From positions 1-64,000 of the forward strand of contig NZ_LGEN01000034.1 in NCBI RefSeq assembly GCF_001507855.1: a stretch of DNA of 64,000 nucleotides. The letters are read 5' to 3'. Below, one piece after another: positions 1 through 64,000 of this stretch. A model generated the notes under the pieces. That model was not told where the DNA came from. It made no database searches and saw only the letters and a list, made by a program, of their open reading frames with translations. The stretch comes from Halomonas sp. 54_146. GTDB taxonomy: Bacteria; Pseudomonadota; Gammaproteobacteria; Pseudomonadales; Halomonadaceae. Position numbers and translations under genes: made by a program. How positions within the stretch are numbered: position 1 is the stretch's first letter; every line of letters starts with the position of its first letter.

Positions 1-126
1 AATTAACTATATATCTATCCAGATATACCTGCAAGGCTGACGCCTTGCGCTGCCTTAACTGTCGATTCATTCGGAGAATCGAATCGCAGAATGCGGCAGG
101 TTTTTTGTTCAACGCAAGGTTTGCTG

Positions 127-162
127 AAAAAAAACCCGGTGCGCAAGGCATCGGGTTTAAGA
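127..162 (-). terminator. Intrinsic terminator after dnaJ
   Basis: On the minus strand the 7-bp stem AAACCCG / CGGGTTT (132-138 with 152-158) is followed by a run of T. It lies about 25 bases after the dnaJ stop codon. The spacer from 1 to 126 holds only a small perfect hairpin (31-37 with 42-48) and no gene that I can support. Confidence 0.8.
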
Positions 163-183
163 AACACGTCATACAGCGGTGTT

Positions 184-1329
184 TTACGGTTTCATATCTT
201 CAAAAAAGCTTTTCACACTGTCGAAGAAGCCGGTCTTCTTGGGCGAGTGGCTGTGGCTATTGCTGCCATCGAAGCTCTCTTGTAGCTGGCGCAGTAGATC
301 GCGCTGCTCGTCGTTAAGCTTCACTGGTGTTTCAACCACGACCTTGCATAGAAGATCGCCTGCTACACCGCCACGCACGGGCTTCACGCCTTTACCACGC
401 AGGCGGAACAACTTGCCTGTTTGGGTTTCGGGCGGAATTTTCAGCTTCACGCGACCATCGAGTGTGGGTACTTCAAGCTCGCCACCTAGTGCTGCATCAA
501 CGAAGTTGATCGGCACTTCACACTGTAGGTGTTTACCATCACGCTGGAAAATATGATGCGGCTTGATTGCTACCTGCACATACAGATCACCAGGCGGGCC
601 ACCGTTAACGCCGCTTTCGCCTTCACCATTTAAGCGAATGCGGTCACCGGTATCCACACCGGGCGGAATCTTGACGGAAAGCGTGCGCGTTTCACGTACA
701 CGTCCTTCACCATTACACTTATGGCACGGCACTTTAATGTGCTGCCCAGAGCCATGACAGGTGGGGCAGGTTTGCTGAACGGCAAAGAAGCCCTGCTGCA
801 TGCGCACTTGGCCATGACCATGACAGGTAGGGCAGGTCTCTTTACTGGAACCGGGTTCAGCACCGCCGCCATCGCAACGGTCACACTCAATATGACGCGG
901 TACGCGAATATCGACCGTGGTGCCAGCAACAGCACTTTCCAGATCCAGCTCTAAGTTGTAGCGAAGGTCGGAACCACGTGCCGGGGCATTGGGGCCACGA
1001 CGACGGCCACCACCGCCACCAAAAATATCGCCAAACACATCGCCGAATATATCGCTGAAATCACCAGCACCCGCGCCACCGCCACCAAAACCACCGCCTT
1101 GGCCGTCAACGCCTGCATGGCCGAACTGATCATAGGCAGCGCGCTTTTCGCCGTCGCTAAGCACTTCGTAGGCTTCAGACACCTCACGGAATTTTTCCGC
1201 TGACGTGTCATCGTCCGGGTTTCGGTCAGGGTGGAATTTTTGCGCCAGTCGGCGATAGGCCTTTTTGATCTCTTTCTGATCGGCCCCTTTTTCAACACCC
1301 AGGACTTCGTAATAATCGCGTTTGGACAT
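184..1329 (-). CDS. dnaJ: Chaperone protein DnaJ (Hsp40)
   Basis: This co-chaperone binds unfolded substrates and stimulates the ATPase of DnaK in the cytoplasm. The 381-residue product has the full class I layout. The J domain carries the HPD motif at residues 33-35. A Gly/Phe-rich linker follows at about 70-110, then four CxxCxGxG zinc-binding repeats between about 145 and 210, then the C-terminal substrate-binding domains. An AGGAG ribosome site precedes the ATG. It is the last gene of grpE-dnaK-dnaJ, about 100 bases after dnaK, and a terminator follows. The length is normal for the family. Confidence 0.98.
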
Positions 1330-1380
1330 AGGCCCTACGCCTCCTGGTTAGCTACGTACGTCTTGGCCGCGGAAACAGCA

Positions 1381-1402
1381 ACGCGGGAGTTAGCTCCCGC
1401 GT
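1381..1402 (-). other. Stem-loop in the dnaK-dnaJ spacer
   Basis: A perfect 9-bp stem (1381-1389 with 1394-1402) with a 4-base loop sits between the dnaK stop and the dnaJ ribosome site. No strong T run follows on the minus strand. A processing site, a stability element or a partial terminator that lowers dnaJ relative to dnaK is more likely than a full terminator. Confidence 0.6.
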
Positions 1403-1431
1403 CACCGCTTTCCTTGGCAGAAAGAGGTTAA

Positions 1432-3366
1432 TTACTGCTTTTTCTGATCGTCGTTAACTTCTTCGTACTCGGCGTCAACGACGTCATCTTCCGGTTTGGT
1501 GCCTGTGTTGCCGGCACCGTCACCGCCCTCTTGCTGTGCCGCTTCTGCCTGCTCGGCGTACATTTTCTGCGCTAGCTGGCCGGAGGCTTCGGTCAAGGCA
1601 TCCAGCTTCTTCTGGATGTCGTCGACGTCGTCGCCTTTAATCGCTTCTTCAAGCTCAGTGATCGCGGTCTGAATCGCCTGCTTCTCGTCTTCAGTCGCCT
1701 TATCGCCGGCTTCTTCCAGCGTTTTGCGGGTGGCGTGAATCATGCCATCAGCCTGGTTACGCAGCTGCACCAGCGCTTCGAACTTTTTGTCTTCTTCCGC
1801 GTGCGCTTCCGCATCGCGAACCATTTGATCAATCTCTTCGTCCGACAAGCCGCTAGAGGCTTTGATGACGATGGACTGCTCTTTGCCCGTGGCTTTGTCT
1901 TTCGCCGATACGTTCAAGATACCGTTGGCATCCAGATCAAAAGCAACTTCAACCTGCGGCACACCGCGCGGTGCAGGCGGAATGTCGGCGAGATCAAAAC
2001 GACCCAGCGATTTGTTCTGCGCGACTTGCTTACGCTCGCCCTGCACGACGTGAATGGTCACGGCCGTTTGGTTGTCATCCGCGGTTGAGAAGGTTTGGGT
2101 CTTCTTGGTCGGGATGGTGGTGTTTTTGTCGATCAGCGGCGTCATCACGCCACCCAACGTTTCGATACCCAGGGTTAGCGGGGTAACGTCGAGCAGCAGT
2201 ACGTCTTTAACATCGCCGCCCAATACGCCACCTTGAATCGCGGCACCAACGGCAACGGCTTCATCAGGGTTAACGTCTTTACGTGCTTCTTTGCCGAAGA
2301 AGTCAGCGGCTTTCTTCTGCACCATCGGCATACGCGTCTGGCCACCGACCAAGATCACTTCGTCGATTTCAGAGGCTGACAGGCCAGCGTCTTTTAGTGC
2401 CATTTTGCACGGCTCAAGCGAGCGCTGAACCAGGTCTTCTACCAGCGACTCAAGCTTGGCACGGGTCACCTTAACGTTAAGGTGTTTCGGGCCAGTGTTG
2501 TCGGCAGTGATGTACGGCAGGTTCACGTCGGTCTGCTGGGCGCTAGACAGCTCAATTTTGGCTTTCTCAGCGGCTTCTTTCAGGCGCTGCATGGCCAGGT
2601 TGTCGCCGGAAAGGTTGATACCGCTATCGGCCTTGAACTGGTCAACCAGGTAGTTGATCAACGCCAAATCGAAATCTTCGCCGCCCAGGAAGGTGTCACC
2701 GTTGGTGGCCAACACTTCGAACTGCGTTTCGCCGTCAACGTCAGCAATTTCGATAATCGAGATATCAAAAGTACCGCCACCCAGGTCATAAACCGCGATG
2801 GTTTTATCACCGCGGGATTTGTCCATACCGTAAGCCAATGCGGCTGCGGTCGGCTCGTTGATAATGCGCTTAACGTCTAGACCAGCGATGCGGCCGGCGT
2901 CTTTAGTGGCTTGACGCTGGCTGTCGTTGAAGTAGGCCGGTACGGTAATCACCGCTTCAGTCACCGTTTCGCCCAAGTAATCTTCGGCGGTCTTCTTCAT
3001 TTTCTTCAGCACTTCCGCGCTTACCTGCGGCGGTGCCATTTTTTTGCCTTTTACTTCAACCCAAGCGTCACCGTTATCAGCTTCGGTGATTTTGTACGGC
3101 ACCATCTTGATGTCTTTTTGAACAACGTCGTCTTTGAAACGACGGCCAATTAAACGCTTGATGGCGTACAGGGTGTTTTCTGGGTTAGTCACCGCTTGGC
3201 GTTTTGCCGCCTGACCGACCAGCGTCTCACCATCATCGGTATAGGCGATGATAGAAGGCGTCGTGCGGCCGCCTTCAGCATTTTCAATCACTTTAGCGCT
3301 GTCACCATCAAGCACGGCCACACAAGAGTTGGTGGTGCCCAGGTCGATACCAATAATACGTCCCAT
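1432..3366 (-). CDS. dnaK: Molecular chaperone DnaK (Hsp70)
   Basis: This ATP-driven chaperone refolds proteins and works with DnaJ and GrpE. The 644-residue product starts [15 protein letters not shown], the classic phosphate-1 motif of Hsp70. The ATPase domain runs to about residue 385 and is followed by the substrate-binding domain and an acidic, glutamine-rich tail ending NDDQKKQ. An in-frame ATG lies two codons upstream. I chose the second ATG because the GAGG ribosome site is then 8 bases away rather than 2, and because the family normally starts MG(K/R)IIGIDLG. A sigma-32 promoter lies directly upstream. Confidence 0.98.
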
Positions 3367-3464
3367 AGCCATTACCTCGAATTCGTTTGTTACAAAACTG
3401 AAAATTTGTTTATTAAAAAAGCATTAACAACATGTTTGCGGGCTTTCCCGCTGGGTTGCCCTTT

Positions 3465-3492
3465 ATTTGGGGGCCGCCGCTAACTTTTCAAG
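3465..3492 (-). promoter_or_regulatory. Heat-shock (sigma-32) promoter of dnaK
   Basis: On the minus strand, -35 CTTGAA (3492-3487) and -10 CCCCAAAT (3472-3465) are separated by 14 bases. This is a close match to the RpoH consensus CTTGAA-N13/15-CCCCATNT. It lies about 100 bases before the dnaK start, so dnaK can be driven independently of grpE. A small GCGGG/CCCGC hairpin (3438-3451) lies in the leader. Confidence 0.85.
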
Positions 3493-3522
3493 GCTTTTTT
3501 TCACATCTTGTGTTGCCATTTT

Positions 3523-4164
3523 TTAATTGGCTTTCTGGCTAACCACGACCATGGCCGGGCGTACTAGACGGCCATTCAACAAATAACCTTTTTGCATGAC
3601 ATCCATAACGGTATTCGGGTCAAGATCCGGGTTGGGCACCATGGCCATTGCTTCATGCACCTGCGGGTCAAAGGGTTCGCCGTGCGGCTCAACGCTCTCA
3701 ACGCCAAACTTGTTGAGCACATTTAGCTGCATTTTCAAGGTCATGGAAACGCCTTCACGGTGCGCGTCGGTGGCACCCTCTTCCATCGCCTCAAGCGCTT
3801 TTTCCAGGCTATCGACTACCGGCAGCAGCTCTTTAACGAATTTTTCCAAGGCAAACTTACGCGCCTTATCAACTTCCTGCTCAGCCCGCCGGCGCACGTT
3901 TTGCGCTTCAGCCGCGGCGCGTAACGCCTGGTCTTTGGCGTCAGCCAGGCTCTGTTCTAATTCGCTAACTTGGGCGGCCAGCATCTCTGCTTCAGGATTA
4001 TCAACGCTGCCTTCAAGCGGCTCTTCGTCATTAATCAGCCCTTCCAGCTCGCCATTCATCAAGCGTTCTTCTGCAGCTTGCTCGGCTGCTTGCTCTGCGC
4101 CATTGGCTTCTTGCTCGTGGCGGGCCAGTTCGTTATCCAACGGAGTTTGCGGTTCTTTCGCCAT
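3523..4164 (-). CDS. grpE: Nucleotide exchange factor GrpE
   Basis: GrpE releases ADP from DnaK. The 213-residue product has an acidic, Glu/Gln-rich N-terminal region, a long coiled coil at about residues 60-120, and the C-terminal beta domain with the family sequence [21 protein letters not shown] ribosome site lies 7 bases before the ATG. It is the first gene of the heat-shock operon, 156 bases before dnaK, and has its own sigma-32 promoter. It diverges from recN. Confidence 0.97.
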
Positions 4165-4243
4165 GTTGTGCTCCTAATAAGTAGGGCGCTGCCACTTAGG
4201 GCTACGCGCAAATAAATAAGGCTATTAAGTCATTATGCGGCTT

Positions 4244-4271
4244 ATATGGGGGTCATAAATTCCATCTCAAG
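4244..4271 (-). promoter_or_regulatory. Heat-shock (sigma-32) promoter of grpE
   Basis: On the minus strand, -35 CTTGAG (4271-4266), a 14-base spacer and -10 CCCCATAT (4251-4244) match the RpoH consensus almost perfectly. The spacing equals that of the dnaK promoter. The grpE start lies about 80 bases downstream. Confidence 0.88.
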
Positions 4272-4278
4272 AGGTGCA

Positions 4279-4314
4279 TTGAAGTGAGTTATTAACTACT
4301 GTATAAATCAACAA
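4279..4314 (+). promoter_or_regulatory. recN promoter with LexA-type SOS box
   Basis: A sigma-70 type promoter, TTGAAG (4279-4284), 17 bases, TATAAA (4302-4307), is overlapped by CTGT-N8-ACAA (4299-4314). The latter differs from the LexA consensus CTGT-N8-ACAG at one position, and the left half TACTGTATA is perfect. A repressor bound here would cover the -10. SOS control of recN is established in E. coli; here it is inferred. Confidence 0.7.
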
Positions 4315-4363
4315 CGATTGGATACGTGCCCAGCTTCTATGCTGTACCGCCTCAGGAGGCGCT

Positions 4364-6037
4364 ATGCTTACTCAGCTTGCTATTCAAGACTTTGCCATCG
4401 TCGATCATTTAGAGCTCGATCTAACCGGTGGCATGACCGCAATTACCGGGGAAACCGGGGCGGGAAAATCGATTCTGCTAGGTGCCCTTGGGCTGTGCCT
4501 GGGCGAGCGCGCTGATGCCGGTAGCGTACGCCATGGGCGCGAGCGCACGGATCTCTCTGCACGTTTTGATATTCAGCACCTGCCCGCCGCCATCGAATGG
4601 CTCAGCTCCCGTGAACTGCCTGCTGAGGAGTGCTTGCTGCGCCGCGTGGTCACCGCCAGCGGACGCTCCAAAGCGTGGATCAACGGCCATCCCGCGACTA
4701 TTTCAGATCTAAAATCCCTCGGCGAACAGCTGATTCAGATTCATGGCCAGCATGCCCACCATGCGTTAATGCGCGAAGAAACACACCTGACGCTGCTGGA
4801 CGATTACGCAGGGCTAAACGACGCCACTGACCAATTAGCGGAGACGTTTCGCGAGTGGCGCGCTGCGCGCCGCCAGCTGAAAAAGCTCAGTGAAGAAGGG
4901 AGTGAAGTAGAAGCCAAGCGCCAGCTGCTGCGCTATCAGGTGGAAGAGCTGGATCAGCTTGGCTTAGCGGAAGGCGAATTAAAAACCCTTGAGGAAGAAC
5001 AGCACACGCTAGCCCATGCGGAAGAGACCCTGCGCGAAACCCAGTTTGCCGCTGATTGCTGCGCCAGCGATGAAGGCGGCGCGCTTTCGCTATTAAACCA
5101 AGCCTTCGCCCATTTAAGTGCGCTGCCCGGCAGCGACAAGGGCACGCTAGCCAACACGCTGGCCATGCTGAGCGATGCGCGTATTCAAGTCGAAGAGGCC
5201 TCCAGCGAACTGAATCGCCTCGCCAGCACCACTGAGCTAGACCCCGAGCGGCTCGCCTGGGTGGAAGAGCGCATGACCGACGTGCATCGCATCGCACGCA
5301 AGCACCACGTTGCCCCTGAAGAGCTATGCGCCCTACATGCGGACCTTCAGCGTGAAGTCGCACTGCTTGAAGAAGGTGGCGGCGACCTTGAGGCACTCAG
5401 TGCCCGCGTGGTTGAGCTACGCGAACACTATCGGCAAGCGGCTAAAAAAATCAGCGAGAGCCGTCAAAAAGCAGCCATTCGCTTAGGTAAAGAGGTGCAG
5501 CAGCAGCTGGGCTTTTTAGCCATGGGCAAAGCCCGCTTTGAAGTGGAGGTCACCGCGAAAGAAACGCCTGCGCCAGAAGGCCTTGATCGTGTGCAGTTTT
5601 TGATTAGCGCTAACCCCGGCCAGCCGGCACGGCCACTGACCAAAGTAGCCTCCGGGGGCGAGTTGTCACGTATCAGCTTGGCGATTCAAGTGGTTGCCGC
5701 AACGCATTCAACCGTGCCTAGCCTGGTATTTGACGAAGTGGACGTGGGGATCTCAGGTGCCACTGCCGAAATAGTGGGCCAGCTGCTGCGCAAGCTAGGG
5801 GAAAATGGCCAGGTAATGACGGTCACTCACCTTCCTCAGGTTGCCGCCCAAGCGCATCAGCACCTGCATATCGAAAAACAGGCAAAACGCGACACCACAT
5901 TGACCCAAATGGCACTGCTTGATGAACGTGGCCGTATCAGTGAACTGGCGCGTATGCTGGGCGGTGTGACGCTTTCTGACCAAACCCTCGCCCATGCTCG
6001 GGAAATGCTGCACGCCAGCCAGCGCCCACCGCACTAG
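4364..6037 (+). CDS. recN: DNA repair protein RecN
   Basis: RecN is an SMC-like ATPase that acts early in recombinational repair of double-strand breaks. The 557-residue protein has Walker A GETGAGKS at residues 29-36, long central coiled-coil arms, and the C-terminal ABC half with signature ASGGELSRISLAI and Walker B SLVFDEVDVGISG. The length matches the family (about 553). An AGGAGG ribosome site precedes the ATG. It diverges from grpE, and a strong hairpin separates it from convergent argP. The upstream LexA-type box fits SOS induction. Confidence 0.97.
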   Translation: MLTQLAIQDFAIVDHLELDLTGGMTAITGETGAGKSILLGALGLCLGERADAGSVRHGRERTDLSARFDIQHLPAAIEWLSSRELPAEECLLRRVVTASGRSKAWINGHPATISDLKSLGEQLIQIHGQHAHHALMREETHLTLLDDYAGLNDATDQLAETFREWRAARRQLKKLSEEGSEVEAKRQLLRYQVEELDQLGLAEGELKTLEEEQHTLAHAEETLRETQFAADCCASDEGGALSLLNQAFAHLSALPGSDKGTLANTLAMLSDARIQVEEASSELNRLASTTELDPERLAWVEERMTDVHRIARKHHVAPEELCALHADLQREVALLEEGGGDLEALSARVVELREHYRQAAKKISESRQKAAIRLGKEVQQQLGFLAMGKARFEVEVTAKETPAPEGLDRVQFLISANPGQPARPLTKVASGGELSRISLAIQVVAATHSTVPSLVFDEVDVGISGATAEIVGQLLRKLGENGQVMTVTHLPQVAAQAHQHLHIEKQAKRDTTLTQMALLDERGRISELARMLGGVTLSDQTLAHAREMLHASQRPPH

Positions 6038-6049
6038 GCGTTACACAGA

Positions 6050-6075
6050 GCAGCGCCCTCGTTCTTGGGCGCTGC
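6050..6075. terminator. Hairpin between convergent recN and argP
   Basis: A perfect 9-bp GC-rich stem, GCAGCGCCC (6050-6058) with GGGCGCTGC (6067-6075), has an 8-base loop. It fills the 42-base spacer between the two stop codons. T runs are weak on both sides, so it may act partly as an mRNA 3'-end stabiliser. Confidence 0.6.
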
Positions 6076-6079
6076 CCCG

Positions 6080-6946
6080 TTAAACTAATACTTGGCCAGC
6101 ATAATCCATGACGGCATGCCTCAACGCCGTCAGCGATGCGCTCTCTGTTTGCCAGAAGTGCCAATAAAGCGGTACATCCAGTATAAATTCTGGCCCCACA
6201 TCCACCAGCCGTCCGTTGGCTAGGTACTCTTCCACCTGAAGCTCTGGCAGCATGCCATACCCCAAGCCCTGCAACGCCATCCGGACAAAGCCCTCAGAAG
6301 AAGGCACGCGATGCTGACGGGCGGGCGGAGGCAGCCCCTGCACCTCTAAAAACTGGTGCTGCAGGCGGTCATCGCAATTAAAAATCAGGCAGGGCGCATC
6401 GACCAACCGGGCAGTGTCGATACGCGTTTGATAATGTTCAACAAATGCCGGGCTCGCTAGCGCCCGATAGCGTAAAACGCCCAGCGGACTCACCGCCCCC
6501 CCATTAACCGGCTGCGCTTCAGCACAGATGCACGCCATCACCTCGCCGTTACGCATTCGGCCAAGTCCCACTTCTTGGTCTTCCACCACTAAATCAAAGT
6601 CCATTTGGTGACTTAATGGGCATGCCGCTAGCGCCTGCGCCAGCCATGTCGCCATTGAATCCGCATTGACCGTCACACGCACCTTAAGTGGCTCGCCCTG
6701 CGCTTCGTCTAACAATCCCAACTCTAACTGTTTAACCTGCTGCAAGTGGTTATTCAAACGGCGTCCCAGCGCTGTCGCCACGGGCGGCGAACGCCTTAGC
6801 ACCACCGGCTGGCCCAGGCGGTGCTCCAGCTGGCGAATACGCTGACTAACCGCTGACTGCGTGATATGCAGCTTCTGGGCGGCTTTTTCGAAACCGCCTG
6901 TTTCAATGACGGCACTCAGCGCTTCCAATAGCCGGTAGTCCAGCAT
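6080..6946 (-). CDS. argP: LysR-type regulator ArgP (IciA family)
   Basis: This predicted activator of the arginine/lysine exporter gene argO faces argO across a 289-base spacer, as in enterobacteria. The 288-residue protein opens MLDYRLLEALSAVIETGGFE and has the LysR helix-turn-helix (AAQKLHITQSAVSQRIRQLE) in the first 40 residues, followed by the effector-binding domain. An ATG eight codons upstream is possible, but only the chosen one has an AAGGAG site at 9 bases and fits the ArgP N terminus. In E. coli ArgP responds to arginine and lysine; the same is inferred here from context. Confidence 0.88.
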   Translation of the reverse strand: MLDYRLLEALSAVIETGGFEKAAQKLHITQSAVSQRIRQLEHRLGQPVVLRRSPPVATALGRRLNNHLQQVKQLELGLLDEAQGEPLKVRVTVNADSMATWLAQALAACPLSHQMDFDLVVEDQEVGLGRMRNGEVMACICAEAQPVNGGAVSPLGVLRYRALASPAFVEHYQTRIDTARLVDAPCLIFNCDDRLQHQFLEVQGLPPPARQHRVPSSEGFVRMALQGLGYGMLPELQVEEYLANGRLVDVGPEFILDVPLYWHFWQTESASLTALRHAVMDYAGQVLV

Positions 6947-7027
6947 TTCGTCATCTCCTTCACAGCACATTGAGAAAGCATAAATTCAGCACACCTTTTC
7001 GCCAGCTTGCTCACCGGGTACTCACAC

Positions 7028-7060
7028 ACTTAGTCACAAACTTATCCACAAACCGGTCAC
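7028..7060. repeat. 12-bp imperfect tandem repeat in argP-argO spacer
   Basis: Two units, ACTTAGTCACAA (7028-7039) and ACTTATCCACAA (7040-7051), and a degraded third (7052-7060) lie in the divergent spacer, nearer argP. The second unit contains a DnaA-box match. Confidence 0.55.
7042..7050 (+). promoter_or_regulatory. Perfect DnaA-box sequence upstream of argP
   Basis: TTATCCACA is identical to the high-affinity DnaA box. The preceding repeat unit contains a weaker relative, TTAGTCACA (7030-7038). Whether DnaA binds is not known. A 9-mer can occur by chance, but the doublet is notable beside a gene of the IciA/ArgP family. Confidence 0.4.
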
Positions 7061-7235
7061 TGTATTGGGAAAGCTTTCGCAGGCATTACACATCCGCTTA
7101 AACCCGACCTGCCCGCTGTACTTACCCATCATTTCATGAGTAATGCTTATGAGGCATAAATATTATTCGTTAGATTAATAGACAAGCCCGCCTTTATTGT
7201 AAAAAGCTCATTTACCCGCACGAGAGGCACCGAGC

Positions 7236-7847
7236 ATGACACCATCGCTACTGACGGGCTTTGGCATTTCTCTTGGTTTGATTGTTGCCATTGGCGCCCA
7301 AAACGCCTGGGTACTTAATAAAAGTATGCGCCGAGAGTATCCCTGGGTGGTGGCCGCCATTTGCGCCAGCATCGATGCCACTCTGATTACGCTAGGTGTT
7401 TATAGCATCGAGTCGATTCAACAACGGCTGCCCACGCTAGTCCCCGTCATGACATGGCTAGGCATCGCCTTGTTGTGCTGGCTGGGTGGGCAGGCTTTCA
7501 AACGCGCTTGGCAGGGCAACAGTGGTTTATTAACCAGCCAGCAGCGTAGCGTTTATAACGGGTGGCAAATTGCGGGCCAAGCCATTGCTATTTCGCTTCT
7601 CAATCCACATGTCTACTTAGACACCGTTGTGCTTATTGGCAGCGTCGGCGTCCAGCAAGACAACAAGGTTGCGTTCGTGGTGGGAGCCGCTTCTGCATCA
7701 CTGCTGTGGTTTTTCGCCCTGGCAGGATTTGGGCGTTTCCTTGGCCCCAAACTGCAATCACCCCGCGCGTGGCGAATCTTCGACACACTGATTGGCATGA
7801 TTATGCTGCTGGTAGCAGTATCACTTATCCCCGCCACCCACCGTTAA
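7236..7847 (+). CDS. argO: LysE/ArgO-family arginine (lysine) exporter
   Basis: This inner-membrane exporter carries excess basic amino acids out of the cell. The 203-residue protein is almost wholly hydrophobic, with about six membrane segments. It opens with the LysE-family stretch ISLGLIVAIGAQNAWVLNKS and contains the conserved LLNPHVYLDTVVLIGS. The length is typical (about 205). A GAGG ribosome site lies about 9 bases before the ATG. Divergent argP is its likely activator. It converges on fur with a strong bidirectional terminator between. Confidence 0.9.
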   Translation: MTPSLLTGFGISLGLIVAIGAQNAWVLNKSMRREYPWVVAAICASIDATLITLGVYSIESIQQRLPTLVPVMTWLGIALLCWLGGQAFKRAWQGNSGLLTSQQRSVYNGWQIAGQAIAISLLNPHVYLDTVVLIGSVGVQQDNKVAFVVGAASASLLWFFALAGFGRFLGPKLQSPRAWRIFDTLIGMIMLLVAVSLIPATHR

Positions 7848-7870
7848 AACAGCCATTAAACGCTAGATAT

Positions 7871-7920
7871 AAAAAACGCACCCAAGGAGCAAGTTTCACT
7901 GGCTCCCTGGGGGCGTTTTT
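7871..7920. terminator. Bidirectional terminator between argO and fur
   Basis: A long stem runs from AAAAAACGC (7871-7879) to GCGTTTTT (7913-7920), with an imperfect GC-rich middle (GGAGC with GCTCC). It has A and T tracts on both flanks, so it can terminate both convergent genes. Confidence 0.85.
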
Positions 7921-7935
7921 AAGCGCGGCTAACGG

Positions 7936-8388
7936 CTATTTTTTATTGGCCGGGCCACTATCTTGGCGCGTAACGTCCGACCCACGAGGGCGCACGTAAA
8001 GCACAAGGGCGTGATCCACTAGCTCGTAGCCATGCTCTTGGGCTATCTCTTGCTGGCGATGCTCAATGATGTCATCAAGGAATTCGATGATTTCACCGCT
8101 TTCGAGGCACACCATATGGTCATGATGATCCTCTTGGGTCATCTCGAATACCGCGTGGCCGCCGTCAAAATTGTGACGAATAACCAAGCCCGCAGACTCA
8201 AACTGAGTCAGCACGCGGTACACCGTTGCCAAGCCAACATCTTCACCCGCATCAATCAGTGTTTTGTACACTTCTTCCGCGCTGAGGTGGTGCTGGCCCG
8301 AAACATTTTCGAGAATCTGCAGTATCTTGACGCGCGGCAGGGTCACTTTCAGACCAGCTTTGCGTAATTCATGGTTCTGATCGGCCAT
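7936..8388 (-). CDS. fur: Ferric uptake regulator Fur
   Basis: Fur is an Fe2+-dependent repressor of iron-uptake genes. The 150-residue protein has the winged helix in residues 1-80 (sensing helix region LATVYRVLTQFESAGLV) and the HHDH metal site at 88-91. The open frame runs well upstream, but this ATG gives MADQNHELRKAGLKVTLPR, the standard Fur N terminus. Cys94 is present, while the position of the second Cys of the E. coli CxxC is Ser97; some pseudomonad Fur proteins also lack it. It diverges from bamE with 72 bases between starts, a conserved gammaproteobacterial arrangement. Confidence 0.96.
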   Translation of the reverse strand: MADQNHELRKAGLKVTLPRVKILQILENVSGQHHLSAEEVYKTLIDAGEDVGLATVYRVLTQFESAGLVIRHNFDGGHAVFEMTQEDHHDHMVCLESGEIIEFLDDIIEHRQQEIAQEHGYELVDHALVLYVRPRGSDVTRQDSGPANKK

Positions 8389-8460
8389 GGTCGCTCTTCG
8401 CAGTAACAGGTTAGGTCGGGTATGATCAACCGAAACCACGATAGTGAAGAACAGGCCCAA

Positions 8461-8883
8461 ATGCAAAAATTGACTCAAATCATCACACTCTCCGTTGCCC
8501 TGACCGTTATTAGTGGCTGCAGCTACGTTGGTGTGTATAAGCGCGACATTCCCCAAGGTAACTTGGTTACCCAAGAGATGGTCAGCCAGCTTCAGCCCGG
8601 CATGACACAAGAACAGGTCACTTATGTGATGGGCAGGCCGCTGCTGGAGGCTCCTTTCGACGTTAGCCAGTGGGACTATGTGTTCCGTCTCGATAAAGCC
8701 TATGGCGGCGTGGAGCAACGCCGCGTCACGCTCACTTTCGACCCCCAGGGCCGTTTGGTGAACATTGAGCAGGAAGGCGATCTCTCAGCCGAGCTACCGC
8801 TAAAAGGTGAAAGCGGCATGGGGCCGGCAACGGAAGGCGTCGACCCAATGGATGCGCTACCGCAAGATGCGCTACCGCAATAA
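8461..8883 (+). CDS. bamE: Outer membrane assembly lipoprotein BamE (SmpA/OmlA)
   Basis: BamE is a small lipoprotein of the BAM complex, which folds beta-barrel proteins into the outer membrane. The 140-residue product has a lipoprotein signal ending VISGC at Cys20. The BamE core includes QPGMTQEQVTYVMGRPLL and FDVSQWDYVF. The frame is open 13 codons upstream, but the chosen ATG starts the signal peptide. The C terminus is two identical DALPQ units from an in-frame 15-bp tandem duplication. It is divergent from fur. Confidence 0.93.
   Translation: MQKLTQIITLSVALTVISGCSYVGVYKRDIPQGNLVTQEMVSQLQPGMTQEQVTYVMGRPLLEAPFDVSQWDYVFRLDKAYGGVEQRRVTLTFDPQGRLVNIEQEGDLSAELPLKGESGMGPATEGVDPMDALPQDALPQ
8851..8880 (+). 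repeat. 15-bp perfect tandem duplication at the bamE 3' end
   Basis: GATGCGCTACCGCAA occurs twice in a row (8851-8865 and 8866-8880) directly before the TAA stop. It is in frame and adds one extra DALPQ. Confidence 0.9.
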
Positions 8884-8888
8884 AAGCA

Positions 8889-9206
8889 CTAACGCCCCTG
8901 ATCGTTCGCTTGACGCCTTGCGCGCACTAAGCGAGCGGCCTTAGGGTCAATAGCCAACGGTCGATACACTTCCACCCGATCACCTTCGCGTAATAGCTGG
9001 GTCTCGGGGTCGCGCAGGGCTCTACCGAAAATTCCCAACGGCGCTTGCGTGAACGTATCACTAGGCAGTTCAGGAAAGAGCGCTGGCAAATCAGCCAGCA
9101 TGACAGCTTGGCGGGCGGTGGTGCTCTCAGGCACGCTTAACGACACTAAGCGCTGCTTGTGTGGCAGCGCGTAGGCAACCTCAATAATGATACTCTCAGC
9201 GGCCAT
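8889..9206 (-). CDS. rnfH: RnfH family ubiquitin-fold protein
   Basis: This is a 105-residue beta-grasp protein of the RnfH family (UPF0125). It opens MAAESIIIEVAYALPHKQ and ends with the family pattern EGDRVEVYRPLAIDPKAARLVRARR. Its role is unsettled; it is named for Rnf clusters, and ratA-rnfH is elsewhere described as a two-gene unit. I prefer this ATG over one 10 codons upstream because the family starts here. Its start overlaps the ratA stop by 11 bases, suggesting translational coupling. Confidence 0.88.
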   Translation of the reverse strand: MAAESIIIEVAYALPHKQRLVSLSVPESTTARQAVMLADLPALFPELPSDTFTQAPLGIFGRALRDPETQLLREGDRVEVYRPLAIDPKAARLVRARRQANDQGR

Positions 9207-9630
9207 ACAGCTCGCCGGCACGCTTAGTGAAGGCATCTACTAGCTGCCCTGCTATTTGCTGAAAGAGCTTGCCGAATGCCATGCTGAGCAAACGATTGGC
9301 AAATTCAAACTCCATTTCCAGGCTGACTTTGCAGGCATCCTCCCCCATAGGGGTAAACATCCAGCGGCCTTTGAGATGCTTGAAAGGCCCTTTCACTAAC
9401 GACATTTCTATCCGCTCGGGCTCGAAGAGATCATTACGGGTAGTAATTGTTTGTTCAATACCAGCGCGACCTAGGGTCATTTCGCCGATTAGATGCACAG
9501 CATCATGCTCGACCAAGCGCGCCCGACGGCACCCTGGCAGGAACTCTGGGTAACGTTCGAAATCATTGACTAGGTCGAACATTTTCTGGGGGGTGTGCCG
9601 CACTAAGGCGGAACGATTGACGGTTGGCAT
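9196..9630 (-). CDS. ratA: RatA family polyketide-cyclase-like (START) protein
   Basis: This 144-residue START/SRPBCC-fold protein corresponds to E. coli RatA (YfjG), described as interfering with 70S assembly; relatives of this fold (Coq10) bind quinones. The family motifs MFDLVNDFERYPEFLPGC and KGPFKHLKGRW are present. A GGAGAGG ribosome site fits this ATG better than the in-frame ATG 10 codons upstream. It is the first gene of ratA-rnfH and diverges from smpB, the conserved order. Confidence 0.88.
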   Translation of the reverse strand: MPTVNRSALVRHTPQKMFDLVNDFERYPEFLPGCRRARLVEHDAVHLIGEMTLGRAGIEQTITTRNDLFEPERIEMSLVKGPFKHLKGRWMFTPMGEDACKVSLEMEFEFANRLLSMAFGKLFQQIAGQLVDAFTKRAGELYGR

Positions 9631-9754
9631 TGACCTCTCCGCTGACTTCACAGTGCCCAAAGCGTATCATGGGAACATTTTTCAGACCCTAAATGGTATC
9701 ACGCCTCCCCAAATAACAAAGGGGATGCCACTGACAGATTAACTATGAGGTTCC

Positions 9755-10246
9755 ATGGCCACTAAAAAAGGTAAAAGCAAGGGTCCCGGCAGCAGCGTCA
9801 TTGCCCAGAACAAGAAGGCACGGTTTGAGTACCATATTAATGAAACCTTAGAAGCAGGTTTGGTACTCGCCGGTTGGGAAGTGAAAAGCCTGCGCGCCGG
9901 TAAAGCCCAGCTCACCGACACCTATATCCTGGTTCGCAACGGCGAAGCCTTTCTGCTGGGCAGCCATATCATGCCGCTTAACACGGCCAGCACCCATGAA
10001 ATTGCTGACCCAACCCGCACCCGCAAACTGCTGCTACACCGCAAAGAGATCGCCAAAATCTTTTCGGTCACACAGGATAAAGGTCACACCTGTGTGCCTC
10101 TAAAGCTTTATTGGAAACGCAATAAAGTGAAGTGCGAGCTTGCTTTGGTAACCGGTAAACAGCTGCATGACAAACGCGCCACGGAAAAAGATCGCGACTG
10201 GAATCGTCAAAAAGGTCGAATCATGCGGGAACATACCAAGGCTTAA
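9755..10246 (+). CDS. smpB: tmRNA-binding protein SmpB
   Basis: SmpB binds tmRNA and brings it to stalled ribosomes for trans-translation. The 163-residue protein has the OB-fold motifs [13 protein letters not shown] and [16 protein letters not shown] and the basic C-terminal tail [22 protein letters not shown] ribosome site lies 4 bases before the ATG. Its RNA partner ssrA begins 45 bases downstream on the same strand. Confidence 0.97.
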
Positions 10247-10247
10247 C

Positions 10248-10282
10248 TGGTCAATTAGTGGTGAGCACGTTAGAATGCTCAC
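10248..10282 (+). promoter_or_regulatory. Probable ssrA promoter with a 7-bp inverted repeat
   Basis: TGGTCA (10248-10253), a 17-base spacer and TAGAAT (10271-10276) would start transcription near 10283, just before mature tmRNA. The inverted repeat GTGAGCA / TGCTCAC (10261-10267 with 10276-10282) overlaps the -10. It may end smpB mRNA or serve precursor processing. Confidence 0.5.
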
Positions 10283-10291
10283 TTGTAATAA

Positions 10292-10671
10292 GGGGGCGAC
10301 ATGGTTTCGACGCCGGTGACAACCCTTGCGGTGCATGCCGAGAGCGTGATGTATCTCGTAAATCCCACATCACGAAAAATAGTCGCAAATGACGAAAACT
10401 ACGCTCAAGGCGCGCTAGCAGCTTAAACACTGTTAGCTTCTTGTCTGGCTCCAAGGTGATGTGCCTATTCATCACTAAGGGGATATGAGCTAAAGCTGAT
10501 AGGACCGCGGTTGGTGGTGTCTTCTCGCCAATCGTCAAACTTTAGAGGGCTCGCGTGGCTGAATCCTGATCGTCGGAGTCAGTTGCGTTAAAACAAATGA
10601 CGAAATCTAAGCATGTAGAGCCAATAGGCGAGTGCTGGCGGACGCGGGTTCAATTCCCGCCGCCTCCACCA
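10292..10671 (+). ncRNA. ssrA: Transfer-messenger RNA (tmRNA)
   Basis: tmRNA rescues stalled ribosomes and adds a degradation tag. The 5' end GGGGGCG pairs over 7 bp with CGCCTCC near the 3' end, followed by A-CCA, which forms the tRNA-like acceptor. The T-arm GGGTTCAATTCCC (10645-10657) is intact. The tag frame begins at GCA 10385 and ends at TAA 10424-10426, encoding ANDENYAQGALAA after the tRNA-borne Ala. The 380-nt length is normal for a one-piece tmRNA. It follows smpB and a terminator follows it. Confidence 0.97.
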
Positions 10672-10687
10672 CCTTACTATACAAATC

Positions 10688-10712
10688 AAGCACCTACGGG
10701 TGCTTTTTTTGT
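10688..10712 (+). terminator. Intrinsic terminator of ssrA
   Basis: A 7-bp stem, AAGCACC (10688-10694) with GGTGCTT (10699-10705), has loop TACG and is followed by a T run, 17 bases after the CCA end of tmRNA. Confidence 0.92.
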
Positions 10713-10810
10713 TTGATAGCCCTTCCTACCGCACCATCATCTTGCGCCTAATGAGCCCCCAGGCGCTTGCAGCAAGCCGTTAACTACTCTCTCACTCCTA
10801 GGAAGTTTGG

Positions 10811-12526
10811 ATGTCCCTTACTATCAAAGCTCGCCTGATCCTTTTGATCGCCTTTTTAATTGCCCTGATCGCCGTTGTTGGCGGCTTTGGGATACGCGGC
10901 ATGACCGCTATGGACGGCGCCATAGAAACCATTTATGAAGATCGGTTAGTTCCCGTGCAGCAGCTCACCCGCATTGATGAGTTAATGCGTGACAGCATCA
11001 TCGAGCTCAACCAAATCAGCTTGACCCATGAGATCACTAGCGGTGAGCCTGCCAACAGCGCTAACCGTCAGTCCTACTTAGACACCGTAGCCGCTAACAC
11101 TGAGACGATGGAGCAGCTTTGGTCAGCTTATATGGCTACCTTTTTAACCCCCCGCGAGGCCGAGCTGGCCGAGCGCTACACCAACCAGCGCCGCACCTTC
11201 TTCCAGCAGGGCATGGCACCAGCCATCGCTTTCTACGAGGCTGGCAGTATTGATCGCGCGACGACCCATATGGTTGAGGTAGCCCGCCCCGCTTTCATTT
11301 CCGCCAACCAAACGCTGCGCAATTTGATTGACCTGCAAAGCGAAGTAGCACGCGCCGAGTACGCCTCGGCAGAGTCGACGTTTAGTTTTATGCGCTTCCT
11401 AACCGCCACCATGATCATCCTGGCGCTGATCGTTGGCTCCCTAAGCGGCTGGAGGCTGATTCGCGCCATCACCCAACCCCTAGGGCGCATGATTGGCTAC
11501 TTTAAGGCGATTGCCGCCGGCAACCTGAATAACCATATTGAGATCGAACGCCGTGATGAAATCAGCCTTGCCCTTGAATCGCTGAGCGAAATGCAGGTTC
11601 AGCAGCGCGAGCTGGTCGCGCGGATTCAGCACTCTGCCCAAGCTATCCATACCGCCTCCGGCGAGATCTCCTCGGGCAATCACGACCTCTCTCAGCGTAC
11701 GGAAGAGCAGGCCGCAAGCCTTCAGGAAACCGCCACTAGCATGGAGCAGGTTGCCGCAACGGTTAAGCAGAACGCCGACAACACCCGCCAGGCAAACGAA
11801 CTGGTGCGCAGCGCTCGTCAGCTGGCCGATAACGGTGGCGAAAAGACAGCCCAGGCCATGGGCAAGATGCATGAGCTTGAAGAGAGTGCTGCAAAGATCA
11901 GTAGCATTATTTCAGTCATCGACAGCATCGCCTTCCAAACCAACATACTGGCGTTGAACGCCTCAGTGGAAGCCGCCAGGGCAGGAGAACAAGGGCGCGG
12001 CTTTGCCGTGGTCGCCAGCGAAGTTCGCAACCTCGCCCAGCGCTGCGCCACGGCCGCTAAAGAGATCCAGACGCTGGTCACCCTCGACGGTGCGCTGGTC
12101 AAAGACGGGAGCACGTTAGTTCAGCAGGCAGGCGAAGCCATGGAGCAGGTGGTTGGCAGTGTGCGGCAGGTCTCCGAGCTGATGGCAGATATCAACGCTG
12201 CGTCAGAGGAACAGTCCCAGGCGGTGGAGCAAGTCAGCGTGGCGGTTAGCCAAATGGATCAGGTCACTCAGCAAAATGCCACCCTGGTGGAGCAGTCGGC
12301 AGCCGCCGCATCGGCGCTGAAGTCCCAGGCAGATCTCCTGGCCGACACGGTTAGCGCATTTCGCATGAATGATCACGCGACGGGGCTAACATCGAACTCA
12401 GTAATACCGCGCACCCTGGCCACTGCCAACGCCCCTGCCTTCCCGGTAGCAGCGGCTACCCCTGCGCCCCGCGCTAACCGCCAACGCAAAGCAGCAGAGG
12501 CGGAGCCAGAGTGGGAAGCCTTTTAG
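10811..12526 (+). CDS. Methyl-accepting chemotaxis protein
   Basis: This transmembrane chemoreceptor signals to CheA/CheW. In 571 residues it shows a first membrane helix (about 8-28), a periplasmic four-helix-bundle sensor with no recognisable ligand motif, a second helix (about 193-215), a HAMP linker, and the cytoplasmic hairpin with the conserved tip [32 protein letters not shown]. The protein ends EWEAF, an aromatic-x-x-aromatic pentapeptide like NWETF of Tar, which docks CheR/CheB. It is a single gene with no che genes beside it. The ligand is unknown. Confidence 0.93.
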
Positions 12527-12592
12527 GCGCTAGCGGATTTAACACTGCCGATCCAAGGATACGCTAGCCTTTAGCAAGATTCGCAAGCACGG

Positions 12593-12613
12593 GGCTGACC
12601 CTAGGGGTTGGCC
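12593..12613 (+). other. Stem-loop downstream of the chemoreceptor gene
   Basis: GGCTGACCC pairs with GGGTTGGCC (12593-12601 with 12605-12613, two G-U pairs) with a 3-base loop. No T run follows, so it is only a possible transcript end. Confidence 0.35.
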
Positions 12614-12693
12614 TTGCGGTCTGTATCGAGCAGGCAGTCATGGCAACGTATAGGCAACAGAAGGCTATCTGCTTAAAAAAGCGGATGAGCAAT

Positions 12694-12747
12694 GCTAAAT
12701 GGAAGGAATATGCCAAATGGAAGAAAGATGCTAAATGGAAGGAATAT
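12694..12747. repeat. 18-bp tandem repeat, three copies
   Basis: GCTAAATGGAAGGAATAT (12694-12711) is repeated exactly at 12730-12747, with a divergent middle copy (12712-12729). It could encode AKWKEY-type hexapeptides in a 64-codon frame (12640-12834), but that frame runs through a terminator-like hairpin and has no ribosome site. I treat it as a spacer repeat. Confidence 0.85.
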
Positions 12748-12766
12748 TTGCTGAAGTCACAAACGC

Positions 12767-12815
12767 ATCGGGCCCCGCCTAAGCGGGGCCCGATCATCGA
12801 ATCTAAGCGATTCGA
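12767..12815 (-). terminator. Strong hairpins after the cold-shock gene
   Basis: A perfect 12-bp stem with a 4-base loop (12767-12778 with 12783-12794) lies in the spacer between the convergent chemoreceptor and cold-shock genes. A second 7-bp hairpin (12797-12803 with 12809-12815) is next to it, closer to the cold-shock gene. T runs are weak. Confidence 0.65.
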
Positions 12816-12836
12816 GTACTTAAATAATCGCTAGGA

Positions 12837-13043
12837 TTAAGAAAGCAGCTTGATGTTTGAAGCTTGAAGGCCTTTCTGACCTTGGGTAACGTCAAAAGAA
12901 ACGTTAGCGCCTTCAGGCAGAGTTTTGAAGCCATCAGACTGAATTTCAGAAAAATGAGCAAAGACGTCATCGCTGCCGTCAGACGGTGCAATGAAGCCAA
13001 AACCTTTAGAATCGTTAAACCACTTAACTGTGCCAGTTGCCAT
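12837..13043 (-). CDS. Cold-shock protein (CspA family)
   Basis: This single-stranded nucleic-acid chaperone is 68 residues long and starts [21 protein letters not shown]1 (KGFGFI) and RNP2 (VFAHF) are intact, as is the usual Csp length. An AAGGA ribosome site lies about 10 bases before the ATG. The long spacer upstream could hold a cold-responsive leader, as for cspA genes, but the cold-box sequence is not obvious. Confidence 0.95.
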
Positions 13044-13550
13044 GATATAAATCCTTTTCGCTAATCGCGAATTGTAAAATTCCTGGTATTACCCAGATAA
13101 ATAGTGAGTAGAACAAGGAATACAATTACAGACTACCGAAAGAATTCGAATGCTTCTGAAACTATGCTTGCTTGCTAACTTACTAACTCGGTGCATCTTG
13201 CCATGCACGTAGCAGTAGGTCAAAGCTTTTCCGCTTTTAATTTATCGACTACCCCAGAGCAGCAGTAAAATTTAGCCATTAACCGTCGTATTGCGAGCGG
13301 CTGGGTGACCGTGTTTGGCCAGTGGGTACTGCCGGGCGCTGCCGCCTCACGGGGCTACGAAGCCTGTGATGAACTAATGCCTTCACAGTTACTATTACCT
13401 AAAGGATTAATTTACTAAAAAAATACGCAATCCATTTAAGAAGAACTACTTTCGTTCGTTTTTATAACGTATTGCATTGCAATATAGGCTGTTAAACTAT
13501 TGGGGTTTTTACACCACTTCTGACAACTTAACCATGAGGAAAAACGTCAC
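13044..13550. other. 507-bp spacer between divergent csp and nhaD
   Basis: The part nearest csp is AT-rich and should be its 5' leader; it contains TTCGC/GCGAA and CTGG/CCAG mini-hairpins and a 6-bp inverted repeat GTGCAT...ATGCAC (13191-13208). The middle (13269-13415) is an open frame with no start codon and no recognised homology. The right part is AT-rich and presumably carries the nhaD promoter. I see no gene. Confidence 0.5.
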
Positions 13551-15029
13551 ATGCCTACCTTGTGCCAACCCTCTTGCCAGCCTCGATTATGTCGTCGCTG
13601 GCTTTTTTTGTTAGCGGCCTTACTGCTGTGCGTAAGTCCTAGTGCTTTTGCTGTGACCGGTGACTTAGACCTAACCACCTCTGCGGTTGGCTTTTTCGCT
13701 GTGGCAGTTTTCGTCCTGGCCTATGCCTTGGTCATGGCGGAAGAAAAAATTCACATGCGCAAATCCAAGCCGGTGTTAGTAGCGGCCGGTATCATCTGGA
13801 GCCTCATCGGCTGGGTGTATGTCCAAAATGGCATGTCGGATGCGTCAGAGTACGCTTTCCGAGTGACGCTGTTGGAGTTCACCGAGCTGATGCTGTTCTT
13901 GCTGGTGGCCATGACCTACATCAATGCGATGGAAGAACGCCGCGTCTTTGACGCGCTGCGTTCATGGATGCTGCGCAAGGGGTTTAACTACCGCACGTTG
14001 TTTTGGCTCACCGGCGGTCTGGCGTTTGTGTTGTCACCCATTGCCGACAACCTCACCACGGCGCTACTGATGTGCGCCGTGGTAACCAAAGTAGCAGAGG
14101 GCGACCAGCGGTTTATTAATCTAGCCTGTATCAATATCGTCGTTGCCGCGAATGCGGGGGGTGCATTTAGCCCCTTTGGCGACATTACCACCTTGATGGT
14201 ATGGCAAGCGGGCATGGTTGAATTCCAGGAATTCTTCATCCTGTTCTTCCCGTCTTTGGTTAACTTCCTGATCCCTGCTTCCATCATGAGCCTGTTTATT
14301 AAAGATGAGAAACCGGCCAGCGTATATGAAGATGTGTGGTTGAAGCGCGGTGCCCGGCGCATTGTGCTGCTGTTCTTATTAACCATTGTTACTGCCGTGT
14401 TGTGCCACGTTGTGCTCCACCTGCCGCCGGTACTAGGCATGATGACTGGCCTTGGCTATTTGCAGTTCTTTGGTTATTACCTGCGTCGCAGCCTGCCCCG
14501 CTCGCTGGAGCGCAAACGCGAGCGTTACAGTCGCCGAGGTGACAACCGCAAGCTTGAGCAGTTGGGTAGCGTAGTGCCCTTTGATGTCTTTAACCGCGTT
14601 GCACGCGCCGAGTGGGACACTCTGTTGTTCTTCTATGGGGTCGTCATGTGCGTTGGTGGGCTTGGGTTTATGGGCTATCTTGGCCTGCTCTCGGAAGCGC
14701 TCTATACCGGCTGGAATGCCACGGCGGCCAACATTACGCTGGGCGTTGTGTCAGCCGTGGTGGATAACATTCCGGTGATGTTTGCCGTGCTGACTATGCA
14801 GCCGGATATGTCCCATGGCCAATGGCTGCTGATTACCCTTACGGCTGGCGTCGGGGGTAGCTTACTGTCGATTGGTTCAGCGGCCGGTGTGGCGGTGATG
14901 GGCCAAGCAAGGGGGGCATATACCTTTATGGGCCACTTGCGCTGGTCGCCGGTTATTTTACTCGGCTACATCGCCAGTATTTTGGTACATATGTGGCTAA
15001 ACGCTGAGAGCTTTGCGCTTTTCGGCTAA
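13551..15029 (+). CDS. nhaD: Na+/H+ antiporter NhaD
   Basis: This inner-membrane antiporter exports Na+ (and Li+) in exchange for protons and is typical of halophiles and marine bacteria. The 492-residue protein has an N-terminal signal-like helix ending about residue 34, then about 12 membrane segments. NhaD/IT-superfamily stretches include SPIADNLTTALLMCAVV and AANAGGAFSPFGDITTLMVWQAG, where the polar membrane residues are expected to bind cation. A GAGG ribosome site lies about 11 bases before the ATG. It stands alone and ends in a terminator. Confidence 0.93.
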   Translation: MPTLCQPSCQPRLCRRWLFLLAALLLCVSPSAFAVTGDLDLTTSAVGFFAVAVFVLAYALVMAEEKIHMRKSKPVLVAAGIIWSLIGWVYVQNGMSDASEYAFRVTLLEFTELMLFLLVAMTYINAMEERRVFDALRSWMLRKGFNYRTLFWLTGGLAFVLSPIADNLTTALLMCAVVTKVAEGDQRFINLACINIVVAANAGGAFSPFGDITTLMVWQAGMVEFQEFFILFFPSLVNFLIPASIMSLFIKDEKPASVYEDVWLKRGARRIVLLFLLTIVTAVLCHVVLHLPPVLGMMTGLGYLQFFGYYLRRSLPRSLERKRERYSRRGDNRKLEQLGSVVPFDVFNRVARAEWDTLLFFYGVVMCVGGLGFMGYLGLLSEALYTGWNATAANITLGVVSAVVDNIPVMFAVLTMQPDMSHGQWLLITLTAGVGGSLLSIGSAAGVAVMGQARGAYTFMGHLRWSPVILLGYIASILVHMWLNAESFALFG

Positions 15030-15054
15030 AAACCAACCTATAAGCAAGCAGCCC

Positions 15055-15088
15055 AAACCCCTTTTCAGCCCGCTGGAAAGGGGTTTTT
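15055..15088. terminator. Terminator between nhaD and the GST gene
   Basis: AAACCCCTTTTCAGC pairs with the imperfect complement GCTGGAAAGGGGTTT (15055-15069 with 15072-15086), followed on the plus strand by a T run. It lies between convergent genes; on the minus strand the T run is short. Confidence 0.85.
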
Positions 15089-15112
15089 AATATCTGAGCT
15101 AATGAAAACTGA

Positions 15113-15784
15113 TCAACTCCCCGGCATGGTAAGCGGGCCCGCGCGCGTTACCACTCGCTGCCACGCGGCGTCTTGCTCAATACGAGACACAAACGCAGCA
15201 ATAGCGGGATACTTTTCTAATGATTGGACAGCGGCGACCGCCTGTAGCGGGAAGCTCATTTGAACATCAGCGCCACTCGGCCATGGCCCAGCAAAAGTGC
15301 CGTGTGCTGATAAATGTTCGTTAATAAAGGTGAGGTGCTGTTTAAGCTGCGGCGCAAGAAAGCGCTTGTTCACCGTATCGCTAATCCCCTTAGCAAGCGG
15401 CTTGATGAACCAGGGTGACTGCTTGGGAATTTGACCAAAGACAAGCTGCATCACCAGCAGCGGCATCAATGAACCTTCGGCATAATGCAGCCAGTAACGG
15501 TAATCAACCCAGGCTCGCGTATCGTCTGGCGAAGGCTGGCAACGTCCTTGACTGTAACGTTGAATAAGGTAATCAATAATCGCCCCTGATTCAGCCACGG
15601 TGAGATCGCCATCGGTAATCACCGGTGACTTACCAAGCGGGTGGATCTTTTTCAGCGCGTCTGGCGCTTGCTGTGTCTTACCATCGCGCTGGTAAACAAC
15701 CAGCTCATAGTCCAGCTCAAGAACTTCAAGCAGCCAAAGAATACGGTGAGAGCGGGACTTTTCCAGATGGTGAACGTAGATCAT
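15113..15784 (-). CDS. Glutathione S-transferase family protein
   Basis: This is a cytosolic GST-fold protein of 223 residues. The thioredoxin-like N domain (MIYVHHLEKSRSHRILWLLEVL) carries the GSH-contact pattern GKSPVITDGDLTVAESGAIIDYL, followed by an all-helical C domain. I place the start at the ATG five bases after GGAG; a GTG two codons earlier would sit directly on the ribosome site. The substrate cannot be told from sequence. Confidence 0.9.
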   Translation of the reverse strand: MIYVHHLEKSRSHRILWLLEVLELDYELVVYQRDGKTQQAPDALKKIHPLGKSPVITDGDLTVAESGAIIDYLIQRYSQGRCQPSPDDTRAWVDYRYWLHYAEGSLMPLLVMQLVFGQIPKQSPWFIKPLAKGISDTVNKRFLAPQLKQHLTFINEHLSAHGTFAGPWPSGADVQMSFPLQAVAAVQSLEKYPAIAAFVSRIEQDAAWQRVVTRAGPLTMPGS

Positions 15785-15835
15785 AAACACTCCATAGGCT
15801 GAGTTGTACGCCAGCTAAGTAGGAAATAACAACAC

Positions 15836-16063
15836 TTAACGCCGAGTTAGCAGGGTAATGCTGATAAACCGACCCTGCTCAGAAAAATTCAATCGGTAAA
15901 CGCCATGCACACCCTGACGTTCTACCACTCGGCGAATCGCCTCGGCGGGGAATATCACCCAGCGGCCATCCAGGCTACGGGCGCGCAGGTTAGCAATGCG
16001 CCCTTCATAATGTGCTAGGCATTCTTCATAGGTAAGCTCGATAACAACATCAATGGTTGGCAT
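15836..16063 (-). CDS. DUF2835 family protein
   Basis: This 75-residue protein has the DUF2835 pattern: an N-terminal beta strand (MPTIDVVIELTYEECLAHYEG), a central RSLDGRWVIFPAEAIRRVV, and a C-terminal strand with GVYRLNF. The family has no known function. It is a probable single gene, facing away from the SprA-related gene across a repeat-bearing spacer. Confidence 0.8.
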   Translation of the reverse strand: MPTIDVVIELTYEECLAHYEGRIANLRARSLDGRWVIFPAEAIRRVVERQGVHGVYRLNFSEQGRFISITLLTRR

Positions 16064-16115
16064 AACTCGGCGCTGTGGTCATAAGGTGCGTTAATTGATC
16101 AACTGTATGATAAAA

Positions 16116-16157
16116 CTGATGCGACAAAGCTGAGACGGCACGGCTGAGACGACAAGA
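16116..16157. repeat. 14-bp imperfect tandem repeat, three copies
   Basis: The units are CTGATGCGACAAAG (16116-16129), CTGAGACGGCACGG (16130-16143) and CTGAGACGACAAGA (16144-16157), with a possible decayed fourth. They lie in the divergent spacer between the DUF2835 and SprA-related genes. Confidence 0.75.
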
Positions 16158-16238
16158 CCGATAGTACTAACTTGCACTGTCAGCATTGCTCGCTAATACT
16201 TAATGATATCTCAACGCTAACTTCGTCGGTAATGACTT

Positions 16239-16895
16239 ATGACTGCCTCTTCGATTACCCCAGCCTCTCTATCTGCCTGGGCCTTTGCTGGTGCCAGTGC
16301 AGGATCTCCACGCGTTGAGCAAACCGCTGAACAGAAGAATGCTACGGATAAAGATTCAGCGTCGCTCAACGACACTAATGGCCGCACAGAGAGCAATCGT
16401 ACCGAAGGCAGCGAAGAAAGCACCGCGGCGGCTGGCCCCAAACGCGCTGACGGTACGCCCATGGCGCCGGAAGAAATTCAGCAGTTAGAACAATTGAAAG
16501 TGGTAGATCGCGAAGTACGCCAGCACGAGATGGCTCATCAAATAGCAGGCGGAGCCTATACGGGTGGTGCCAGCTATGAGTACGAAGTTGGCCCGGATGG
16601 TAAACGCTACGCAGTAGCAGGCGAAGTCCCCATTGATTATGGCCCAGTACCTAACGACCCCCAAGCCACGATCGAAAAAATGCAGACCGTAATCGCCGCG
16701 GCAATGGCACCTGCAGAGCCCTCACCCAAAGATCTCCAGGTAGCTGCCCAAGCCCGGCAGTACCTACTGGAAGCCAAGCTGGAAGCGGCTATACAACACA
16801 GTGAAATGGAGCAAGCACGCAGTTCTGGTGCAGCTACTACAACGCCTGACGAACCGGCCACTGCTTTACCGGCTGCTGATGAGCAAGCTGCTTAA
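16239..16895 (+). CDS. SprA-related putative metalloprotease
   Basis: The 218-residue protein has a low-complexity N-terminal half (Ala/Ser/Glu/Thr-rich, about 1-80) and a conserved core around residues 85-145: LKVVDREVRQHEMAHQIAGGAYTGGASYEYEVGPDGK. HEMAH is a zinc-protease-like HExxH motif, and the rest matches the SprA-related / putative metalloprotease family known mainly as hypothetical proteins. No signal peptide is clear. The ribosome site is weak and the start is the least certain part. The role is unknown. Confidence 0.8.
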   Translation: MTASSITPASLSAWAFAGASAGSPRVEQTAEQKNATDKDSASLNDTNGRTESNRTEGSEESTAAAGPKRADGTPMAPEEIQQLEQLKVVDREVRQHEMAHQIAGGAYTGGASYEYEVGPDGKRYAVAGEVPIDYGPVPNDPQATIEKMQTVIAAAMAPAEPSPKDLQVAAQARQYLLEAKLEAAIQHSEMEQARSSGAATTTPDEPATALPAADEQAA

Positions 16896-16922
16896 CCCGC
16901 AGGCTGTTTAACTGATAAACGT

Positions 16923-18758
16923 TTAACTGACAGGGATTGCCAGAGAGCCCCACTCTTTACGCGCGGGCCATTTCACTAACCAAGCGGGCAGAGAGTCAGC
17001 GGGCATAGGCCGTGCAATTCCATAACCTTGAGCTAGCTCGCAGCCCAGCGCCATCAACGCTTTGGCATGCTCAAGGGTTTCCACGCCCTCTGCCAGCATT
17101 GGCCGCTTGAAGCGATTCGCCATATAAATGACACTTTCCACAATCGCCATATCGTCGTGATCAATAAGCATGTCACGCACAAAACTCTGGTCGATTTTAA
17201 TCAAGTTAACAGGCAGTTGGCGCAGATGCGTAAGCGACGAAAACCCAGTGCCAAAGTCATCAATAGCAAACGTCACTCCCAGCAGCTGGCATCGGGCCAT
17301 ATTTTTTAGCGCTGCTTGTACATCATGCATCGCGGCGCTTTCTAATACTTCTAACTTTATCAATGACGGTGATACGTCCGGATGCGTAGCCAATAGCTCG
17401 CTTAATCGCTGGCTAAAATTACTGTTCAATAAGTGGGTAGGGCTAATATTGACGTTAACGGGTAATCTAATATCTTGTTTTTGCCACTTGGAAAGCTGGC
17501 TTAGCGCCTCTGTTAATACCCACTCCCCTAAGTCGACTTCTAATGTAGTAGCTTCAATGATGGGTAGAAACTGCGCTGGAGAGAGCAGCCCATGCTCAGG
17601 ATGCTGCCAACGAATGAGCGCCTCTACCCCCACCACTTTCCCCGTTCGCATATCCACTTGCGGCTGATAGTGAAGCCTTAATTCCCCGTCATTAAGCGCA
17701 TCAATAAAACGCTGACGCTGCTCGTGACGCACCTGTAGCTGCCGGTCGTGATTAGGGTCAAAATAGTGGAAAGTGTCACGGCCACGCTGCTTAGCGCGGT
17801 ACATCGCCTGGTTGGCATGACGAAGCAGAAGATCGCCCTGTACCTGGTCATTCGGGTACAGCGTTACTCCAAGGCTTGCGGTCAGATTAATCGTTTGGCC
17901 TTCAATCAATAGCGGCTGACGAATGGAGGTCAGCAATTTCTCAAAGAAATCATCGTCAACACCATGATGAAGCAGCAACACAAACTCGTCGCCGCCCACG
18001 CGCGCCAATACATCATCACCAAATAACAAATGGCTTAAACGCAGGGCAAAGGTAGAAAGCAGCGCATCACCCACTGAGGAACCCAGCCGGTCATTAATGT
18101 TTTTGAAGAAATCGATATCTAATGAGCACACGGCCAGCGGCAACTGCTTTGCATCGGCGTGCTGCATGGATTCTTGAATCAATTGCGTGAGCAGTTGCAG
18201 GTTAGGCAACCCTGTCAGGGCATCAAAATAGACTTCACGGTTGAGATGGCGGGTATGAGCAGGAATGGCGGATAGATCAGCCAGTACAACGACATGGTGA
18301 TTAACCTCACCGTGCTCATCGCGCACGCGATTAATCGACATCATTCCAGGATAAAACTGGCCATCGTGGCTACGATAGCTCACTTGGCTTTTACTACGAT
18401 CACGTAACGGCAGCTCTTCACACACTAATCGCGTGTTACGGCTATTATCCAACGGCAAAATACTAAACGCTTCTGGCGTTTTACCCTGCACATCTTCCAG
18501 TGAAAACCCGGTGAGTTCACAAAAAGCGGGGTTAACTTCCAGCACCCTATTGTCCGCATCAGTAATAATAATCGCCTCATTAGCATAGCAAAATGCTGAT
18601 TCAGCAGGAGACGCAGCATGGCTAACAGGCGCAGCCGCCATCGCGTTCGAGCAGAGCAGTGCAGATGGCCGTTGGGAAGGTGGCAATTGAGAAGATGGTC
18701 GCTGGGAGGCTTGCCGAGACAAAGACGGCTCCTTTGGAACACTCAAGGACTGATACAT
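16923..18758 (-). CDS. PAS-GGDEF-EAL cyclic-di-GMP protein
   Basis: This cytoplasmic c-di-GMP enzyme has 611 residues. A Ser/Gln-rich N terminus is followed by PAS (about 55-165), GGDEF (175-335, intact GGDEF at 255-259) and EAL (350-600, EAL at 379-381, with DDFGTGFSS and AEGVETLEH). The metal and catalytic motifs of both domains look intact, so it could make or break c-di-GMP. The inhibitory I-site position reads FGDD instead of RxxD, so product inhibition is probably absent. It is followed by a second c-di-GMP gene, 88 bases away, in the same direction. Confidence 0.93.
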   Translation of the reverse strand: MYQSLSVPKEPSLSRQASQRPSSQLPPSQRPSALLCSNAMAAAPVSHAASPAESAFCYANEAIIITDADNRVLEVNPAFCELTGFSLEDVQGKTPEAFSILPLDNSRNTRLVCEELPLRDRSKSQVSYRSHDGQFYPGMMSINRVRDEHGEVNHHVVVLADLSAIPAHTRHLNREVYFDALTGLPNLQLLTQLIQESMQHADAKQLPLAVCSLDIDFFKNINDRLGSSVGDALLSTFALRLSHLLFGDDVLARVGGDEFVLLLHHGVDDDFFEKLLTSIRQPLLIEGQTINLTASLGVTLYPNDQVQGDLLLRHANQAMYRAKQRGRDTFHYFDPNHDRQLQVRHEQRQRFIDALNDGELRLHYQPQVDMRTGKVVGVEALIRWQHPEHGLLSPAQFLPIIEATTLEVDLGEWVLTEALSQLSKWQKQDIRLPVNVNISPTHLLNSNFSQRLSELLATHPDVSPSLIKLEVLESAAMHDVQAALKNMARCQLLGVTFAIDDFGTGFSSLTHLRQLPVNLIKIDQSFVRDMLIDHDDMAIVESVIYMANRFKRPMLAEGVETLEHAKALMALGCELAQGYGIARPMPADSLPAWLVKWPARKEWGSLAIPVS

Positions 18759-18846
18759 ACGTCTCTGCTCTCCTTGATCAATTTACGAAAAAACGCCTTG
18801 AGCGCCCAGGCATCACCTTGACTGCACGCACATAAACGGTGACTTT

Positions 18847-20142
18847 TTAACATGTTACCACTGTATCGCGGCCGAGGTGTTTGGCGGTATACAGCGCCTT
18901 ATCAACGCGGCCGATGATATTGTTGTGCTGCTCCCCCAAACGATACTGCGCCACGCCAACGCTAACCGTAACCTTCTGATCACAAAATGTTTCTTCCCTA
19001 ATCCGCTGACGCAGCCTTTCGGCAAACACGCCGGCTCCATCAAGGCTGGTATTCGATAATAAAATGGCGAATTCCTCGCCACCCCAGCGGGCAAGCAAAT
19101 CGCTTTCACGCAAACAACCTTTTATATAGTTCGCCAGCTGTATAAGGATTTCATCACCAATATCGTGCCCGTGCTTGTCATTGATCGCTTTGAAGTAATC
19201 AATATCAAACATCAGCAACACAAAAGGCGTTCGAGTATTCGTCGCATCGCTTATACATTTCAATAACGCATGGTCAAACGCGCGGCGGTTATACACCCCC
19301 GTGAGATGATCTCGTTTGGCATGATTTTCCAGTTCAAATTCAATACGCTTTCTTTCGGCTATATTGTGAAAAACGGAAACGTAGTGACACACCTTGCCGT
19401 TTTCATCGACCACGGCACTGATCGACTGCCAGAGTGGGTAGGTATCACCATATTTATTAAGATTCCAAACTTCTCCTTGCCAATGGCCGGTATCCTGCAA
19501 CGCTTGCCATAATTTCCGGTAGAACTCTTTATCATGACGGCCGGACTTAAACATTCGGGGCGTTTTGCCTATTACTTCGCTGCTGGTATACCCCGTAATG
19601 TCTGAAAAAGCTTGATTAACGCGCTTAATGATCATGTCAGCATCGGTAATTAACGTTGCCTGCCCCGTTTCAAACGCCGTGGCCATCAGCCTAAGCTCAT
19701 TCTCCTGCTGGCGCCGGTGGGTTATATCTTCTTTTGTCGCTACGAAATTAGTGATCTCGCCGGCTTGGTTTTTGACCGGTGTAATCGTTTCGGACTCCCA
19801 ATAAAGGTCACCGCATTTACGCCGATTAAGCAGCTCACCTGTCCATACCTTACCGCTTCGTAGCGTAGCCCATAGCTCAGCGTAAACCGCATTCGGGGTC
19901 ATCCCCGATTTTAGCAGTGCGGGCGTTTCCCCTAACAATTCATCGCGCGAGTAACCGGTGATAGCGAGAAATTGCTGATTGACGAATTCAATACGCCCCA
20001 ACGCATCCGTGATAGCCGTCGCCACAGGACTTTGCTCCACGGCTATATAAAATTGTTCAAAACGTAGCCCCGTCGAACCCTGCTGGTTAACCAGCATTGG
20101 GGGACGTTCTTGTGGTGCCTCGGCAATTCGTGGCTGATTCAT
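18847..20142 (-). CDS. PAS-PAS-GGDEF diguanylate cyclase
   Basis: This is a probable diguanylate cyclase (2 GTP to c-di-GMP). Its 431 residues contain two PAS domains with PAC tails (about 30-145 and 155-265) and one GGDEF domain with GGEEF at 354-358. RESD at 345-348 lies exactly five residues before GGEEF, the standard allosteric I-site, so feedback inhibition is expected. There is no membrane segment or signal peptide. The PAS sequences (VNQQFLAITGYSRDELLG and VNQAFSDITGYTSSEVIG) resemble sensor modules, but the cofactor is unknown. Confidence 0.93.
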   Translation of the reverse strand: MNQPRIAEAPQERPPMLVNQQGSTGLRFEQFYIAVEQSPVATAITDALGRIEFVNQQFLAITGYSRDELLGETPALLKSGMTPNAVYAELWATLRSGKVWTGELLNRRKCGDLYWESETITPVKNQAGEITNFVATKEDITHRRQQENELRLMATAFETGQATLITDADMIIKRVNQAFSDITGYTSSEVIGKTPRMFKSGRHDKEFYRKLWQALQDTGHWQGEVWNLNKYGDTYPLWQSISAVVDENGKVCHYVSVFHNIAERKRIEFELENHAKRDHLTGVYNRRAFDHALLKCISDATNTRTPFVLLMFDIDYFKAINDKHGHDIGDEILIQLANYIKGCLRESDLLARWGGEEFAILLSNTSLDGAGVFAERLRQRIREETFCDQKVTVSVGVAQYRLGEQHNNIIGRVDKALYTAKHLGRDTVVTC

Positions 20143-20198
20143 TGCTATCTCTTTATATTGTTTTTAGCTATGAAACGATGGTGACGGTGCTTCTCAAC

Positions 20199-20234
20199 TA
20201 TCTTGCTAACCCGTCATCATGAGTTAGCAAGATA
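20199..20234. repeat. 12-bp perfect inverted repeat downstream of the phn genes
   Basis: TATCTTGCTAAC (20199-20210) and GTTAGCAAGATA (20223-20234) are separated by 12 bases. They lie in the 276-base spacer between the diguanylate cyclase start and the end of phnE2. There is no T run on the minus strand. It could be the 3' end structure of the phn mRNA or an operator for the cyclase gene. Confidence 0.7.
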
Positions 20235-20418
20235 ATAGCTAAATTCCCCTTTTTATAAATACTGACTAATACTATTTAGCAGTAAGAGCGACCATAGAAT
20301 TGATACAGGTCAAATTAACCCGTTGAGCTAACAGCGCCGCCAATACAGCCACCAGCCACCCTTTTTGCATCAGGAAAACGCAGGCGTGAAACCTCACTGG
20401 CTTGTCCAACGGGCAACG

Positions 20419-21234
20419 TTAAATAATCGCGTGCCGAACCCGCGCAGAAATCCACTCCGACACCAGCACGGTGGCGAAAATCATCATAAAAATGACGCTG
20501 ACCTGATCCCAAGCGAGGCTATTGATTGAGGCATTCAACTGCAGCCCAATGCCACCGGCACCGACCAAACCCAATACCGTCGATTCGCGGATATTAATAT
20601 CCCAGCGGTAGACACTAATGCCCGCAAAAGCCGGCATTACCTGGGGCAGTACGCCATAGTTCATTACTTGCATGCGGCTTGCGCCGGTCGCGCTAATCGC
20701 CTCAACTGGCGTTGGGTGAATCTCTTCAATCGCTTCGTAAAGCAGCTTACCCACAAAGCCGATGGAGCGCAGCGCGATGGCGATAATCCCTGCCAGCACG
20801 CCGGGCCCAAGAATGGTCACCAGCAGCATCGCCCAGATAAGCGAGTTAATGGAGCGCGATGAAACGATCACCATCAGCGCCACACTGCGCACCAGCGGGT
20901 GCGGCGTGGTATTGCGGGCGGCCAAAAACGCCACCGGAAATGCCATCACAATCCCTAGTAATGTGCCTATCGTGGCGATATTCAGGGTGTCCCACATGGG
21001 CTTCCAGAGCACACTGGCATAGCTCCACTTCGGCGGGGTCATGCGGCTAATCAAATCCGCCCCTTGCCGACCGGCATCTTCGACAAATACCCACATGGTA
21101 TTGTCGGAGATGACCTTCCAGCAGAGCAGAAATAGGCTGACACCCGCCAGCCACGCCAGGTAATGCAACCATTGGGCGCGCGTGGTGCGCCTGCGCCAAA
21201 CAGGCTGCCCCTGGGGTGTAGTCAATACAGGCAT
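20419..21234 (-). CDS. phnE: Phosphonate-type ABC transporter permease PhnE (second copy)
   Basis: This inner-membrane permease of an importer for phosphonate or related P compounds has 271 residues with about six helices. The permease loop reads ATGASRMQVMNYGVLPQVMPAFAG, with RESTVLGLVGAGGIG further on, as in PhnE. An ATG four codons upstream is possible, but GGAG with a 6-base spacing fits this one. It follows phnE1 by 42 bases, and the pair probably forms a heterodimer. It is the last gene of the operon. Confidence 0.9.
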   Translation of the reverse strand: MPVLTTPQGQPVWRRRTTRAQWLHYLAWLAGVSLFLLCWKVISDNTMWVFVEDAGRQGADLISRMTPPKWSYASVLWKPMWDTLNIATIGTLLGIVMAFPVAFLAARNTTPHPLVRSVALMVIVSSRSINSLIWAMLLVTILGPGVLAGIIAIALRSIGFVGKLLYEAIEEIHPTPVEAISATGASRMQVMNYGVLPQVMPAFAGISVYRWDINIRESTVLGLVGAGGIGLQLNASINSLAWDQVSVIFMMIFATVLVSEWISARVRHAII

Positions 21235-21276
21235 AAGGTTCTCCATTATTACGAGCCGGCGTTGCTAAACCAGCGT

Positions 21277-22146
21277 TTACTGGGTCCAGCGGCGGACATG
21301 GCTTGAGCTGTACTCGCACAGCAACACGATGGCGATGATAATCAGCAGAATCGCCGCAGAGGTGTCGTACTCATAGCGGCTTAGTGACGTATTCAGCGTG
21401 GCACCGATACCGCCCGCACCGACAATGCCGATCACCGCCGATTCCCGGAAGTTGATGTCCAACCGATACACTGAAAGCCCGATGAGGCGCGGCATCACCT
21501 GTGGCTGAACGGCATGGTTCATGGTCTGCCACCAGCTGGCACCGGTGGCGCGCACCGCTTCCACCTGACGCCAATCCAAATCCTCGATGTCCTCGGCCAA
21601 TAGCTTGGCCATAAAGCCAATGGTCGCGAATGCCAGCGTGATCATCCCGGCCAAGGGGCCAAAACCGAACATCACCACAAACAAAATGGCGATGATGATC
21701 TCCTGGAACGTGCGAGACACGGCAATAATGGCGCGGCACACCAAGTAGATCGGTAGCGGCGAAATATTACGCGCCGCCCCCAAGCCCACGGGAATCGCCA
21801 GCAAAACACCCACTACCGTGGAGGTGAGCGTCATGGTCAAACTTTCTAACAGGCCCGCGACAATATCGTCGTAGCGGCTAACAAAATCGGGCTGCATAAA
21901 AGCGCCCAAAAAATTAACCGCCCGCCCTGCTCCTTCGGCCACCCGTGCCCAGTTCACCTCTACCGAAGCAAGCGCCAAGGTAAGATACACCACCGCTCCA
22001 ATGGCAAGCCCCCAGCGCACGCGTGGGTTTTCGATCAGCGGTAGCCGCCGCCACTGGCCGCGCTGCGCCGCCTGCTGGCGTGCCTGTGCCTGTTTTTGTG
22101 CCCGCGCCTGCGCCTGTATTAGCGGTGCCTCAGCCTGCTCGCTCAT
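21277..22146 (-). CDS. phnE: Phosphonate-type ABC transporter permease PhnE (first copy)
   Basis: The 289-residue permease has a charged Gln/Ala-rich N-terminal extension (about 1-40, possibly coiled), then about six membrane helices. The loop [25 protein letters not shown] and the motif [15 protein letters not shown] match PhnE. Its start overlaps the phnC stop by 4 bases (ATGA), so translation is coupled. It clearly differs from the second permease, so the pair is an old duplication. Confidence 0.92.
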
Positions 22147-23003
22147 CGTGCGCTCCCCGCCGCCAGTGGCGTCACTACACGCTCATAAGCCGTGTTCAAT
22201 GGCGCGTCGTTAGTAACACCATCGCTGGTGGCTTCATCGTCCATCGGCTCTGGCGTGGTATCCCAATCTTCCTCACCGTAAATTGTGGTGAGTATCTCGC
22301 TGGTGAGTTCGCTGGGAAGGCCGTCAAAGACAATTTCACCCGCCCGCAGGCCAACAATACGATCCGCAAACTGCTGCGCCAGCGCCACATCGTGAATATT
22401 GATAATCGCCGCCAGCTCGCGCTCAGCGCATAGCTCACGAATCAAACGCATGATTTGGCGGGAAGTCTTCGGGTCGAGGCTGGCGGTTGGCTCATCCACC
22501 AGCAGCAGCTTGGGGCTTTGCAGTAGCGCCCTGGCAATGCCGACCCGCTGGCGCTGGCCGCCGGAAAGAGCATCAGCGCGTTTATCAATGGCATGCGTCA
22601 GCCCTACCCGCTCCAACAGGCGAAAAGCTTCGACCACTGCTTCCTGAGGGTAACGGCACAGGAAGCTGCGCCAAAAGCCGACGTAGCCGAGCTGGCCGGA
22701 GAGCACGTTTTCCATCACGGTTAAGCGGTCTACCAGCGCGTACTCTTGGAAAATCATGCCCATGGAGCGGCGGGCATGGCGCAATTTATGGCCTGAGAGC
22801 TTAGTGAGTTCCGTCTCTTCCAAACGAATGCTGCCTTGCGTCGGCTCAACCAGCCGGTTTACGCAGCGAATCAGCGTACTTTTACCCGCGCCAGAAGGCC
22901 CAATCAGCGCCATTACTTGGCCCTTGGGCAAGGTGAGATCAATATCGGTCAGCGCTCTGTCCCCAGTGGGGTAGCGCTTACCTACGCCGCTTAGTGTCAA
23001 CAT
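22143..23003 (-). CDS. phnC: Phosphonate-type ABC transporter ATPase PhnC
   Basis: This ATPase energises the PhnDE importer. The 286-residue protein has Walker [11 protein letters not shown]-loop region [20 protein letters not shown], signature [15 protein letters not shown] and Walker [14 protein letters not shown], with a 40-residue acidic C-terminal tail. [10 protein letters not shown] is a PhnC-like sequence. It is cotranscribed with phnD (128 bases upstream) and overlaps phnE1. A hairpin in the phnD-phnC gap may lower ATPase and permease output relative to the binding protein. Confidence 0.95.
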
Positions 23004-23029
23004 TTCCCTACCTCGTATGTATAACGAAA

Positions 23030-23056
23030 CGGCCAGAAAGGGAGCCTTCCTGGCCG
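23030..23056 (-). terminator. Hairpin in the phnD-phnC spacer, possible attenuator
   Basis: CGGCCAG pairs with CTGGCCG (23030-23036 with 23050-23056), extended by AAGG/CCTT across one mismatch. On the minus strand it is followed by TTTCGTT. A partial terminator after a binding-protein gene is a common way to set subunit ratios. Confidence 0.55.
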
Positions 23057-23068
23057 AGCAGCACTGTT

Positions 23069-23119
23069 TATCTGTCCAATCAACCTATCTGTCCAATCAA
23101 CCTATCTGTCCAATCACAC
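23069..23119. repeat. 17-bp tandem repeat, three copies, after phnD
   Basis: TATCTGTCCAATCAACC occurs at 23069-23085 and 23086-23102 (identical), and a third copy with a changed end at 23103-23119. It starts 12 bases past the phnD stop. Confidence 0.92.
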
Positions 23120-23131
23120 CCACCTAATCGA

Positions 23132-24139
23132 TCAATCGCAGTCGTAAGTCACGCCGTTGGCGTCAGCAATAGTACGAATGACCGACCAATTTTCCTGGTA
23201 GCTAATCGGGATAAACTGCGCTTCGCCAGAGTTGGCAAATTCCGCTTCAAGAGGCGTGCCTTCCCAGTCGTAGCTAAAGAACGCGTTCTGAATGTTTTCG
23301 GCAAGCTCAGGGTGTAAGTTATGTGCCAAACCGTAAGCGGTGGTGGGGAACGTTTCTGAGGTATAGATGATGTTGTAGTCGTTCTCGCTAACCACATCGC
23401 GAGAAACCATGCGCTTTCTCACCGAGTTAGCAATTGCTGCCGCGTCGTAGTCTTTATTGACCACGCCTAAAATCGAGTTGTCGTGAGAGCCAGAGAAAGC
23501 CGTTTCAAACTCTTCGCCCGCTTCCATGCCGTACTCAGAACGCAGCAGCGCAGAAGGCGCGCGGAAACCAGAGTTAGAGGTTTCTGAGGTAAAGGCGAGC
23601 TGGCGACCTTCAAGGTCTTCAACAGAGGCAATACCGCTGCCCGGGTACGTGATGATCTCCATTTCGTAACCGAAGCTGCCGTCTTCAGAGGCCATCATGG
23701 TAAAGGGGCGCAAGCCACCACAGTTCACAGCAACGGGCGTACTACCGGTATTAAAACCGGCGACGTGCAAGCGGCCTGCACGCAGCGCTTCCAGCTGTGC
23801 AGCGTTAGACTGCACTGGGAAAAACTGAACCCGCTTACCTGTTTCTTGTTCCAGATAACGAAGGAAATCAGACCATACGTTGGCGTAAACAGCCGGGTCT
23901 TCTACCGGCGTGTAAGCAAACACTAGCGTATCGGGGTCGACCCATTGAGACGCGTCGCTAGGCACGTCAGCGACCATATCACCATCGTTATCGACATAGC
24001 GCGATGAGAGATCCGCAGAGGCATTCACCGCAGCCAAAGCGAACACACTGGCAACGGCAGCGCTGATAGCAGTACGTGGAGTGAAAGTACGTGGAATAAG
24101 AATACGCGGAAGCGCAAGGAAAAAAGAGGAGGTCTGCAT
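23132..24139 (-). CDS. phnD: Phosphonate/phosphite ABC transporter substrate-binding protein PhnD
   Basis: This periplasmic binding protein for phosphonate-like ligands has 335 residues. An N-terminal signal with an unusual PR-rich stretch ends near residue 42 (AAVNASADL). The PhnD/TauT-fold core follows: LVFAYTPVEDPAVYANVWSDFLRYLEQ, LRAGRLHVAGFNTGSTPVAVNCGG and DYDAAAIANSVRKRM. No C-P lyase or phosphite dehydrogenase genes are in the window, so the true ligand is open. It is first in the phnDCE1E2 operon. A 15-bp tandem repeat lies in the signal-peptide codons. Confidence 0.92.
   Translation of the reverse strand: MQTSSFFLALPRILIPRTFTPRTAISAAVASVFALAAVNASADLSSRYVDNDGDMVADVPSDASQWVDPDTLVFAYTPVEDPAVYANVWSDFLRYLEQETGKRVQFFPVQSNAAQLEALRAGRLHVAGFNTGSTPVAVNCGGLRPFTMMASEDGSFGYEMEIITYPGSGIASVEDLEGRQLAFTSETSNSGFRAPSALLRSEYGMEAGEEFETAFSGSHDNSILGVVNKDYDAAAIANSVRKRMVSRDVVSENDYNIIYTSETFPTTAYGLAHNLHPELAENIQNAFFSYDWEGTPLEAEFANSGEAQFIPISYQENWSVIRTIADANGVTYDCD
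24072..24116 (-). repeat. 15-bp in-frame tandem repeat in the phnD signal peptide
   Basis: Three 15-bp units (24072-24086, 24087-24101, 24102-24116) encode successive LPRIL-IPRTF-TPRTA peptides near the N terminus of PhnD. The units share the core TACGTGGA / TACGCGGA on the plus strand. Confidence 0.8.
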
Positions 24140-24167
24140 GGGGCACCTAAAGCGTTGTTAAAAGATA

Positions 24168-24196
24168 GCGACAATCTTGATCACTTCAGATGACAA
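24168..24196 (-). promoter_or_regulatory. Possible Pho box upstream of phnD
   Basis: The minus strand reads TTGTCAT-N4-AGTGATC-N4-TTGTCGC, three 7-base half-sites with the 11-base period of PhoB sites. The outer two resemble the consensus CTGTCAT; the middle is poor. The position, about 30 bases before the phnD start, is reasonable but the -10 is unclear. Confidence 0.3.
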
Positions 24197-24240
24197 CCTC
24201 AGGGCATATATATGATCACTTGGTTACATGTTTGATCGCA

Positions 24241-25998
24241 CTACCCTGCAGCCCTGGCAGTGCAGCAACCACGGCGCTCCACAAACAGGCTATTGCCCTG
24301 AATTTTCTTGGCTTGGTGCTTTAACTCTGAGAGTTGGGCGGCGATATCAAGGGCCTTACAGGTCGTGGTGTCGAAAACGGGTTTTACCGCAATCGAAACA
24401 CTCACAAAGGGGTAAAACGTGACGATATTTTGACGATTTTCAATATGAATCCCCCCCTGTGCGCGGTCAGCCTCCTCGTAAAAGCCTGGTGCCATTGCCT
24501 CGAAAGAATGCAATATTTGTCGGCAGACGTTCTCCCAATGGCCTAGCGGCAACAGCATCATAAAGTCATCACCACCTATATGGCCGATAAAGCCACCGGC
24601 ACTTTCTACTTGCGCTTGCAGCAACCGCGAAAGCGAAATGATAATGTGATCACCTCGGGCATAACCGTAAGCATCGTTAAACGCTTTAAAGTTATCCAGA
24701 TCAACATAGGCGGCAGCAAAACCCGCTTCCGCGGCTAAGTAGGTGGTGAGCGTTTCGTTAATCAAAATATTGCCCGGCAAGCCGGTAAGCGGGTTAGCGT
24801 GACGCGCCTGGCGCACTTGGATCGCAGTAATCTCACGCAACAAGTCAACAATGTTGCCCATGCCCAAGTAGTTGCCATCAGCGCTGACAATGGCAAAGTC
24901 TTCCTGCTCAATATCCTGGCTGTCGGTCAGTTGCTGGCTCAGCACTTCAAGCGGCGTATTCGCCTCTGCTACCAGCATGCGGGTATCAGCCACGTCCAAC
25001 ACGCAGCGTTTGGCATACAGGGCATGGCTATAGCGGTTGGTAAAAAGCGTCAAAAACGCATTGCGGCGCACCACTGCCACAGGCTTACCGTTATCCAACA
25101 CCGCGACACAGCGCAAGTTGGGGTATTGGCGAAACCGCTCGGCCAGCAACATCACCGAGTAATCCGACGTTACCGCGTCAATAGCGCGCAAAATGGAGCG
25201 CGCGGTGCGCCCGGCGACGCTTTTTAATTCTGTCGTTGCAGGCAGCAGCATATTGAGCTCCAGCAGCGGTTGCTCGCTGGGGCGGGCAAAATAAAAGCCC
25301 TGCAGCAGCGCTAGGCTGCGGTCAAGCTCCCACAGGCAAAGGTGCTCGGCGGCCGTTTCGACCCCTTCCGCAATGATTTGGCAATCCAAACTACGCGCGA
25401 CATCCAGAATCGAACGCAGAAACTCCCGCTTGGCAGGCTCCTGGTCAATCCCCGAGATAAAACTACGATCAAGCTTAACGAAATCAGGCCGTAGCTCCGA
25501 CCAGTGGCGCAGGCTGGAATACCCGGCCCCCAGGTCATCCAGCGCCACTTGAAAGCCCATATCGCGGTAGTGAGCCACCGCTTGGCGCATCAGGTGGTAG
25601 TCGTTAATCGGCACGTGCTCGGTCAGTTCGATCACCACCCGCTCTGGGGGCAGGCCGCTTTCGCGAATAAAACCGAGCGTTAACCCTTCGCGAAAGTCAC
25701 GCTCTACGATGGTCAGCGGCATGACGTTAAGAAACAGCAGGCCAGGCAGGTCGAGCGCTGCAAAGCGATTAATGGCTAACCGGCGGCAGAGTAAGTCCAA
25801 CTCCACCAACAGCCCCGCCTGGGTCGCCACATCAAACAGCCGTAAGGGGGAGTGCAGTGGCGATGCTTTAGGGCCACGAATTAACGCTTCGTAGCCATAA
25901 ATCGACTGCTGACTAACATCCACAATGGGCTGAAACAATACATGCAGCTCTTCTGTTGCAATAATTTGGTTAAGCCACTGTGCTTCTTGTGCGGTCAT
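24241..25998 (-). CDS. EAL-CBS-GGDDF cyclic-di-GMP protein
   Basis: The 585-residue cytoplasmic protein has the EAL domain first (about 15-245; EAL at 37-39, DDLGAGYSS at 154-162, AEGVE at 210-214), then a CBS pair (about 270-395) and a C-terminal GGDEF-like domain (about 400-560). The EAL motifs look active. The cyclase signature is GGDDF (475-479), a conservative change that may reduce or retain activity. CBS pairs often bind adenine nucleotides, so the phosphodiesterase may sense energy state. It lies 101 bases upstream of phnD on the same strand. Confidence 0.9.
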   Translation of the reverse strand: MTAQEAQWLNQIIATEELHVLFQPIVDVSQQSIYGYEALIRGPKASPLHSPLRLFDVATQAGLLVELDLLCRRLAINRFAALDLPGLLFLNVMPLTIVERDFREGLTLGFIRESGLPPERVVIELTEHVPINDYHLMRQAVAHYRDMGFQVALDDLGAGYSSLRHWSELRPDFVKLDRSFISGIDQEPAKREFLRSILDVARSLDCQIIAEGVETAAEHLCLWELDRSLALLQGFYFARPSEQPLLELNMLLPATTELKSVAGRTARSILRAIDAVTSDYSVMLLAERFRQYPNLRCVAVLDNGKPVAVVRRNAFLTLFTNRYSHALYAKRCVLDVADTRMLVAEANTPLEVLSQQLTDSQDIEQEDFAIVSADGNYLGMGNIVDLLREITAIQVRQARHANPLTGLPGNILINETLTTYLAAEAGFAAAYVDLDNFKAFNDAYGYARGDHIIISLSRLLQAQVESAGGFIGHIGGDDFMMLLPLGHWENVCRQILHSFEAMAPGFYEEADRAQGGIHIENRQNIVTFYPFVSVSIAVKPVFDTTTCKALDIAAQLSELKHQAKKIQGNSLFVERRGCCTARAAG

Positions 25999-26035
25999 GT
26001 AACGGCGGTCCTATCCCTACGTCTTGTTTACAAGC

Positions 26036-26082
26036 GCTGTCTGTAAGAGCTGTCTCTAAGAACTGTCTCTAAGAACTATCTG
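26036..26082. repeat. 13-bp imperfect tandem repeat, 3.5 copies
   Basis: The units are GCTGTCTGTAAGA (26036-26048), GCTGTCTCTAAGA (26049-26061), ACTGTCTCTAAGA (26062-26074) and a partial fourth. They are placed 38 bases upstream of the EAL-CBS-GGDDF gene. Confidence 0.85.
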
Positions 26083-26213
26083 CCCGCTCTGCTGACAAGC
26101 GCTATTAAACAGAAATGATGTTAGGGATATAAGCGTGCGTTATTTTCATGACACTTACATGACAACCAACGGAAGAGCCATGTGGCCAGCAGCGCACTTA
26201 ACCGTGCAACAAG

Positions 26214-26516
26214 TTAAAGCACTACCTCATAGCCTTCAAACTTAGGCGGGCCAAGATAGATACCTTCTGGCGCTTTAGCATTGGCATGGGCCTTGCGAAA
26301 TGCCTCTGATTTAGTCCAGGCGCGGAAGGCCGCTTCCGATTCCCACACGCTGTGGGAAATAAACACGGTGTGATCTTCCTGGCTTTCGCCCTGCAGCATA
26401 TTGAATTGTTTAAAGCCTGGCACTTCCTCCAGGTGAGAATCGCGGTTGCGCCACACTTCTAAAAAATCCGCTTCGCGGCCTGGGGTAATCCGAAAACGGT
26501 TCATGGCGATATACAT
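26214..26516 (-). CDS. Antibiotic-biosynthesis-monooxygenase (ABM) domain protein, IsdG/HmoA-like
   Basis: This 100-residue ferredoxin-like-fold protein opens MYIAMNRFRITPGREADFLEVWRNR. Asn6, Trp67 and His77 correspond in order to the Asn-Trp-His set of IsdG-type haem-degrading monooxygenases, so haem breakdown is possible; other ABM proteins act on quinones. The start is set by AGGAG 7 bases before the ATG, not by the in-frame codon upstream. No haem-uptake genes are nearby, so the substrate is uncertain. Confidence 0.8.
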   Translation of the reverse strand: MYIAMNRFRITPGREADFLEVWRNRDSHLEEVPGFKQFNMLQGESQEDHTVFISHSVWESEAAFRAWTKSEAFRKAHANAKAPEGIYLGPPKFEGYEVVL

Positions 26517-26625
26517 GCACTCTCTCCTACTGGGTTGATTACGCAAACGCTACCTTGATGGTAACGTCATGGTTTAGCGGCGAATAGGCTTTACGGCGAA
26601 TAGCCCTCAACCGCCAAGGTACGGT

Positions 26626-28209
26626 ATGGCTAAGGCACCCATCCAGGTCGTTTGGTTCAAACGCGATTTACGCATACACGATCACGCGCCGCTTGCTAAT
26701 GCCGCCGCGGCTGGCCCCGTGCTGCCCGTATTCGCCATTGAACCGGGGCAATGGCAGGCACCCGACAGCGCCCTTCGCCATTGGCAGTTTGCCGCAGACT
26801 CGCTTATTGATCTTTCCCACGCGCTGCAAACACTTGGCCTGCCGCTATGTATTTGGCAGGGCGATATGGTCAATTTGCTGAACGCCCTGAAAGCCCGCTA
26901 CGGCCGCATTACCCTTCACTCCCACCAGGAAACCGGCAACGCCTGGAGCTTTGAACGGGATAAACAGGTACATGCTTGGTGCAAAGCCAACGCTGTCACT
27001 TGGCAGGAAGCGCGCCAGCAGGGCGTTATTCGCGGGCTAAGTCGCCGCACGGGGCACCAAACCCGCTGGGAGGCCCACTGGGAAACACTGATGGCCGCGC
27101 CCACCTTTCTAGCCCCGCGAAACGCCCAAGTGGCTGAGGGCTGGCAAGCCTTCCATCACCTTAACGTTGAGCAACTACACACCTTAACGCTGGGGTTTGA
27201 TACCACACCCTGCCCCCAGCGCCAGCAGGGCGGGCGCAGTGAAGGCCGCGCACTGTGGCGCAGCTTTGTGGGCCAGCGCGGGCGGCGCTATCGCGGCTCG
27301 CTTTCCAAACCGCTGCTGGCCTGGGAGTTTGGTTCGCGGCTGTCACCGCACTTGGCCTGGGGCACGCTCTCCATGCGCGAAGTGGTGCAATCCCTGCGCC
27401 GCCAGCGGCAAAAGCACGCCGACGACACCGCCTGGGCCCGCTCACTGCGCGCCTTTACTTCACGGCTTTACTGGCACTGCCCCTTTATTCAAAAACTTGA
27501 GAGTGAGCCGAGTATAGAATCGCAAACGCTGCACCCGGCGCTGCGCGGCCTGCGGGAGCGCGACCCGGAACACCCCCACCTGATCGCCTGGAAGCAAGGC
27601 CAAACCGGGGTGCCGCTGGTGGATGCCTGTATGCACAGCCTGATCGCCACCGGCTGGATCAACTTTCGCATGCGCGCCATGCTAATTTCCCACGCTACCT
27701 TTGGCCTGGGGCTGCATTGGCGGGAACCGGCGCTGCACCTAGCGCGGCTGTTTACCGACTTCGAACCCGGCATTCACTACCCCCAAGTGCAGATGCAGGC
27801 AGGGGCCACCGGCACTAACGCGCTGCGGGTGTATAACCCGATTAAACAAGCAGAAGATAACGACCCCACAGGCGAGTTTATTGCCCGCTGGGTGCCGGAG
27901 CTTTCAGGCCTGCCCTTAGAATGGCGCGCCAAACCCTGGGCGCTGCCCGAAAGCCTGCGCCAACGGTTCGGCTTTCAGCCCGGCGAGCACTACCCCATCC
28001 CCAATGATTTCGAAGCCGAGGCGCGCCACTGGAAGAAACTGCTGTATGAGCTGCGCCGCACGCCGGAAGCAAGGGACGCCAGCCAAGCCATTGTGGATAA
28101 GCTGGCTAGTCAGCGGCGGCCTTCTGCTCGGGGTGCTAGAAAAGCGAAAGCCGATAATCGGCAGCAGCTTTCGCTGTTTGATGAGGGCGTGAAAAACCAT
28201 AACGGCTAA
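26626..28209 (+). CDS. Cryptochrome/photolyase family flavoprotein
   Basis: This is a light-driven pyrimidine-dimer repair enzyme or a related photoreceptor. The 527-residue protein has the N-terminal alpha/beta antenna domain (VVWFKRDLRIHDHAPLANA, about 1-130) and a C-terminal helical FAD domain with SRLSPHLAWGTLSMREV, TGWINFRMRAML and FTDFEPGIHYPQVQMQAG. The sequence differs from E. coli PhrB in the FAD region (GINYPQVQ-type rather than WPNVQ-type), so cryptochrome-like function is possible. The C-terminal codons DNRQQLSLFDEG recur 2.2 kb downstream. Confidence 0.9.
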   Translation: MAKAPIQVVWFKRDLRIHDHAPLANAAAAGPVLPVFAIEPGQWQAPDSALRHWQFAADSLIDLSHALQTLGLPLCIWQGDMVNLLNALKARYGRITLHSHQETGNAWSFERDKQVHAWCKANAVTWQEARQQGVIRGLSRRTGHQTRWEAHWETLMAAPTFLAPRNAQVAEGWQAFHHLNVEQLHTLTLGFDTTPCPQRQQGGRSEGRALWRSFVGQRGRRYRGSLSKPLLAWEFGSRLSPHLAWGTLSMREVVQSLRRQRQKHADDTAWARSLRAFTSRLYWHCPFIQKLESEPSIESQTLHPALRGLRERDPEHPHLIAWKQGQTGVPLVDACMHSLIATGWINFRMRAMLISHATFGLGLHWREPALHLARLFTDFEPGIHYPQVQMQAGATGTNALRVYNPIKQAEDNDPTGEFIARWVPELSGLPLEWRAKPWALPESLRQRFGFQPGEHYPIPNDFEAEARHWKKLLYELRRTPEARDASQAIVDKLASQRRPSARGARKAKADNRQQLSLFDEGVKNHNG

Positions 28210-28362
28210 ACCCACACAGCTCTTAACAAACCTGCACGATCTTACAATACACCTATCCACCTTTCACATATGCTTCCAGCAAAGCAGCCGCCTCACGGCT
28301 CTGTAGAAAACCCACTAATCAAAACTAAAACAGATTAATATCTGGCGAGAAAGCGACTGGCA

Positions 28363-29085
28363 ATGATGAGTAAGTATTTAAACACCAAAAAAATGCTCTC
28401 TGCTTCAAATACAGCGGATTATCAAGCTCTGCTACCGCAGCTATTGATGGCCATTTTTGCAATAGCTCCAGTAAGTATGCTGTTCGGCTTTACTGCTTAT
28501 CAAGCAGACTGGAGCATTGTTGAAATTTTTCTCGTAAGTTTACTAGGCTTTTCTGGAAGCGGGCAGTTTGCCGCTCTACCTCTATCTGAGACTGGTGCCA
28601 GCCTTTTAACTATTGCTTTCGTTACCACTATGATCAATAGCCGATATTTTGCAATTTCGCTTTCATGCTCAAAAAAATTACCAAAAAACAAGCTGCTTAA
28701 GGTTTTTGCCTCCCATGCACTCGGAGACGAAGCCTATGCAATTGAGCAGGGGCATAACCAAAGAGCCATGCTGATAATTCGCTTCACTATTTTCTTGTCC
28801 TGGATACTCTTTGGGGTAGCAGGCGGCATTATAGCGGGGCTGTTTCCAAACCTTTTACCTGATGACATCAATGCCAGTATTCCTGCGAGCTTGGTACTTC
28901 TGTTTCTTGCCATCTCTTATCTTCAAAATCGACCTTATAAAAGTGGTTTGATAACTTTTCCAAAGGCAACGTTAGGCATTTTAATAAGCGGAATTTTCTA
29001 CTACACCCTTGGTGGCATCTACTTTTGGATCCCCTCCATCATTCTATTATCCGCCATCTTCTATTTAATGAAGAGAAAATATTGA
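28363..29085 (+). CDS. azlC: AzlC family branched-chain amino acid exporter, large subunit
   Basis: This inner-membrane permease exports branched-chain or other amino acids together with AzlD. The 240-residue protein has about seven hydrophobic helices and the AzlC-type early motif FGFTAYQADWSIVEIFLVSLLGFSGSGQFAAL. The base composition is clearly more AT-rich than the flanks, suggesting acquisition. The start may be the second of two adjacent ATGs; no strong ribosome site is seen. azlD follows after 9 bases. Confidence 0.88.
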   Translation: MMSKYLNTKKMLSASNTADYQALLPQLLMAIFAIAPVSMLFGFTAYQADWSIVEIFLVSLLGFSGSGQFAALPLSETGASLLTIAFVTTMINSRYFAISLSCSKKLPKNKLLKVFASHALGDEAYAIEQGHNQRAMLIIRFTIFLSWILFGVAGGIIAGLFPNLLPDDINASIPASLVLLFLAISYLQNRPYKSGLITFPKATLGILISGIFYYTLGGIYFWIPSIILLSAIFYLMKRKY

Positions 29086-29094
29086 GGAATAAGT

Positions 29095-29391
29095 ATGGCA
29101 GATAATTTTTTGGTGATTTTTGCTCTTCTACTTACAAGTGTCATGGTAAGAGTTCTTCCCTCTTTGCTCACGATTAACTTCGGTGCTAAGGCCCAGCATC
29201 TGATTGATGAGGTATTACCTACTTCTATTTTTATTTGTTTCATTACTTATATTGTGATGCCAGAGATTACTAACGGGCTTAATCTGTCTATTTTTTCTTT
29301 TATTGCAGTAGGTATATTGGCAGTTATATCAAAAAGTGGACTGATCCTAACGACAGTCGTCGCCACTACTCTATATTACGTATTGAGCTGA
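29095..29391 (+). CDS. azlD: AzlD family branched-chain amino acid exporter, small subunit
   Basis: This 98-residue membrane protein has three or four helices and the AzlD pattern MVRVLPSLLTINFGAKAQHLIDEVLPTSIF. It is the partner of AzlC. GAGGAATAAGT directly before the ATG gives a good ribosome site. It is as AT-rich as azlC. Confidence 0.88.
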   Translation: MADNFLVIFALLLTSVMVRVLPSLLTINFGAKAQHLIDEVLPTSIFICFITYIVMPEITNGLNLSIFSFIAVGILAVISKSGLILTTVVATTLYYVLS

Positions 29392-29523
29392 ATAGCCCGC
29401 AATACGAGATCGCGTCAAAGACAGGCTATATAAACTGTCAAAACTGGATCACTAGCTTTACTTAACATATATTCCACTGCATGATAATCCTGCATTCAGA
29501 CAAAAGCCGATAACTTACCGCAT

Positions 29524-30321
29524 ATGCTAAACTCTTTTAATACACAGATAGAAAGATTTGAAGCCTTTTTTTCTGGCGTCGCCTTTGAGCCCCACCGGCA
29601 CGATACGTATGCTGTAGGTAGAACCCTGACAGGGGTTCATTGCTTCAATTACCGAGGTGAAAAAAGAACTAGCTTACCTGGCAATACCATTGTGATTCAT
29701 CCTGATGAACTTCATGATGGTGAGGCTGGTACGAATGACGGCTTCCACTACCGCATCATGTATATTGAGCCCTGTGCTCTTCAAGCGGTGCTTGGTGGCC
29801 GCACATTACCCTACATAAAGGGAGGCGTTAGCACAGACCCTCGACTTCATGCCGCCACAGAATTTCTTATGAATGACCTTCAAGCTGCTCATGAGCAGCT
29901 TGAAGAGGAAGATATCGTCTTCGAATTAGCCAATGTTCTCTCTGCTGTTGCCGGTCACAAAAGAGGTAGGGTGGCATACGACTATAACGCTGCAGAAAAG
30001 GCTAGAGAATATATCCACTATTCGTTAGATTCTCAGATCACACTGGATGATTTAGCGTTAGTGAGTGGCCGTGAAAAGTGGAGTTTATCAAGAGATTTCA
30101 GGGCATTATATGGAACAAGTCCATACCGTTACTTGACCATGCGGCGTCTTTCGTTTGTAAAACACTATTTGACCCAAGGCTATTCGTTGTCGTACGCCTC
30201 GGTTTCAGCTGGTTTCAATGACCAGAGCCATATGACAAACCACTTTAAGAAAGCCTTCGGTCTTACCCCTACTCAGTGGTTGTCTAGGTTTAAGAAAGGC
30301 TGGAGGGCCAGTGGCGACTAA
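29524..30321 (+). CDS. AraC family transcriptional regulator
   Basis: The 265-residue regulator has an N-terminal cupin-like sensor (about 10-110: FEPHRHDTYAVGRTLTGVHCFNYRG and GNTIVIHPDELHDGEAG) and a C-terminal AraC double helix-turn-helix (about 160-260: LDDLALVSGREKWSLSRDFRALYGTSPYRYLTMRR and SYASVSAGFNDQSHMTNHFKKAFGLTPTQW). AraC regulators of this type are often found with azlCD, so control of the exporter is likely. It is the last gene of the AT-rich segment. Confidence 0.9.
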   Translation: MLNSFNTQIERFEAFFSGVAFEPHRHDTYAVGRTLTGVHCFNYRGEKRTSLPGNTIVIHPDELHDGEAGTNDGFHYRIMYIEPCALQAVLGGRTLPYIKGGVSTDPRLHAATEFLMNDLQAAHEQLEEEDIVFELANVLSAVAGHKRGRVAYDYNAAEKAREYIHYSLDSQITLDDLALVSGREKWSLSRDFRALYGTSPYRYLTMRRLSFVKHYLTQGYSLSYASVSAGFNDQSHMTNHFKKAFGLTPTQWLSRFKKGWRASGD

Positions 30322-30371
30322 TCACCGGCAACTCAAAAACATTCAAGTTTCCTCTATGGAGCCCAAAACCC

Positions 30372-30413
30372 GCCAATCGCCAACAGCTTTCGCTGTTTGA
30401 CGCTGGCGAGTAG
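30372..30413 (+). pseudogene. Duplicate 3' end of a photolyase-like gene
   Basis: This fragment reads ANRQQLSLFDAGE and then TAG, closely matching the true photolyase C terminus (DNRQQLSLFDEG). A 17-base core CAGCTTTCGCTGTTTGA is identical at 28165-28181 and 30384-30400, with diverged similarity on both sides. It has no start codon. It marks the right edge of the azlC-azlD-araC segment. Confidence 0.8.
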
Positions 30414-30439
30414 AATTCACACTAGTCAGCGCCGATTCA

Positions 30440-30473
30440 GTTCCGCAAGGACTTTTGTTCCACAAGGACTTTT
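30440..30473 (+). repeat. 17-bp tandem duplication ending at a start codon
   Basis: GTTCCGCAAGGACTTTT (30440-30456) and GTTCCACAAGGACTTTT (30457-30473) abut the ATG of the transglycosylase pseudogene. Each unit carries a candidate AAGGA ribosome site, so the ribosome site is doubled. Confidence 0.85.
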
Positions 30474-31092
30474 ATGCGCCATCCTGTTGATCGTTTCGCC
30501 ACACGCTCTTCTTCTGTGCCCACCACGCTGCGGCGATGGGGAATCTTGAGCGTTGCGCTGCTGCTCTCTGGCTGCGCCACGTTTGCGCCCAACCCGCCGC
30601 AGGATCAAAGCAATATCTGCGAGATATTCCGCGAGCAGCCTAGCTGGTACGACTATGCCCGTGAGTCACAAGAAAAGTGGGGCACACCGATTGCAACGCA
30701 AATGTCGTTTATCCAGCAGGAGTCTTCGTTTCGCAGCCACGTGCGGCCTGATCGCAAGCGCTATCTAGGCTTTATTCCTGGCCCACGGCCCTCTTCCGCC
30801 AAAGGCTACGCCCAGGCTCAAGACCCGGTGTGGGGCGAATACCAAGACCAAGCCGGCAGCCTGTTTGCCCGGCGCACTCATATGAAACACGCCACGGATT
30901 TTATCGGCTGGTACAACCGAAGGCGCAGGCGGCTACCAACGGGGCACTTACCGCAATAAACCCCATGTACTGCGGGCGGGCAGCCAAGTGTCAGCCCGTG
31001 CTAACCGCTACCAAGCCCAGCTCAACAGCTGCGAAGCGGAGTTTCAGTGCCGCAAGTTTTATCAGGTATGGCCGTTTTGTCGCGGCGGTTGA
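30474..31092 (+). pseudogene. Broken lytic transglycosylase (SLT domain) lipoprotein gene
   Basis: Frame 1 (30474-30959) encodes a lipoprotein signal ending LLLSGC, then an SLT-type core with QQESSFRSH (probable catalytic Glu) and FARRTHMKHATDFIGWYN. After 30917 the reading switches to the +1 frame, which continues EGAGGYQRGTYRNKPHVLRA and ends at TGA 31090-31092. Intact relatives have about 20 residues between the WY and HEG motifs, so a short out-of-frame internal deletion at about 30917 is likely. The frame-1 product would end in an abnormal RRRRRLPTGHLPQ tail. Confidence 0.82.
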
Positions 31093-31127
31093 AAGGCCGC
31101 CCCTCTGCAGCTGTTTCTATCCTTCCC

Positions 31128-31172
31128 ACTTCATCTATAACTACTTCACCTATAACTACTCCACCTATAGCT
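31128..31172. repeat. 15-bp tandem repeat, three copies
   Basis: The units are ACTTCATCTATAACT (31128-31142), ACTTCACCTATAACT (31143-31157) and ACTCCACCTATAGCT (31158-31172). They lie between the transglycosylase pseudogene and the OYE gene. Confidence 0.9.
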
Positions 31173-31263
31173 ATTAGCGATAAAGGTGGTTGGCACTCAC
31201 TAGTAAACTGGTCTATTCTGTTTGCCATTGTTCAACTGACCGCATTCAAAAGGAGCTTACTTG

Positions 31264-32382
31264 ATGGCTTTCGAAACACTGTTTACCCCAACCCAACTGG
31301 GTAGCCTATCCATCCCTAACCGCGTGATTATGGCGCCGCTGACCCGCTCGCGCACGCCAGATAGCGTGCCGGGCAAGCTGCAGGAAGCTTATTACGGCCA
31401 GCGCGCGGGTGCTGGGTTGATCATCAGCGAAGCCACTAACATCTCCCCGACCGCCCGTGGCTATGTGTATACGCCCGGCATCTGGACCGATGAGCAGGAA
31501 GCCGGCTGGAAAGGCGTGGTGAATGCCGTACACGCCAAAGGCGGCCGCATTGCCCTGCAGCTGTGGCACGTGGGTCGTGTTTCTCACGAAATGGTTCAAC
31601 CTGAAGGCCAGCAGCCGGTCGCGCCCAGCGCGCTAAAAGGCGAAGGTGCCCAGTGTTTCGTAGAGTTTGAAGATGGCACCGCAGGCCCGCACCCCACCAG
31701 CACCCCGCGCGCGCTGGAAACCGACGAGATTCCCGGCATTGTCGATGACTACCGCCAGGCCGCCGTTCGTGCCAAGCGCGCTGGTTTCGATATGGTCGAA
31801 GTTCACGCCGCTAACGCCTACCTGCTTAACCAGTTCCTGGCCACCGGCACCAACAAGCGCACCGACCAGTACGGCGGCTCGCTGGAAAACCGTGCCCGTT
31901 TCCCTTTAGAAGTGGTTGATGCGGTCATTGACGTCTACAGCGCTGATCGGGTTGGTATTCGCTTAACGCCGTTTATCGAACTATTCGGCCTAACTGACGA
32001 CGAGCCAGAAGCGATGGCGCTCTACATGGCCGAGCAGCTTTCTAAGCGCGGTCTTGCCTACCTGCACTTCAACGAACCCAACTGGGCGGGGGGCGATATC
32101 ACTTTCCCTAACGGTTTCCGTGAGCAGATGCGCGAGCGCTTTAGCGGCAGCCTGATCTACTGCGGCAACTACGACGCCGAGCGCGCTGAAGCTCGCATCA
32201 ATGAAAACACCACCGATGCCGTTGCCTTTGGCCGCCCCTATATCGCCAACCCGGACCTGCCGGAACGTTTCCGTATTAACGCGCCGCTGAACGAGCCGAA
32301 CCAGGAAACTTTCTATGGCGGTGACGAGAAAGGCTATACCGATTATCCATTTATGAATAACGGCTACGATCGTATGAGCTAA
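31264..32382 (+). CDS. nemA: Old Yellow Enzyme family alkene reductase (NemA-like)
   Basis: This FMN-dependent, NADPH-using ene-reductase detoxifies electrophilic alkenes and nitro compounds. The 372-residue TIM-barrel protein shows the conserved N-terminal IPNRVIMAPLTRSR, IALQLWHVGRVSH, the substrate-binding pair in VEVHAANAYLLNQFL (His and Asn), TNKRTDQYGGSLENRARF, and the FMN-phosphate region VAFGRPYIANPDL. The ATG is preceded by AGGAG at 8 bases. The half-hairpin at 32427-32435 beyond its stop appears to be part of its terminator, now split by a TnpB element. Confidence 0.93.
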   Translation: MAFETLFTPTQLGSLSIPNRVIMAPLTRSRTPDSVPGKLQEAYYGQRAGAGLIISEATNISPTARGYVYTPGIWTDEQEAGWKGVVNAVHAKGGRIALQLWHVGRVSHEMVQPEGQQPVAPSALKGEGAQCFVEFEDGTAGPHPTSTPRALETDEIPGIVDDYRQAAVRAKRAGFDMVEVHAANAYLLNQFLATGTNKRTDQYGGSLENRARFPLEVVDAVIDVYSADRVGIRLTPFIELFGLTDDEPEAMALYMAEQLSKRGLAYLHFNEPNWAGGDITFPNGFREQMRERFSGSLIYCGNYDAERAEARINENTTDAVAFGRPYIANPDLPERFRINAPLNEPNQETFYGGDEKGYTDYPFMNNGYDRMS

Positions 32383-32455
32383 TCCGGTACGTTTTTAGTT
32401 GCCAGTTCAAGCCGGTCAAATCAAAGAAGCATCACTTAGCAAAAGTCGCGTAAAC

Positions 32456-32475
32456 CCTCGCCCAATCGGGCGGGG
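32456..32475 (+). repeat. Left-end subterminal hairpin of the TnpB element
   Basis: CCTCGCCC pairs with GGGCGGGG (8 bp, one G-U) around loop AATC, 20 bases inside the inferred left end. The stem is nearly identical to the right-end stem CCTTGCCC / GGGCGGGG, as expected if one TnpA recognised both. Confidence 0.65.
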
Positions 32476-32567
32476 ACAAAAGCGGGCAGCGCGCTAGCGC
32501 TGCAGGGGTTGATCTTCGCCCCTCATCGTCTACTATGTATAAATACACAGTTAAGAGCCGGTGCGCC

Positions 32568-33740
32568 ATGCTGAAAACCACCAAAGTCCGCCTTTACCCG
32601 ACCCCTGAGCAGGCTGATTTCTTACAGCAGCAGTTCGGCGCAGTGCGGTTTGCGTACAACAAGGCACTGCACATCATCAGCTCGCAGTACAAGCGGCATG
32701 GCACTAAACTCCGCGCTAAAAAAGACCTCAAGCCGCTACTGGCGGTAGCGAAGAAATCCCGCAAATACCATTGGCTTAAAAACTACGATTCCATTGCGTT
32801 GCAACAGTCGTGCATTCACCTGGATCGTGCCTTCCAGAACTTCTTTAACCCTCAGCTGAAAGCCCGCTATCCCACGTTCAAGCGCAAGCACGGCAAACAG
32901 TCGAGCTATCACTGCACTAGCATTAAAGTCGGCGATAACTGGATTAAAGTGTCGAAGCTCACGCCGATTAAGGCGCGGATTCATCGGGAAATCACCGGCA
33001 CGCTGAAAAGCATCACCTTAACCCGCACCACCACGGGGAAGTATTTTGCCTCACTGCTGGTAGACGATGGCGTAGAGGCACCCGCACCGCTGCAAACCGT
33101 CAATTCGGTGCTGGGGGTCGATATGGGCTTAACGCATCTGGCTATTGACTCCACTGGCCGCAAGGTGGCCAATCCTCGCTTCTTGAAGCGGGCGCGAACG
33201 AATCTGCGACGCAAACAGAAAGCGCTCTCCCGCTGCCAGAAAGGCAGCAAAGGCCGTGCAAAAGCGCGGCTGAAACTGGCCAAGGCGCACGAGCGGCTCG
33301 CCAATGCCCGTGCTGACTTCCAGCACAAACTGTCTCGGCAACTCATTGACGACAACCAAGCGGTGGTGGTCGAGACCCTCAACGTCAAAAACCTGCTAAA
33401 AAACCGCAAGCTGGCCAAGCACATTGCCGATGCCAGTTGGTACAGTCTGATCGAAAAACTGGACTACAAAGCCAAGCAGCAAGGCAAGCATCTGGTTAAA
33501 ATAGACCAGTGGTTTGCTAGCTCCAAAACCTGCGCGGGCTGCGGTCACAAGGTCGAGTCGATGCCGCTCAGCGTTCGCACCTGGGATTGCCCAGGCTGCG
33601 GTACTCAAGGCATCGACCGCGATGTAAACGCCGCGATCAATATCCGCCAGCAAGGCATCTTGCACCTCAAGGCCGAAGGACTGTCGGCCTCTGCCCATCG
33701 AGGCCTGTGTAAGCCCGGTCACGCACCGGCAACGGCCTGA
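32568..33740 (+). CDS. tnpB: RNA-guided nuclease TnpB (IS605/IS1341 family)
   Basis: TnpB is a RuvC-type nuclease guided by a right-end RNA; it helps the element persist by cutting the emptied donor site. Counting from this ATG (390 residues), the RuvC residues are Asp185 (GVDMGLTH), Glu269 (VVVETLNVKNL) and Asp352 (DRDVNAAINI). The zinc-finger cysteines are 322, 325, 341 and 344 (CAGCGH and CPGCG). All key residues are present, so it may be active. An in-frame ATG 11 codons upstream is possible, but MLKTTKVRLYPTPEQ is the usual family N terminus. Confidence 0.92.
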   Translation: MLKTTKVRLYPTPEQADFLQQQFGAVRFAYNKALHIISSQYKRHGTKLRAKKDLKPLLAVAKKSRKYHWLKNYDSIALQQSCIHLDRAFQNFFNPQLKARYPTFKRKHGKQSSYHCTSIKVGDNWIKVSKLTPIKARIHREITGTLKSITLTRTTTGKYFASLLVDDGVEAPAPLQTVNSVLGVDMGLTHLAIDSTGRKVANPRFLKRARTNLRRKQKALSRCQKGSKGRAKARLKLAKAHERLANARADFQHKLSRQLIDDNQAVVVETLNVKNLLKNRKLAKHIADASWYSLIEKLDYKAKQQGKHLVKIDQWFASSKTCAGCGHKVESMPLSVRTWDCPGCGTQGIDRDVNAAINIRQQGILHLKAEGLSASAHRGLCKPGHAPATA

Positions 33741-33795
33741 GACGTGGGAAGCCTTGCCCGTGGTCGCGTAGCGACTCAGGGCGGGGAGCAGTCAC
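33620..33795 (+). ncRNA. Putative right-end (omega) RNA scaffold of TnpB
   Basis: In this family the guide RNA overlaps the tnpB 3' end and stops at the element boundary. Visible here is a nested hairpin with outer stem CCTTGCCC (33752-33759) with GGGCGGGG (33779-33786) and inner stem TCGC/GCGA (33764-33767 with 33771-33774), then AGCAGTCAC to 33795. The guide would be the flank starting GTGGTGCTTTTTT. The 5' end given is a guess. Confidence 0.5.
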
Positions 33796-33984
33796 GTGGT
33801 GCTTTTTTACTGTATACGCTTTCCCAAACGCTGCTAGGCTATTAGCCCTTTCATTTTCAAACAGCCGACGAGCGCTTGATTCGCTGCTGGCGCTAGCCCT
33901 TAATGTCACTGTATTGCGGTCAAATAACGCCTAGATTTATGGTCAAAGAAGCTTAAGTGGTCACTCAGATAAAGGGTTCACTCT

Positions 33985-34587
33985 ATGGATTACACATCGC
34001 TTGCCATTGTGCTTGCCAGCTTATCGCTGCTGTTGGGAGTAATAGCAGCCTTCATCTTTGTTTACATTATTATGCCCAAGCGGCGGCGGGCGAAGGCAAA
34101 GGCTGCAACGCCACCTACGCCGCCGGTCACGAAAACATCTTCTACGCCAGCACCACCGCCAGACGCGCCGAGCGCTAGCGCTAGCAAAACGTCGAGCAAG
34201 ACCAAACAGCACGCACTGTTCGTTATTTTCGCCCACCCAGATATGACCACCGATGAACGCCTGACCGAATGGTTAAGGGGCAAGAGCGCCCACTACGACG
34301 CTCTCAAGAAGGTGTTTTTAATCGATGGTCAGCAGCCGTCTAACCCCATCACGGTGGCCAACGCCTTTCCGCCGGGTGAAATGCCAGACCTGCTGCGCGG
34401 GGAAACCCATAAGCCCATTCAAGGTATTAGCCTGTTGGTGAAACCGCCGCTACGTAAGCGGCGCAATCAACAGATGCATGTCTATGTGGAACTCGCCAAA
34501 GAGATGCAGGCGCTGTTTAGCGGTGAGATGCTTGATGCCGAGCGCGAACCCGCGACCGATGTCACCTACCAACGCATTATCGGTTAA
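33985..34587 (+). CDS. Membrane-anchored protein with ZipA C-terminal-like domain
   Basis: The 200-residue protein has one N-terminal membrane helix (about 6-30), a basic patch KRRRAKAK, a Pro/Ser/Thr/Ala-rich linker (about 38-70), and a globular C domain from about 73 (HALFVIFAHPDMTTDERLTEWL ... QGISLLVKPPLRKRRNQQMHVYVELAKEMQALFSGEMLDAEREPATDVTYQRI). This order and the C-domain pattern resemble ZipA, which tethers FtsZ, but the protein is much shorter and not beside ligA. It could be a paralogue with another partner. It lies between the TnpB element and ybiT. Confidence 0.6.
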   Translation: MDYTSLAIVLASLSLLLGVIAAFIFVYIIMPKRRRAKAKAATPPTPPVTKTSSTPAPPPDAPSASASKTSSKTKQHALFVIFAHPDMTTDERLTEWLRGKSAHYDALKKVFLIDGQQPSNPITVANAFPPGEMPDLLRGETHKPIQGISLLVKPPLRKRRNQQMHVYVELAKEMQALFSGEMLDAEREPATDVTYQRIIG

Positions 34588-34604
34588 GCCCGTTTGGCTT
34601 ATAC

Positions 34605-34646
34605 GATGCCTTGGTTAACCGACGCCTTGGTTAACCGATGCCTTGG
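34605..34646. repeat. 16-bp tandem repeat across the ybiT stop codon
   Basis: GATGCCTTGGTTAACC (34605-34620), GACGCCTTGGTTAACC (34621-34636) and a partial third copy GATGCCTTGG (34637-34646). On the minus strand the ybiT stop (34631-34633) and its last codons (GIG) fall within these copies, so the 3' end of the gene is echoed downstream. Confidence 0.9.
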
Positions 34647-36220
34647 CTGCGCAGGTAGTCGTCGTAGCTGCCGCTGAAATCGACAATACCTTCTGGCTGC
34701 ATATCGATAATGCGCGTGGCTAGCGATGAAACGAACTCGCGGTCGTGGCTGACAAACACCAGCGTGCCGGGGTAGTTTTCCAAGGCCAGGTTCAATGCCT
34801 CGATAGATTCCATATCCAGGTGATTGGTCGGTTCATCCATCAGCATTACGTTGGGCTGAGTAAGGATTAACTTACCAAACAGCATGCGCCCCTGCTCGCC
34901 ACCGGAAATCACCTTCACCGATTTGCCGATGTCATCGCTGGAAAACAGCATCCGCCCCAGGGCACCGCGCACCACCTGTTCGCCGCCGTTGGTCCAGCCC
35001 GACATCCATTCAAACAGCGTGGCGTCGACCGCAAAATCATCGCTGTGATCCTGAGCAAACACGCCTACCTCAGCGGCTTCGGTCCACTTCACTTCACCGG
35101 CATCCGGGTGTAGCTCGCCCGCCAAGGTTTTCAGCAGCGTGGTTTTGCCAATGCCGTTGGGGCCGATAATCGCAATGCGCTCGCCGGCTTCAACGGTCAT
35201 GGATAACCGCTCAAACAGAGGCTTCTCGCCGTCGTAGCTCTTGGTAATGGCGTCCACATTCACCGCGTTACGGTGAATTTTCTTGGCCTGATCAAAACGA
35301 ATAAACGGGCTAACGCGGCTAGAAGGTTTGATATCTTCCAGCTTGATTTTATCGATTTGGCGCGCCCGCGACGTGGCCTGCTTGGCCTTCGAGGCATTGG
35401 CGCTGAAGCGGCTAACAAACTGCTGCAGTTCGGCGATTTGCGCCTTTTTCTTGGCATTATCCGAGTGCTGGCGCTCGCGGGCAGCGGTGGCGGCCATCAT
35501 GTAATCATCGTAATTGCCGGGGAACAGGGTAATTTCGCCGTAGTCCAGATCCGCCATATGCGTGCAAACGCTGTTCAGGAAGTGACGGTCGTGGGAGATG
35601 ATAATCATGGTGCTGCTGCGCGCTTTAAGAATATCTTCCAGCCAGCGGATGGTGTTGATATCCAGGTGGTTGGTCGGCTCATCCAGCAGCAGGACATCCG
35701 GGTCAGAGAACAGCGCCTGAGCCAGCAGCACGCGCAGTTTCCAGCCGGGCGATACTTCGCTCATTGGGCCGGTGTGCTGCTCAATGGGAATACCCAAGCC
35801 CAGCAATAGCTCACCCGCGCGGGACTCAGCGGTGTAGCCGTCAAGCTCGGCAAAGCGCACTTCCAGATCAGCAACGGCCATGCCGTCTTCTTCGCTCATT
35901 TCTGCCAGCGAGTAAATGCGCTCGCGCTCGGCAGCGACCGACCACAGCTCGACATTGCCCATGATCACGGTATCGATCACGCGCTCATTTTCAAACGCAA
36001 ACTGGTCCTGGCGCAGCTTACCCAACCGCGTGCTGCTATCCAGCATCACCTGGCCGGAAGAGGGCTCCAAATCGCCACCAAGAATTTTCATAAAGGTGGA
36101 TTTGCCGCAGCCGTTCGCGCCGATCAGGCCGTAACGGTTGCCGTTATTGAATTTAACAGAGACATTTTCAAACAGGGGCTTGGCCCCAAACTGCATGGTG
36201 ATATTGGCGGTTGCGATCAC
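34631..36220 (-). CDS. ybiT: ABC-F family ATPase YbiT
   Basis: This is a soluble ABC-F protein, a ribosome-associated translation factor class with two ABC domains and no membrane part. The 529-residue sequence follows E. coli YbiT nearly end to end: [22 protein letters not shown], Walker [10 protein letters not shown] and GPNGIGKTT, signatures [14 protein letters not shown] and [12 protein letters not shown], and two DEPTNHLD Walker B motifs. The linker (about 240-300) is rich in Lys/Ala/Gln. The stop codon lies inside a tandem repeat, and a second repeat (36244-36288) lies just upstream. Confidence 0.93.
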
Positions 36221-36243
36221 AAAAGGAGCCCTGGTTAGCGCGT

Positions 36244-36288
36244 AGCTTATAACAAAGAAGCTTATAGCAAAGAGGTTTATAACAAAGA
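36244..36288. repeat. 15-bp tandem repeat, three copies, upstream of ybiT
   Basis: The units are AGCTTATAACAAAGA (36244-36258), AGCTTATAGCAAAGA (36259-36273) and GGTTTATAACAAAGA (36274-36288). They begin 23 bases upstream of the ybiT start codon. Confidence 0.9.
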
Positions 36289-36339
36289 GAAAGGTTGGCG
36301 ATTCTACGCGCTATTTGGCCTGTATTCACCCATCAGACT

Positions 36340-37203
36340 TTAGTCACATCCAGTGATTGCGGGGATATCGAGCAGAAAGCGTTCACCATCAAGCGCTTGG
36401 CGCAAACGAGAGTGCAAAATATCGACAATCCCCGGATGCTCGCCTACCAGTTTGGTCGTAGTAACCGAAAGCCCAGGGTGCTGCTGTTCAGCGGCCGCGC
36501 AAATCTCGGCAATATCACCGCCTTCACCGGCATGGCGACCCGGCGACAGAAACAGCATCGCCAGAATAACCGAGCCTGCGTTGAACTCAGGCAGCGCCAG
36601 CAGGTTTTCCAACAGCGGCTCATTGAAACGGTATTCATCGCCCTCGCGGCGTTCCATAGAGGCCGCGGCAACACACGCTACATCATCGCCCAGCAGCACG
36701 CTCAGCTGCCCCGCCAAGCGGTTGCGCACGGCGGTGACGTCAGGAATCGGGCTGCCGTGATCGACCAGCGCCACACGCGGTTTAGTGCCTGGCTGAAGCT
36801 TGTCGCGCACGTTGTCGGCCAGCAGATGGGCTAAACGCAGGTCATTGTTGCCTAGCTCATCTACCAGCGGCTGCGCCACGCGCACTTTTACATGGGGAAA
36901 GCGCTCCTGCAGCGCCGCCATGCGTTCAGGCAGGTAGCCGGTCAGCGCTTTGCTAGGGCCGAAAAACAACGGCAGCACGATAATTTCCGTTGCCCCCTGT
37001 TCGGCGCTGCGTTCAGCGGCAGGGCCAAGCGTAGTGGCGGGAATGCCACCCACCTCTTCCGCGGGAATTTTATTGGCGTGCAGCAGTGAAGCCGCCTGCA
37101 CGGTTTCGCCTAACAACTCGCTGAGCGATGCCGCCACGCGGCGCAAGTTCAGCGTAGCCTGCGCTCGTAGCGAGCCGTTATCCACTAAAAAAATTGCGCG
37201 CAC
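36340..37203 (-). CDS. cbiX: CbiX family sirohydrochlorin chelatase, one active half
   Basis: CbiX inserts Co2+ (or Fe2+, Ni2+) into sirohydrochlorin. The 287-residue form has two CbiX-like halves. The second half keeps both metal-binding His motifs (LVDHGSPIPD, His149; LFLSPGRHAGEGGDI). In the first half they are changed: FLVDNGS has Asn9 for His, and LPLFFGPSKALTGY lacks the other. Only one active site is therefore expected. I prefer this GTG start (GGGAG at 6 bases) to an ATG ten codons upstream without a ribosome site. No cobalamin genes are nearby. Confidence 0.82.
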   Translation of the reverse strand: MRAIFLVDNGSLRAQATLNLRRVAASLSELLGETVQAASLLHANKIPAEEVGGIPATTLGPAAERSAEQGATEIIVLPLFFGPSKALTGYLPERMAALQERFPHVKVRVAQPLVDELGNNDLRLAHLLADNVRDKLQPGTKPRVALVDHGSPIPDVTAVRNRLAGQLSVLLGDDVACVAAASMERREGDEYRFNEPLLENLLALPEFNAGSVILAMLFLSPGRHAGEGGDIAEICAAAEQQHPGLSVTTTKLVGEHPGIVDILHSRLRQALDGERFLLDIPAITGCD

Positions 37204-37255
37204 GTCTGTCTCCCAAGTGACCGCCCATGCCATGATAAGATGAGCATTTTGCGAA

Positions 37256-37307
37256 GCTTAATACCGATGCTTGATACTGATGTTTGATACCGATGCTTGA
37301 TACTACA
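37256..37307 (+). repeat. 13-bp tandem repeat, four copies, across the chaC start
   Basis: The units are GCTTAATACCGAT (37256), GCTTGATACTGAT (37269), GTTTGATACCGAT (37282) and GCTTGATACTACA (37295-37307). Three ATGs arise at unit junctions; because 13 is not a multiple of 3 they fall in different frames. The last one (37293) opens the ChaC-like frame. Confidence 0.92.
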
Positions 37308-37865
37308 GCGCTTAACCAGCAAAGAAACTTCTTCGATGGCCATGCGGAGATTTGGCTATTTGGCTACGGTTCGCTGATCTGGAAGGCTGATTTTGCCTAC
37401 CTAGAGCGCCGCCCGGCTTATATACACGGCTGGGAACGACGTTTTTGGCAAGGCTCCCATGATCACAGAGGCACCCCTGAAGCGCCTGGGCGGGTGGCCA
37501 CATTAATTCGCGCACCAGGTGCCGTGTGCCACGGCATGGCCTACCGCATTACCCCGGAAGTGCTGGCACCGCTGGATGTGCGGGAGAAAAACGGCTATTT
37601 GCGCGAAAAAGTACCGCTGACGTTTGTTGATGACAATGGCGATGCGATTAAACAGAGCGAAGGGCTTATTTATTTAGCCAGCCAAGACAACCCGGCTTTT
37701 CTAGGCGACGCGCCCCTTACTGACATCGCTTGGCAAATTGCCAACGCCCACGGCCCCAGCGGCCCCAATCGCGACTACTTGATCAACCTGGCCAAGGCAC
37801 TTCGCGAGCTAGGTGCCAAAGACGCCCATATCTTTGCGCTGGAGCAGCAGCTGGAGCGTTTTTAG
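37293..37865 (+). CDS. ChaC-like gamma-glutamylcyclotransferase
   Basis: This enzyme is predicted to split glutathione (gamma-Glu-Cys-Gly) into 5-oxoproline and Cys-Gly, or to act on other gamma-glutamyl compounds. The 190-residue protein has the substrate-loop motif FGYGSLIWK near residue 25 and LDVREKNGY with the candidate catalytic Glu, plus GLIYLASQDNPAFLG, all typical of ChaC. No ribosome site is visible: the region before the ATG is a tandem repeat, so the start is uncertain (a TTG three codons upstream is also in frame). Its product 5-oxoproline is the substrate of PxpABC, encoded 8 kb away. Confidence 0.85.
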   Translation: MLDTTALNQQRNFFDGHAEIWLFGYGSLIWKADFAYLERRPAYIHGWERRFWQGSHDHRGTPEAPGRVATLIRAPGAVCHGMAYRITPEVLAPLDVREKNGYLREKVPLTFVDDNGDAIKQSEGLIYLASQDNPAFLGDAPLTDIAWQIANAHGPSGPNRDYLINLAKALRELGAKDAHIFALEQQLERF

Positions 37866-37866
37866 T

Positions 37867-38394
37867 TCACCAGTAGCGGGGATAACGGCGGTGCCGGGCA
37901 AGATTATTGACCAAAATGGCGATGACCAGCATCACCGCACTGCCTGCACCGATGGGTAAAAGTGGATACCACCAGCCCAGCTGGTGAACGCTGGAGCCCC
38001 CCGCAACGGCAATCAGTGCCGCGGCCGCCCCTGGTGGGTGAACCGTATGGGTCAACTGCATACCCAACACCGAAAGCGATACTGCCAGTGACATTGAAAG
38101 CGGTGTCGCCCCCAACAGCTGGTAGCACGCAACGCCAATAGCGGCAGATAACATGCTGCCAAACAGCACGTGGCTTGGCTGGGCAAAAGGGCTTTCAGGG
38201 GCGGCATAGATGAGTACGGATGTTGCACCGAAGGAACCTACGATAAGCAGCTGCTGTGATAGCCACGCCGAGCTTAGCCAGCAGATGACCGCCATGCCAG
38301 AAAATGCGCCAACCCATGACCACACCGCATCTTGCCAGCCCACCCGAACGCGCTTAACTCGCTGCCCTCGCATCTTGCCAAGATAAGTTTTCAT
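37867..38394 (-). CDS. HPP family membrane protein
   Basis: This is a 175-residue integral membrane protein with four or five helices (AVICWLSSAWL, LLIVGSFGATSVLIYAAPES, HVLFGSMLSAAIGVACYQLL and others). The name-giving motif is in QLTHTVHPPGAAAALIAVAGG. Some HPP proteins take part in nitrite transport in cyanobacteria and plastids; the role here is unknown. The frame is open 24 codons upstream; I chose the ATG that opens MKTYLGKMRGQRVKRVRVGW. It converges with the ChaC gene, 1 base apart. Confidence 0.85.
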   Translation of the reverse strand: MKTYLGKMRGQRVKRVRVGWQDAVWSWVGAFSGMAVICWLSSAWLSQQLLIVGSFGATSVLIYAAPESPFAQPSHVLFGSMLSAAIGVACYQLLGATPLSMSLAVSLSVLGMQLTHTVHPPGAAAALIAVAGGSSVHQLGWWYPLLPIGAGSAVMLVIAILVNNLARHRRYPRYW

Positions 38395-38480
38395 TGCCTT
38401 CGCTTTGCACAAAATGAGTGCAAATGATGACAAGATGTACTGAATATGCAAATGACTATCGATCATGCCTGAGATGAAAC

Positions 38481-38550
38481 TGGCTCAAGGACGTTAGCTC
38501 AAGAACGATATGACTCAAAAACGGTATAGCTCAAGAACGACAGCTCAGCG
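38481..38550. repeat. 16-bp imperfect tandem repeat, about 4.5 copies
   Basis: The units are TGGCTCAAGGACGT, TAGCTCAAGAACGATA, TGACTCAAAAACGGTA, TAGCTCAAGAACGAC and a partial fifth. They lie in the spacer between the HPP gene and the small membrane gene, 15 bases before a second, unrelated repeat. Confidence 0.8.
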
Positions 38551-38564
38551 GCAAGAGCACCCTT

Positions 38565-38615
38565 AGTATTCGTTACATCACAGTATTCGCAACATCACAG
38601 TATTCGTTACATCAT
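38565..38615. repeat. 17-bp tandem repeat, three copies, across a stop codon
   Basis: AGTATTCGTTACATCAC (38565-38581), AGTATTCGCAACATCAC (38582-38598) and AGTATTCGTTACATCAT (38599-38615). The third copy contains the TAA stop (38607-38609) and last two codons (Met-Met) of the minus-strand membrane gene. The other two are echoes in its 3' untranslated region. Confidence 0.93.
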
Positions 38616-38915
38616 CAGCCACGAGAGAATAAACAGCCCCAGCACGGTGCGGAAAATACCGCCAATCAAAGAGCCGCGCAGAAACGCACGCAAACCGCCC
38701 CACAGAATAAACAGCCCAATGACTAGCAGCAGAATGCTAAAAAACGAATCGCTGATTCCCAGTGAACGGGTTAGTCCGTCAATAAAATCGCCGAACGCAC
38801 CAAAGAAGTTGGTGAAGATACCTAACAGAAACTCAACCACCACGCGGATTGCTTCGCCGATAGTCTCGCCAATGTCGTCAAAAAAGCCGTTTGTCTGCAT
38901 CGCGTTTGCTTGCAT
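38607..38915 (-). CDS. Small hypothetical membrane protein
   Basis: The 102-residue protein has a polar, acidic start (NGFFDDIGETIGEAIRVV), a hydrophobic stretch (FLLGIFTNFFGAFGDFI), one clear membrane helix (FFSILLLVIGLFILWGGL) and a second C-terminal helix (GGIFRTVLGLFILSWLMM). I do not recognise a family. AGG lies 8 bases before the chosen ATG; another ATG five codons later is possible. It diverges from the SDR gene. Its stop codon is part of a 17-bp tandem repeat. Confidence 0.6.
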   Translation of the reverse strand: MQANAMQTNGFFDDIGETIGEAIRVVVEFLLGIFTNFFGAFGDFIDGLTRSLGISDSFFSILLLVIGLFILWGGLRAFLRGSLIGGIFRTVLGLFILSWLMM

Positions 38916-39024
38916 TAATAGCACCTAAATTAGCACTCAATACTGAGAAGAATAAGCGTTCACGACCATGGTCGACTTTCATGCTAAAACTGACAGCGTT
39001 CACTATAGCCCGTTTACCTGATAA

Positions 39025-39834
<810 letters not shown>

Positions 39835-39843
39835 AGCAAAAAA

Positions 39844-39880
39844 GGCCTGGCTGCATTTTATATGCCGCCAGGCCGTTTAT
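39844..39880. terminator. Terminator between the SDR gene and phoX
   Basis: GGCCTGGC (39844-39851) pairs with GCCAGGCC (39867-39874), with an inner GCAT/ATGC stem. AAAAAA precedes it and GTTTATTT follows, so it may work in both directions. Confidence 0.8.
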
Positions 39881-39897
39881 TTGCTCAATCCTTGTTG

Positions 39898-39954
39898 CTA
39901 AAACCTTTTTTTCTAATTCTCTTTTTCTAACCCCCCTTTTCTAAACCCCTACCG
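39898..39954. repeat. 14-15-bp repeat, four copies, spanning the phoX stop codon
   Basis: CTA trinucleotides recur at 39898, 39913, 39927 and 39941, each followed by a similar C/T-rich tract. The copy at 39941-39943 is the phoX stop (TAG on the minus strand). The minus strand therefore shows four TTAG-type units in a row, three of them after the stop. Confidence 0.75.
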
Positions 39955-42073
39955 GCCCGCCGTCACGTTTCTGAATCACAACGGTAGATGCCCGAGGGCG
40001 TACCTGGCCGTTGGCCGCCACGGTGGCGTCTTGCGTTAATGCGCCACCATCGGCCGGCCAGTTGCCGGGGTGCTGAATATTGATAAACAGCGCGGTTTTG
40101 TCCGGTGTGGCAAAAATACCGGTCACTTCACAACCGTTTGGCCCTACCGCAAAGCGTTTGAGCTGCTGCTGGTTACTGCTGTTAACCACCGGGCCGGTAC
40201 CCTGAATGTCGTCTAACCCATTAGGTACCACTGCAAGCAGCTGGTCGTTGGTGTACTCGGTAATGCCGTCATAACCGTTATCGGTTTGAATCCAGAGAAT
40301 GCCTTGACCCTCATCGCGCTGGTCAAACCAAAGCCCATCAGGGCTGGCAAACTGGTTCATTTCGGTTAAGCCCGAATGGTTATCTGCATCGTTAGCGGCT
40401 GCGCCAAACACAAACACTTCCCAGCGAAAGGCGTTCGGCAAACGGCTTTCCCGCCAGCGAATGATGTGCCCCGCCTCGTTATTCGCACGTGGATTAGCCG
40501 CGTTGGTTGGAGCCGTCTCGTAGCCAACCCCCGCCTGGGCAATCGCGTCGCCATCATTGGTGAACGTAGGCGCTGCAGCCTCTTCGCTGCGCTTGGAATT
40601 ATTGGTCAGCGTTAGGTATACATCACCTGAAGCCGGGTCTACCGTTGCCCATTCGGGGCGGTCCATCGGCGTGGCACCCATCAGGTCTGCCGCATCGCAG
40701 GTGTTAATAATCACTCCAGCTACATCGTTCTCTGCCAGGCCAAGCGCTGCTGCCAATGTGCGGCCATCGCGCGTTTGGGCGCCAGGCGTTAGCGGCAACC
40801 ACTCACCGCTGCCGTCGGCGTGGAAGCGGGCGACATACAGGGTGCCGTTATCCATATATTTATTGCCAATAGCAAGGCGGTCGTACTCCTCGCCGGGGCG
40901 GTTGGCATCGGCTGGGTCCCAGGCAGCATCAGAAACGTATTTGTACACGTACTCGTTGCGCGCATCGTGGCCTGAGTAGTAGACAATCGGCTGGCCTGCT
41001 TCCAGTTTGCCTAACCAGCATCCTTCATGGCGAAAGCGCCCCAGTGCCGTGCGTTTAATTGCGTGGGCATCGCTGTAGGGGTCGACTTCTACCTGGTAGC
41101 CAAAGGTGCGCGCTTCGTTGCGATAATCATCTTCGGCGCGCTCACCGCGTGGCGTGATATTGAAGCGGGCAAACTCACCGTTTTCTTCAGAGGCATCACC
41201 CGCCGAGGTATCCCAGCCATAGCGGCTTTTGTCGGTGGGAATACCGATGCGCGCGTCGTCCTGGAAGAGCTCGCCATGATTAACGAACACATTAGGCCAG
41301 TTTTCTTCGCAGGCGATATAGGTGCCCCAAGGGGTTGTTCCATGACCACAGTTGTTATTGGTTCCGCGAGTTTGCATGCCGGTTGGCGAAAAGCGCGTTT
41401 TTACGTAGTCACTGCCGGCCACCGGGCCAGCAAGCGCCATGACGGTGGCGCTGGTCAGGCGGCGGTTATAGCGTGAACCCGGCACATGCGACCAGTGGCC
41501 GTTAGTATCTTTTTCCACTTCAACAATGGTGACGCCGTGGGCATTGATTTCAGTACGTGACTCCTCAGCGGGGCGCTTGCCGCTAGCATCCGTGGGGCCG
41601 CCCTGGGGTGCCCAAAGCGCGTCTTGTTCGATATATTCGTTGTTGAGTGCCAGCAAAAAGCGCCGCGAAGCGTTGTCGGCATCCAGCGGGAAGGCATCCA
41701 TACCATCGTGGTTCATGCCCACACTTGCGGCTTGGCGCTCGGCGGTCATCGGCTGGTCAGGTTGCCATGAATCGTTTTGATTCAGCGGCGTTCCCCACGG
41801 CACCAAAATTTGCGCAACATAGCCTTCTGGCACCACCACGGCATCGGTCAGCGAGCCTTTTACGGCCTCAAAGGCCAGCGTCAACGGCGTTTTTTGCGCC
41901 CCGTTTGAGGCCAGCGCCTGTGCAGCGCCGCCAAAGCCAAGCATTGAAGCAGCGGCCAGACCTAAGCCGCCACGCATTACCGCCCGCCGCGAAACATGCT
42001 GCGCCAGCACGTCTGTAAACGGCTGGTTGCCGCTGTGGTTAAACAGGCGATGATCTTCGATCTCTTTACTCAT
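39941..42073 (-). CDS. phoX: PhoX family Tat-exported phosphatase (DUF839)
   Basis: This is a probable periplasmic alkaline phosphatase. The 710-residue protein has a long N-terminal leader with the twin-arginine motif SRRAVMRGGLGLAAASMLGF (about 28-47) ending at ALAS, so Tat export is expected. The PhoX metal-site sequence NCGHGTTPWGTYIACEENW and the later MDRPEWATVDPASGDVYLTLTNN match the family, whose enzymes use Fe3+ and Ca2+. A GGGGGAG ribosome site precedes the ATG. Phosphate regulation is plausible but no Pho box was recognised nearby. Confidence 0.9.
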   Translation of the reverse strand: MSKEIEDHRLFNHSGNQPFTDVLAQHVSRRAVMRGGLGLAAASMLGFGGAAQALASNGAQKTPLTLAFEAVKGSLTDAVVVPEGYVAQILVPWGTPLNQNDSWQPDQPMTAERQAASVGMNHDGMDAFPLDADNASRRFLLALNNEYIEQDALWAPQGGPTDASGKRPAEESRTEINAHGVTIVEVEKDTNGHWSHVPGSRYNRRLTSATVMALAGPVAGSDYVKTRFSPTGMQTRGTNNNCGHGTTPWGTYIACEENWPNVFVNHGELFQDDARIGIPTDKSRYGWDTSAGDASEENGEFARFNITPRGERAEDDYRNEARTFGYQVEVDPYSDAHAIKRTALGRFRHEGCWLGKLEAGQPIVYYSGHDARNEYVYKYVSDAAWDPADANRPGEEYDRLAIGNKYMDNGTLYVARFHADGSGEWLPLTPGAQTRDGRTLAAALGLAENDVAGVIINTCDAADLMGATPMDRPEWATVDPASGDVYLTLTNNSKRSEEAAAPTFTNDGDAIAQAGVGYETAPTNAANPRANNEAGHIIRWRESRLPNAFRWEVFVFGAAANDADNHSGLTEMNQFASPDGLWFDQRDEGQGILWIQTDNGYDGITEYTNDQLLAVVPNGLDDIQGTGPVVNSSNQQQLKRFAVGPNGCEVTGIFATPDKTALFINIQHPGNWPADGGALTQDATVAANGQVRPRASTVVIQKRDGGPVGV

Positions 42074-42304
42074 TTTGGTCTCCCCCTGCTTGCTTGCAGG
42101 CCAACGATTAAATATCGGAAGACACTAGCAGCGCTAAATGACAGCACTATGACTGCCTGAACCTTGCACGCACTTTCAGACAGAGGAAAGCTAACCACCA
42201 ACGATTGGAAACAGGCCTTTGGCATAGCCCTTGGAAAGGGCTGTACAAATGAAGCACAGCCTTTAGTCTTGGCGTATAAGATTACTGCCGATGAGGATTA
42301 CCCC

Positions 42305-42646
42305 ATGCCTTCAGCCCTTCCCGCTCAGCTCACCCTTGATGAACTTGCACAGCGCACAGCGCCACTGCCCGATGTAGAGGTACACGGGCTCGATATGGGG
42401 TGGTATATCGTTCGCCTGCACCAGGATAACGCCGTCAGTGTGCTGACCGATCAACATGGCGAAACACAGCGCTTTACCGGCACGCAGTGGATTAGCCGCG
42501 CACTGGCTCCGCTGGGGTTTACCCACGGCATTCTCACCTGGGCCGATGCCGCCGATGAGATGATTGGCTCAGATGTAGCGCCGATCTCTGCCCAGCAACG
42601 CTTGGCCCACGGCGTTCGCGTGGCTTTCAACTCAACCAATCGATAA
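42305..42646 (+). CDS. Hypothetical protein, DUF6482-like
   Basis: This 113-residue soluble protein has the pattern LTLDELAQ ... VEVHGLDMGWYIVRLHQDNAVSVLTDQHGETQRFTGTQWISRALAPLGFTHGILTWADAADEMIG. The mix of two short strands, an LTD-x-G turn and a closing helix resembles DUF6482 proteins of halomonads; this assignment is from memory and tentative. The frame is open 47 codons upstream, but GAGG 8 bases before this ATG sets the start. mgtE begins 23 bases later on the same strand, so the two may be cotranscribed. Confidence 0.55.
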   Translation: MPSALPAQLTLDELAQRTAPLPDVEVHGLDMGWYIVRLHQDNAVSVLTDQHGETQRFTGTQWISRALAPLGFTHGILTWADAADEMIGSDVAPISAQQRLAHGVRVAFNSTNR

Positions 42647-42669
42647 CATTAAAATAAAAGGCGGATACT

Positions 42670-44025
42670 ATGCGCGATGATGAAAAACATACTAACAACG
42701 AAGAACAGCTACTATATCTTCAGAAGCTTTTAGACACGCCAGATACAACAGCGCTGAAAGCATTTTTCGTTGAATTAGATATTTTAGCCATTGCGCGAAC
42801 ACTTGAATCTTTTCCAGCTAAAACCCGCGACTCTCTCTGGGAATTTATTCCTGAAGACTTACTAGGCGAGGTGCTCGCTGAAGTTGACGAAGATATTCGT
42901 GCTGATTACATCGAGGATTTATCGGCCAGCGATGTAGAGCAAATTGTTAAAGGCCTGGACGCTCAAGAAGTTGCTGAAGTGCTGGATGTGGCTGACGAGG
43001 CCATCAAAACCAGCGTTTATGCCAGCCTAGACCAGGATATTCGCGCGCAGGTTGAGAACCTTCATGCCTATGAAGATGATGTGGTCGGGCGCTACATGGA
43101 CCCCGAAACCGTTAACGTCAAACAAGGCGTTTCGTTAGAAGCGGTGCAACGCTATATTCGCATCCATCGCCTGCTTGACGATGAGTCGCAGCAAATCATG
43201 ATTACCGATAAAAATAAGCGTTTGCTCGGCACCTTGACCCTAATTGATTTAATCAAACAACCACAAGACGCCGTGGTTGATGATTATATGGATGATTTCT
43301 TTACCCTAAATGACCAAATGAAAGTCAGTGATGCCGCCGTATTATTGCGCTCTAAAGAACTTCACTTTGTGCCCGTATGCGATAGCGATGGGTTATTGGT
43401 CGGGCAGCTCAACTCTGCTGACGTATTAGAAATCACCCAAGATAATGCTGACATGACGTTAAAGCATATGTCGGGCGTCAGTAATGAAGAGGAAGTCTTT
43501 ACCCCCATTACCCGCAGCGCAAAAAGTCGCGGCGTTTGGCTGGGCATTAATTTACTGACGGCCTTTTTAGCGGCCTTCGTGATTGGGCAATTTGAAGCCG
43601 TGCTGGATCAAATTGTTGCATTAGCCATTTTAATGCCGGTGGTGGCAAGCATGGGGGGCATTGCCGGCAGCCAAACCTTAACAGTGGTCATACGCGGTTT
43701 GGCACTTGGCCAGCTCGCTGGCAACAACAAACGGTGGCTTTACAATAAAGAGCTGTGGGTGGGTATGAGCAACGGTTTGGTTTGGGCGTTAGTGGTCGGC
43801 TTAATTTCCTATATCTGGTTTAGCGACCCCTTGATTACGCTGGTGATCACCCTGGCTATTTTCATTAACATGAGCCTTGCCAACTTATCTGGCGTGTTGA
43901 TCCCCATGGTATTAAAAAAGCTGAAGATTGACCCTGCGTTATCTGGCGCGGTGATTTTAACCACGGTTACCGATGTGGTCGGCTTTCTGTCTTTTTTGGG
44001 ACTGGCGACGCTGATTATTTTATGA
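42670..44025 (+). CDS. mgtE: Magnesium transporter MgtE
   Basis: MgtE is a Mg2+-gated Mg2+ channel of the inner membrane. The 451-residue protein has the acidic N domain (superhelical repeats LLGEVLAEVDEDIRADYIEDLSASDVEQIVKGL), a CBS pair (about 140-255: VGRYMDPETVNVKQGVSLEAVQRYI, VDDYMDDFFTLND) and five membrane helices in the last 170 residues, including ILMPVVASMGGIAGSQTLTVVIRGLALG. Acidic residues of the N and CBS domains are expected to sense cytosolic Mg2+. An intrinsic terminator follows. Confidence 0.96.
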   Translation: MRDDEKHTNNEEQLLYLQKLLDTPDTTALKAFFVELDILAIARTLESFPAKTRDSLWEFIPEDLLGEVLAEVDEDIRADYIEDLSASDVEQIVKGLDAQEVAEVLDVADEAIKTSVYASLDQDIRAQVENLHAYEDDVVGRYMDPETVNVKQGVSLEAVQRYIRIHRLLDDESQQIMITDKNKRLLGTLTLIDLIKQPQDAVVDDYMDDFFTLNDQMKVSDAAVLLRSKELHFVPVCDSDGLLVGQLNSADVLEITQDNADMTLKHMSGVSNEEEVFTPITRSAKSRGVWLGINLLTAFLAAFVIGQFEAVLDQIVALAILMPVVASMGGIAGSQTLTVVIRGLALGQLAGNNKRWLYNKELWVGMSNGLVWALVVGLISYIWFSDPLITLVITLAIFINMSLANLSGVLIPMVLKKLKIDPALSGAVILTTVTDVVGFLSFLGLATLIIL

Positions 44026-44100
44026 CCAACCCACATTATCGAGGCAGGTGAGACACCGCTCTATTCGCCCGCTAACATTTAACCGATGCTATGATATTGC

Positions 44101-44124
44101 GCCCCGCCTGTGCGGGGCTTTTTT
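44101..44124 (+). terminator. Intrinsic terminator after mgtE
   Basis: A perfect 7-bp stem GCCCCGC (44101-44107) with GCGGGGC (44112-44118), loop CTGT, is followed by six T, just before the next gene. Confidence 0.95.
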
Positions 44125-44158
44125 ATGTTGCCCGTTTCCCATATTAATAGAGGCTCGC

Positions 44159-44899
44159 ATGCTCCCCGATTACTCCGCCACTGCTTGGGTACTCATCGTA
44201 TTTGCCGTTTACCTGACCGGCGTTTCAAAAGGTGGCTTTGCGGGCGGTTTTGGCACACTTTCCGTACCGCTAATGGCGCTGGCGATTAGCCCGACCCAAG
44301 CCGCAGGTTTATTGCTGCCGCTGCTATTGGTGATGGATGTGTTTGCAGTAAAAGCGTGGCGGGGAAAGCAGTCAAATGCCGAAATCTGGCGGTTTATTCC
44401 AGGGCTTTTCATTGGTGTCACGGTCGGCACGCTGCTGTTTGGCAGTTTAAGTGAGCAGGGTGTTCGGCTGGTATTGGGCGTGATTTCCATCGTTTTTGCA
44501 GCCTATATGCTGCTCAAACCGGTCGCTAAAAAGCCCATCTCTACCCGCTGGGCACTGCCAGCGGCCAGCGTCTGTGGCTTTACCAGCTTTATTGCCCACG
44601 CAGGCGCGCCGCCAATGAACATGTACTTAATGCCGCGCAAACTTTCTAAAGAGACCTTTATTGCCACCTGCACCATTGCCTATGCCGTGGTCAATGTCAT
44701 TAAACTGGGCCCGTACGTGTGGCTTGGCGAGGTGAATATGACCAGCGCCTGGGCGTCGCTACTGCTGGTGCCCATCGCCTGGATCGGTGTGCGCAACGGG
44801 CTGTGGCTGCAAAGCCGTGTTAACGAGGCGCTGTTTTACCGCCTAGTGATCCTGGCCATGTTTGTGGTGGGCGTTAATTTGATCTGGCAGGCGATCTAA
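44159..44899 (+). CDS. TauE/SafE family membrane protein (predicted sulfite/anion exporter)
   Basis: This is a 246-residue integral membrane protein with about eight helices. The N-terminal signature GVSKGGFAGGFGTLSVPLMAL and its degenerate second repeat CGFTSFIAHAGAPPMNMYLMPRKLS are typical of TauE/SafE. Members move sulfite, sulfoacetate or other small organic anions; the substrate here is unknown. GAGG lies 5 bases before the ATG. The upstream open frame (from 44048) crosses the mgtE terminator and is not used. Confidence 0.9.
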   Translation: MLPDYSATAWVLIVFAVYLTGVSKGGFAGGFGTLSVPLMALAISPTQAAGLLLPLLLVMDVFAVKAWRGKQSNAEIWRFIPGLFIGVTVGTLLFGSLSEQGVRLVLGVISIVFAAYMLLKPVAKKPISTRWALPAASVCGFTSFIAHAGAPPMNMYLMPRKLSKETFIATCTIAYAVVNVIKLGPYVWLGEVNMTSAWASLLLVPIAWIGVRNGLWLQSRVNEALFYRLVILAMFVVGVNLIWQAI

Positions 44900-44921
44900 T
44901 TCGCTTGGGGAAACGGCCTGC

Positions 44922-45605
44922 TTACGGGTTTCTCGGTCGCCAGTCTAAGCGCTGCCAGCCTTCAACACTCGCCACTTCCGCGAGCACTGGGTCCGGGTTG
45001 ACCGCCACCGGGCAATCCACATGCTGCAACAGCGGTAGGTCGTTGCGGGAATCCGAGTAGAAGGTGGTGTGGCTAGGGGTGATCTGCTGTTCGGCCAGCC
45101 ACTGTTTTAAACGCAGCACCTTGCCGCCACGATACGAAAAAATGCCTTCGCTGCCGCCGGTATAGCGTGCGTCTTCATTAACGCCATGCTCCACGCTCAG
45201 CTCTACCGCCAGCACGTGCTCAATACCCAGGGTAACGGCAACAGGCTCGACTAAGTGGCGAGACGAGGCGGAAATAAGCACCAACGTATCACCCGCCTGG
45301 CGGTGGGTGTCCAAGCAGGCCCAGGCTTGGTCAAAAATGCGCGGCTGCAGGTGGGTGGCGACAAAGCGCTCAACCTCTTTTTGCACATCTTTCACCCTCC
45401 GCCCCCGCAGCGGCGCTAGGGTCATGGCTAAATACTCTTCCAGCTTCAGCTTGCCGGCGCTATACGCCCGCTGCATCTGCTCTGCGCGCGCCATAAAAGC
45501 CTCGGCATTGCTGACCCACCCTTGCTCTATCATCCATAAATTCCAGCGGTCGCTGCAGTCTCCATCCAGCAGGGTATTATCAAGATCAAACAGGGCCAGG
45601 CGCAT
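44922..45605 (-). CDS. HAD-IB family hydrolase (phosphoserine-phosphatase-like)
   Basis: This is a haloacid-dehalogenase-fold phosphatase of 227 residues. Motif I is LFDLDNTLLDGD (Asp7 nucleophile, Asp9 acid), motif II VLISASSRH, motif III the Lys in YRGGKVLRL, and motif IV FYSDSRNDLPLL. The small alpha cap after motif I fits subclass IB (SerB/CicA type). The substrate is not determined. AAGGAG lies 7 bases before the ATG; the frame upstream is open but unused. It diverges from pxpA. Confidence 0.9.
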   Translation of the reverse strand: MRLALFDLDNTLLDGDCSDRWNLWMIEQGWVSNAEAFMARAEQMQRAYSAGKLKLEEYLAMTLAPLRGRRVKDVQKEVERFVATHLQPRIFDQAWACLDTHRQAGDTLVLISASSRHLVEPVAVTLGIEHVLAVELSVEHGVNEDARYTGGSEGIFSYRGGKVLRLKQWLAEQQITPSHTTFYSDSRNDLPLLQHVDCPVAVNPDPVLAEVASVEGWQRLDWRPRNP

Positions 45606-45745
45606 GGTGGCACTCCTTTCATCGCGGGTTGGCGGCGCGTAGAGTATGCCAAAGGTGATGACAAGACGATGACGCAGACCAAAATCACCGCGCAAAGGCG
45701 TTAACATCGCCATAAGTTCATCTGCCAATAGAGACAGGAGTCGTT

Positions 45746-46504
45746 ATGGCCATCCCAATCCCACTGCTCAACTGCGATATGGGCGAAAGTTTCGGCAACT
45801 GGACCATTGGGCTAGATGCTGAGGTGATGCCCTATGTTGACTGTGCGAATATCGCCTGCGGCTTCCACGCCTCTGACCCCCACGTAATGCGCCGCACCGT
45901 CAAGCTGGCCGTGCAGCATAATGTGCGTATTGGCGCGCACCCTGGCTACCCGGATTTGATGGGCTTTGGGCGGCGCTCAATGGCCTGCTCGCCGGAAGAA
46001 GCGGAAGATATGGTGCTCTACCAAGTGGGTGCCTTGGCGGGCATTTGCCAAGCGGAAGGCACCCAGCTGAGCTACATCAAACCTCACGGGGCGCTGTACA
46101 ACGACATGGCCGCCAACCCGGCGCTACTTGAAGGCGTCATGCGCGCAGTGCGGGCTTACGACCCCAGCCTGCCGCTAATGATGATGTCTACCGCCGACCC
46201 CGAGCCGCACCGCGAATTAGCGGCCAAGATGGGCATTACCCTGTGGTTCGAGACGTTTGCTGATCGCGCTTATGACGCTAACGGCCACCTGGCTTCACGG
46301 CGTTTACCGAACGCCGTGCACCACGACCAAAACACCATCGTCAATCAGGCCATTATGCTGGCCAAAGGTGAGCCGCTCACCGCACTCGACGGCACGCCGC
46401 TGCCGTTAGCCTGCGACACCTTATGCGTTCACGGCGACAACCCAGAATCGGTGGCCGCCGTGCGCGCCATTCGCGAGGCCTTTCAGGCGCTGGAGCAGGC
46501 GTGA
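45746..46504 (+). CDS. pxpA: 5-oxoprolinase subunit A (LamB/YcsF family)
   Basis: PxpA works with PxpBC in the ATP-dependent opening of 5-oxoproline (pyroglutamate) to glutamate. The 252-residue protein starts with [13 protein letters not shown] and has [50 protein letters not shown] and [11 protein letters not shown], all family hallmarks. CAGGAG lies 5 bases before the ATG. It is first of the pxpABC operon and overlaps pxpB. Confidence 0.96.
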
Positions 46505-47250
46505 AACCGACACCACGTAATCAAGAAGTACGCATTAAAATACGTATTGAAACCGCCGCCATGGACGCCCTGATGGTGCGTTTGTTCGACACTATCGACG
46601 AAACCAATATGGCCTGGGTCATCGCCGCCGACCAAACGCTGCGCAAGGCCTTTGGCGCTGCATTAATTGACCTAGTGCCCTCTTACACCACGTTATTAGT
46701 GCATTACGACTGCCAGCAGATGAACCACACTGAGGCTCTCAAGCTGATTAACAAAACGCTTTCAGGCCTCACCCCTGCGGATACCATCGACAGCACCCAG
46801 GCCGGTGAGCTGCACGAAATTCCCGTGTGGTACGACGAAAGCGTCGGCCCCGAACTGCCCGTGGTCGCCAAGCGCGCAGGCGTAAGCGTCGGCGAGCTGA
46901 TTCAGCAGCACTGCAACCATGATTATTGCGTGTTCGCACTGGGTTTTGCCCCCGGCTATGGCTTTATGGGTTTGGTGGATGAAGCCATCGCCACCCCACG
47001 CTTGAAAACACCGCGCCGCAAAGTCGCTGCCGGCAGCGTAGGCATCGCCGACCGCCAAACCGCGATCTACCCGCTGCTTTCACCGGGCGGCTGGAATATT
47101 CTAGGCCGCACCCATGTGCCGTTGTTCGAGTACGCCAAGCGCGGTGATCCGCTGTTTCGCCCCGGCGACAAGGTGCGCTTTAAAGCGATCTCCCGCGCGG
47201 AGTTTGAGGCAAACGGCGGTGATACCACGCCAATGGAGGAGCGCCCATGA
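46501..47250 (+). CDS. pxpB: 5-oxoprolinase subunit B
   Basis: This 249-residue protein of the carboxyltransferase-domain (allophanate hydrolase subunit 1) family has [49 protein letters not shown] and [29 protein letters not shown]. It starts at GTG, overlapping the pxpA stop (GTGA), with GGAG upstream. The N-terminal 20 residues are more divergent than the rest. It forms a complex with PxpC. Confidence 0.94.
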
Positions 47251-48197
47251 GCCAAGTTGCCATAACTGAAACGCGCAAAGGCATGGTGGTAAAACAAGCG
47301 GGGCCACTGGCGTTGATACAAGATGCCGGGCGCTTTGGCGTCGGCCATTTAGGGGTGACTCAGGGCGGCGCTGCAGACTGGATTTCTTTTCGCTGGGCCA
47401 ACTGGCTGCTGGGCAACGCGCTAGACAGCGCCGCTTTAGAAATCGTCATGGGCGGCGGCTTAAGCTTTGAAACCGAAAGCGAAGTGCACCTAGCGTTGGC
47501 CGGCGCTGATTTAGACGCCCAGCTGGATGGCAAGCCACTCGCTCCGAACGTCAGTTTTCAACTGCTGCCCGGCCAGCGCCTGGTGTTTCGCCAGCCGCGC
47601 CACGGCCTGCGCGCCTACCTCGCCTTTCCTGGGGGGTTGAATGCGCCGGAAGTGCTCGGCAGCCGCGCCTGCACCGCCCGCGAGCAATTAGGCGGCCTGC
47701 ATGAAGATGGCAGGCCATTGAAAGTGGGCGACCGCCTAACCTGGAAGGGCACTGCCCCGGCGGTGCGGCGTCTTCCTGAAGGCCAAGGCCCGCACATGCC
47801 AGCGTCAGGCTGCCGGTTACCCATCGTGCTCGGTTCGCAAATCGCCTCCTTCAGCGGCCGCACGCTTTTTCAAGCGTTCAATCAGCCCTGGAAAGTAGAT
47901 AGCCGCGCTGACCGCATGGGCGTGCGGCTCACTGGCCCCGGCCTGCATGGCTCACTCACGGGCATTATTTCGGAAGGCATTCCGCTAGGTGCCGTACAGA
48001 TACCGCCAGACGGCCAGCCCATCGTGCTGATGAACGACCGCCAGACGATAGGCGGCTACCCGCGCCTAGGTGCCCTCACCCCCATCGCCTGCACCATGCT
48101 TTCCCAGTGCCTGCCCGGCACCGAGGTCTGGCTAACGCCCGTTAGCGCCAGCCAGGCACAGGATGACTACCGAAAGCAGCTAACGGTTTGGCGTTAA
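47247..48197 (+). CDS. pxpC: 5-oxoprolinase subunit C
   Basis: This biotin-dependent-carboxyltransferase-like (allophanate hydrolase subunit 2) protein has 316 residues. It contains LALIQDAGRFGVGHLGVTQGGAADWISFRWAN, RAYLAFPGGLNAPEVLGSRACTARE and SDRMG-like ADRMGVRLTGP, then IPLGAVQIPPDGQPIVLMNDRQTIGGYPRLG. It overlaps pxpB by 4 bases (ATGA) behind a GGAGGAG site. Its last 18 bases overlap the convergent symporter gene, so no terminator separates them. Confidence 0.95.
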   Translation: MSQVAITETRKGMVVKQAGPLALIQDAGRFGVGHLGVTQGGAADWISFRWANWLLGNALDSAALEIVMGGGLSFETESEVHLALAGADLDAQLDGKPLAPNVSFQLLPGQRLVFRQPRHGLRAYLAFPGGLNAPEVLGSRACTAREQLGGLHEDGRPLKVGDRLTWKGTAPAVRRLPEGQGPHMPASGCRLPIVLGSQIASFSGRTLFQAFNQPWKVDSRADRMGVRLTGPGLHGSLTGIISEGIPLGAVQIPPDGQPIVLMNDRQTIGGYPRLGALTPIACTMLSQCLPGTEVWLTPVSASQAQDDYRKQLTVWR

Positions 48198-49682
48198 AGG
48201 ACGACGCCTTTTGCTCAGCTCTTCTGAGATGGCCGATAAGAAAGCATCTGCCGTGGCTTCATGCGGTTTAGTCATCAGGCTAACGCCGACAAATAGCGCA
48301 CTTGCCACCACAATGCCCCACACGCCTGCGGGTAATCCCAGCAGTGAATTACCCGTCGCGTACATCAACAGCACAAAGGCGCTGGTGCCCACCACACTTA
48401 CCAGCGCCCCGGCAGCGGTGCCTCGTTTCCAGTAAAACGCGCCGATAATGGCGGGCACCATGGCCACTAAGCCCGACGATGCCGCAACAGAGAGCACGGC
48501 AATAAGGTCTAACTGCAGCTCGGCAAACCCCAGTGCCATCAGCGCAATCACGGGCACAACAAACTTGCCCACCAGCAGTTGGCGCTTTTCACTGACATTA
48601 GGTTTGATATTGGCATAAACATCGCGGGAGACCATGGAGGCTAACGTCAGCATGATCGAATCAATAGTAGAGATAGCCGCTGCCATAATGCCGATCATCA
48701 CGATAACGCCTAACACGGGTGGCACAAACTCTGATGCCAACAGTGTGGGCGTGGCTAAATCGGCACGTTCAAGGCTGGGAAAAGCCGCCAAGGCAGAGAA
48801 GCCCCACAGCACAGAGACAAAGGTATAGATAAACCCAAACACCAAGAAACCAATCAGCATTTGACGCATTGAGCGCAGCGAAGCAGGCATAAACAAGCGC
48901 TGGCTAACTTGAGGGTTAGAAAGGCTAAAAAAGAACCACGGAATGGTTAACCCAAGGAAAGTAACGAAACTGAACAAGCCTGAACCTGGCACCGTTAATG
49001 ACTGAGGATGCTCCGTTGCCAGCGTATCGAATAACGCGCTAAAACCACCCAGCCCCTGAATGACCAAAAACGCCACCAGCGTTGAAGCCACAATCATCAT
49101 GATGGCCTGCAGCGAGTCGGTCCACATGACCGAACGAATGCCCGCAATATAAGAGAAGAAAATGGCGATCACCGTGGCTAGCACCACGCCGGTGGTAAAA
49201 GTCACCGCCCCACCGGTAATGCCTTGCAATAGATAACCGACCCCCGCGAGCTGAACCGCAGAATAGGGAATCAAAAAGATACAGCTAGCCATTGAGACAG
49301 CCATGGCAACCTGCTTGCTATGGTAGCGGTGGCCCAGCATCTCGCTTGGCGTCACATAACCAAATTTCTTGCCCACCGCCCAAAACTTAGGCCCAAAGAT
49401 CGCCACCAGCGAAACACCAGCAAAATAGATAATTTCAAACCCGAGCGCACCCACGCCACCGGCATAGGTCAGGCCTGCCAAGCCCACCATCATAAACGCG
49501 CTGTACGTGGTGGCACTGTAACTCAGCGCTGAGACAAAACCGTTCATCTGACGGTTGCCCAAAAAGTAGCCCGACATACTTTTTGAAGCACCTTCTGAAG
49601 CGCCTTGCCGCGATAGGATAGCAATGCCTAGGGCAATCACTAAGTAGATGGCAATCGACCACCAAATTAGCGACTCAGTCAT
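48180..49682 (-). CDS. Sodium:solute symporter (SSS family)
   Basis: This Na+-coupled importer has 500 residues and about 13 membrane helices. Family stretches include GYFLGNRQMNGFVSALSYSATTYSAFMMVGLAG, GPKFWAVGKKFGYVTPSEMLGHRYHS and IMAAAISTIDSIMLTLASMVSRD. The substrate is unknown; the position end-to-end with pxpABC makes 5-oxoproline or a related acid an attractive guess only. GAGG 9 bases upstream sets this ATG, 12 codons inside the longest frame. It overlaps the preceding small gene by 8 bases. Confidence 0.9.
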   Translation of the reverse strand: MTESLIWWSIAIYLVIALGIAILSRQGASEGASKSMSGYFLGNRQMNGFVSALSYSATTYSAFMMVGLAGLTYAGGVGALGFEIIYFAGVSLVAIFGPKFWAVGKKFGYVTPSEMLGHRYHSKQVAMAVSMASCIFLIPYSAVQLAGVGYLLQGITGGAVTFTTGVVLATVIAIFFSYIAGIRSVMWTDSLQAIMMIVASTLVAFLVIQGLGGFSALFDTLATEHPQSLTVPGSGLFSFVTFLGLTIPWFFFSLSNPQVSQRLFMPASLRSMRQMLIGFLVFGFIYTFVSVLWGFSALAAFPSLERADLATPTLLASEFVPPVLGVIVMIGIMAAAISTIDSIMLTLASMVSRDVYANIKPNVSEKRQLLVGKFVVPVIALMALGFAELQLDLIAVLSVAASSGLVAMVPAIIGAFYWKRGTAAGALVSVVGTSAFVLLMYATGNSLLGLPAGVWGIVVASALFVGVSLMTKPHEATADAFLSAISEELSKRRRPLTPNR

Positions 49683-49863
49683 CGCTGTGTTCCTCAAAAT
49701 CTTTAGTGATAAACACATTCAGGGCAATCACCGCTAACCCGGCACACGCCCAAAACAAAAAACTGCCATACCAGCGCGCCACGTCGCTCAACAGCGTGTA
49801 AGGCACCAAATAACACAGCAAAACCACCAGCCATACTAACCATATCCATTTACTGCGTTTCAC
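49675..49863 (-). CDS. Small two-helix membrane protein, symporter partner
   Basis: This 62-residue protein starts at GTG (MKRSKWIWLVWLVVLLCYLVPY) and has two membrane helices with an acidic end DFEEHSDD. Small proteins of this shape often precede SSS symporters (compare YhdT before PanF). The overlap of its stop with the symporter start suggests coupled translation. GAAGGGGA lies about 8 bases before the GTG. A second GGAGG-TGAAA-GTGAAACG start-like copy lies about 22 bases upstream, apparently a duplicated start region. Confidence 0.75.
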   Translation of the reverse strand: MKRSKWIWLVWLVVLLCYLVPYTLLSDVARWYGSFLFWACAGLAVIALNVFITKDFEEHSDD

Positions 49864-49908
49864 TTTTGCTTCCCCTTCGTTTCACTTTCACCTCCTTTAT
49901 ACAGCAAA

Positions 49909-49936
49909 AAAACCCGCATCCTAGGATGCGGGTTTT
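49909..49936 (-). terminator. Terminator downstream of katG
   Basis: A 13-bp perfect stem AAAACCCGCATCC (49909-49921) with GGATGCGGGTTTT (49924-49936) is followed by further T on the minus strand. The symmetric A/T ends could stop transcription from either side. Confidence 0.93.
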
Positions 49937-49972
49937 GCGGCGCTTATAAAACAGAAGAGCTAATAAACGCGA

Positions 49973-52170
<2,198 letters not shown>

Positions 52171-52290
52171 TTATTGCTTTATCTTGGCTGTCTTGGCTGC
52201 GTCCATCTTGGCTGCTTTACCAAGACAACTGACGATGAACGTCCTTAGCTAATGTCGTGCGTAGAAGTGTCGTTCGCAAAACAAAGGACG

Positions 52291-52390
52291 CTTCACTTCT
52301 TCATCTAATCCTTTACTTACCCATCTATTCTTTCGCTTACTTATCTACTCTTTCACTTACGTATCTAATGCTTTTCTTACTAACCTAATA
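52291..52390. repeat. 20-bp imperfect tandem repeat, five copies, upstream of katG
   Basis: The units start at 52291, 52311, 52331, 52351 and 52371; examples are CTTTACTTACCCATCTATTC, TTTCGCTTACTTATCTACTC and TTTCACTTACGTATCTAATG. The common pattern is YTTNRCTTAC-N-YATCTANTS. They lie in the 368-base spacer between the ABC exporter end and the katG start. A shorter TCTTGGCTG triplication (52182-52215) is nearer katG. I see no OxyR site or gene in the rest of the spacer. Confidence 0.9.
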
Positions 52391-52526
52391 CCTTTTTAAA
52401 GCAAATACGCCATAAGCACAATTTGCATTTTGCCACTGCTTCAATAGTTTTTTTACATCAAATATTCCGATCTGATAAATTTTTCGGTGTCATCATGGCA
52501 TCCAACTGCTGCAGTGCAGTGACATC

Positions 52527-54290
52527 TTATCGAACCGCGCCGAACTGCAACGCGGCTAAATGACGATAGAGCGCGCTGGTAGTAATCAATTCAGCGTGGC
52601 TGCCCGCCGCTACCAGCTTCCCACCCTCAAGCACTAGCAGGCGGTCAGCGGCAACGACCGTGGCCAGCCGGTGGGCGATGACAATGCTGGTACGCCCAAC
52701 CATTAGCCTGTCCAGCGCCTGCTGTACCAGCCGCTCGCTTTCTGCATCCAACGCGCTGGTGGCTTCATCTAACAACAGCACGGCAGGGTTTTTCAGCAGC
52801 GCCCGGGCAATCGCCAGCCGCTGGCGCTGGCCGCCGGAAAGCTGCACGCCACCGGGGCCAAGGGGGGTATCAAAGCCTTGGGGAAGCGCGTCGATAAAGT
52901 CTAGGGCGCTGGCATCCTGGGCGGCCATGCGCAATCGATCAATATCAGCGTCGGGGTCGCCGTAGCGCAGGTTGTCAGCCACCGTGCCGCTGAACAACAC
53001 CGGCTCTTGCGCCACTAGCCCCATAACACCGCGCAAGGCAGCCAGGTCTAAGGTGCGAATATCACTGCCATCCAGGGTAATGCGCCCTTGGCTCGGGTCA
53101 TAAAAGCGCAGCAGCAGCGCCAAAAGCGTACTTTTACCTGCCCCTGAAGGCCCCACCACCGCCACCCGCTCCCCAGGCTGAATATGCAGGTCAAACCCTT
53201 CAAGCGCTGGGGTTTCACGGCCGGGGTAGGTAAACGTGATGTTCTCCAGGGTAATTTCGCCGCGTGATGGCATGGGTAAGCCGTGTGGGTTCACGGGCGA
53301 CTGAATAGCAGGCTGGGTATCGAGCAGCTCCAATAAGCGCTCCGCCGCCCCCGCTGCGCGCTGCACATCCCCCGCTACTTCGGCCAAGGTAGCGATGGCC
53401 CCTGCCGCCAGCACGGCGTAAAAAATAAACGCTGAAAGCTCGCCCGCGCTCATGGTGCCGGCCAGCACCGCCTGACCACCCTGCCAGAGCATTAAGCCAA
53501 CCGCTGTGAACACCACCAGCATGGCGATACCAGTCAACCACGCGCGCTGCTGAGTGCGCTCTACGGCGCTGCCAAAGGCTTGCTCCACGCGCTGACCGTA
53601 GTGGGTTTTATCGACTGCTTCGTGGGTAAAGGCTTGAAGCGTTTTAATACCGCTTAGCGCCTCTTCCGCATAGCGGCCAAGTTCGGCCACGCGGTCTTGA
53701 CTGGTACGCGAAAGCCGCCGCACCCGGCGGCCGTACCACACAATCGGCAGCAGGGTAGCGGGAATGCCCACCAGCACCATCGCCGAGAGCCACGGCTGGG
53801 TCACCAGCATGAGCACCACCGCCCCCACCAGCATGACCAGATTACGCAGCGCCAGCGAGATTGATGAGCCAAACAGGCTTTGCAGTACGCTGGTGTCGGC
53901 GGTCAGCCGTGAGGCAATCTCGCCTGCGGCACGGCCGGCGCTTGCGCTTTCAAAAAAGCTGGGTTCCAAGGTGAGCAAATGATCAAACACGCGCTGGCGT
54001 AAATCTGCAGCCAAGCGCTCGCCAATCCAGGTCACTTGGTAGTAGCGCAGCGCGGAGGCAAACGCCAGCACGGCAACAACAACCAGCATCAAACCCAGCG
54101 TTTGGGCTAACGCCTGCTGATCCGCCGCTAAAAAACCGCGGTCAATCACTAGGCGCAGCCCATTGCCCAGCAGCAGCACGCTTCCCGAGGCCAATAGCAG
54201 CGCCAGGCCAGCCAGGGCTAACCGTAGCCGGTAAGGGCGCAGTAAACCCAGCAAGCGCAGCAGCACCCGGGGGTTGGGGCGTGGATTCAT
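52527..54290 (-). CDS. ABC exporter with fused membrane and ATPase domains (MsbA/LmrA type)
   Basis: This half-transporter of 587 residues is expected to dimerise and export lipids or drugs. The six-helix membrane domain covers about 1-320. The ATPase has Walker [37 protein letters not shown], signature [15 protein letters not shown], Walker B VLLLDEATSALD and the H-loop IAHRLAT. The substrate is not identifiable and no lpxK follows, so it need not be MsbA. It is transcribed away from pntB, with no partner gene. Confidence 0.9.
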   Translation of the reverse strand: MNPRPNPRVLLRLLGLLRPYRLRLALAGLALLLASGSVLLLGNGLRLVIDRGFLAADQQALAQTLGLMLVVVAVLAFASALRYYQVTWIGERLAADLRQRVFDHLLTLEPSFFESASAGRAAGEIASRLTADTSVLQSLFGSSISLALRNLVMLVGAVVLMLVTQPWLSAMVLVGIPATLLPIVWYGRRVRRLSRTSQDRVAELGRYAEEALSGIKTLQAFTHEAVDKTHYGQRVEQAFGSAVERTQQRAWLTGIAMLVVFTAVGLMLWQGGQAVLAGTMSAGELSAFIFYAVLAAGAIATLAEVAGDVQRAAGAAERLLELLDTQPAIQSPVNPHGLPMPSRGEITLENITFTYPGRETPALEGFDLHIQPGERVAVVGPSGAGKSTLLALLLRFYDPSQGRITLDGSDIRTLDLAALRGVMGLVAQEPVLFSGTVADNLRYGDPDADIDRLRMAAQDASALDFIDALPQGFDTPLGPGGVQLSGGQRQRLAIARALLKNPAVLLLDEATSALDAESERLVQQALDRLMVGRTSIVIAHRLATVVAADRLLVLEGGKLVAAGSHAELITTSALYRHLAALQFGAVR

Positions 54291-54368
54291 AGCGAGTGCT
54301 CAACAGAAAAGGGAAATTCGACCATAGCAGGAGTGCTGGCGGCGTGCACAGAACGCCATGTACAGAAC

Positions 54369-54398
54369 CAAAACAGCCCACGATCTCTCGCGGGCTGT
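54369..54398 (-). terminator. Intrinsic terminator after pntB
   Basis: ACAGCCC (54373-54379) pairs with GGGCTGT (54392-54398), extended by CG/CG across a mismatch, and is followed on the minus strand by TTTT. Confidence 0.8.
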
Positions 54399-54412
54399 CG
54401 ATTTAGCTGTTG

Positions 54413-54438
54413 CTATGAACGCTAGCCATAAACGCTAG
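54413..54438. repeat. 13-bp tandem duplication across the pntB stop codon
   Basis: On the minus strand CTAGCGTTTATGG is followed directly by CTAGCGTTCATAG. The first unit contains the pntB TAG stop (54435-54437) and the second repeats it in the untranslated region. Confidence 0.85.
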
Positions 54439-55877
54439 TCGACTAACGGCAGCAGCGTGGTGAGGCTGTCGCGGGCATCACCGTAGAACATGCGCGTGTT
54501 GTCTTTGAAGAACAGCGGGTTTTCGATACCTGAATAGCCGGTACCCTGGCCGCGCTTGCTGACAAACACCTGCTTGGCTTCCCACACCTTCAACACCGGC
54601 ATACCGGCGATGGGGCTATTGGGGTCTTCCTCAGCGGCCGGGTTCACGATGTCGTTGGAGCCAATCACGATCACCACGTCGGTAGTCGGGAAATCGTCGT
54701 TGATTTCATCCATCTCCAGCACGATATCGTAAGGCACCTTGGCTTCTGCCAGCAGCACGTTCATGTGCCCTGGCAAGCGCCCCGCGACCGGGTGAATACC
54801 AAAGCGTACGGTTTTACCCGCTGCGCGCAGCTTGCGTACTAAATCGCTGACCGCGCCCTGCGCCTGGGCGACCGCCATGCCGTAACCCGGCACGATAATG
54901 ACGCTATCGGCATCGTTTAAGGCACTGGCTACGCCGGCGGCATCAATGGCTACTTGCTCGCCCTCGATTTCCGCTGCTGGCCCTGTGCTTCCGCCAAAGC
55001 CGCCCAAAATGACGTTGATAAAGTTGCGGTTCATCGCCTTACACATAATGTAAGAGAGAATCGCACCGGATGAGCCCACCAGCGCGCCGGTGACAATCAA
55101 CAGGTCATTAGAAAGCGTGAAGCCGATCGCCGCCGCGGCCCAGCCGGAGTAGCTGTTAAGCATGGAAACCACCACCGGCATATCAGCACCGCCAATGCCC
55201 ATGATCAGGTGATAACCGATAAAGAAGGCAAGCGCCGCGAGCAGAATCAACGTCCAGAAGCCCGCGCCATTAAGGTACAAAATCGCCAACAGCAGTGACA
55301 GCACCGCCGCCCCGGCATTCAGCATATGCCCACCGGGCAGCTGGCGTGGCTTGCCATCTACTTTGCCTGCCAGCTTGCCAAAGGCAATCACCGAGCCGGT
55401 AAAGGTCACCGCACCGATAAAGATACCCAGCACTACCTCAATTTGCAGGAACATCAGCTCGTCGGGGGCTTTAGTGGCCACCAGCGCCGCAAAGGCAGAA
55501 AACTGATCCAAAGACGCTTCAGCGGCACGCGCAGCCATCACGCGGCGGCGTTCCAAATCGGCGCTCCAGGCAACAAACACGGCGGCCAAACCCACAAAAC
55601 TGTGCAGCGCCGCCACCAGCTGGGGCATTTCGGTCATTTCGACCTTGCCCGCCACATAGGCGCCAATACCCGCGCCAATCAGCATCATCGGGATTAGCCA
55701 CCAGTAGCCGCCAATGCCTGGGCCGAAGGAGGTAAAGAACACCGCTACCGCCATACCCACGATGCCGTACCACACGGCCCGTTTAGCTTTTTCTTGGTTG
55801 CTCAAGCCGCCTAGCGACAGAATAAACAACACACTTGCCGCGATTGCCGCGGCAGATACGAATCCTTGACCTAACAT
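54435..55877 (-). CDS. pntB: NAD(P) transhydrogenase subunit beta
   Basis: PntB is the NADP-binding and membrane half of proton-translocating transhydrogenase, which makes NADPH from NADH using the proton gradient. The 480-residue protein has about nine N-terminal membrane helices and a C-terminal domain III with [15 protein letters not shown] (nucleotide loop GYGMA), [26 protein letters not shown] and [26 protein letters not shown]. It follows pntA by 16 bases. The stop codon lies in a 13-bp tandem duplication. Confidence 0.97.
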
Positions 55878-55893
55878 ATCGTCTCTCCGCCGC

Positions 55894-57465
55894 TTAGGAT
55901 TTTTGGAACATGGCCAGCATCCGGCGTGTCACCAGGAAGCCACCCACGATATTAATTGACGCGATAAGCACCGAGATCGCCGCCAGCACGCTAACCACCG
56001 CGCTACCCGAGCCAATCTGCAGAATCGCCCCCAAAATAATGATGCCCGAAATCGCGTTAGTCACCGCCATTAAAGGCGTATGCAGCGAGTGGCTGACTTT
56101 CCAAATAACCTGGAAGCCGATAAAGCAGGCCAGCACAAAGACAATAAAGTGCTGCATAAACGACGCCGGTGCCACTTGGCCCAGCAGCAGCATCAGCGCG
56201 CCACCCACGGCCAACATCGTCACCTGGCGCTTGGTTTGCGCTTTAAAGGTGGCAAGTTCTGCGGCTTTTTTCTCTTCTGGCGTGGGTTCTTTTTCTTTCT
56301 TCTTTGGCTTAGCGGCAGCAATCGCCTTCACTTTGGGCGGCGGCGGTGGGAAGGTGACTTCGCCCTGGTGAGTCACCGTGGCACCGCGAATCACGTCGTC
56401 TTCCATGTTGTGATGAATCACGCCGTCTTTTTCGGGCGTCAGGTCAGTCAACATATGGCGAATGTTGGTGGCGTAAAGTAGCGACGCCTGCGTTGCCATG
56501 CGCGAGGGGAAATCGGTGTAGCCGATAACCACCACGCCGTTATCGCTAACGACCCGCTCGTCTGGCTTGGTCAGGTCGCAGTTGCCGCCCTTCTCGGCGG
56601 CTAAGTCGATCACCACCGAACCTGGCTTCATCGCCGCGACCATATCTTCCAGCCACAGTTTGGGCGCGGGACGGCCAGGAATCAGCGCCGTGGTAATCAC
56701 GATATCGACATCGGCTGCCTGCTCGCGGAAGCACTCAAGCTGCTTTTCGCGAAACTCCGGGCTTGAGGGCGAGGCGTAGCCACCGCTTTCAGCGCCGTCC
56801 TGGCTGTCTTCGAAATCGAGAAACAGGAACTCAGCGCCCATGGACTCAATCTGCTCAGAGACCTCGGGGCGCACGTCGAAGGCGCGTACTACTGCGCCCA
56901 GGCTGGTCGCGGTACCAATTGCGGCCAAGCCTGCCACACCGGCACCAATCACCAGCACTTTGGCGGGGGGCACTTTGCCGGCAGCGGTTACCTGGCCGGT
57001 AAAGAAGCGGCCAAAGTTATTGCCCGCCTCAATTACCGCGCGGTAGCCCGCGATATTGGCCATTGAGGAGAGCGCGTCCATCTTCTGCGCCCGGGAAATA
57101 CGCGGCACCATGTCCATGGCGATAACGGTAGCGCCCTGAGCCTTGCACTTTTCCAGCAGCGCTTCGTTTTGCGCCGGCCAGAAAAAGGCGATCAACGTTT
57201 GGCCTTTGCGTAGCCGCTCGGCTTCTTGATCAGAGGGCTCGCGGACTTTAATGACCACCTCAGCGTCGCGCCAGAGCGCGTCGGCACCGTCTACAACGGT
57301 AACGCCGGCCTCACGATAAGTGTCGTCATTAAAGCCCGCCGCGAGGCCAGCGCCGGTTTCCACCAAGCACTCGTGGCCCAGCTTTTGCAGCTGCTTAGCG
57401 CTCTCAGGGGTCAGCGCGACACGCGCTTCCCCCCGAGCACTTTCTTTCGGTGCACCTATTTTCAC
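55894..57465 (-). CDS. pntA: NAD(P) transhydrogenase subunit alpha
   Basis: PntA binds NAD(H) in domain I and contributes four membrane helices. The 523-residue protein opens [22 protein letters not shown] and has the Rossmann motif [22 protein letters not shown] and the mobile-loop region of the family. A Lys/Glu/Pro-rich linker follows ([16 protein letters not shown], near 385-400), then the C-terminal helices. It is encoded as a single full-length subunit, as in enterobacteria. It is first of the pntAB operon. The 289-base spacer upstream has no clear motif. Confidence 0.97.
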
Positions 57466-57754
57466 TCGTGTTCTCCTTTTATTAATTTTTCTGACTCGCC
57501 CAGGCCAAGCTGTGCGTTCAACACCTTTCGCGGCGTCATACGTTTAGCAGTCTAGGATCTAACGGGGTACCCGCCAGTGACCATTCAACCTTTGATTGCA
57601 CTAGGTTGTTTAACTACTACATAACTTACATAGCTACATGTCTACCTAGCGGTATGGCTACACGAAGGCATAAACACACAAGTACACACGCTGGCCTGTG
57701 CAGTATCACGCCTGATGATTAACTCCCCCTTAATGGCCATAGCGCTTTTAGTAG

Positions 57755-58687
57755 TCAAACCCTTTGATGACCAAACTCCCTGGCAAACTCAGTCAGTACA
57801 TCATAAAGCCATACGTTGGCAGGGTCATTGGCAAACAGTCCATGCTGAATCAACGTCATTTTCAGCGCGGGAAGCGCCAATGGCGGCTCCACCATGCGTA
57901 CCGGCAACATCATCACAAAACGCTCCGCCATTTGCCGTGGCAGCGTCATGATCGCCTCGGTCAGCGCGACCACCCTGGCAGCCGCGATATAATTGAGGTT
58001 CTTGGAAATCACGCGACGGGTTAAGCCGTGCTGCACCAAGCAGCTATCAATATTGCTAGGCCGCAGGCCGCTAATGTCCGCAAGCTCCACGTGAAGCTCC
58101 CGAGCAAACTGGGCAATATCCAGCGCATCGCCTACGCGTTCATTATGAGTAGCCACCAGGCAGACCAATTCCTCATCCATCCACGGTGTTTGTATCACCC
58201 CGCTGGGCAGGGTGCTTTGGCTGTCTAGCCCGACCACCATATCGACCTGGCGCTGCTCTAGCCCTTCGCTCAATACATCGGGGGTAATTAACTCAATGGA
58301 AAAACTAATCCCCGGCGCATAGGCCAACAGCTGGCTGAGAAAAGGCGGGTACATCACCTCTTCAAAGTAATCCGTGGTGGCGAGCGTAAAGCGGCGCGTG
58401 CTGTTGGCGGGTGAAAACGCCGCCGGCGGTGCAAGCCCCTGTTGCAGCTGAGCAAGCGCCTGTTGCACCACCGGCAGCAGCGCCAATGCACGGGGCGTTG
58501 GCTGCATACCGTTTTCGGTACGAATCAGCAGCGGGTCATCCAGCGATTCCCGCAGGCGTTTAAGCGCATGGCTTAAGGCGGGCTGGCTTAAGTGCAGCTT
58601 TTCTGCCGCCCGCGTTACGTGACGCTCGCGCATCAGCGTTTCAAACACCAGCAATAAATTAAGATCAAAATGACGTAGCGAGCGCAT
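57755..58687 (-). CDS. LysR-type transcriptional regulator
   Basis: This 310-residue LysR protein has an N-terminal helix-turn-helix (LLLVFETLMRERHVTRAAEKLHLSQPALSHALKRLRESL) followed by a periplasmic-binding-protein-like effector domain. The RHFDLNLL opening and the LSQPALSHAL helix are of the NodD/LeuO type. It diverges from the agmatinase gene across a short spacer that contains a perfect palindrome of LysR type, so control of speB is likely but inferred. Confidence 0.9.
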   Translation of the reverse strand: MRSLRHFDLNLLLVFETLMRERHVTRAAEKLHLSQPALSHALKRLRESLDDPLLIRTENGMQPTPRALALLPVVQQALAQLQQGLAPPAAFSPANSTRRFTLATTDYFEEVMYPPFLSQLLAYAPGISFSIELITPDVLSEGLEQRQVDMVVGLDSQSTLPSGVIQTPWMDEELVCLVATHNERVGDALDIAQFARELHVELADISGLRPSNIDSCLVQHGLTRRVISKNLNYIAAARVVALTEAIMTLPRQMAERFVMMLPVRMVEPPLALPALKMTLIQHGLFANDPANVWLYDVLTEFAREFGHQRV

Positions 58688-58695
58688 AAACCCTC

Positions 58696-58716
58696 ATCAT
58701 TCATATCACGAATGAT
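58696..58716. promoter_or_regulatory. Palindromic LysR-type operator candidate
   Basis: ATCATTC-N7-GAATGAT (58696-58702 with 58710-58716) is a perfect 7-bp inverted repeat containing T-N11-A. It lies 9 bases before the LysR start, in the divergent spacer with speB. Autoregulation and joint control of speB are the natural reading. Confidence 0.6.
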
Positions 58717-58837
58717 TAAATTCTAAACATTCATTTAATTAATCACCAGGAATTGCTTATTGTCTGCCGCTTATTCGCCCACCCGCGACTATCCGCGGCT
58801 ATCCGCGACAGTCCAGCACGCAAGGAGAAACACGACG

Positions 58838-59767
58838 GTGACCCACCCACACGCAGCCACTCACACCATGCCCAGCCTTTATGGGGATGTGATTTCCACC
58901 TTTATGGGCGTTGCGAAAGCAACAGACCCCAAGGCAACCGACGCCGATGTGGTGGTGAGTGGCGTGCCCTTTGACCTTGCGTGCTCTGGCCGTGCGGGCA
59001 CCCGCATGGGGCCGAATGCTATTCGCCAAAGCACCGCTAATTTGATCTGGGAAGGCAAGCGCTGGCCGTGGGATTTCGCCTTAGAAGAGCGCCTCAAGGT
59101 GTGCGATGCAGGCAACGTTGATTACGCCTACGGCGAGCCGGAAAGCCTGGTCGATAACCTGGAAACCCACGCCAACCGCTGGTTAAAAGCGGGTAAAAAA
59201 ATGCTGACCCTGGGGGGCGACCACTACATCAGCCTGCCGCTGCTGCGCGCCCATGCCCGCGAGCACGGCCCGCTGGCGCTGATCCATTTTGATGCGCACA
59301 CCGACACCTACGAGCAAGGCACGCGCTTCGACCACGGTACGATTTTCTACCACGCCTTGAAAGAAGGCTTAGTAGTGCCGGAGCACTCACTGCAAATTGG
59401 CATTCGCACCAGCTACGACCGTCACAACCACCCCTATCCAGTGCTGGATGCAGATTGGGTTAACGACCACGGTGCCGCTGCGGTGCTGGAACGCATTCGC
59501 GCCCGCGTAGGCCATCACCCGGCCTACGTGAGCCTGGACATCGACGGCCTAGACCCCGCTTACGCCCCAGGCACCGGCACACCGGTGTGCGGCGGTATGT
59601 CGACCGACCTGATGCTGAAAGTAATTCGCGGCATGGTGGGCATGGAGCTGGTCGGTATGGATGTAGTGGAAGTGAACCCCGCCTATGATCACGGCGACAT
59701 CACATCGCTTGCCGCAGCCACCCTGGGGCTGGAGTTTTTGTATACGTTGGCGGCGTCTAAAGTCTAA
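58838..59767 (+). CDS. speB: Agmatinase / ureohydrolase SpeB
   Basis: This Mn2+ ureohydrolase is predicted to split agmatine (or a related guanidino compound such as guanidinobutyrate) into urea and a polyamine precursor. The 309-residue protein has all arginase-fold metal motifs: LGGDHYISLPL, IHFDAHTDTY and SLDIDGLDPAYAPGTGTP. I choose the GTG preceded by AGGAG at 10 bases; a TTG 26 codons upstream is open but gives an unlike N terminus, and an ATG 10 codons later is another option. A tandem repeat starts 5 bases after the stop. Confidence 0.88.
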   Translation: MTHPHAATHTMPSLYGDVISTFMGVAKATDPKATDADVVVSGVPFDLACSGRAGTRMGPNAIRQSTANLIWEGKRWPWDFALEERLKVCDAGNVDYAYGEPESLVDNLETHANRWLKAGKKMLTLGGDHYISLPLLRAHAREHGPLALIHFDAHTDTYEQGTRFDHGTIFYHALKEGLVVPEHSLQIGIRTSYDRHNHPYPVLDADWVNDHGAAAVLERIRARVGHHPAYVSLDIDGLDPAYAPGTGTPVCGGMSTDLMLKVIRGMVGMELVGMDVVEVNPAYDHGDITSLAAATLGLEFLYTLAASKV

Positions 59768-59772
59768 ATAAG

Positions 59773-59826
59773 CATAGCAGTGCTCATGAACATAACAGTA
59801 CTCGTAGACATAGCAGCGCTCATGAG
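59773..59826. repeat. 18-bp imperfect tandem repeat, three copies, after speB
   Basis: The units are CATAGCAGTGCTCATGAA (59773-59790), CATAACAGTACTCGTAGA (59791-59808) and CATAGCAGCGCTCATGAG (59809-59826). They start right after the speB stop (59765-59767). Confidence 0.9.
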
Positions 59827-59880
59827 CACTATCGTTTATTTATCGTTTAACAGCAATTTAAAGGAAATAGTGATTAAACC

Positions 59881-59901
59881 TCTAAATTTAGACTTTAGTC
59901 T
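59881..59901. promoter_or_regulatory. Two overlapping palindromes upstream of gdhA
   Basis: TCTAAATTTAGA (59881-59892) is a perfect 12-bp palindrome, and AGACTTTAGTCT (59890-59901) is an inverted repeat sharing its last 3 bases. They lie about 130 bases before gdhA, followed by T-rich DNA. They may be an operator or the 3' hairpin of the speB transcript. Confidence 0.45.
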
Positions 59902-60018
59902 GAATTTTTTGTGATTTTTTCCTATACCGAACCGGCATAGGCTATGCAAAGAAGCGTGTTGACCGTTAAATATTGCAAAAGCTCTGGCCAGCAAACACTT
60001 TCTCAATAGCGATGATGA

Positions 60019-61380
<1,362 letters not shown>

Positions 61381-61421
61381 TCGTCTTTATTTTGTAAATC
61401 GTTTATACTGCAACAAGCACG

Positions 61422-61455
61422 CAGTCCTTCCTTTATTGGGAAGGGCTGTTTTTTT
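61422..61455 (+). terminator. Intrinsic terminator of gdhA
   Basis: CAGTCCTTCC (61422-61431) pairs with GGAAGGGCTG (61439-61448, one G-U) and is followed by seven T. Confidence 0.93.
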
Positions 61456-61492
61456 ATTGGTTAAAACTTATTGCTTTCTAAGGAGAGTAACC

Positions 61493-61906
61493 ATGGGACA
61501 ACGTCCTGCTATTATTATTAATCGACTTGATGCCGATCGTCTCCAGCGCTTGATCGACAGCGCCTCCGATAAAGACCTGGCCGTGGCTGAACTGCTTGAA
61601 GAAGAGCTATCGCGAGGGGAAATTCTGGACCCTGAAGATATGCCCGATGACGTAGTCAGCATGAACAGCCAAGTTCGCTTCACCGACCTTACGCGGGGGC
61701 TTAAGATGATCCGCACTTTGGTCTACCCGCATGCCCTGGAAAGCGTGCCGGATGGTATTTCGGTAATGGCACCCATTGGTGCTGCGTTAATCGGCCTGAG
61801 AGTCGGCGACATCATTGAATGGCCCTTGCCCAATAACACTGAAGCCCATTTACGCATCGATGCCATTTATTGGCAGCCCGAACGCGAAAAACAGTTCCAC
61901 AGATAA
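61493..61906 (+). CDS. rnk: Regulator of nucleoside diphosphate kinase Rnk
   Basis: Rnk is a GreA/GreB-like factor that binds RNA polymerase. The 137-residue protein matches E. coli Rnk along its length: PAIIINRLDADRLQRLI, DMPDDVVSMNSQVRFTDL, RTLVYPHALE and SVMAPIGAALIGLRVGDIIEWPLP (the GreA/B C-terminal domain). AAGGAG lies 8 bases before the ATG. The frame extends upstream through the gdhA terminator, which is not used. Confidence 0.94.
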   Translation: MGQRPAIIINRLDADRLQRLIDSASDKDLAVAELLEEELSRGEILDPEDMPDDVVSMNSQVRFTDLTRGLKMIRTLVYPHALESVPDGISVMAPIGAALIGLRVGDIIEWPLPNNTEAHLRIDAIYWQPEREKQFHR

Positions 61907-61960
61907 CGCGCGCAACCGGATAAGCCGCCCTCCCCTGGTGAACAGCAATGGTTATGCCTT

Positions 61961-62437
61961 ATGCTAAAAGTTGCGATTTTCGTTGATGTTAACAATGTTT
62001 ATTACACTGTGCGCGAAGCCTATCGTAAAAACTTTGATTACAATAAATTTTGGGCAAAAGTAACCGCTAATAGAGAAGTCGTACAAGCCTTTTGCTATGC
62101 CATAGATAAAGGCGACCAAAAGCAGCGGGAGTTTCAAAATATCCTCAGGGCTATTGGTTTTAAGGTGAAGTTAAAACCGCTTATTCAGCGTGCAGATGGT
62201 TCCGCCAAAGGTGATTGGGATGTTGGCATCGCACTTGATGCCATGGAGCACGCTGAACAGGCGGATATTATCGTGCTGGTTTCTGGCGATGGCGACTTCG
62301 ACCTTCTAGTCAATAAAATTCGCGTTAAGTATGGAAAGAAGGTTGAAGTTTATGGTGTTGCTCAGTTTACAGCAGCGTCACTCATACATGCATCCAGTGA
62401 GTTTATCGCGATAGATAACCAGCTTTTGCTGGAGTAA
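61961..62437 (+). CDS. NYN domain (LabA/DUF88-like) protein
   Basis: This 158-residue PIN-like nuclease-fold protein has conserved acidic residues in the expected places: Asp9 (AIFVDVNNVYY), KGDWDVGIALDAME and LVSGDGDFDLLVNKIR. NYN domains are predicted metal-dependent RNases; LabA/DUF88 members are poorly characterised. There is no extra domain. It lies 54 bases after rnk on the same strand and may be cotranscribed. Confidence 0.88.
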   Translation: MLKVAIFVDVNNVYYTVREAYRKNFDYNKFWAKVTANREVVQAFCYAIDKGDQKQREFQNILRAIGFKVKLKPLIQRADGSAKGDWDVGIALDAMEHAEQADIIVLVSGDGDFDLLVNKIRVKYGKKVEVYGVAQFTAASLIHASSEFIAIDNQLLLE

Positions 62438-62726
62438 ATAACGGCAAACTCGAATAAAAAAGCACTGAATGGGTGGCGCTATCCACTACTCCATGCCCTT
62501 TACATTAAAATAATGCCTGCCAGCACTTACACACCCCTTCATTCTACTTACTAATTTAGCCATCTATTTACCAACCAATTACAAGTTAGTTGTCAATTGC
62601 CATGGACTCGGCTAGCCTGAAACCAAATGTAGGCGTGATGCAAAGATATTGATAAGCGCTTGTTTAGCTGGTGCGTCTCACTATCGGCGGCGTCAGTCTG
62701 GGTTAACCAGTCAAGGAGAACACCGC

Positions 62727-64000
62727 ATGTCGATAACATCAGAAAAGCAATTACCCGAAGCAATAGCGGCCTGGCTCGATCCTGAAATGGATTCGGTGAA
62801 AGGCACCGAAACCCCGAAAGACCCCAACAAGGGCTATATCGCACTGCTTGGCTGGAGCGTTAATGCCATCAAAGCTGCGCAAAAATTTGACCGTCGTTAC
62901 ATCGTCGTTGCCCCAGAATGGGCCGCAGATTTCTGTACCGCAAACAAGATACCTTTTATTCCGTGGGACTTTATCCGGCTGAATGATCGCTCCATGGAGA
63001 TTGCAGAAAAGCTAAAGGCGGAAGGCGTCGATGTTGCTATCCCACTATTCGAGGAAACCGTCGAGTGGTCAGGGGCGATCAACTCTGTCCTTCTCGACAA
63101 CCCCCGCATGTACGGGCAGTCCATCCTATTTCGTGACAAGGCCTTAATGAAGCGCCGTGCCCAGCTTGGCGGTATTCGCGTCGGGATCTTCGAGGAAGCG
63201 CATGAAAAAGAGGATATCGTCCGCTTTATGAAGCGCGTCAACCAAACGCTGCTCAAACTCGACGGTGACCCGGATGACCCCATTCACGTCAAGGCATTCG
63301 ATAAAGCCGGCTGCCTCGGGCACCGAATGATCCGCAAGATAGAAGAAATCGACAACATTCCGGCCGAAGAATATCCGCTGCTGATGGAAAGTCACTTGGA
63401 TGGCTGGGAGTTTGCCGTTGAAGCCTGGATTCACGATGGCAAAATTCAGTTCCTGAACATCTCTGAATATGTGACGTTGGGCTATTCGGTATTCGTGCCC
63501 GCTACTGCGGAGCTCGAAAGCTGGCGTCCCGCGATCACTAAGCAGATCGAGTTACTGATCAAAACGTTCGATATCCAGTTCGGCTTGATCCACCCCGAGT
63601 ACTTCGTCACCGCTGATGGTGAGATGTACTTTGGCGAGGTCGCCTACCGCCCACCGGGGTTCAAGGCTTTCGAGCTGATCGAACGAGCTTATGGCTTCAA
63701 TGCTTACCAGGCATCCATGCTGGTGTTCGATCCGAAAAGTACCAAAGAGGAAGTGGCTGCCTTCTTCCCCCGTGAAGTGGTTGATGCTAAGGGCTACGCC
63801 GGTTGCTTCGGTGTTTACCCAAGGCGCCGGGTGGTCAGCAAGCTGGAAATGCCCAAAGAATGCGTTGACCACCCCTATTTCGAGTCACATGAACTGGTCG
63901 CGCCAACAGAAGAAACCGTGCCTGACCGTGCGGCTTTTGGTACCCATTGGGGCTTGGTCTTCTTCTTTGGTGACGACCCCATTAAGATGCGGGACCTCTT
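62727..64000 (+). CDS. ATP-grasp domain protein (partial, runs off the window)
   Basis: The frame is open from ATG 62727, with AGGAG 8 bases upstream, to the window end; at least 424 residues. The N-terminal part (GYIALLGWSVNAIKAAQKFDRRYIVVAPEWAADFC) looks like a pre-ATP-grasp Rossmann-like domain. The middle has FRDKALMKRRAQLGGIRVG and EEYPLLMESHLDGWEFAVEAWI, and the later YFGEVAYRPPGFKAFELIERAYG matches the Mg/ATP-binding C-terminal lobe of ATP-grasp ligases. A carboxylate-amine ligase is likely; the substrate is unknown. The 289-base spacer before it holds no gene I can support. Confidence 0.8.
   Translation, partial: MSITSEKQLPEAIAAWLDPEMDSVKGTETPKDPNKGYIALLGWSVNAIKAAQKFDRRYIVVAPEWAADFCTANKIPFIPWDFIRLNDRSMEIAEKLKAEGVDVAIPLFEETVEWSGAINSVLLDNPRMYGQSILFRDKALMKRRAQLGGIRVGIFEEAHEKEDIVRFMKRVNQTLLKLDGDPDDPIHVKAFDKAGCLGHRMIRKIEEIDNIPAEEYPLLMESHLDGWEFAVEAWIHDGKIQFLNISEYVTLGYSVFVPATAELESWRPAITKQIELLIKTFDIQFGLIHPEYFVTADGEMYFGEVAYRPPGFKAFELIERAYGFNAYQASMLVFDPKSTKEEVAAFFPREVVDAKGYAGCFGVYPRRRVVSKLEMPKECVDHPYFESHELVAPTEETVPDRAAFGTHWGLVFFFGDDPIKMRDL

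What the first reader, a model, noticed from the sequence alone, without database searches (positions are those of the whole stretch)
7028..59826. A window-wide class of short tandem 'echo' repeats, each locus with its own unit
About eighteen loci carry imperfect tandem repeats of 12-20 bp in 2-5 copies: near 7028, 8851, 12694, 16116, 23069, 24072, 26036, 30440, 31128, 34605, 36244, 37256, 38481, 38565, 39898, 49973, 52291, 54413 and 59773. Units at different loci are unrelated, so this is not a dispersed repeat family, IS remnant or CRISPR. They lie almost only in spacers or at gene ends. The common unit size suggests one local duplication process (for example slippage or repair-linked templated duplication), followed by point divergence. 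I know of no description of this pattern in halomonads. How unusual the density is cannot be judged by eye.
Basis: partly seen in the sequence, partly recalled or inferred. Interest (0 to 1): 0.8.

Follow-up and report, generated by a model that had tools for sequence, protein, structure and literature searches.

The report
Lineage-specific burst of short tandem duplications
This salt-loving bacterium carries many stretches where 12 to 18 DNA letters were copied side by side, several times more than its relatives, which points to an unusual way of making mutations rather than to a mobile element or a control signal.

Summary
All 19 listed loci carry tandem repeats, two of them weakly; window spacers hold 11 TRF arrays against 0.02 in shuffles. 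It is genome-wide: 138 spacer arrays in the 1.08 Mb sampled of genome G000 (Vreelandella-like).

Unit size is tightly bounded: lags 10, 11, 12, 13 hold 2, 0, 12, 29 segments, then a plateau to 17. Density of 12-18 bp arrays per kb of spacer is 1.27 in G000, 0.37 in other Vreelandella-like loci, 0.17 in other halomonads, 0.06 outside the family.

Genes are hit too: arrays of period 12/15/18 occur at 62.6 per Mb of coding DNA against 8.5 in congeners, so the spacer bias largely reflects frame selection. By flanking sequence, 13 of 15 spacer arrays are longer than in relatives; whole-spacer lengths are mixed.

Corrections: arrays are not confined to spacers, and mostly unrelated units share a weak motif.

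Best reading: a size-gated tandem-duplication process, genus-wide and raised in this lineage, followed by array growth and point mutation. The responsible gene was not found.

The parts
7019..7053 (.). 12-bp array, about 2.7 copies, spacer
   Evidence: lag score 13.0
8851..8880 (+). 15-bp perfect duplication, 2 copies, in frame at the C-terminus of a BamE-family ORF 8422-8883 (DALPQ-DALPQ-stop)
12692..12747 (.). 18-bp array, 3.1 copies, spacer
16109..16154 (.). 14-bp degenerate array, not reported by TRF at score 30, spacer
   Evidence: lag score 12.0
23069..23116 (.). 17-bp array, 2.8 perfect copies, spacer; the orthologous place is 50-52 bp shorter in 5 of 5 relative loci (three genomes)
24071..24111 (-). 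15-bp array, 2.6 copies, in frame near the N-terminus of a phosphonate-binding-protein gene
26032..26081 (.). 13-bp array, 3.5 copies, spacer
30440..30473 (.). 17-bp duplication directly before the ATG at 30474; an AAGGA ribosome-binding-like stretch is duplicated
31128..31173 (.). 15-bp array, 3.1 copies, spacer
34604..34646 (.). 16-bp array, 2.7 copies, overlapping a gene 3' end; longer than 9 of 11 relative loci by flank test, whole spacer longer than 6 of 9
36244..36289 (.). 15-bp array, 3 copies, spacer; several relatives hold one matching stretch (AGCTTACAACGAATAG); whole spacer longer than 26 of 29 relative loci
37252..37303 (.). 13-bp array, 4 copies, spacer overlapping a called gene start; G006 carries an unrelated 18-bp array in the same spacer; length comparison mixed (whole spacer longer in 5 of 17 loci)
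38483..38547 (.). 14-16 bp degenerate array, about 4.4 copies, spacer
38565..38614 (.). 17-bp array, 2.9 copies, beside the previous one; the spacer 38466-38606 is longer than in only 11 of 28 relative loci
39881..39949 (.). 14-bp degenerate array overlapping the phoX 3' end
49972..50024 (.). 13- and 19-bp overlapping repeats at an ORF end
   Evidence: scores 11.5 and 13.0
52291..52380 (.). 20-bp array, about 4 copies, spacer
54412..54438 (.). 13-bp pair at an ORF end; weakest locus, below the largest null score
   Evidence: score 9.0
59773..59825 (.). 18-bp array, 2.9 degenerate copies, spacer
   Evidence: score 11.0

Best explanation
These are young and ageing minisatellites made by a mutational process, not a functional or mobile element. 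Step 1: a stretch of about 12-18 bp of whatever sequence is present, with a mild preference for sites like AAAAYAGYTNTTAA, is duplicated in place, apparently with little junction homology. Step 2: some pairs grow to 3-8 copies, as expected of replication slippage between existing copies. Step 3: copies diverge by ordinary point mutation. Step 4: selection removes frameshifts, so survivors sit in spacers, most densely where genes converge, or keep the frame inside genes. The process is seen across Vreelandella and is about 3 times (spacers) to 7 times (coding) more visible in this lineage. Duplication in place, the size window, point divergence and the frame bias are supported by sequence comparison; the role of selection and array growth by slippage are inferred; the junction claim rests on 19 cases. 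The enzymology is inferred: mis-joining of a displaced strand at a repair or Okazaki-fragment patch (a flap-type signature as in yeast rad27 mutants) about 0.35; slippage on microhomology about 0.24; staggered nicks with fill-in about 0.15; the rest unknown.
For: Excess over shuffles: 224 segments against 12.8 per shuffle, lags 2-60. Size onset: lags 10, 11, 12, 13 = 2, 0, 12, 29; congeners peak at 13-16. Density per kb of spacer: G000 1.27 (1.07-1.49), other Vreelandella-like 0.37 (0.29-0.47), other halomonads 0.17 (0.08-0.32), outside the family 0.06 (0.01-0.17). Coding period 12/15/18: 62.6 against 8.5 per Mb; 73 of 82 coding arrays have periods divisible by three. Flank test: 13 of 15 spacer arrays with a usable ortholog are longer in G000. 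Copy-number series of a 14-mer: none in G006 and G010, one in G041, two in G008 (read by eye), 3.6 by TRF in G000. Coding insertions of +54 (2 of 3 comparisons; the third +53) and +18 bp. Junctions of 19 filtered recent duplications: 7 with no homology, mean 1.2 bp, chance 0.67. Copy differences Ts/Tv 212/80 against 81/38 between spacers of two relatives. Convergent spacers 30 arrays in 12.7 kb, divergent 26 in 23.5 kb. No orientation to genes, no hairpin excess. Motif model above GC-matched G000 windows in 51 other-Vreelandella units (p = 2e-5) and 61 G000 coding units (p = 7e-5).
Against: Whole-spacer lengths do not show it cleanly: for five array-bearing spacers the best-ortholog difference has median -5 bp, and 37233-37283 and 38466-38606 are longer than only 5 of 17 and 11 of 28 relative loci. 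In the flank test 37252 is mixed and L143:16491 is 12 bp shorter; one search used looser flank limits. Three of five coding TRF hits with orthologs show no length change. Junction homology: the filter kept 23 of 59 perfect duplications and four more were set aside; among 31 unfiltered spacer cases 17 have 3 bp or more, and many arrays end in a partial copy, so homology is not excluded. The motif effect in coding units is small (0.15 against 0.09 at score 6; none at 8) and is absent in 15 other-Halomonas units. The lower bound at 12 could partly be survivorship. No gene was tied to it: PolA with its 5'-nuclease motifs and MutS are present. About 30% of the genome was sampled; no same-species strain was found.
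Confidence: 0.76

Rival explanations
1. Classical slipped-strand mispairing between short direct repeats: a nascent strand slips back 12-18 nt onto microhomology and copies the unit again, more often in this lineage because of some replication or repair defect.
For: Growth to 3-8 copies fits slippage. Many arrays end in a partial copy, and 17 of 31 unfiltered perfect spacer duplications have 3 bp or more of junction extension.
Against: After filtering for clean ends, 7 of 19 have none and only 2 of 19 have 3 bp or more. Slippage should favour shorter units, but lags 10 and 11 hold 2 and 0 segments. MutS is intact and the substitution branch is not long.
Confidence: 0.24
2. Paired nicks on opposite strands 12-18 bp apart are filled in and rejoined, duplicating the overhang; an enzyme with a loose AAYAGYT preference (nickase, transposase-like or integrase-like) makes the nicks and sets the size.
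For: Little junction homology in the filtered set, sharp size window, sequence preference in two test sets.
Against: No Ku and no ATP-dependent ligase hit in G000. Cas1 and reverse-transcriptase hits also occur in several relatives, though their array densities are poorly measured. No shared boundary motif was found for the one candidate tested.
Confidence: 0.15
3. The arrays are functional protein-binding or RNA sites kept by selection near genes.
For: A weak common motif; some arrays sit beside ribosome-binding-like sites (30440; upstream of glmS); repeats recur downstream of phoX in other halomonads.
Against: Motif not enriched outside arrays (AGCTATT 20 against 20.2 expected), not clearly better conserved between copies, no orientation, arrays densest in convergent spacers, arrays differ between species, and the excess also occurs inside genes.
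Confidence: 0.07
4. A dispersed degenerate tandem-repeat family spread by copying between loci (small dispersed repeats or miniature elements).
For: Similar 13-bp units (AATAGC-CTTTG type) occur at different loci of G000, G008 and G041.
Against: Unit similarity is only about twice that of shuffled units (1.9% against 1.0% of 4,000 sampled pairs at score 8 or more); orthologous places show growth from local single copies.
Confidence: 0.06

Closest known systems
Bacterial minisatellites / VNTR loci
   Same: Short tandem units, many in spacers, with copy number differing between relatives.
   Different: PMC2884548 (passages read) scored units of 20 bp or more at 90% identity and labelled 18 of 1,037 E. 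coli variable loci as minisatellites. Here there are about 1.3 arrays per kb of spacer with units of mostly 12-18 bp.
Yeast rad27 (FEN1) duplication signature
   Same: Insertion-biased repeat changes at hotspots; a 16-bp unit with two to four copies is shown (PMC5677150, passages read).
   Different: There insertions run ABA to ABABA with A of 1-21 bp and B of 1-91 bp (the 16-bp case rests on an 8-bp repeat). Here sizes are narrow, junction homology looks small in the filtered set, and the PolA 5'-nuclease motifs are present.
TAACTGA direct repeats of Beggiatoaceae
   Same: Abundant intergenic tandem repeats in one bacterial lineage, two to six copies (PMC4679880, abstract and section list read).
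   Different: One fixed heptamer mostly near start codons, against locus-specific 12-18 bp units without such placement.
REPIN / REP / small dispersed repeats
   Same: Short repeats in bacterial spacers (PMC3116915 seen in the search listing only; small dispersed repeats known from a passage of PMC2884548).
   Different: Those are copies of shared units; here units differ by locus and show no palindrome excess.

Membership tests
Bacterial minisatellite / VNTR | tandem units of roughly 10-100 bp (definition from recall) | tested here: met
Bacterial minisatellite / VNTR | copy number varies between strains of one species | not testable with these tools
   no same-species strain found; best long match among 82 genus genomes about 85% identical. 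Variation between species is shown.
rad27/FEN1-type flap mutator signature | bias towards insertions | tested here: inconclusive
   flank test 13 of 15 longer in G000, but whole-spacer lengths mixed
rad27/FEN1-type flap mutator signature | duplications on short direct repeats (3-12 bp in the older work cited in PMC5677150, 1-21 bp in that paper) | tested here: inconclusive
   filtered: 2 of 19 with 3 bp or more; unfiltered: 17 of 31
rad27/FEN1-type flap mutator signature | loss of the 5' flap nuclease | tested here: not met
   PolA full length with its motifs. Only one 5'-nuclease hit in each of 16 same-genus genomes incl. G000, so lack of a second one (Xni-type, name from recall) is not specific to G000.
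NHEJ fill-in of staggered breaks | Ku and an ATP-dependent ligase | tested here: not met
   no hit in G000; of the relatives searched G002 has both
CRISPR array | repeats separated by unique spacers | tested here: not met
   copies are head to tail
REP/REPIN or small dispersed repeat family | same unit at many loci | tested here: not met
   a weak shared motif only
Mismatch-repair mutator | loss of MutS and excess of units of 1-6 bp | tested here: not met
   MutS present; lags 2-6 hold 5 of 224 segments, though two-copy repeats that short cannot reach the score

The most novel reading that the evidence does not exclude
Vreelandella encodes an enzyme or repair pathway with a loose AAYAGYT-type preference and a built-in 12-18 bp gate that duplicates DNA in place with little or no homology, in effect a minisatellite-making machine, and this lineage has it turned up.
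Probability: 0.12. Interest if true: 0.85.

Novelty: new variant of a known kind. Interest (0 to 1): 0.56.

Why it matters
How minisatellites are born in bacteria is hard to see, because new ones are usually rare. A lineage whose spacers carry more than one size-gated array per kb, with congeners at about a third of that density, makes the birth step testable by mutation accumulation and by comparing repair genes. It also changes proteins through in-frame duplications of 4-6 residues and would give ready strain-typing markers.

Tried and rejected
Boundary motif: a GCCA excess seen by eye beside clean duplications vanished on the full set (20 right and 15 left against 17.3 expected per side, 211 arrays); other flank k-mers in that call were somewhat enriched (for example AAGGA) and were not followed. 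Hairpins: no excess of palindromic 4-mers or inverted pairs. Error-prone copying: Ts/Tv 212/80 in spacer arrays looked high beside fourfold sites, but relatives' spacers give 81/38, G000 coding arrays 128/75 and other-Vreelandella arrays 62/51. In one search the G000 rows failed to align, so only the G008-G041 pair is used. General point mutator: G000's distances are not larger than its relatives' (631 sites). G008's PolA was not covered by the stretch fetched. Array-poor stretches (dispersion 1.5) may be recently gained DNA: L106 has IS1380 and plasmid-like pieces, L105 has no match in the plasmid set; a post-hoc hint only. Single 22-kb loci are too small to rank species. Some 14-bp arrays of other halomonads are doubled heptamers, so their 0.17 per kb is an upper figure. 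Paper searches: (Halomonas or Vreelandella with repeats; tandem duplications, minisatellites, small dispersed repeats) listed no description of this pattern; of the longer hit lists only the top rows were shown.
Full report
What was checked. The window lies in contig C67 (71,870 bases) of G000, 3.56 Mb in 90 contigs. Named relatives are Vreelandella and Halomonas species. A genus search covered 82 genomes including G000; the best long match is about 85% identical in DNA. All 19 listed loci score above the 99th percentile of random windows and 17 of 19 above the null maximum. With TRF (score 50 or more, period 10-25) the 41 window spacers, 7.6 kb, hold 11 arrays; 200 dinucleotide shuffles gave a mean of 0.02. 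Genes were called by a simple longest-ORF rule, which makes some mistakes (8851 is in a BamE gene).

Genome-wide picture. I sampled 1.08 Mb of G000, about 30%. TRF finds 222 arrays: 138 mostly outside called genes (103 kb of spacer) and 84 mostly inside. An ungapped lag scan gives 224 segments over lags 2-60 against 12.8 per shuffle; by lag 10:2, 11:0, 12:12, 13:29, 14:23, 15:25, 16:23, 17:24, 18:10, 19:6, then a tail. Below lag 10 a two-copy repeat cannot reach the score, so the lower edge is firm only from 10. Perfect two-copy duplications in spacers: none at 10 or 11, 3-6 at each of 12-17, none at 18.

How unusual. Arrays of 12-18 bp per kb of spacer with 95% Poisson limits: G000 146 in 115.2 kb, 1.27 (1.07-1.49); 78 other Vreelandella-like loci 72 in 194.4 kb, 0.37 (0.29-0.47); 30 loci of other halomonads 9 in 53.7 kb, 0.17 (0.08-0.32); 22 loci outside the family, with two 50-kb pieces of E. 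coli K-12, 3 in 51.9 kb, 0.06 (0.01-0.17). The congeners peak at the same sizes, 13-16 bp. So the process looks like a genus trait raised in this lineage. G001 may also be high (8 in 8.1 kb). The sets are not phylogenetically balanced, several loci come from one genome, and the assignment of unnamed or 'Halomonas sp.' loci to the Vreelandella-like set was mine.

Not restricted to spacers. In coding DNA, period 12, 15 or 18 occurs at 62.6 per Mb in G000 (975 kb) against 8.5 in other Vreelandella-like loci (1,295 kb), 20.7 in other halomonads and 12.8 in the outgroup set; period 21 or 24 at 12.3, 5.4, 32.0 and 15.0. Of 82 G000 arrays more than 90% inside genes, 73 have a period divisible by three. 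The spacer bias is what selection against frameshifts would leave. Convergent spacers carry 30 arrays in 12.7 kb, divergent ones 26 in 23.5 kb.

Ancestral states. By flanking sequence 15 spacer arrays had a usable ortholog; 13 are longer in G000 in all or most comparisons, 37252 is mixed and L143:16491 is 12 bp shorter. Whole-spacer comparison is less clean (five array-bearing spacers): G000 is longer than 26 of 29 relative loci at 36220-36339, 6 of 9 at 34587-34630, 1 of 1 at L143:15650, 5 of 17 at 37233-37283 and 11 of 28 at 38466-38606. At 36244 several relatives keep one matching stretch where G000 has three. At 23069 five of five relative loci lack 50-52 bp. At L103:3353 a 14-mer is absent in G006 and G010, present once in G041 and twice in G008 by eye, and 3.6 times by TRF in G000; at L103:5424 a 13-mer is absent in G008, present once in G041, in about 2.5 degenerate copies in G006 (by eye) and 8.4 times in G000. 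G006 has its own unrelated 18-bp array where G000 has a 13-bp one. Inside genes, L103:15611 is +54, +54 and +53 bp and L102:8152 is +18; three other coding TRF hits show no length change.

How the copies behave. Adjacent copies are 87.7% identical over 107 indel-free arrays, with 212 transitions and 80 transversions; spacers of two relatives give 81 and 38 over 838 columns. G000's substitution distances are not larger than its relatives'. Of 59 perfect duplications, 23 had clean ends; four were set aside as nearly three copies. Of the other 19, seven have no junction homology, two have 3 bp or more, mean 1.2 against 0.67 by chance. In an unfiltered list of 31 spacer cases 17 have 3 bp or more, some of which are remnants of a third copy. 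I take homology as small but not excluded.

A weak sequence preference. Units at different loci are mostly unrelated: pairs at score 8 or more are 1.9% against 1.0% for shuffled units (4,000 sampled pairs each). Yet a degenerate motif, roughly AAAAYAGYTNTTAA, is over-represented (AGCTAT in 15 of 138 units against 1.2 expected; models beat shuffled sets; model). Trained on G000 spacer arrays, it also scores above GC-matched G000 windows in 51 units from other Vreelandella-like loci (p = 2e-5) and in 61 G000 coding units (p = 7e-5, small effect). It is not raised in 15 units of other halomonads nor in array-free spacers, and not clearly better conserved between copies. I read it as a preference of the duplicating process rather than a binding site.

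Mechanism. Supported: duplication in place, size window, point divergence, frame bias. Inferred: selection, growth by slippage, enzymology. No Ku or ATP-dependent ligase hit in G000; MutS present; PolA full length with its 5'-nuclease motifs, recognised from recall of E. coli PolA; reverse-transcriptase and Cas1 hits have no evident relation to density. The nearest described signature is that of yeast lacking Rad27, insertion-biased duplications including a 16-bp unit, on direct repeats (PMC5677150, passages). The cause here stays open.

A possible shared hotspot. Seven-base repeats such as (GAGCTTC)n lie at or just downstream of the phoX end in five of 30 loci of other halomonads (L049, L055, L056, L064, L067), the spacer where this window has the degenerate 14-bp array 39881-39949. 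The units differ. This may mark a spacer that tolerates or attracts repeats.

Known or new. The searches listed in Tried and rejected showed no description in Halomonas or Vreelandella, in an open-licence library that misses most subscription journals. Tandem arrays as such are known; the density, narrow size window, lineage contrast and matching coding signal are what is new.

Noticed in passing
L049, L055, L056, L064, L067 near position 12,000-12,300; also L045, L047, L068, L075: Other halomonads carry seven-base tandem repeats, e.g. (GAGCTTC)n and (CTTCCAG)n, in five loci at or just downstream of the phoX end, the same spacer that holds a 14-bp array in the window (39881-39949); a different repeat class at a shared place.
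   Followed up: partly
G000 contigs C70, C80 and C60:1-40000 (L106, L139, L107, L105, L118): These stretches have no spacer arrays although about 14 would be expected (chosen after the fact); L106 carries IS1380 and plasmid-like pieces, so they may be recently gained DNA.
   Followed up: partly
L286, L293, L294 (NZ_CP040452.1): The 1.83-Mb 'plasmid' of Halomonas sp. PA16-9 holds orthologs of parts of this window and of L102, so it may be chromosomal sequence labelled as a plasmid.
   Followed up: no
window 30440-30473: The 17-bp duplication ends exactly at an ATG and duplicates an AAGGA ribosome-binding-like stretch, giving two candidate sites in tandem.
   Followed up: no
L103:19031-19433 and L245, L246, L251, L252: The glmU-glmS spacer (gene names from recall of the protein start) differs in length and content in all five species compared; TRF arrays are found in G000 and G010, and degenerate TTTTARAACAGTTA-like stretches are visible in G000.
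   Followed up: partly
G000:C45:29741-30622 and G000:C60:6106-6714: Two distinct Cas1 hits, suggesting two CRISPR-Cas loci in this genome.
   Followed up: no
L131:12129 (G000 C40): A coding array of a 15-bp unit with 10.5 copies, the largest copy number among the 60 of 61 coding arrays printed.
   Followed up: no
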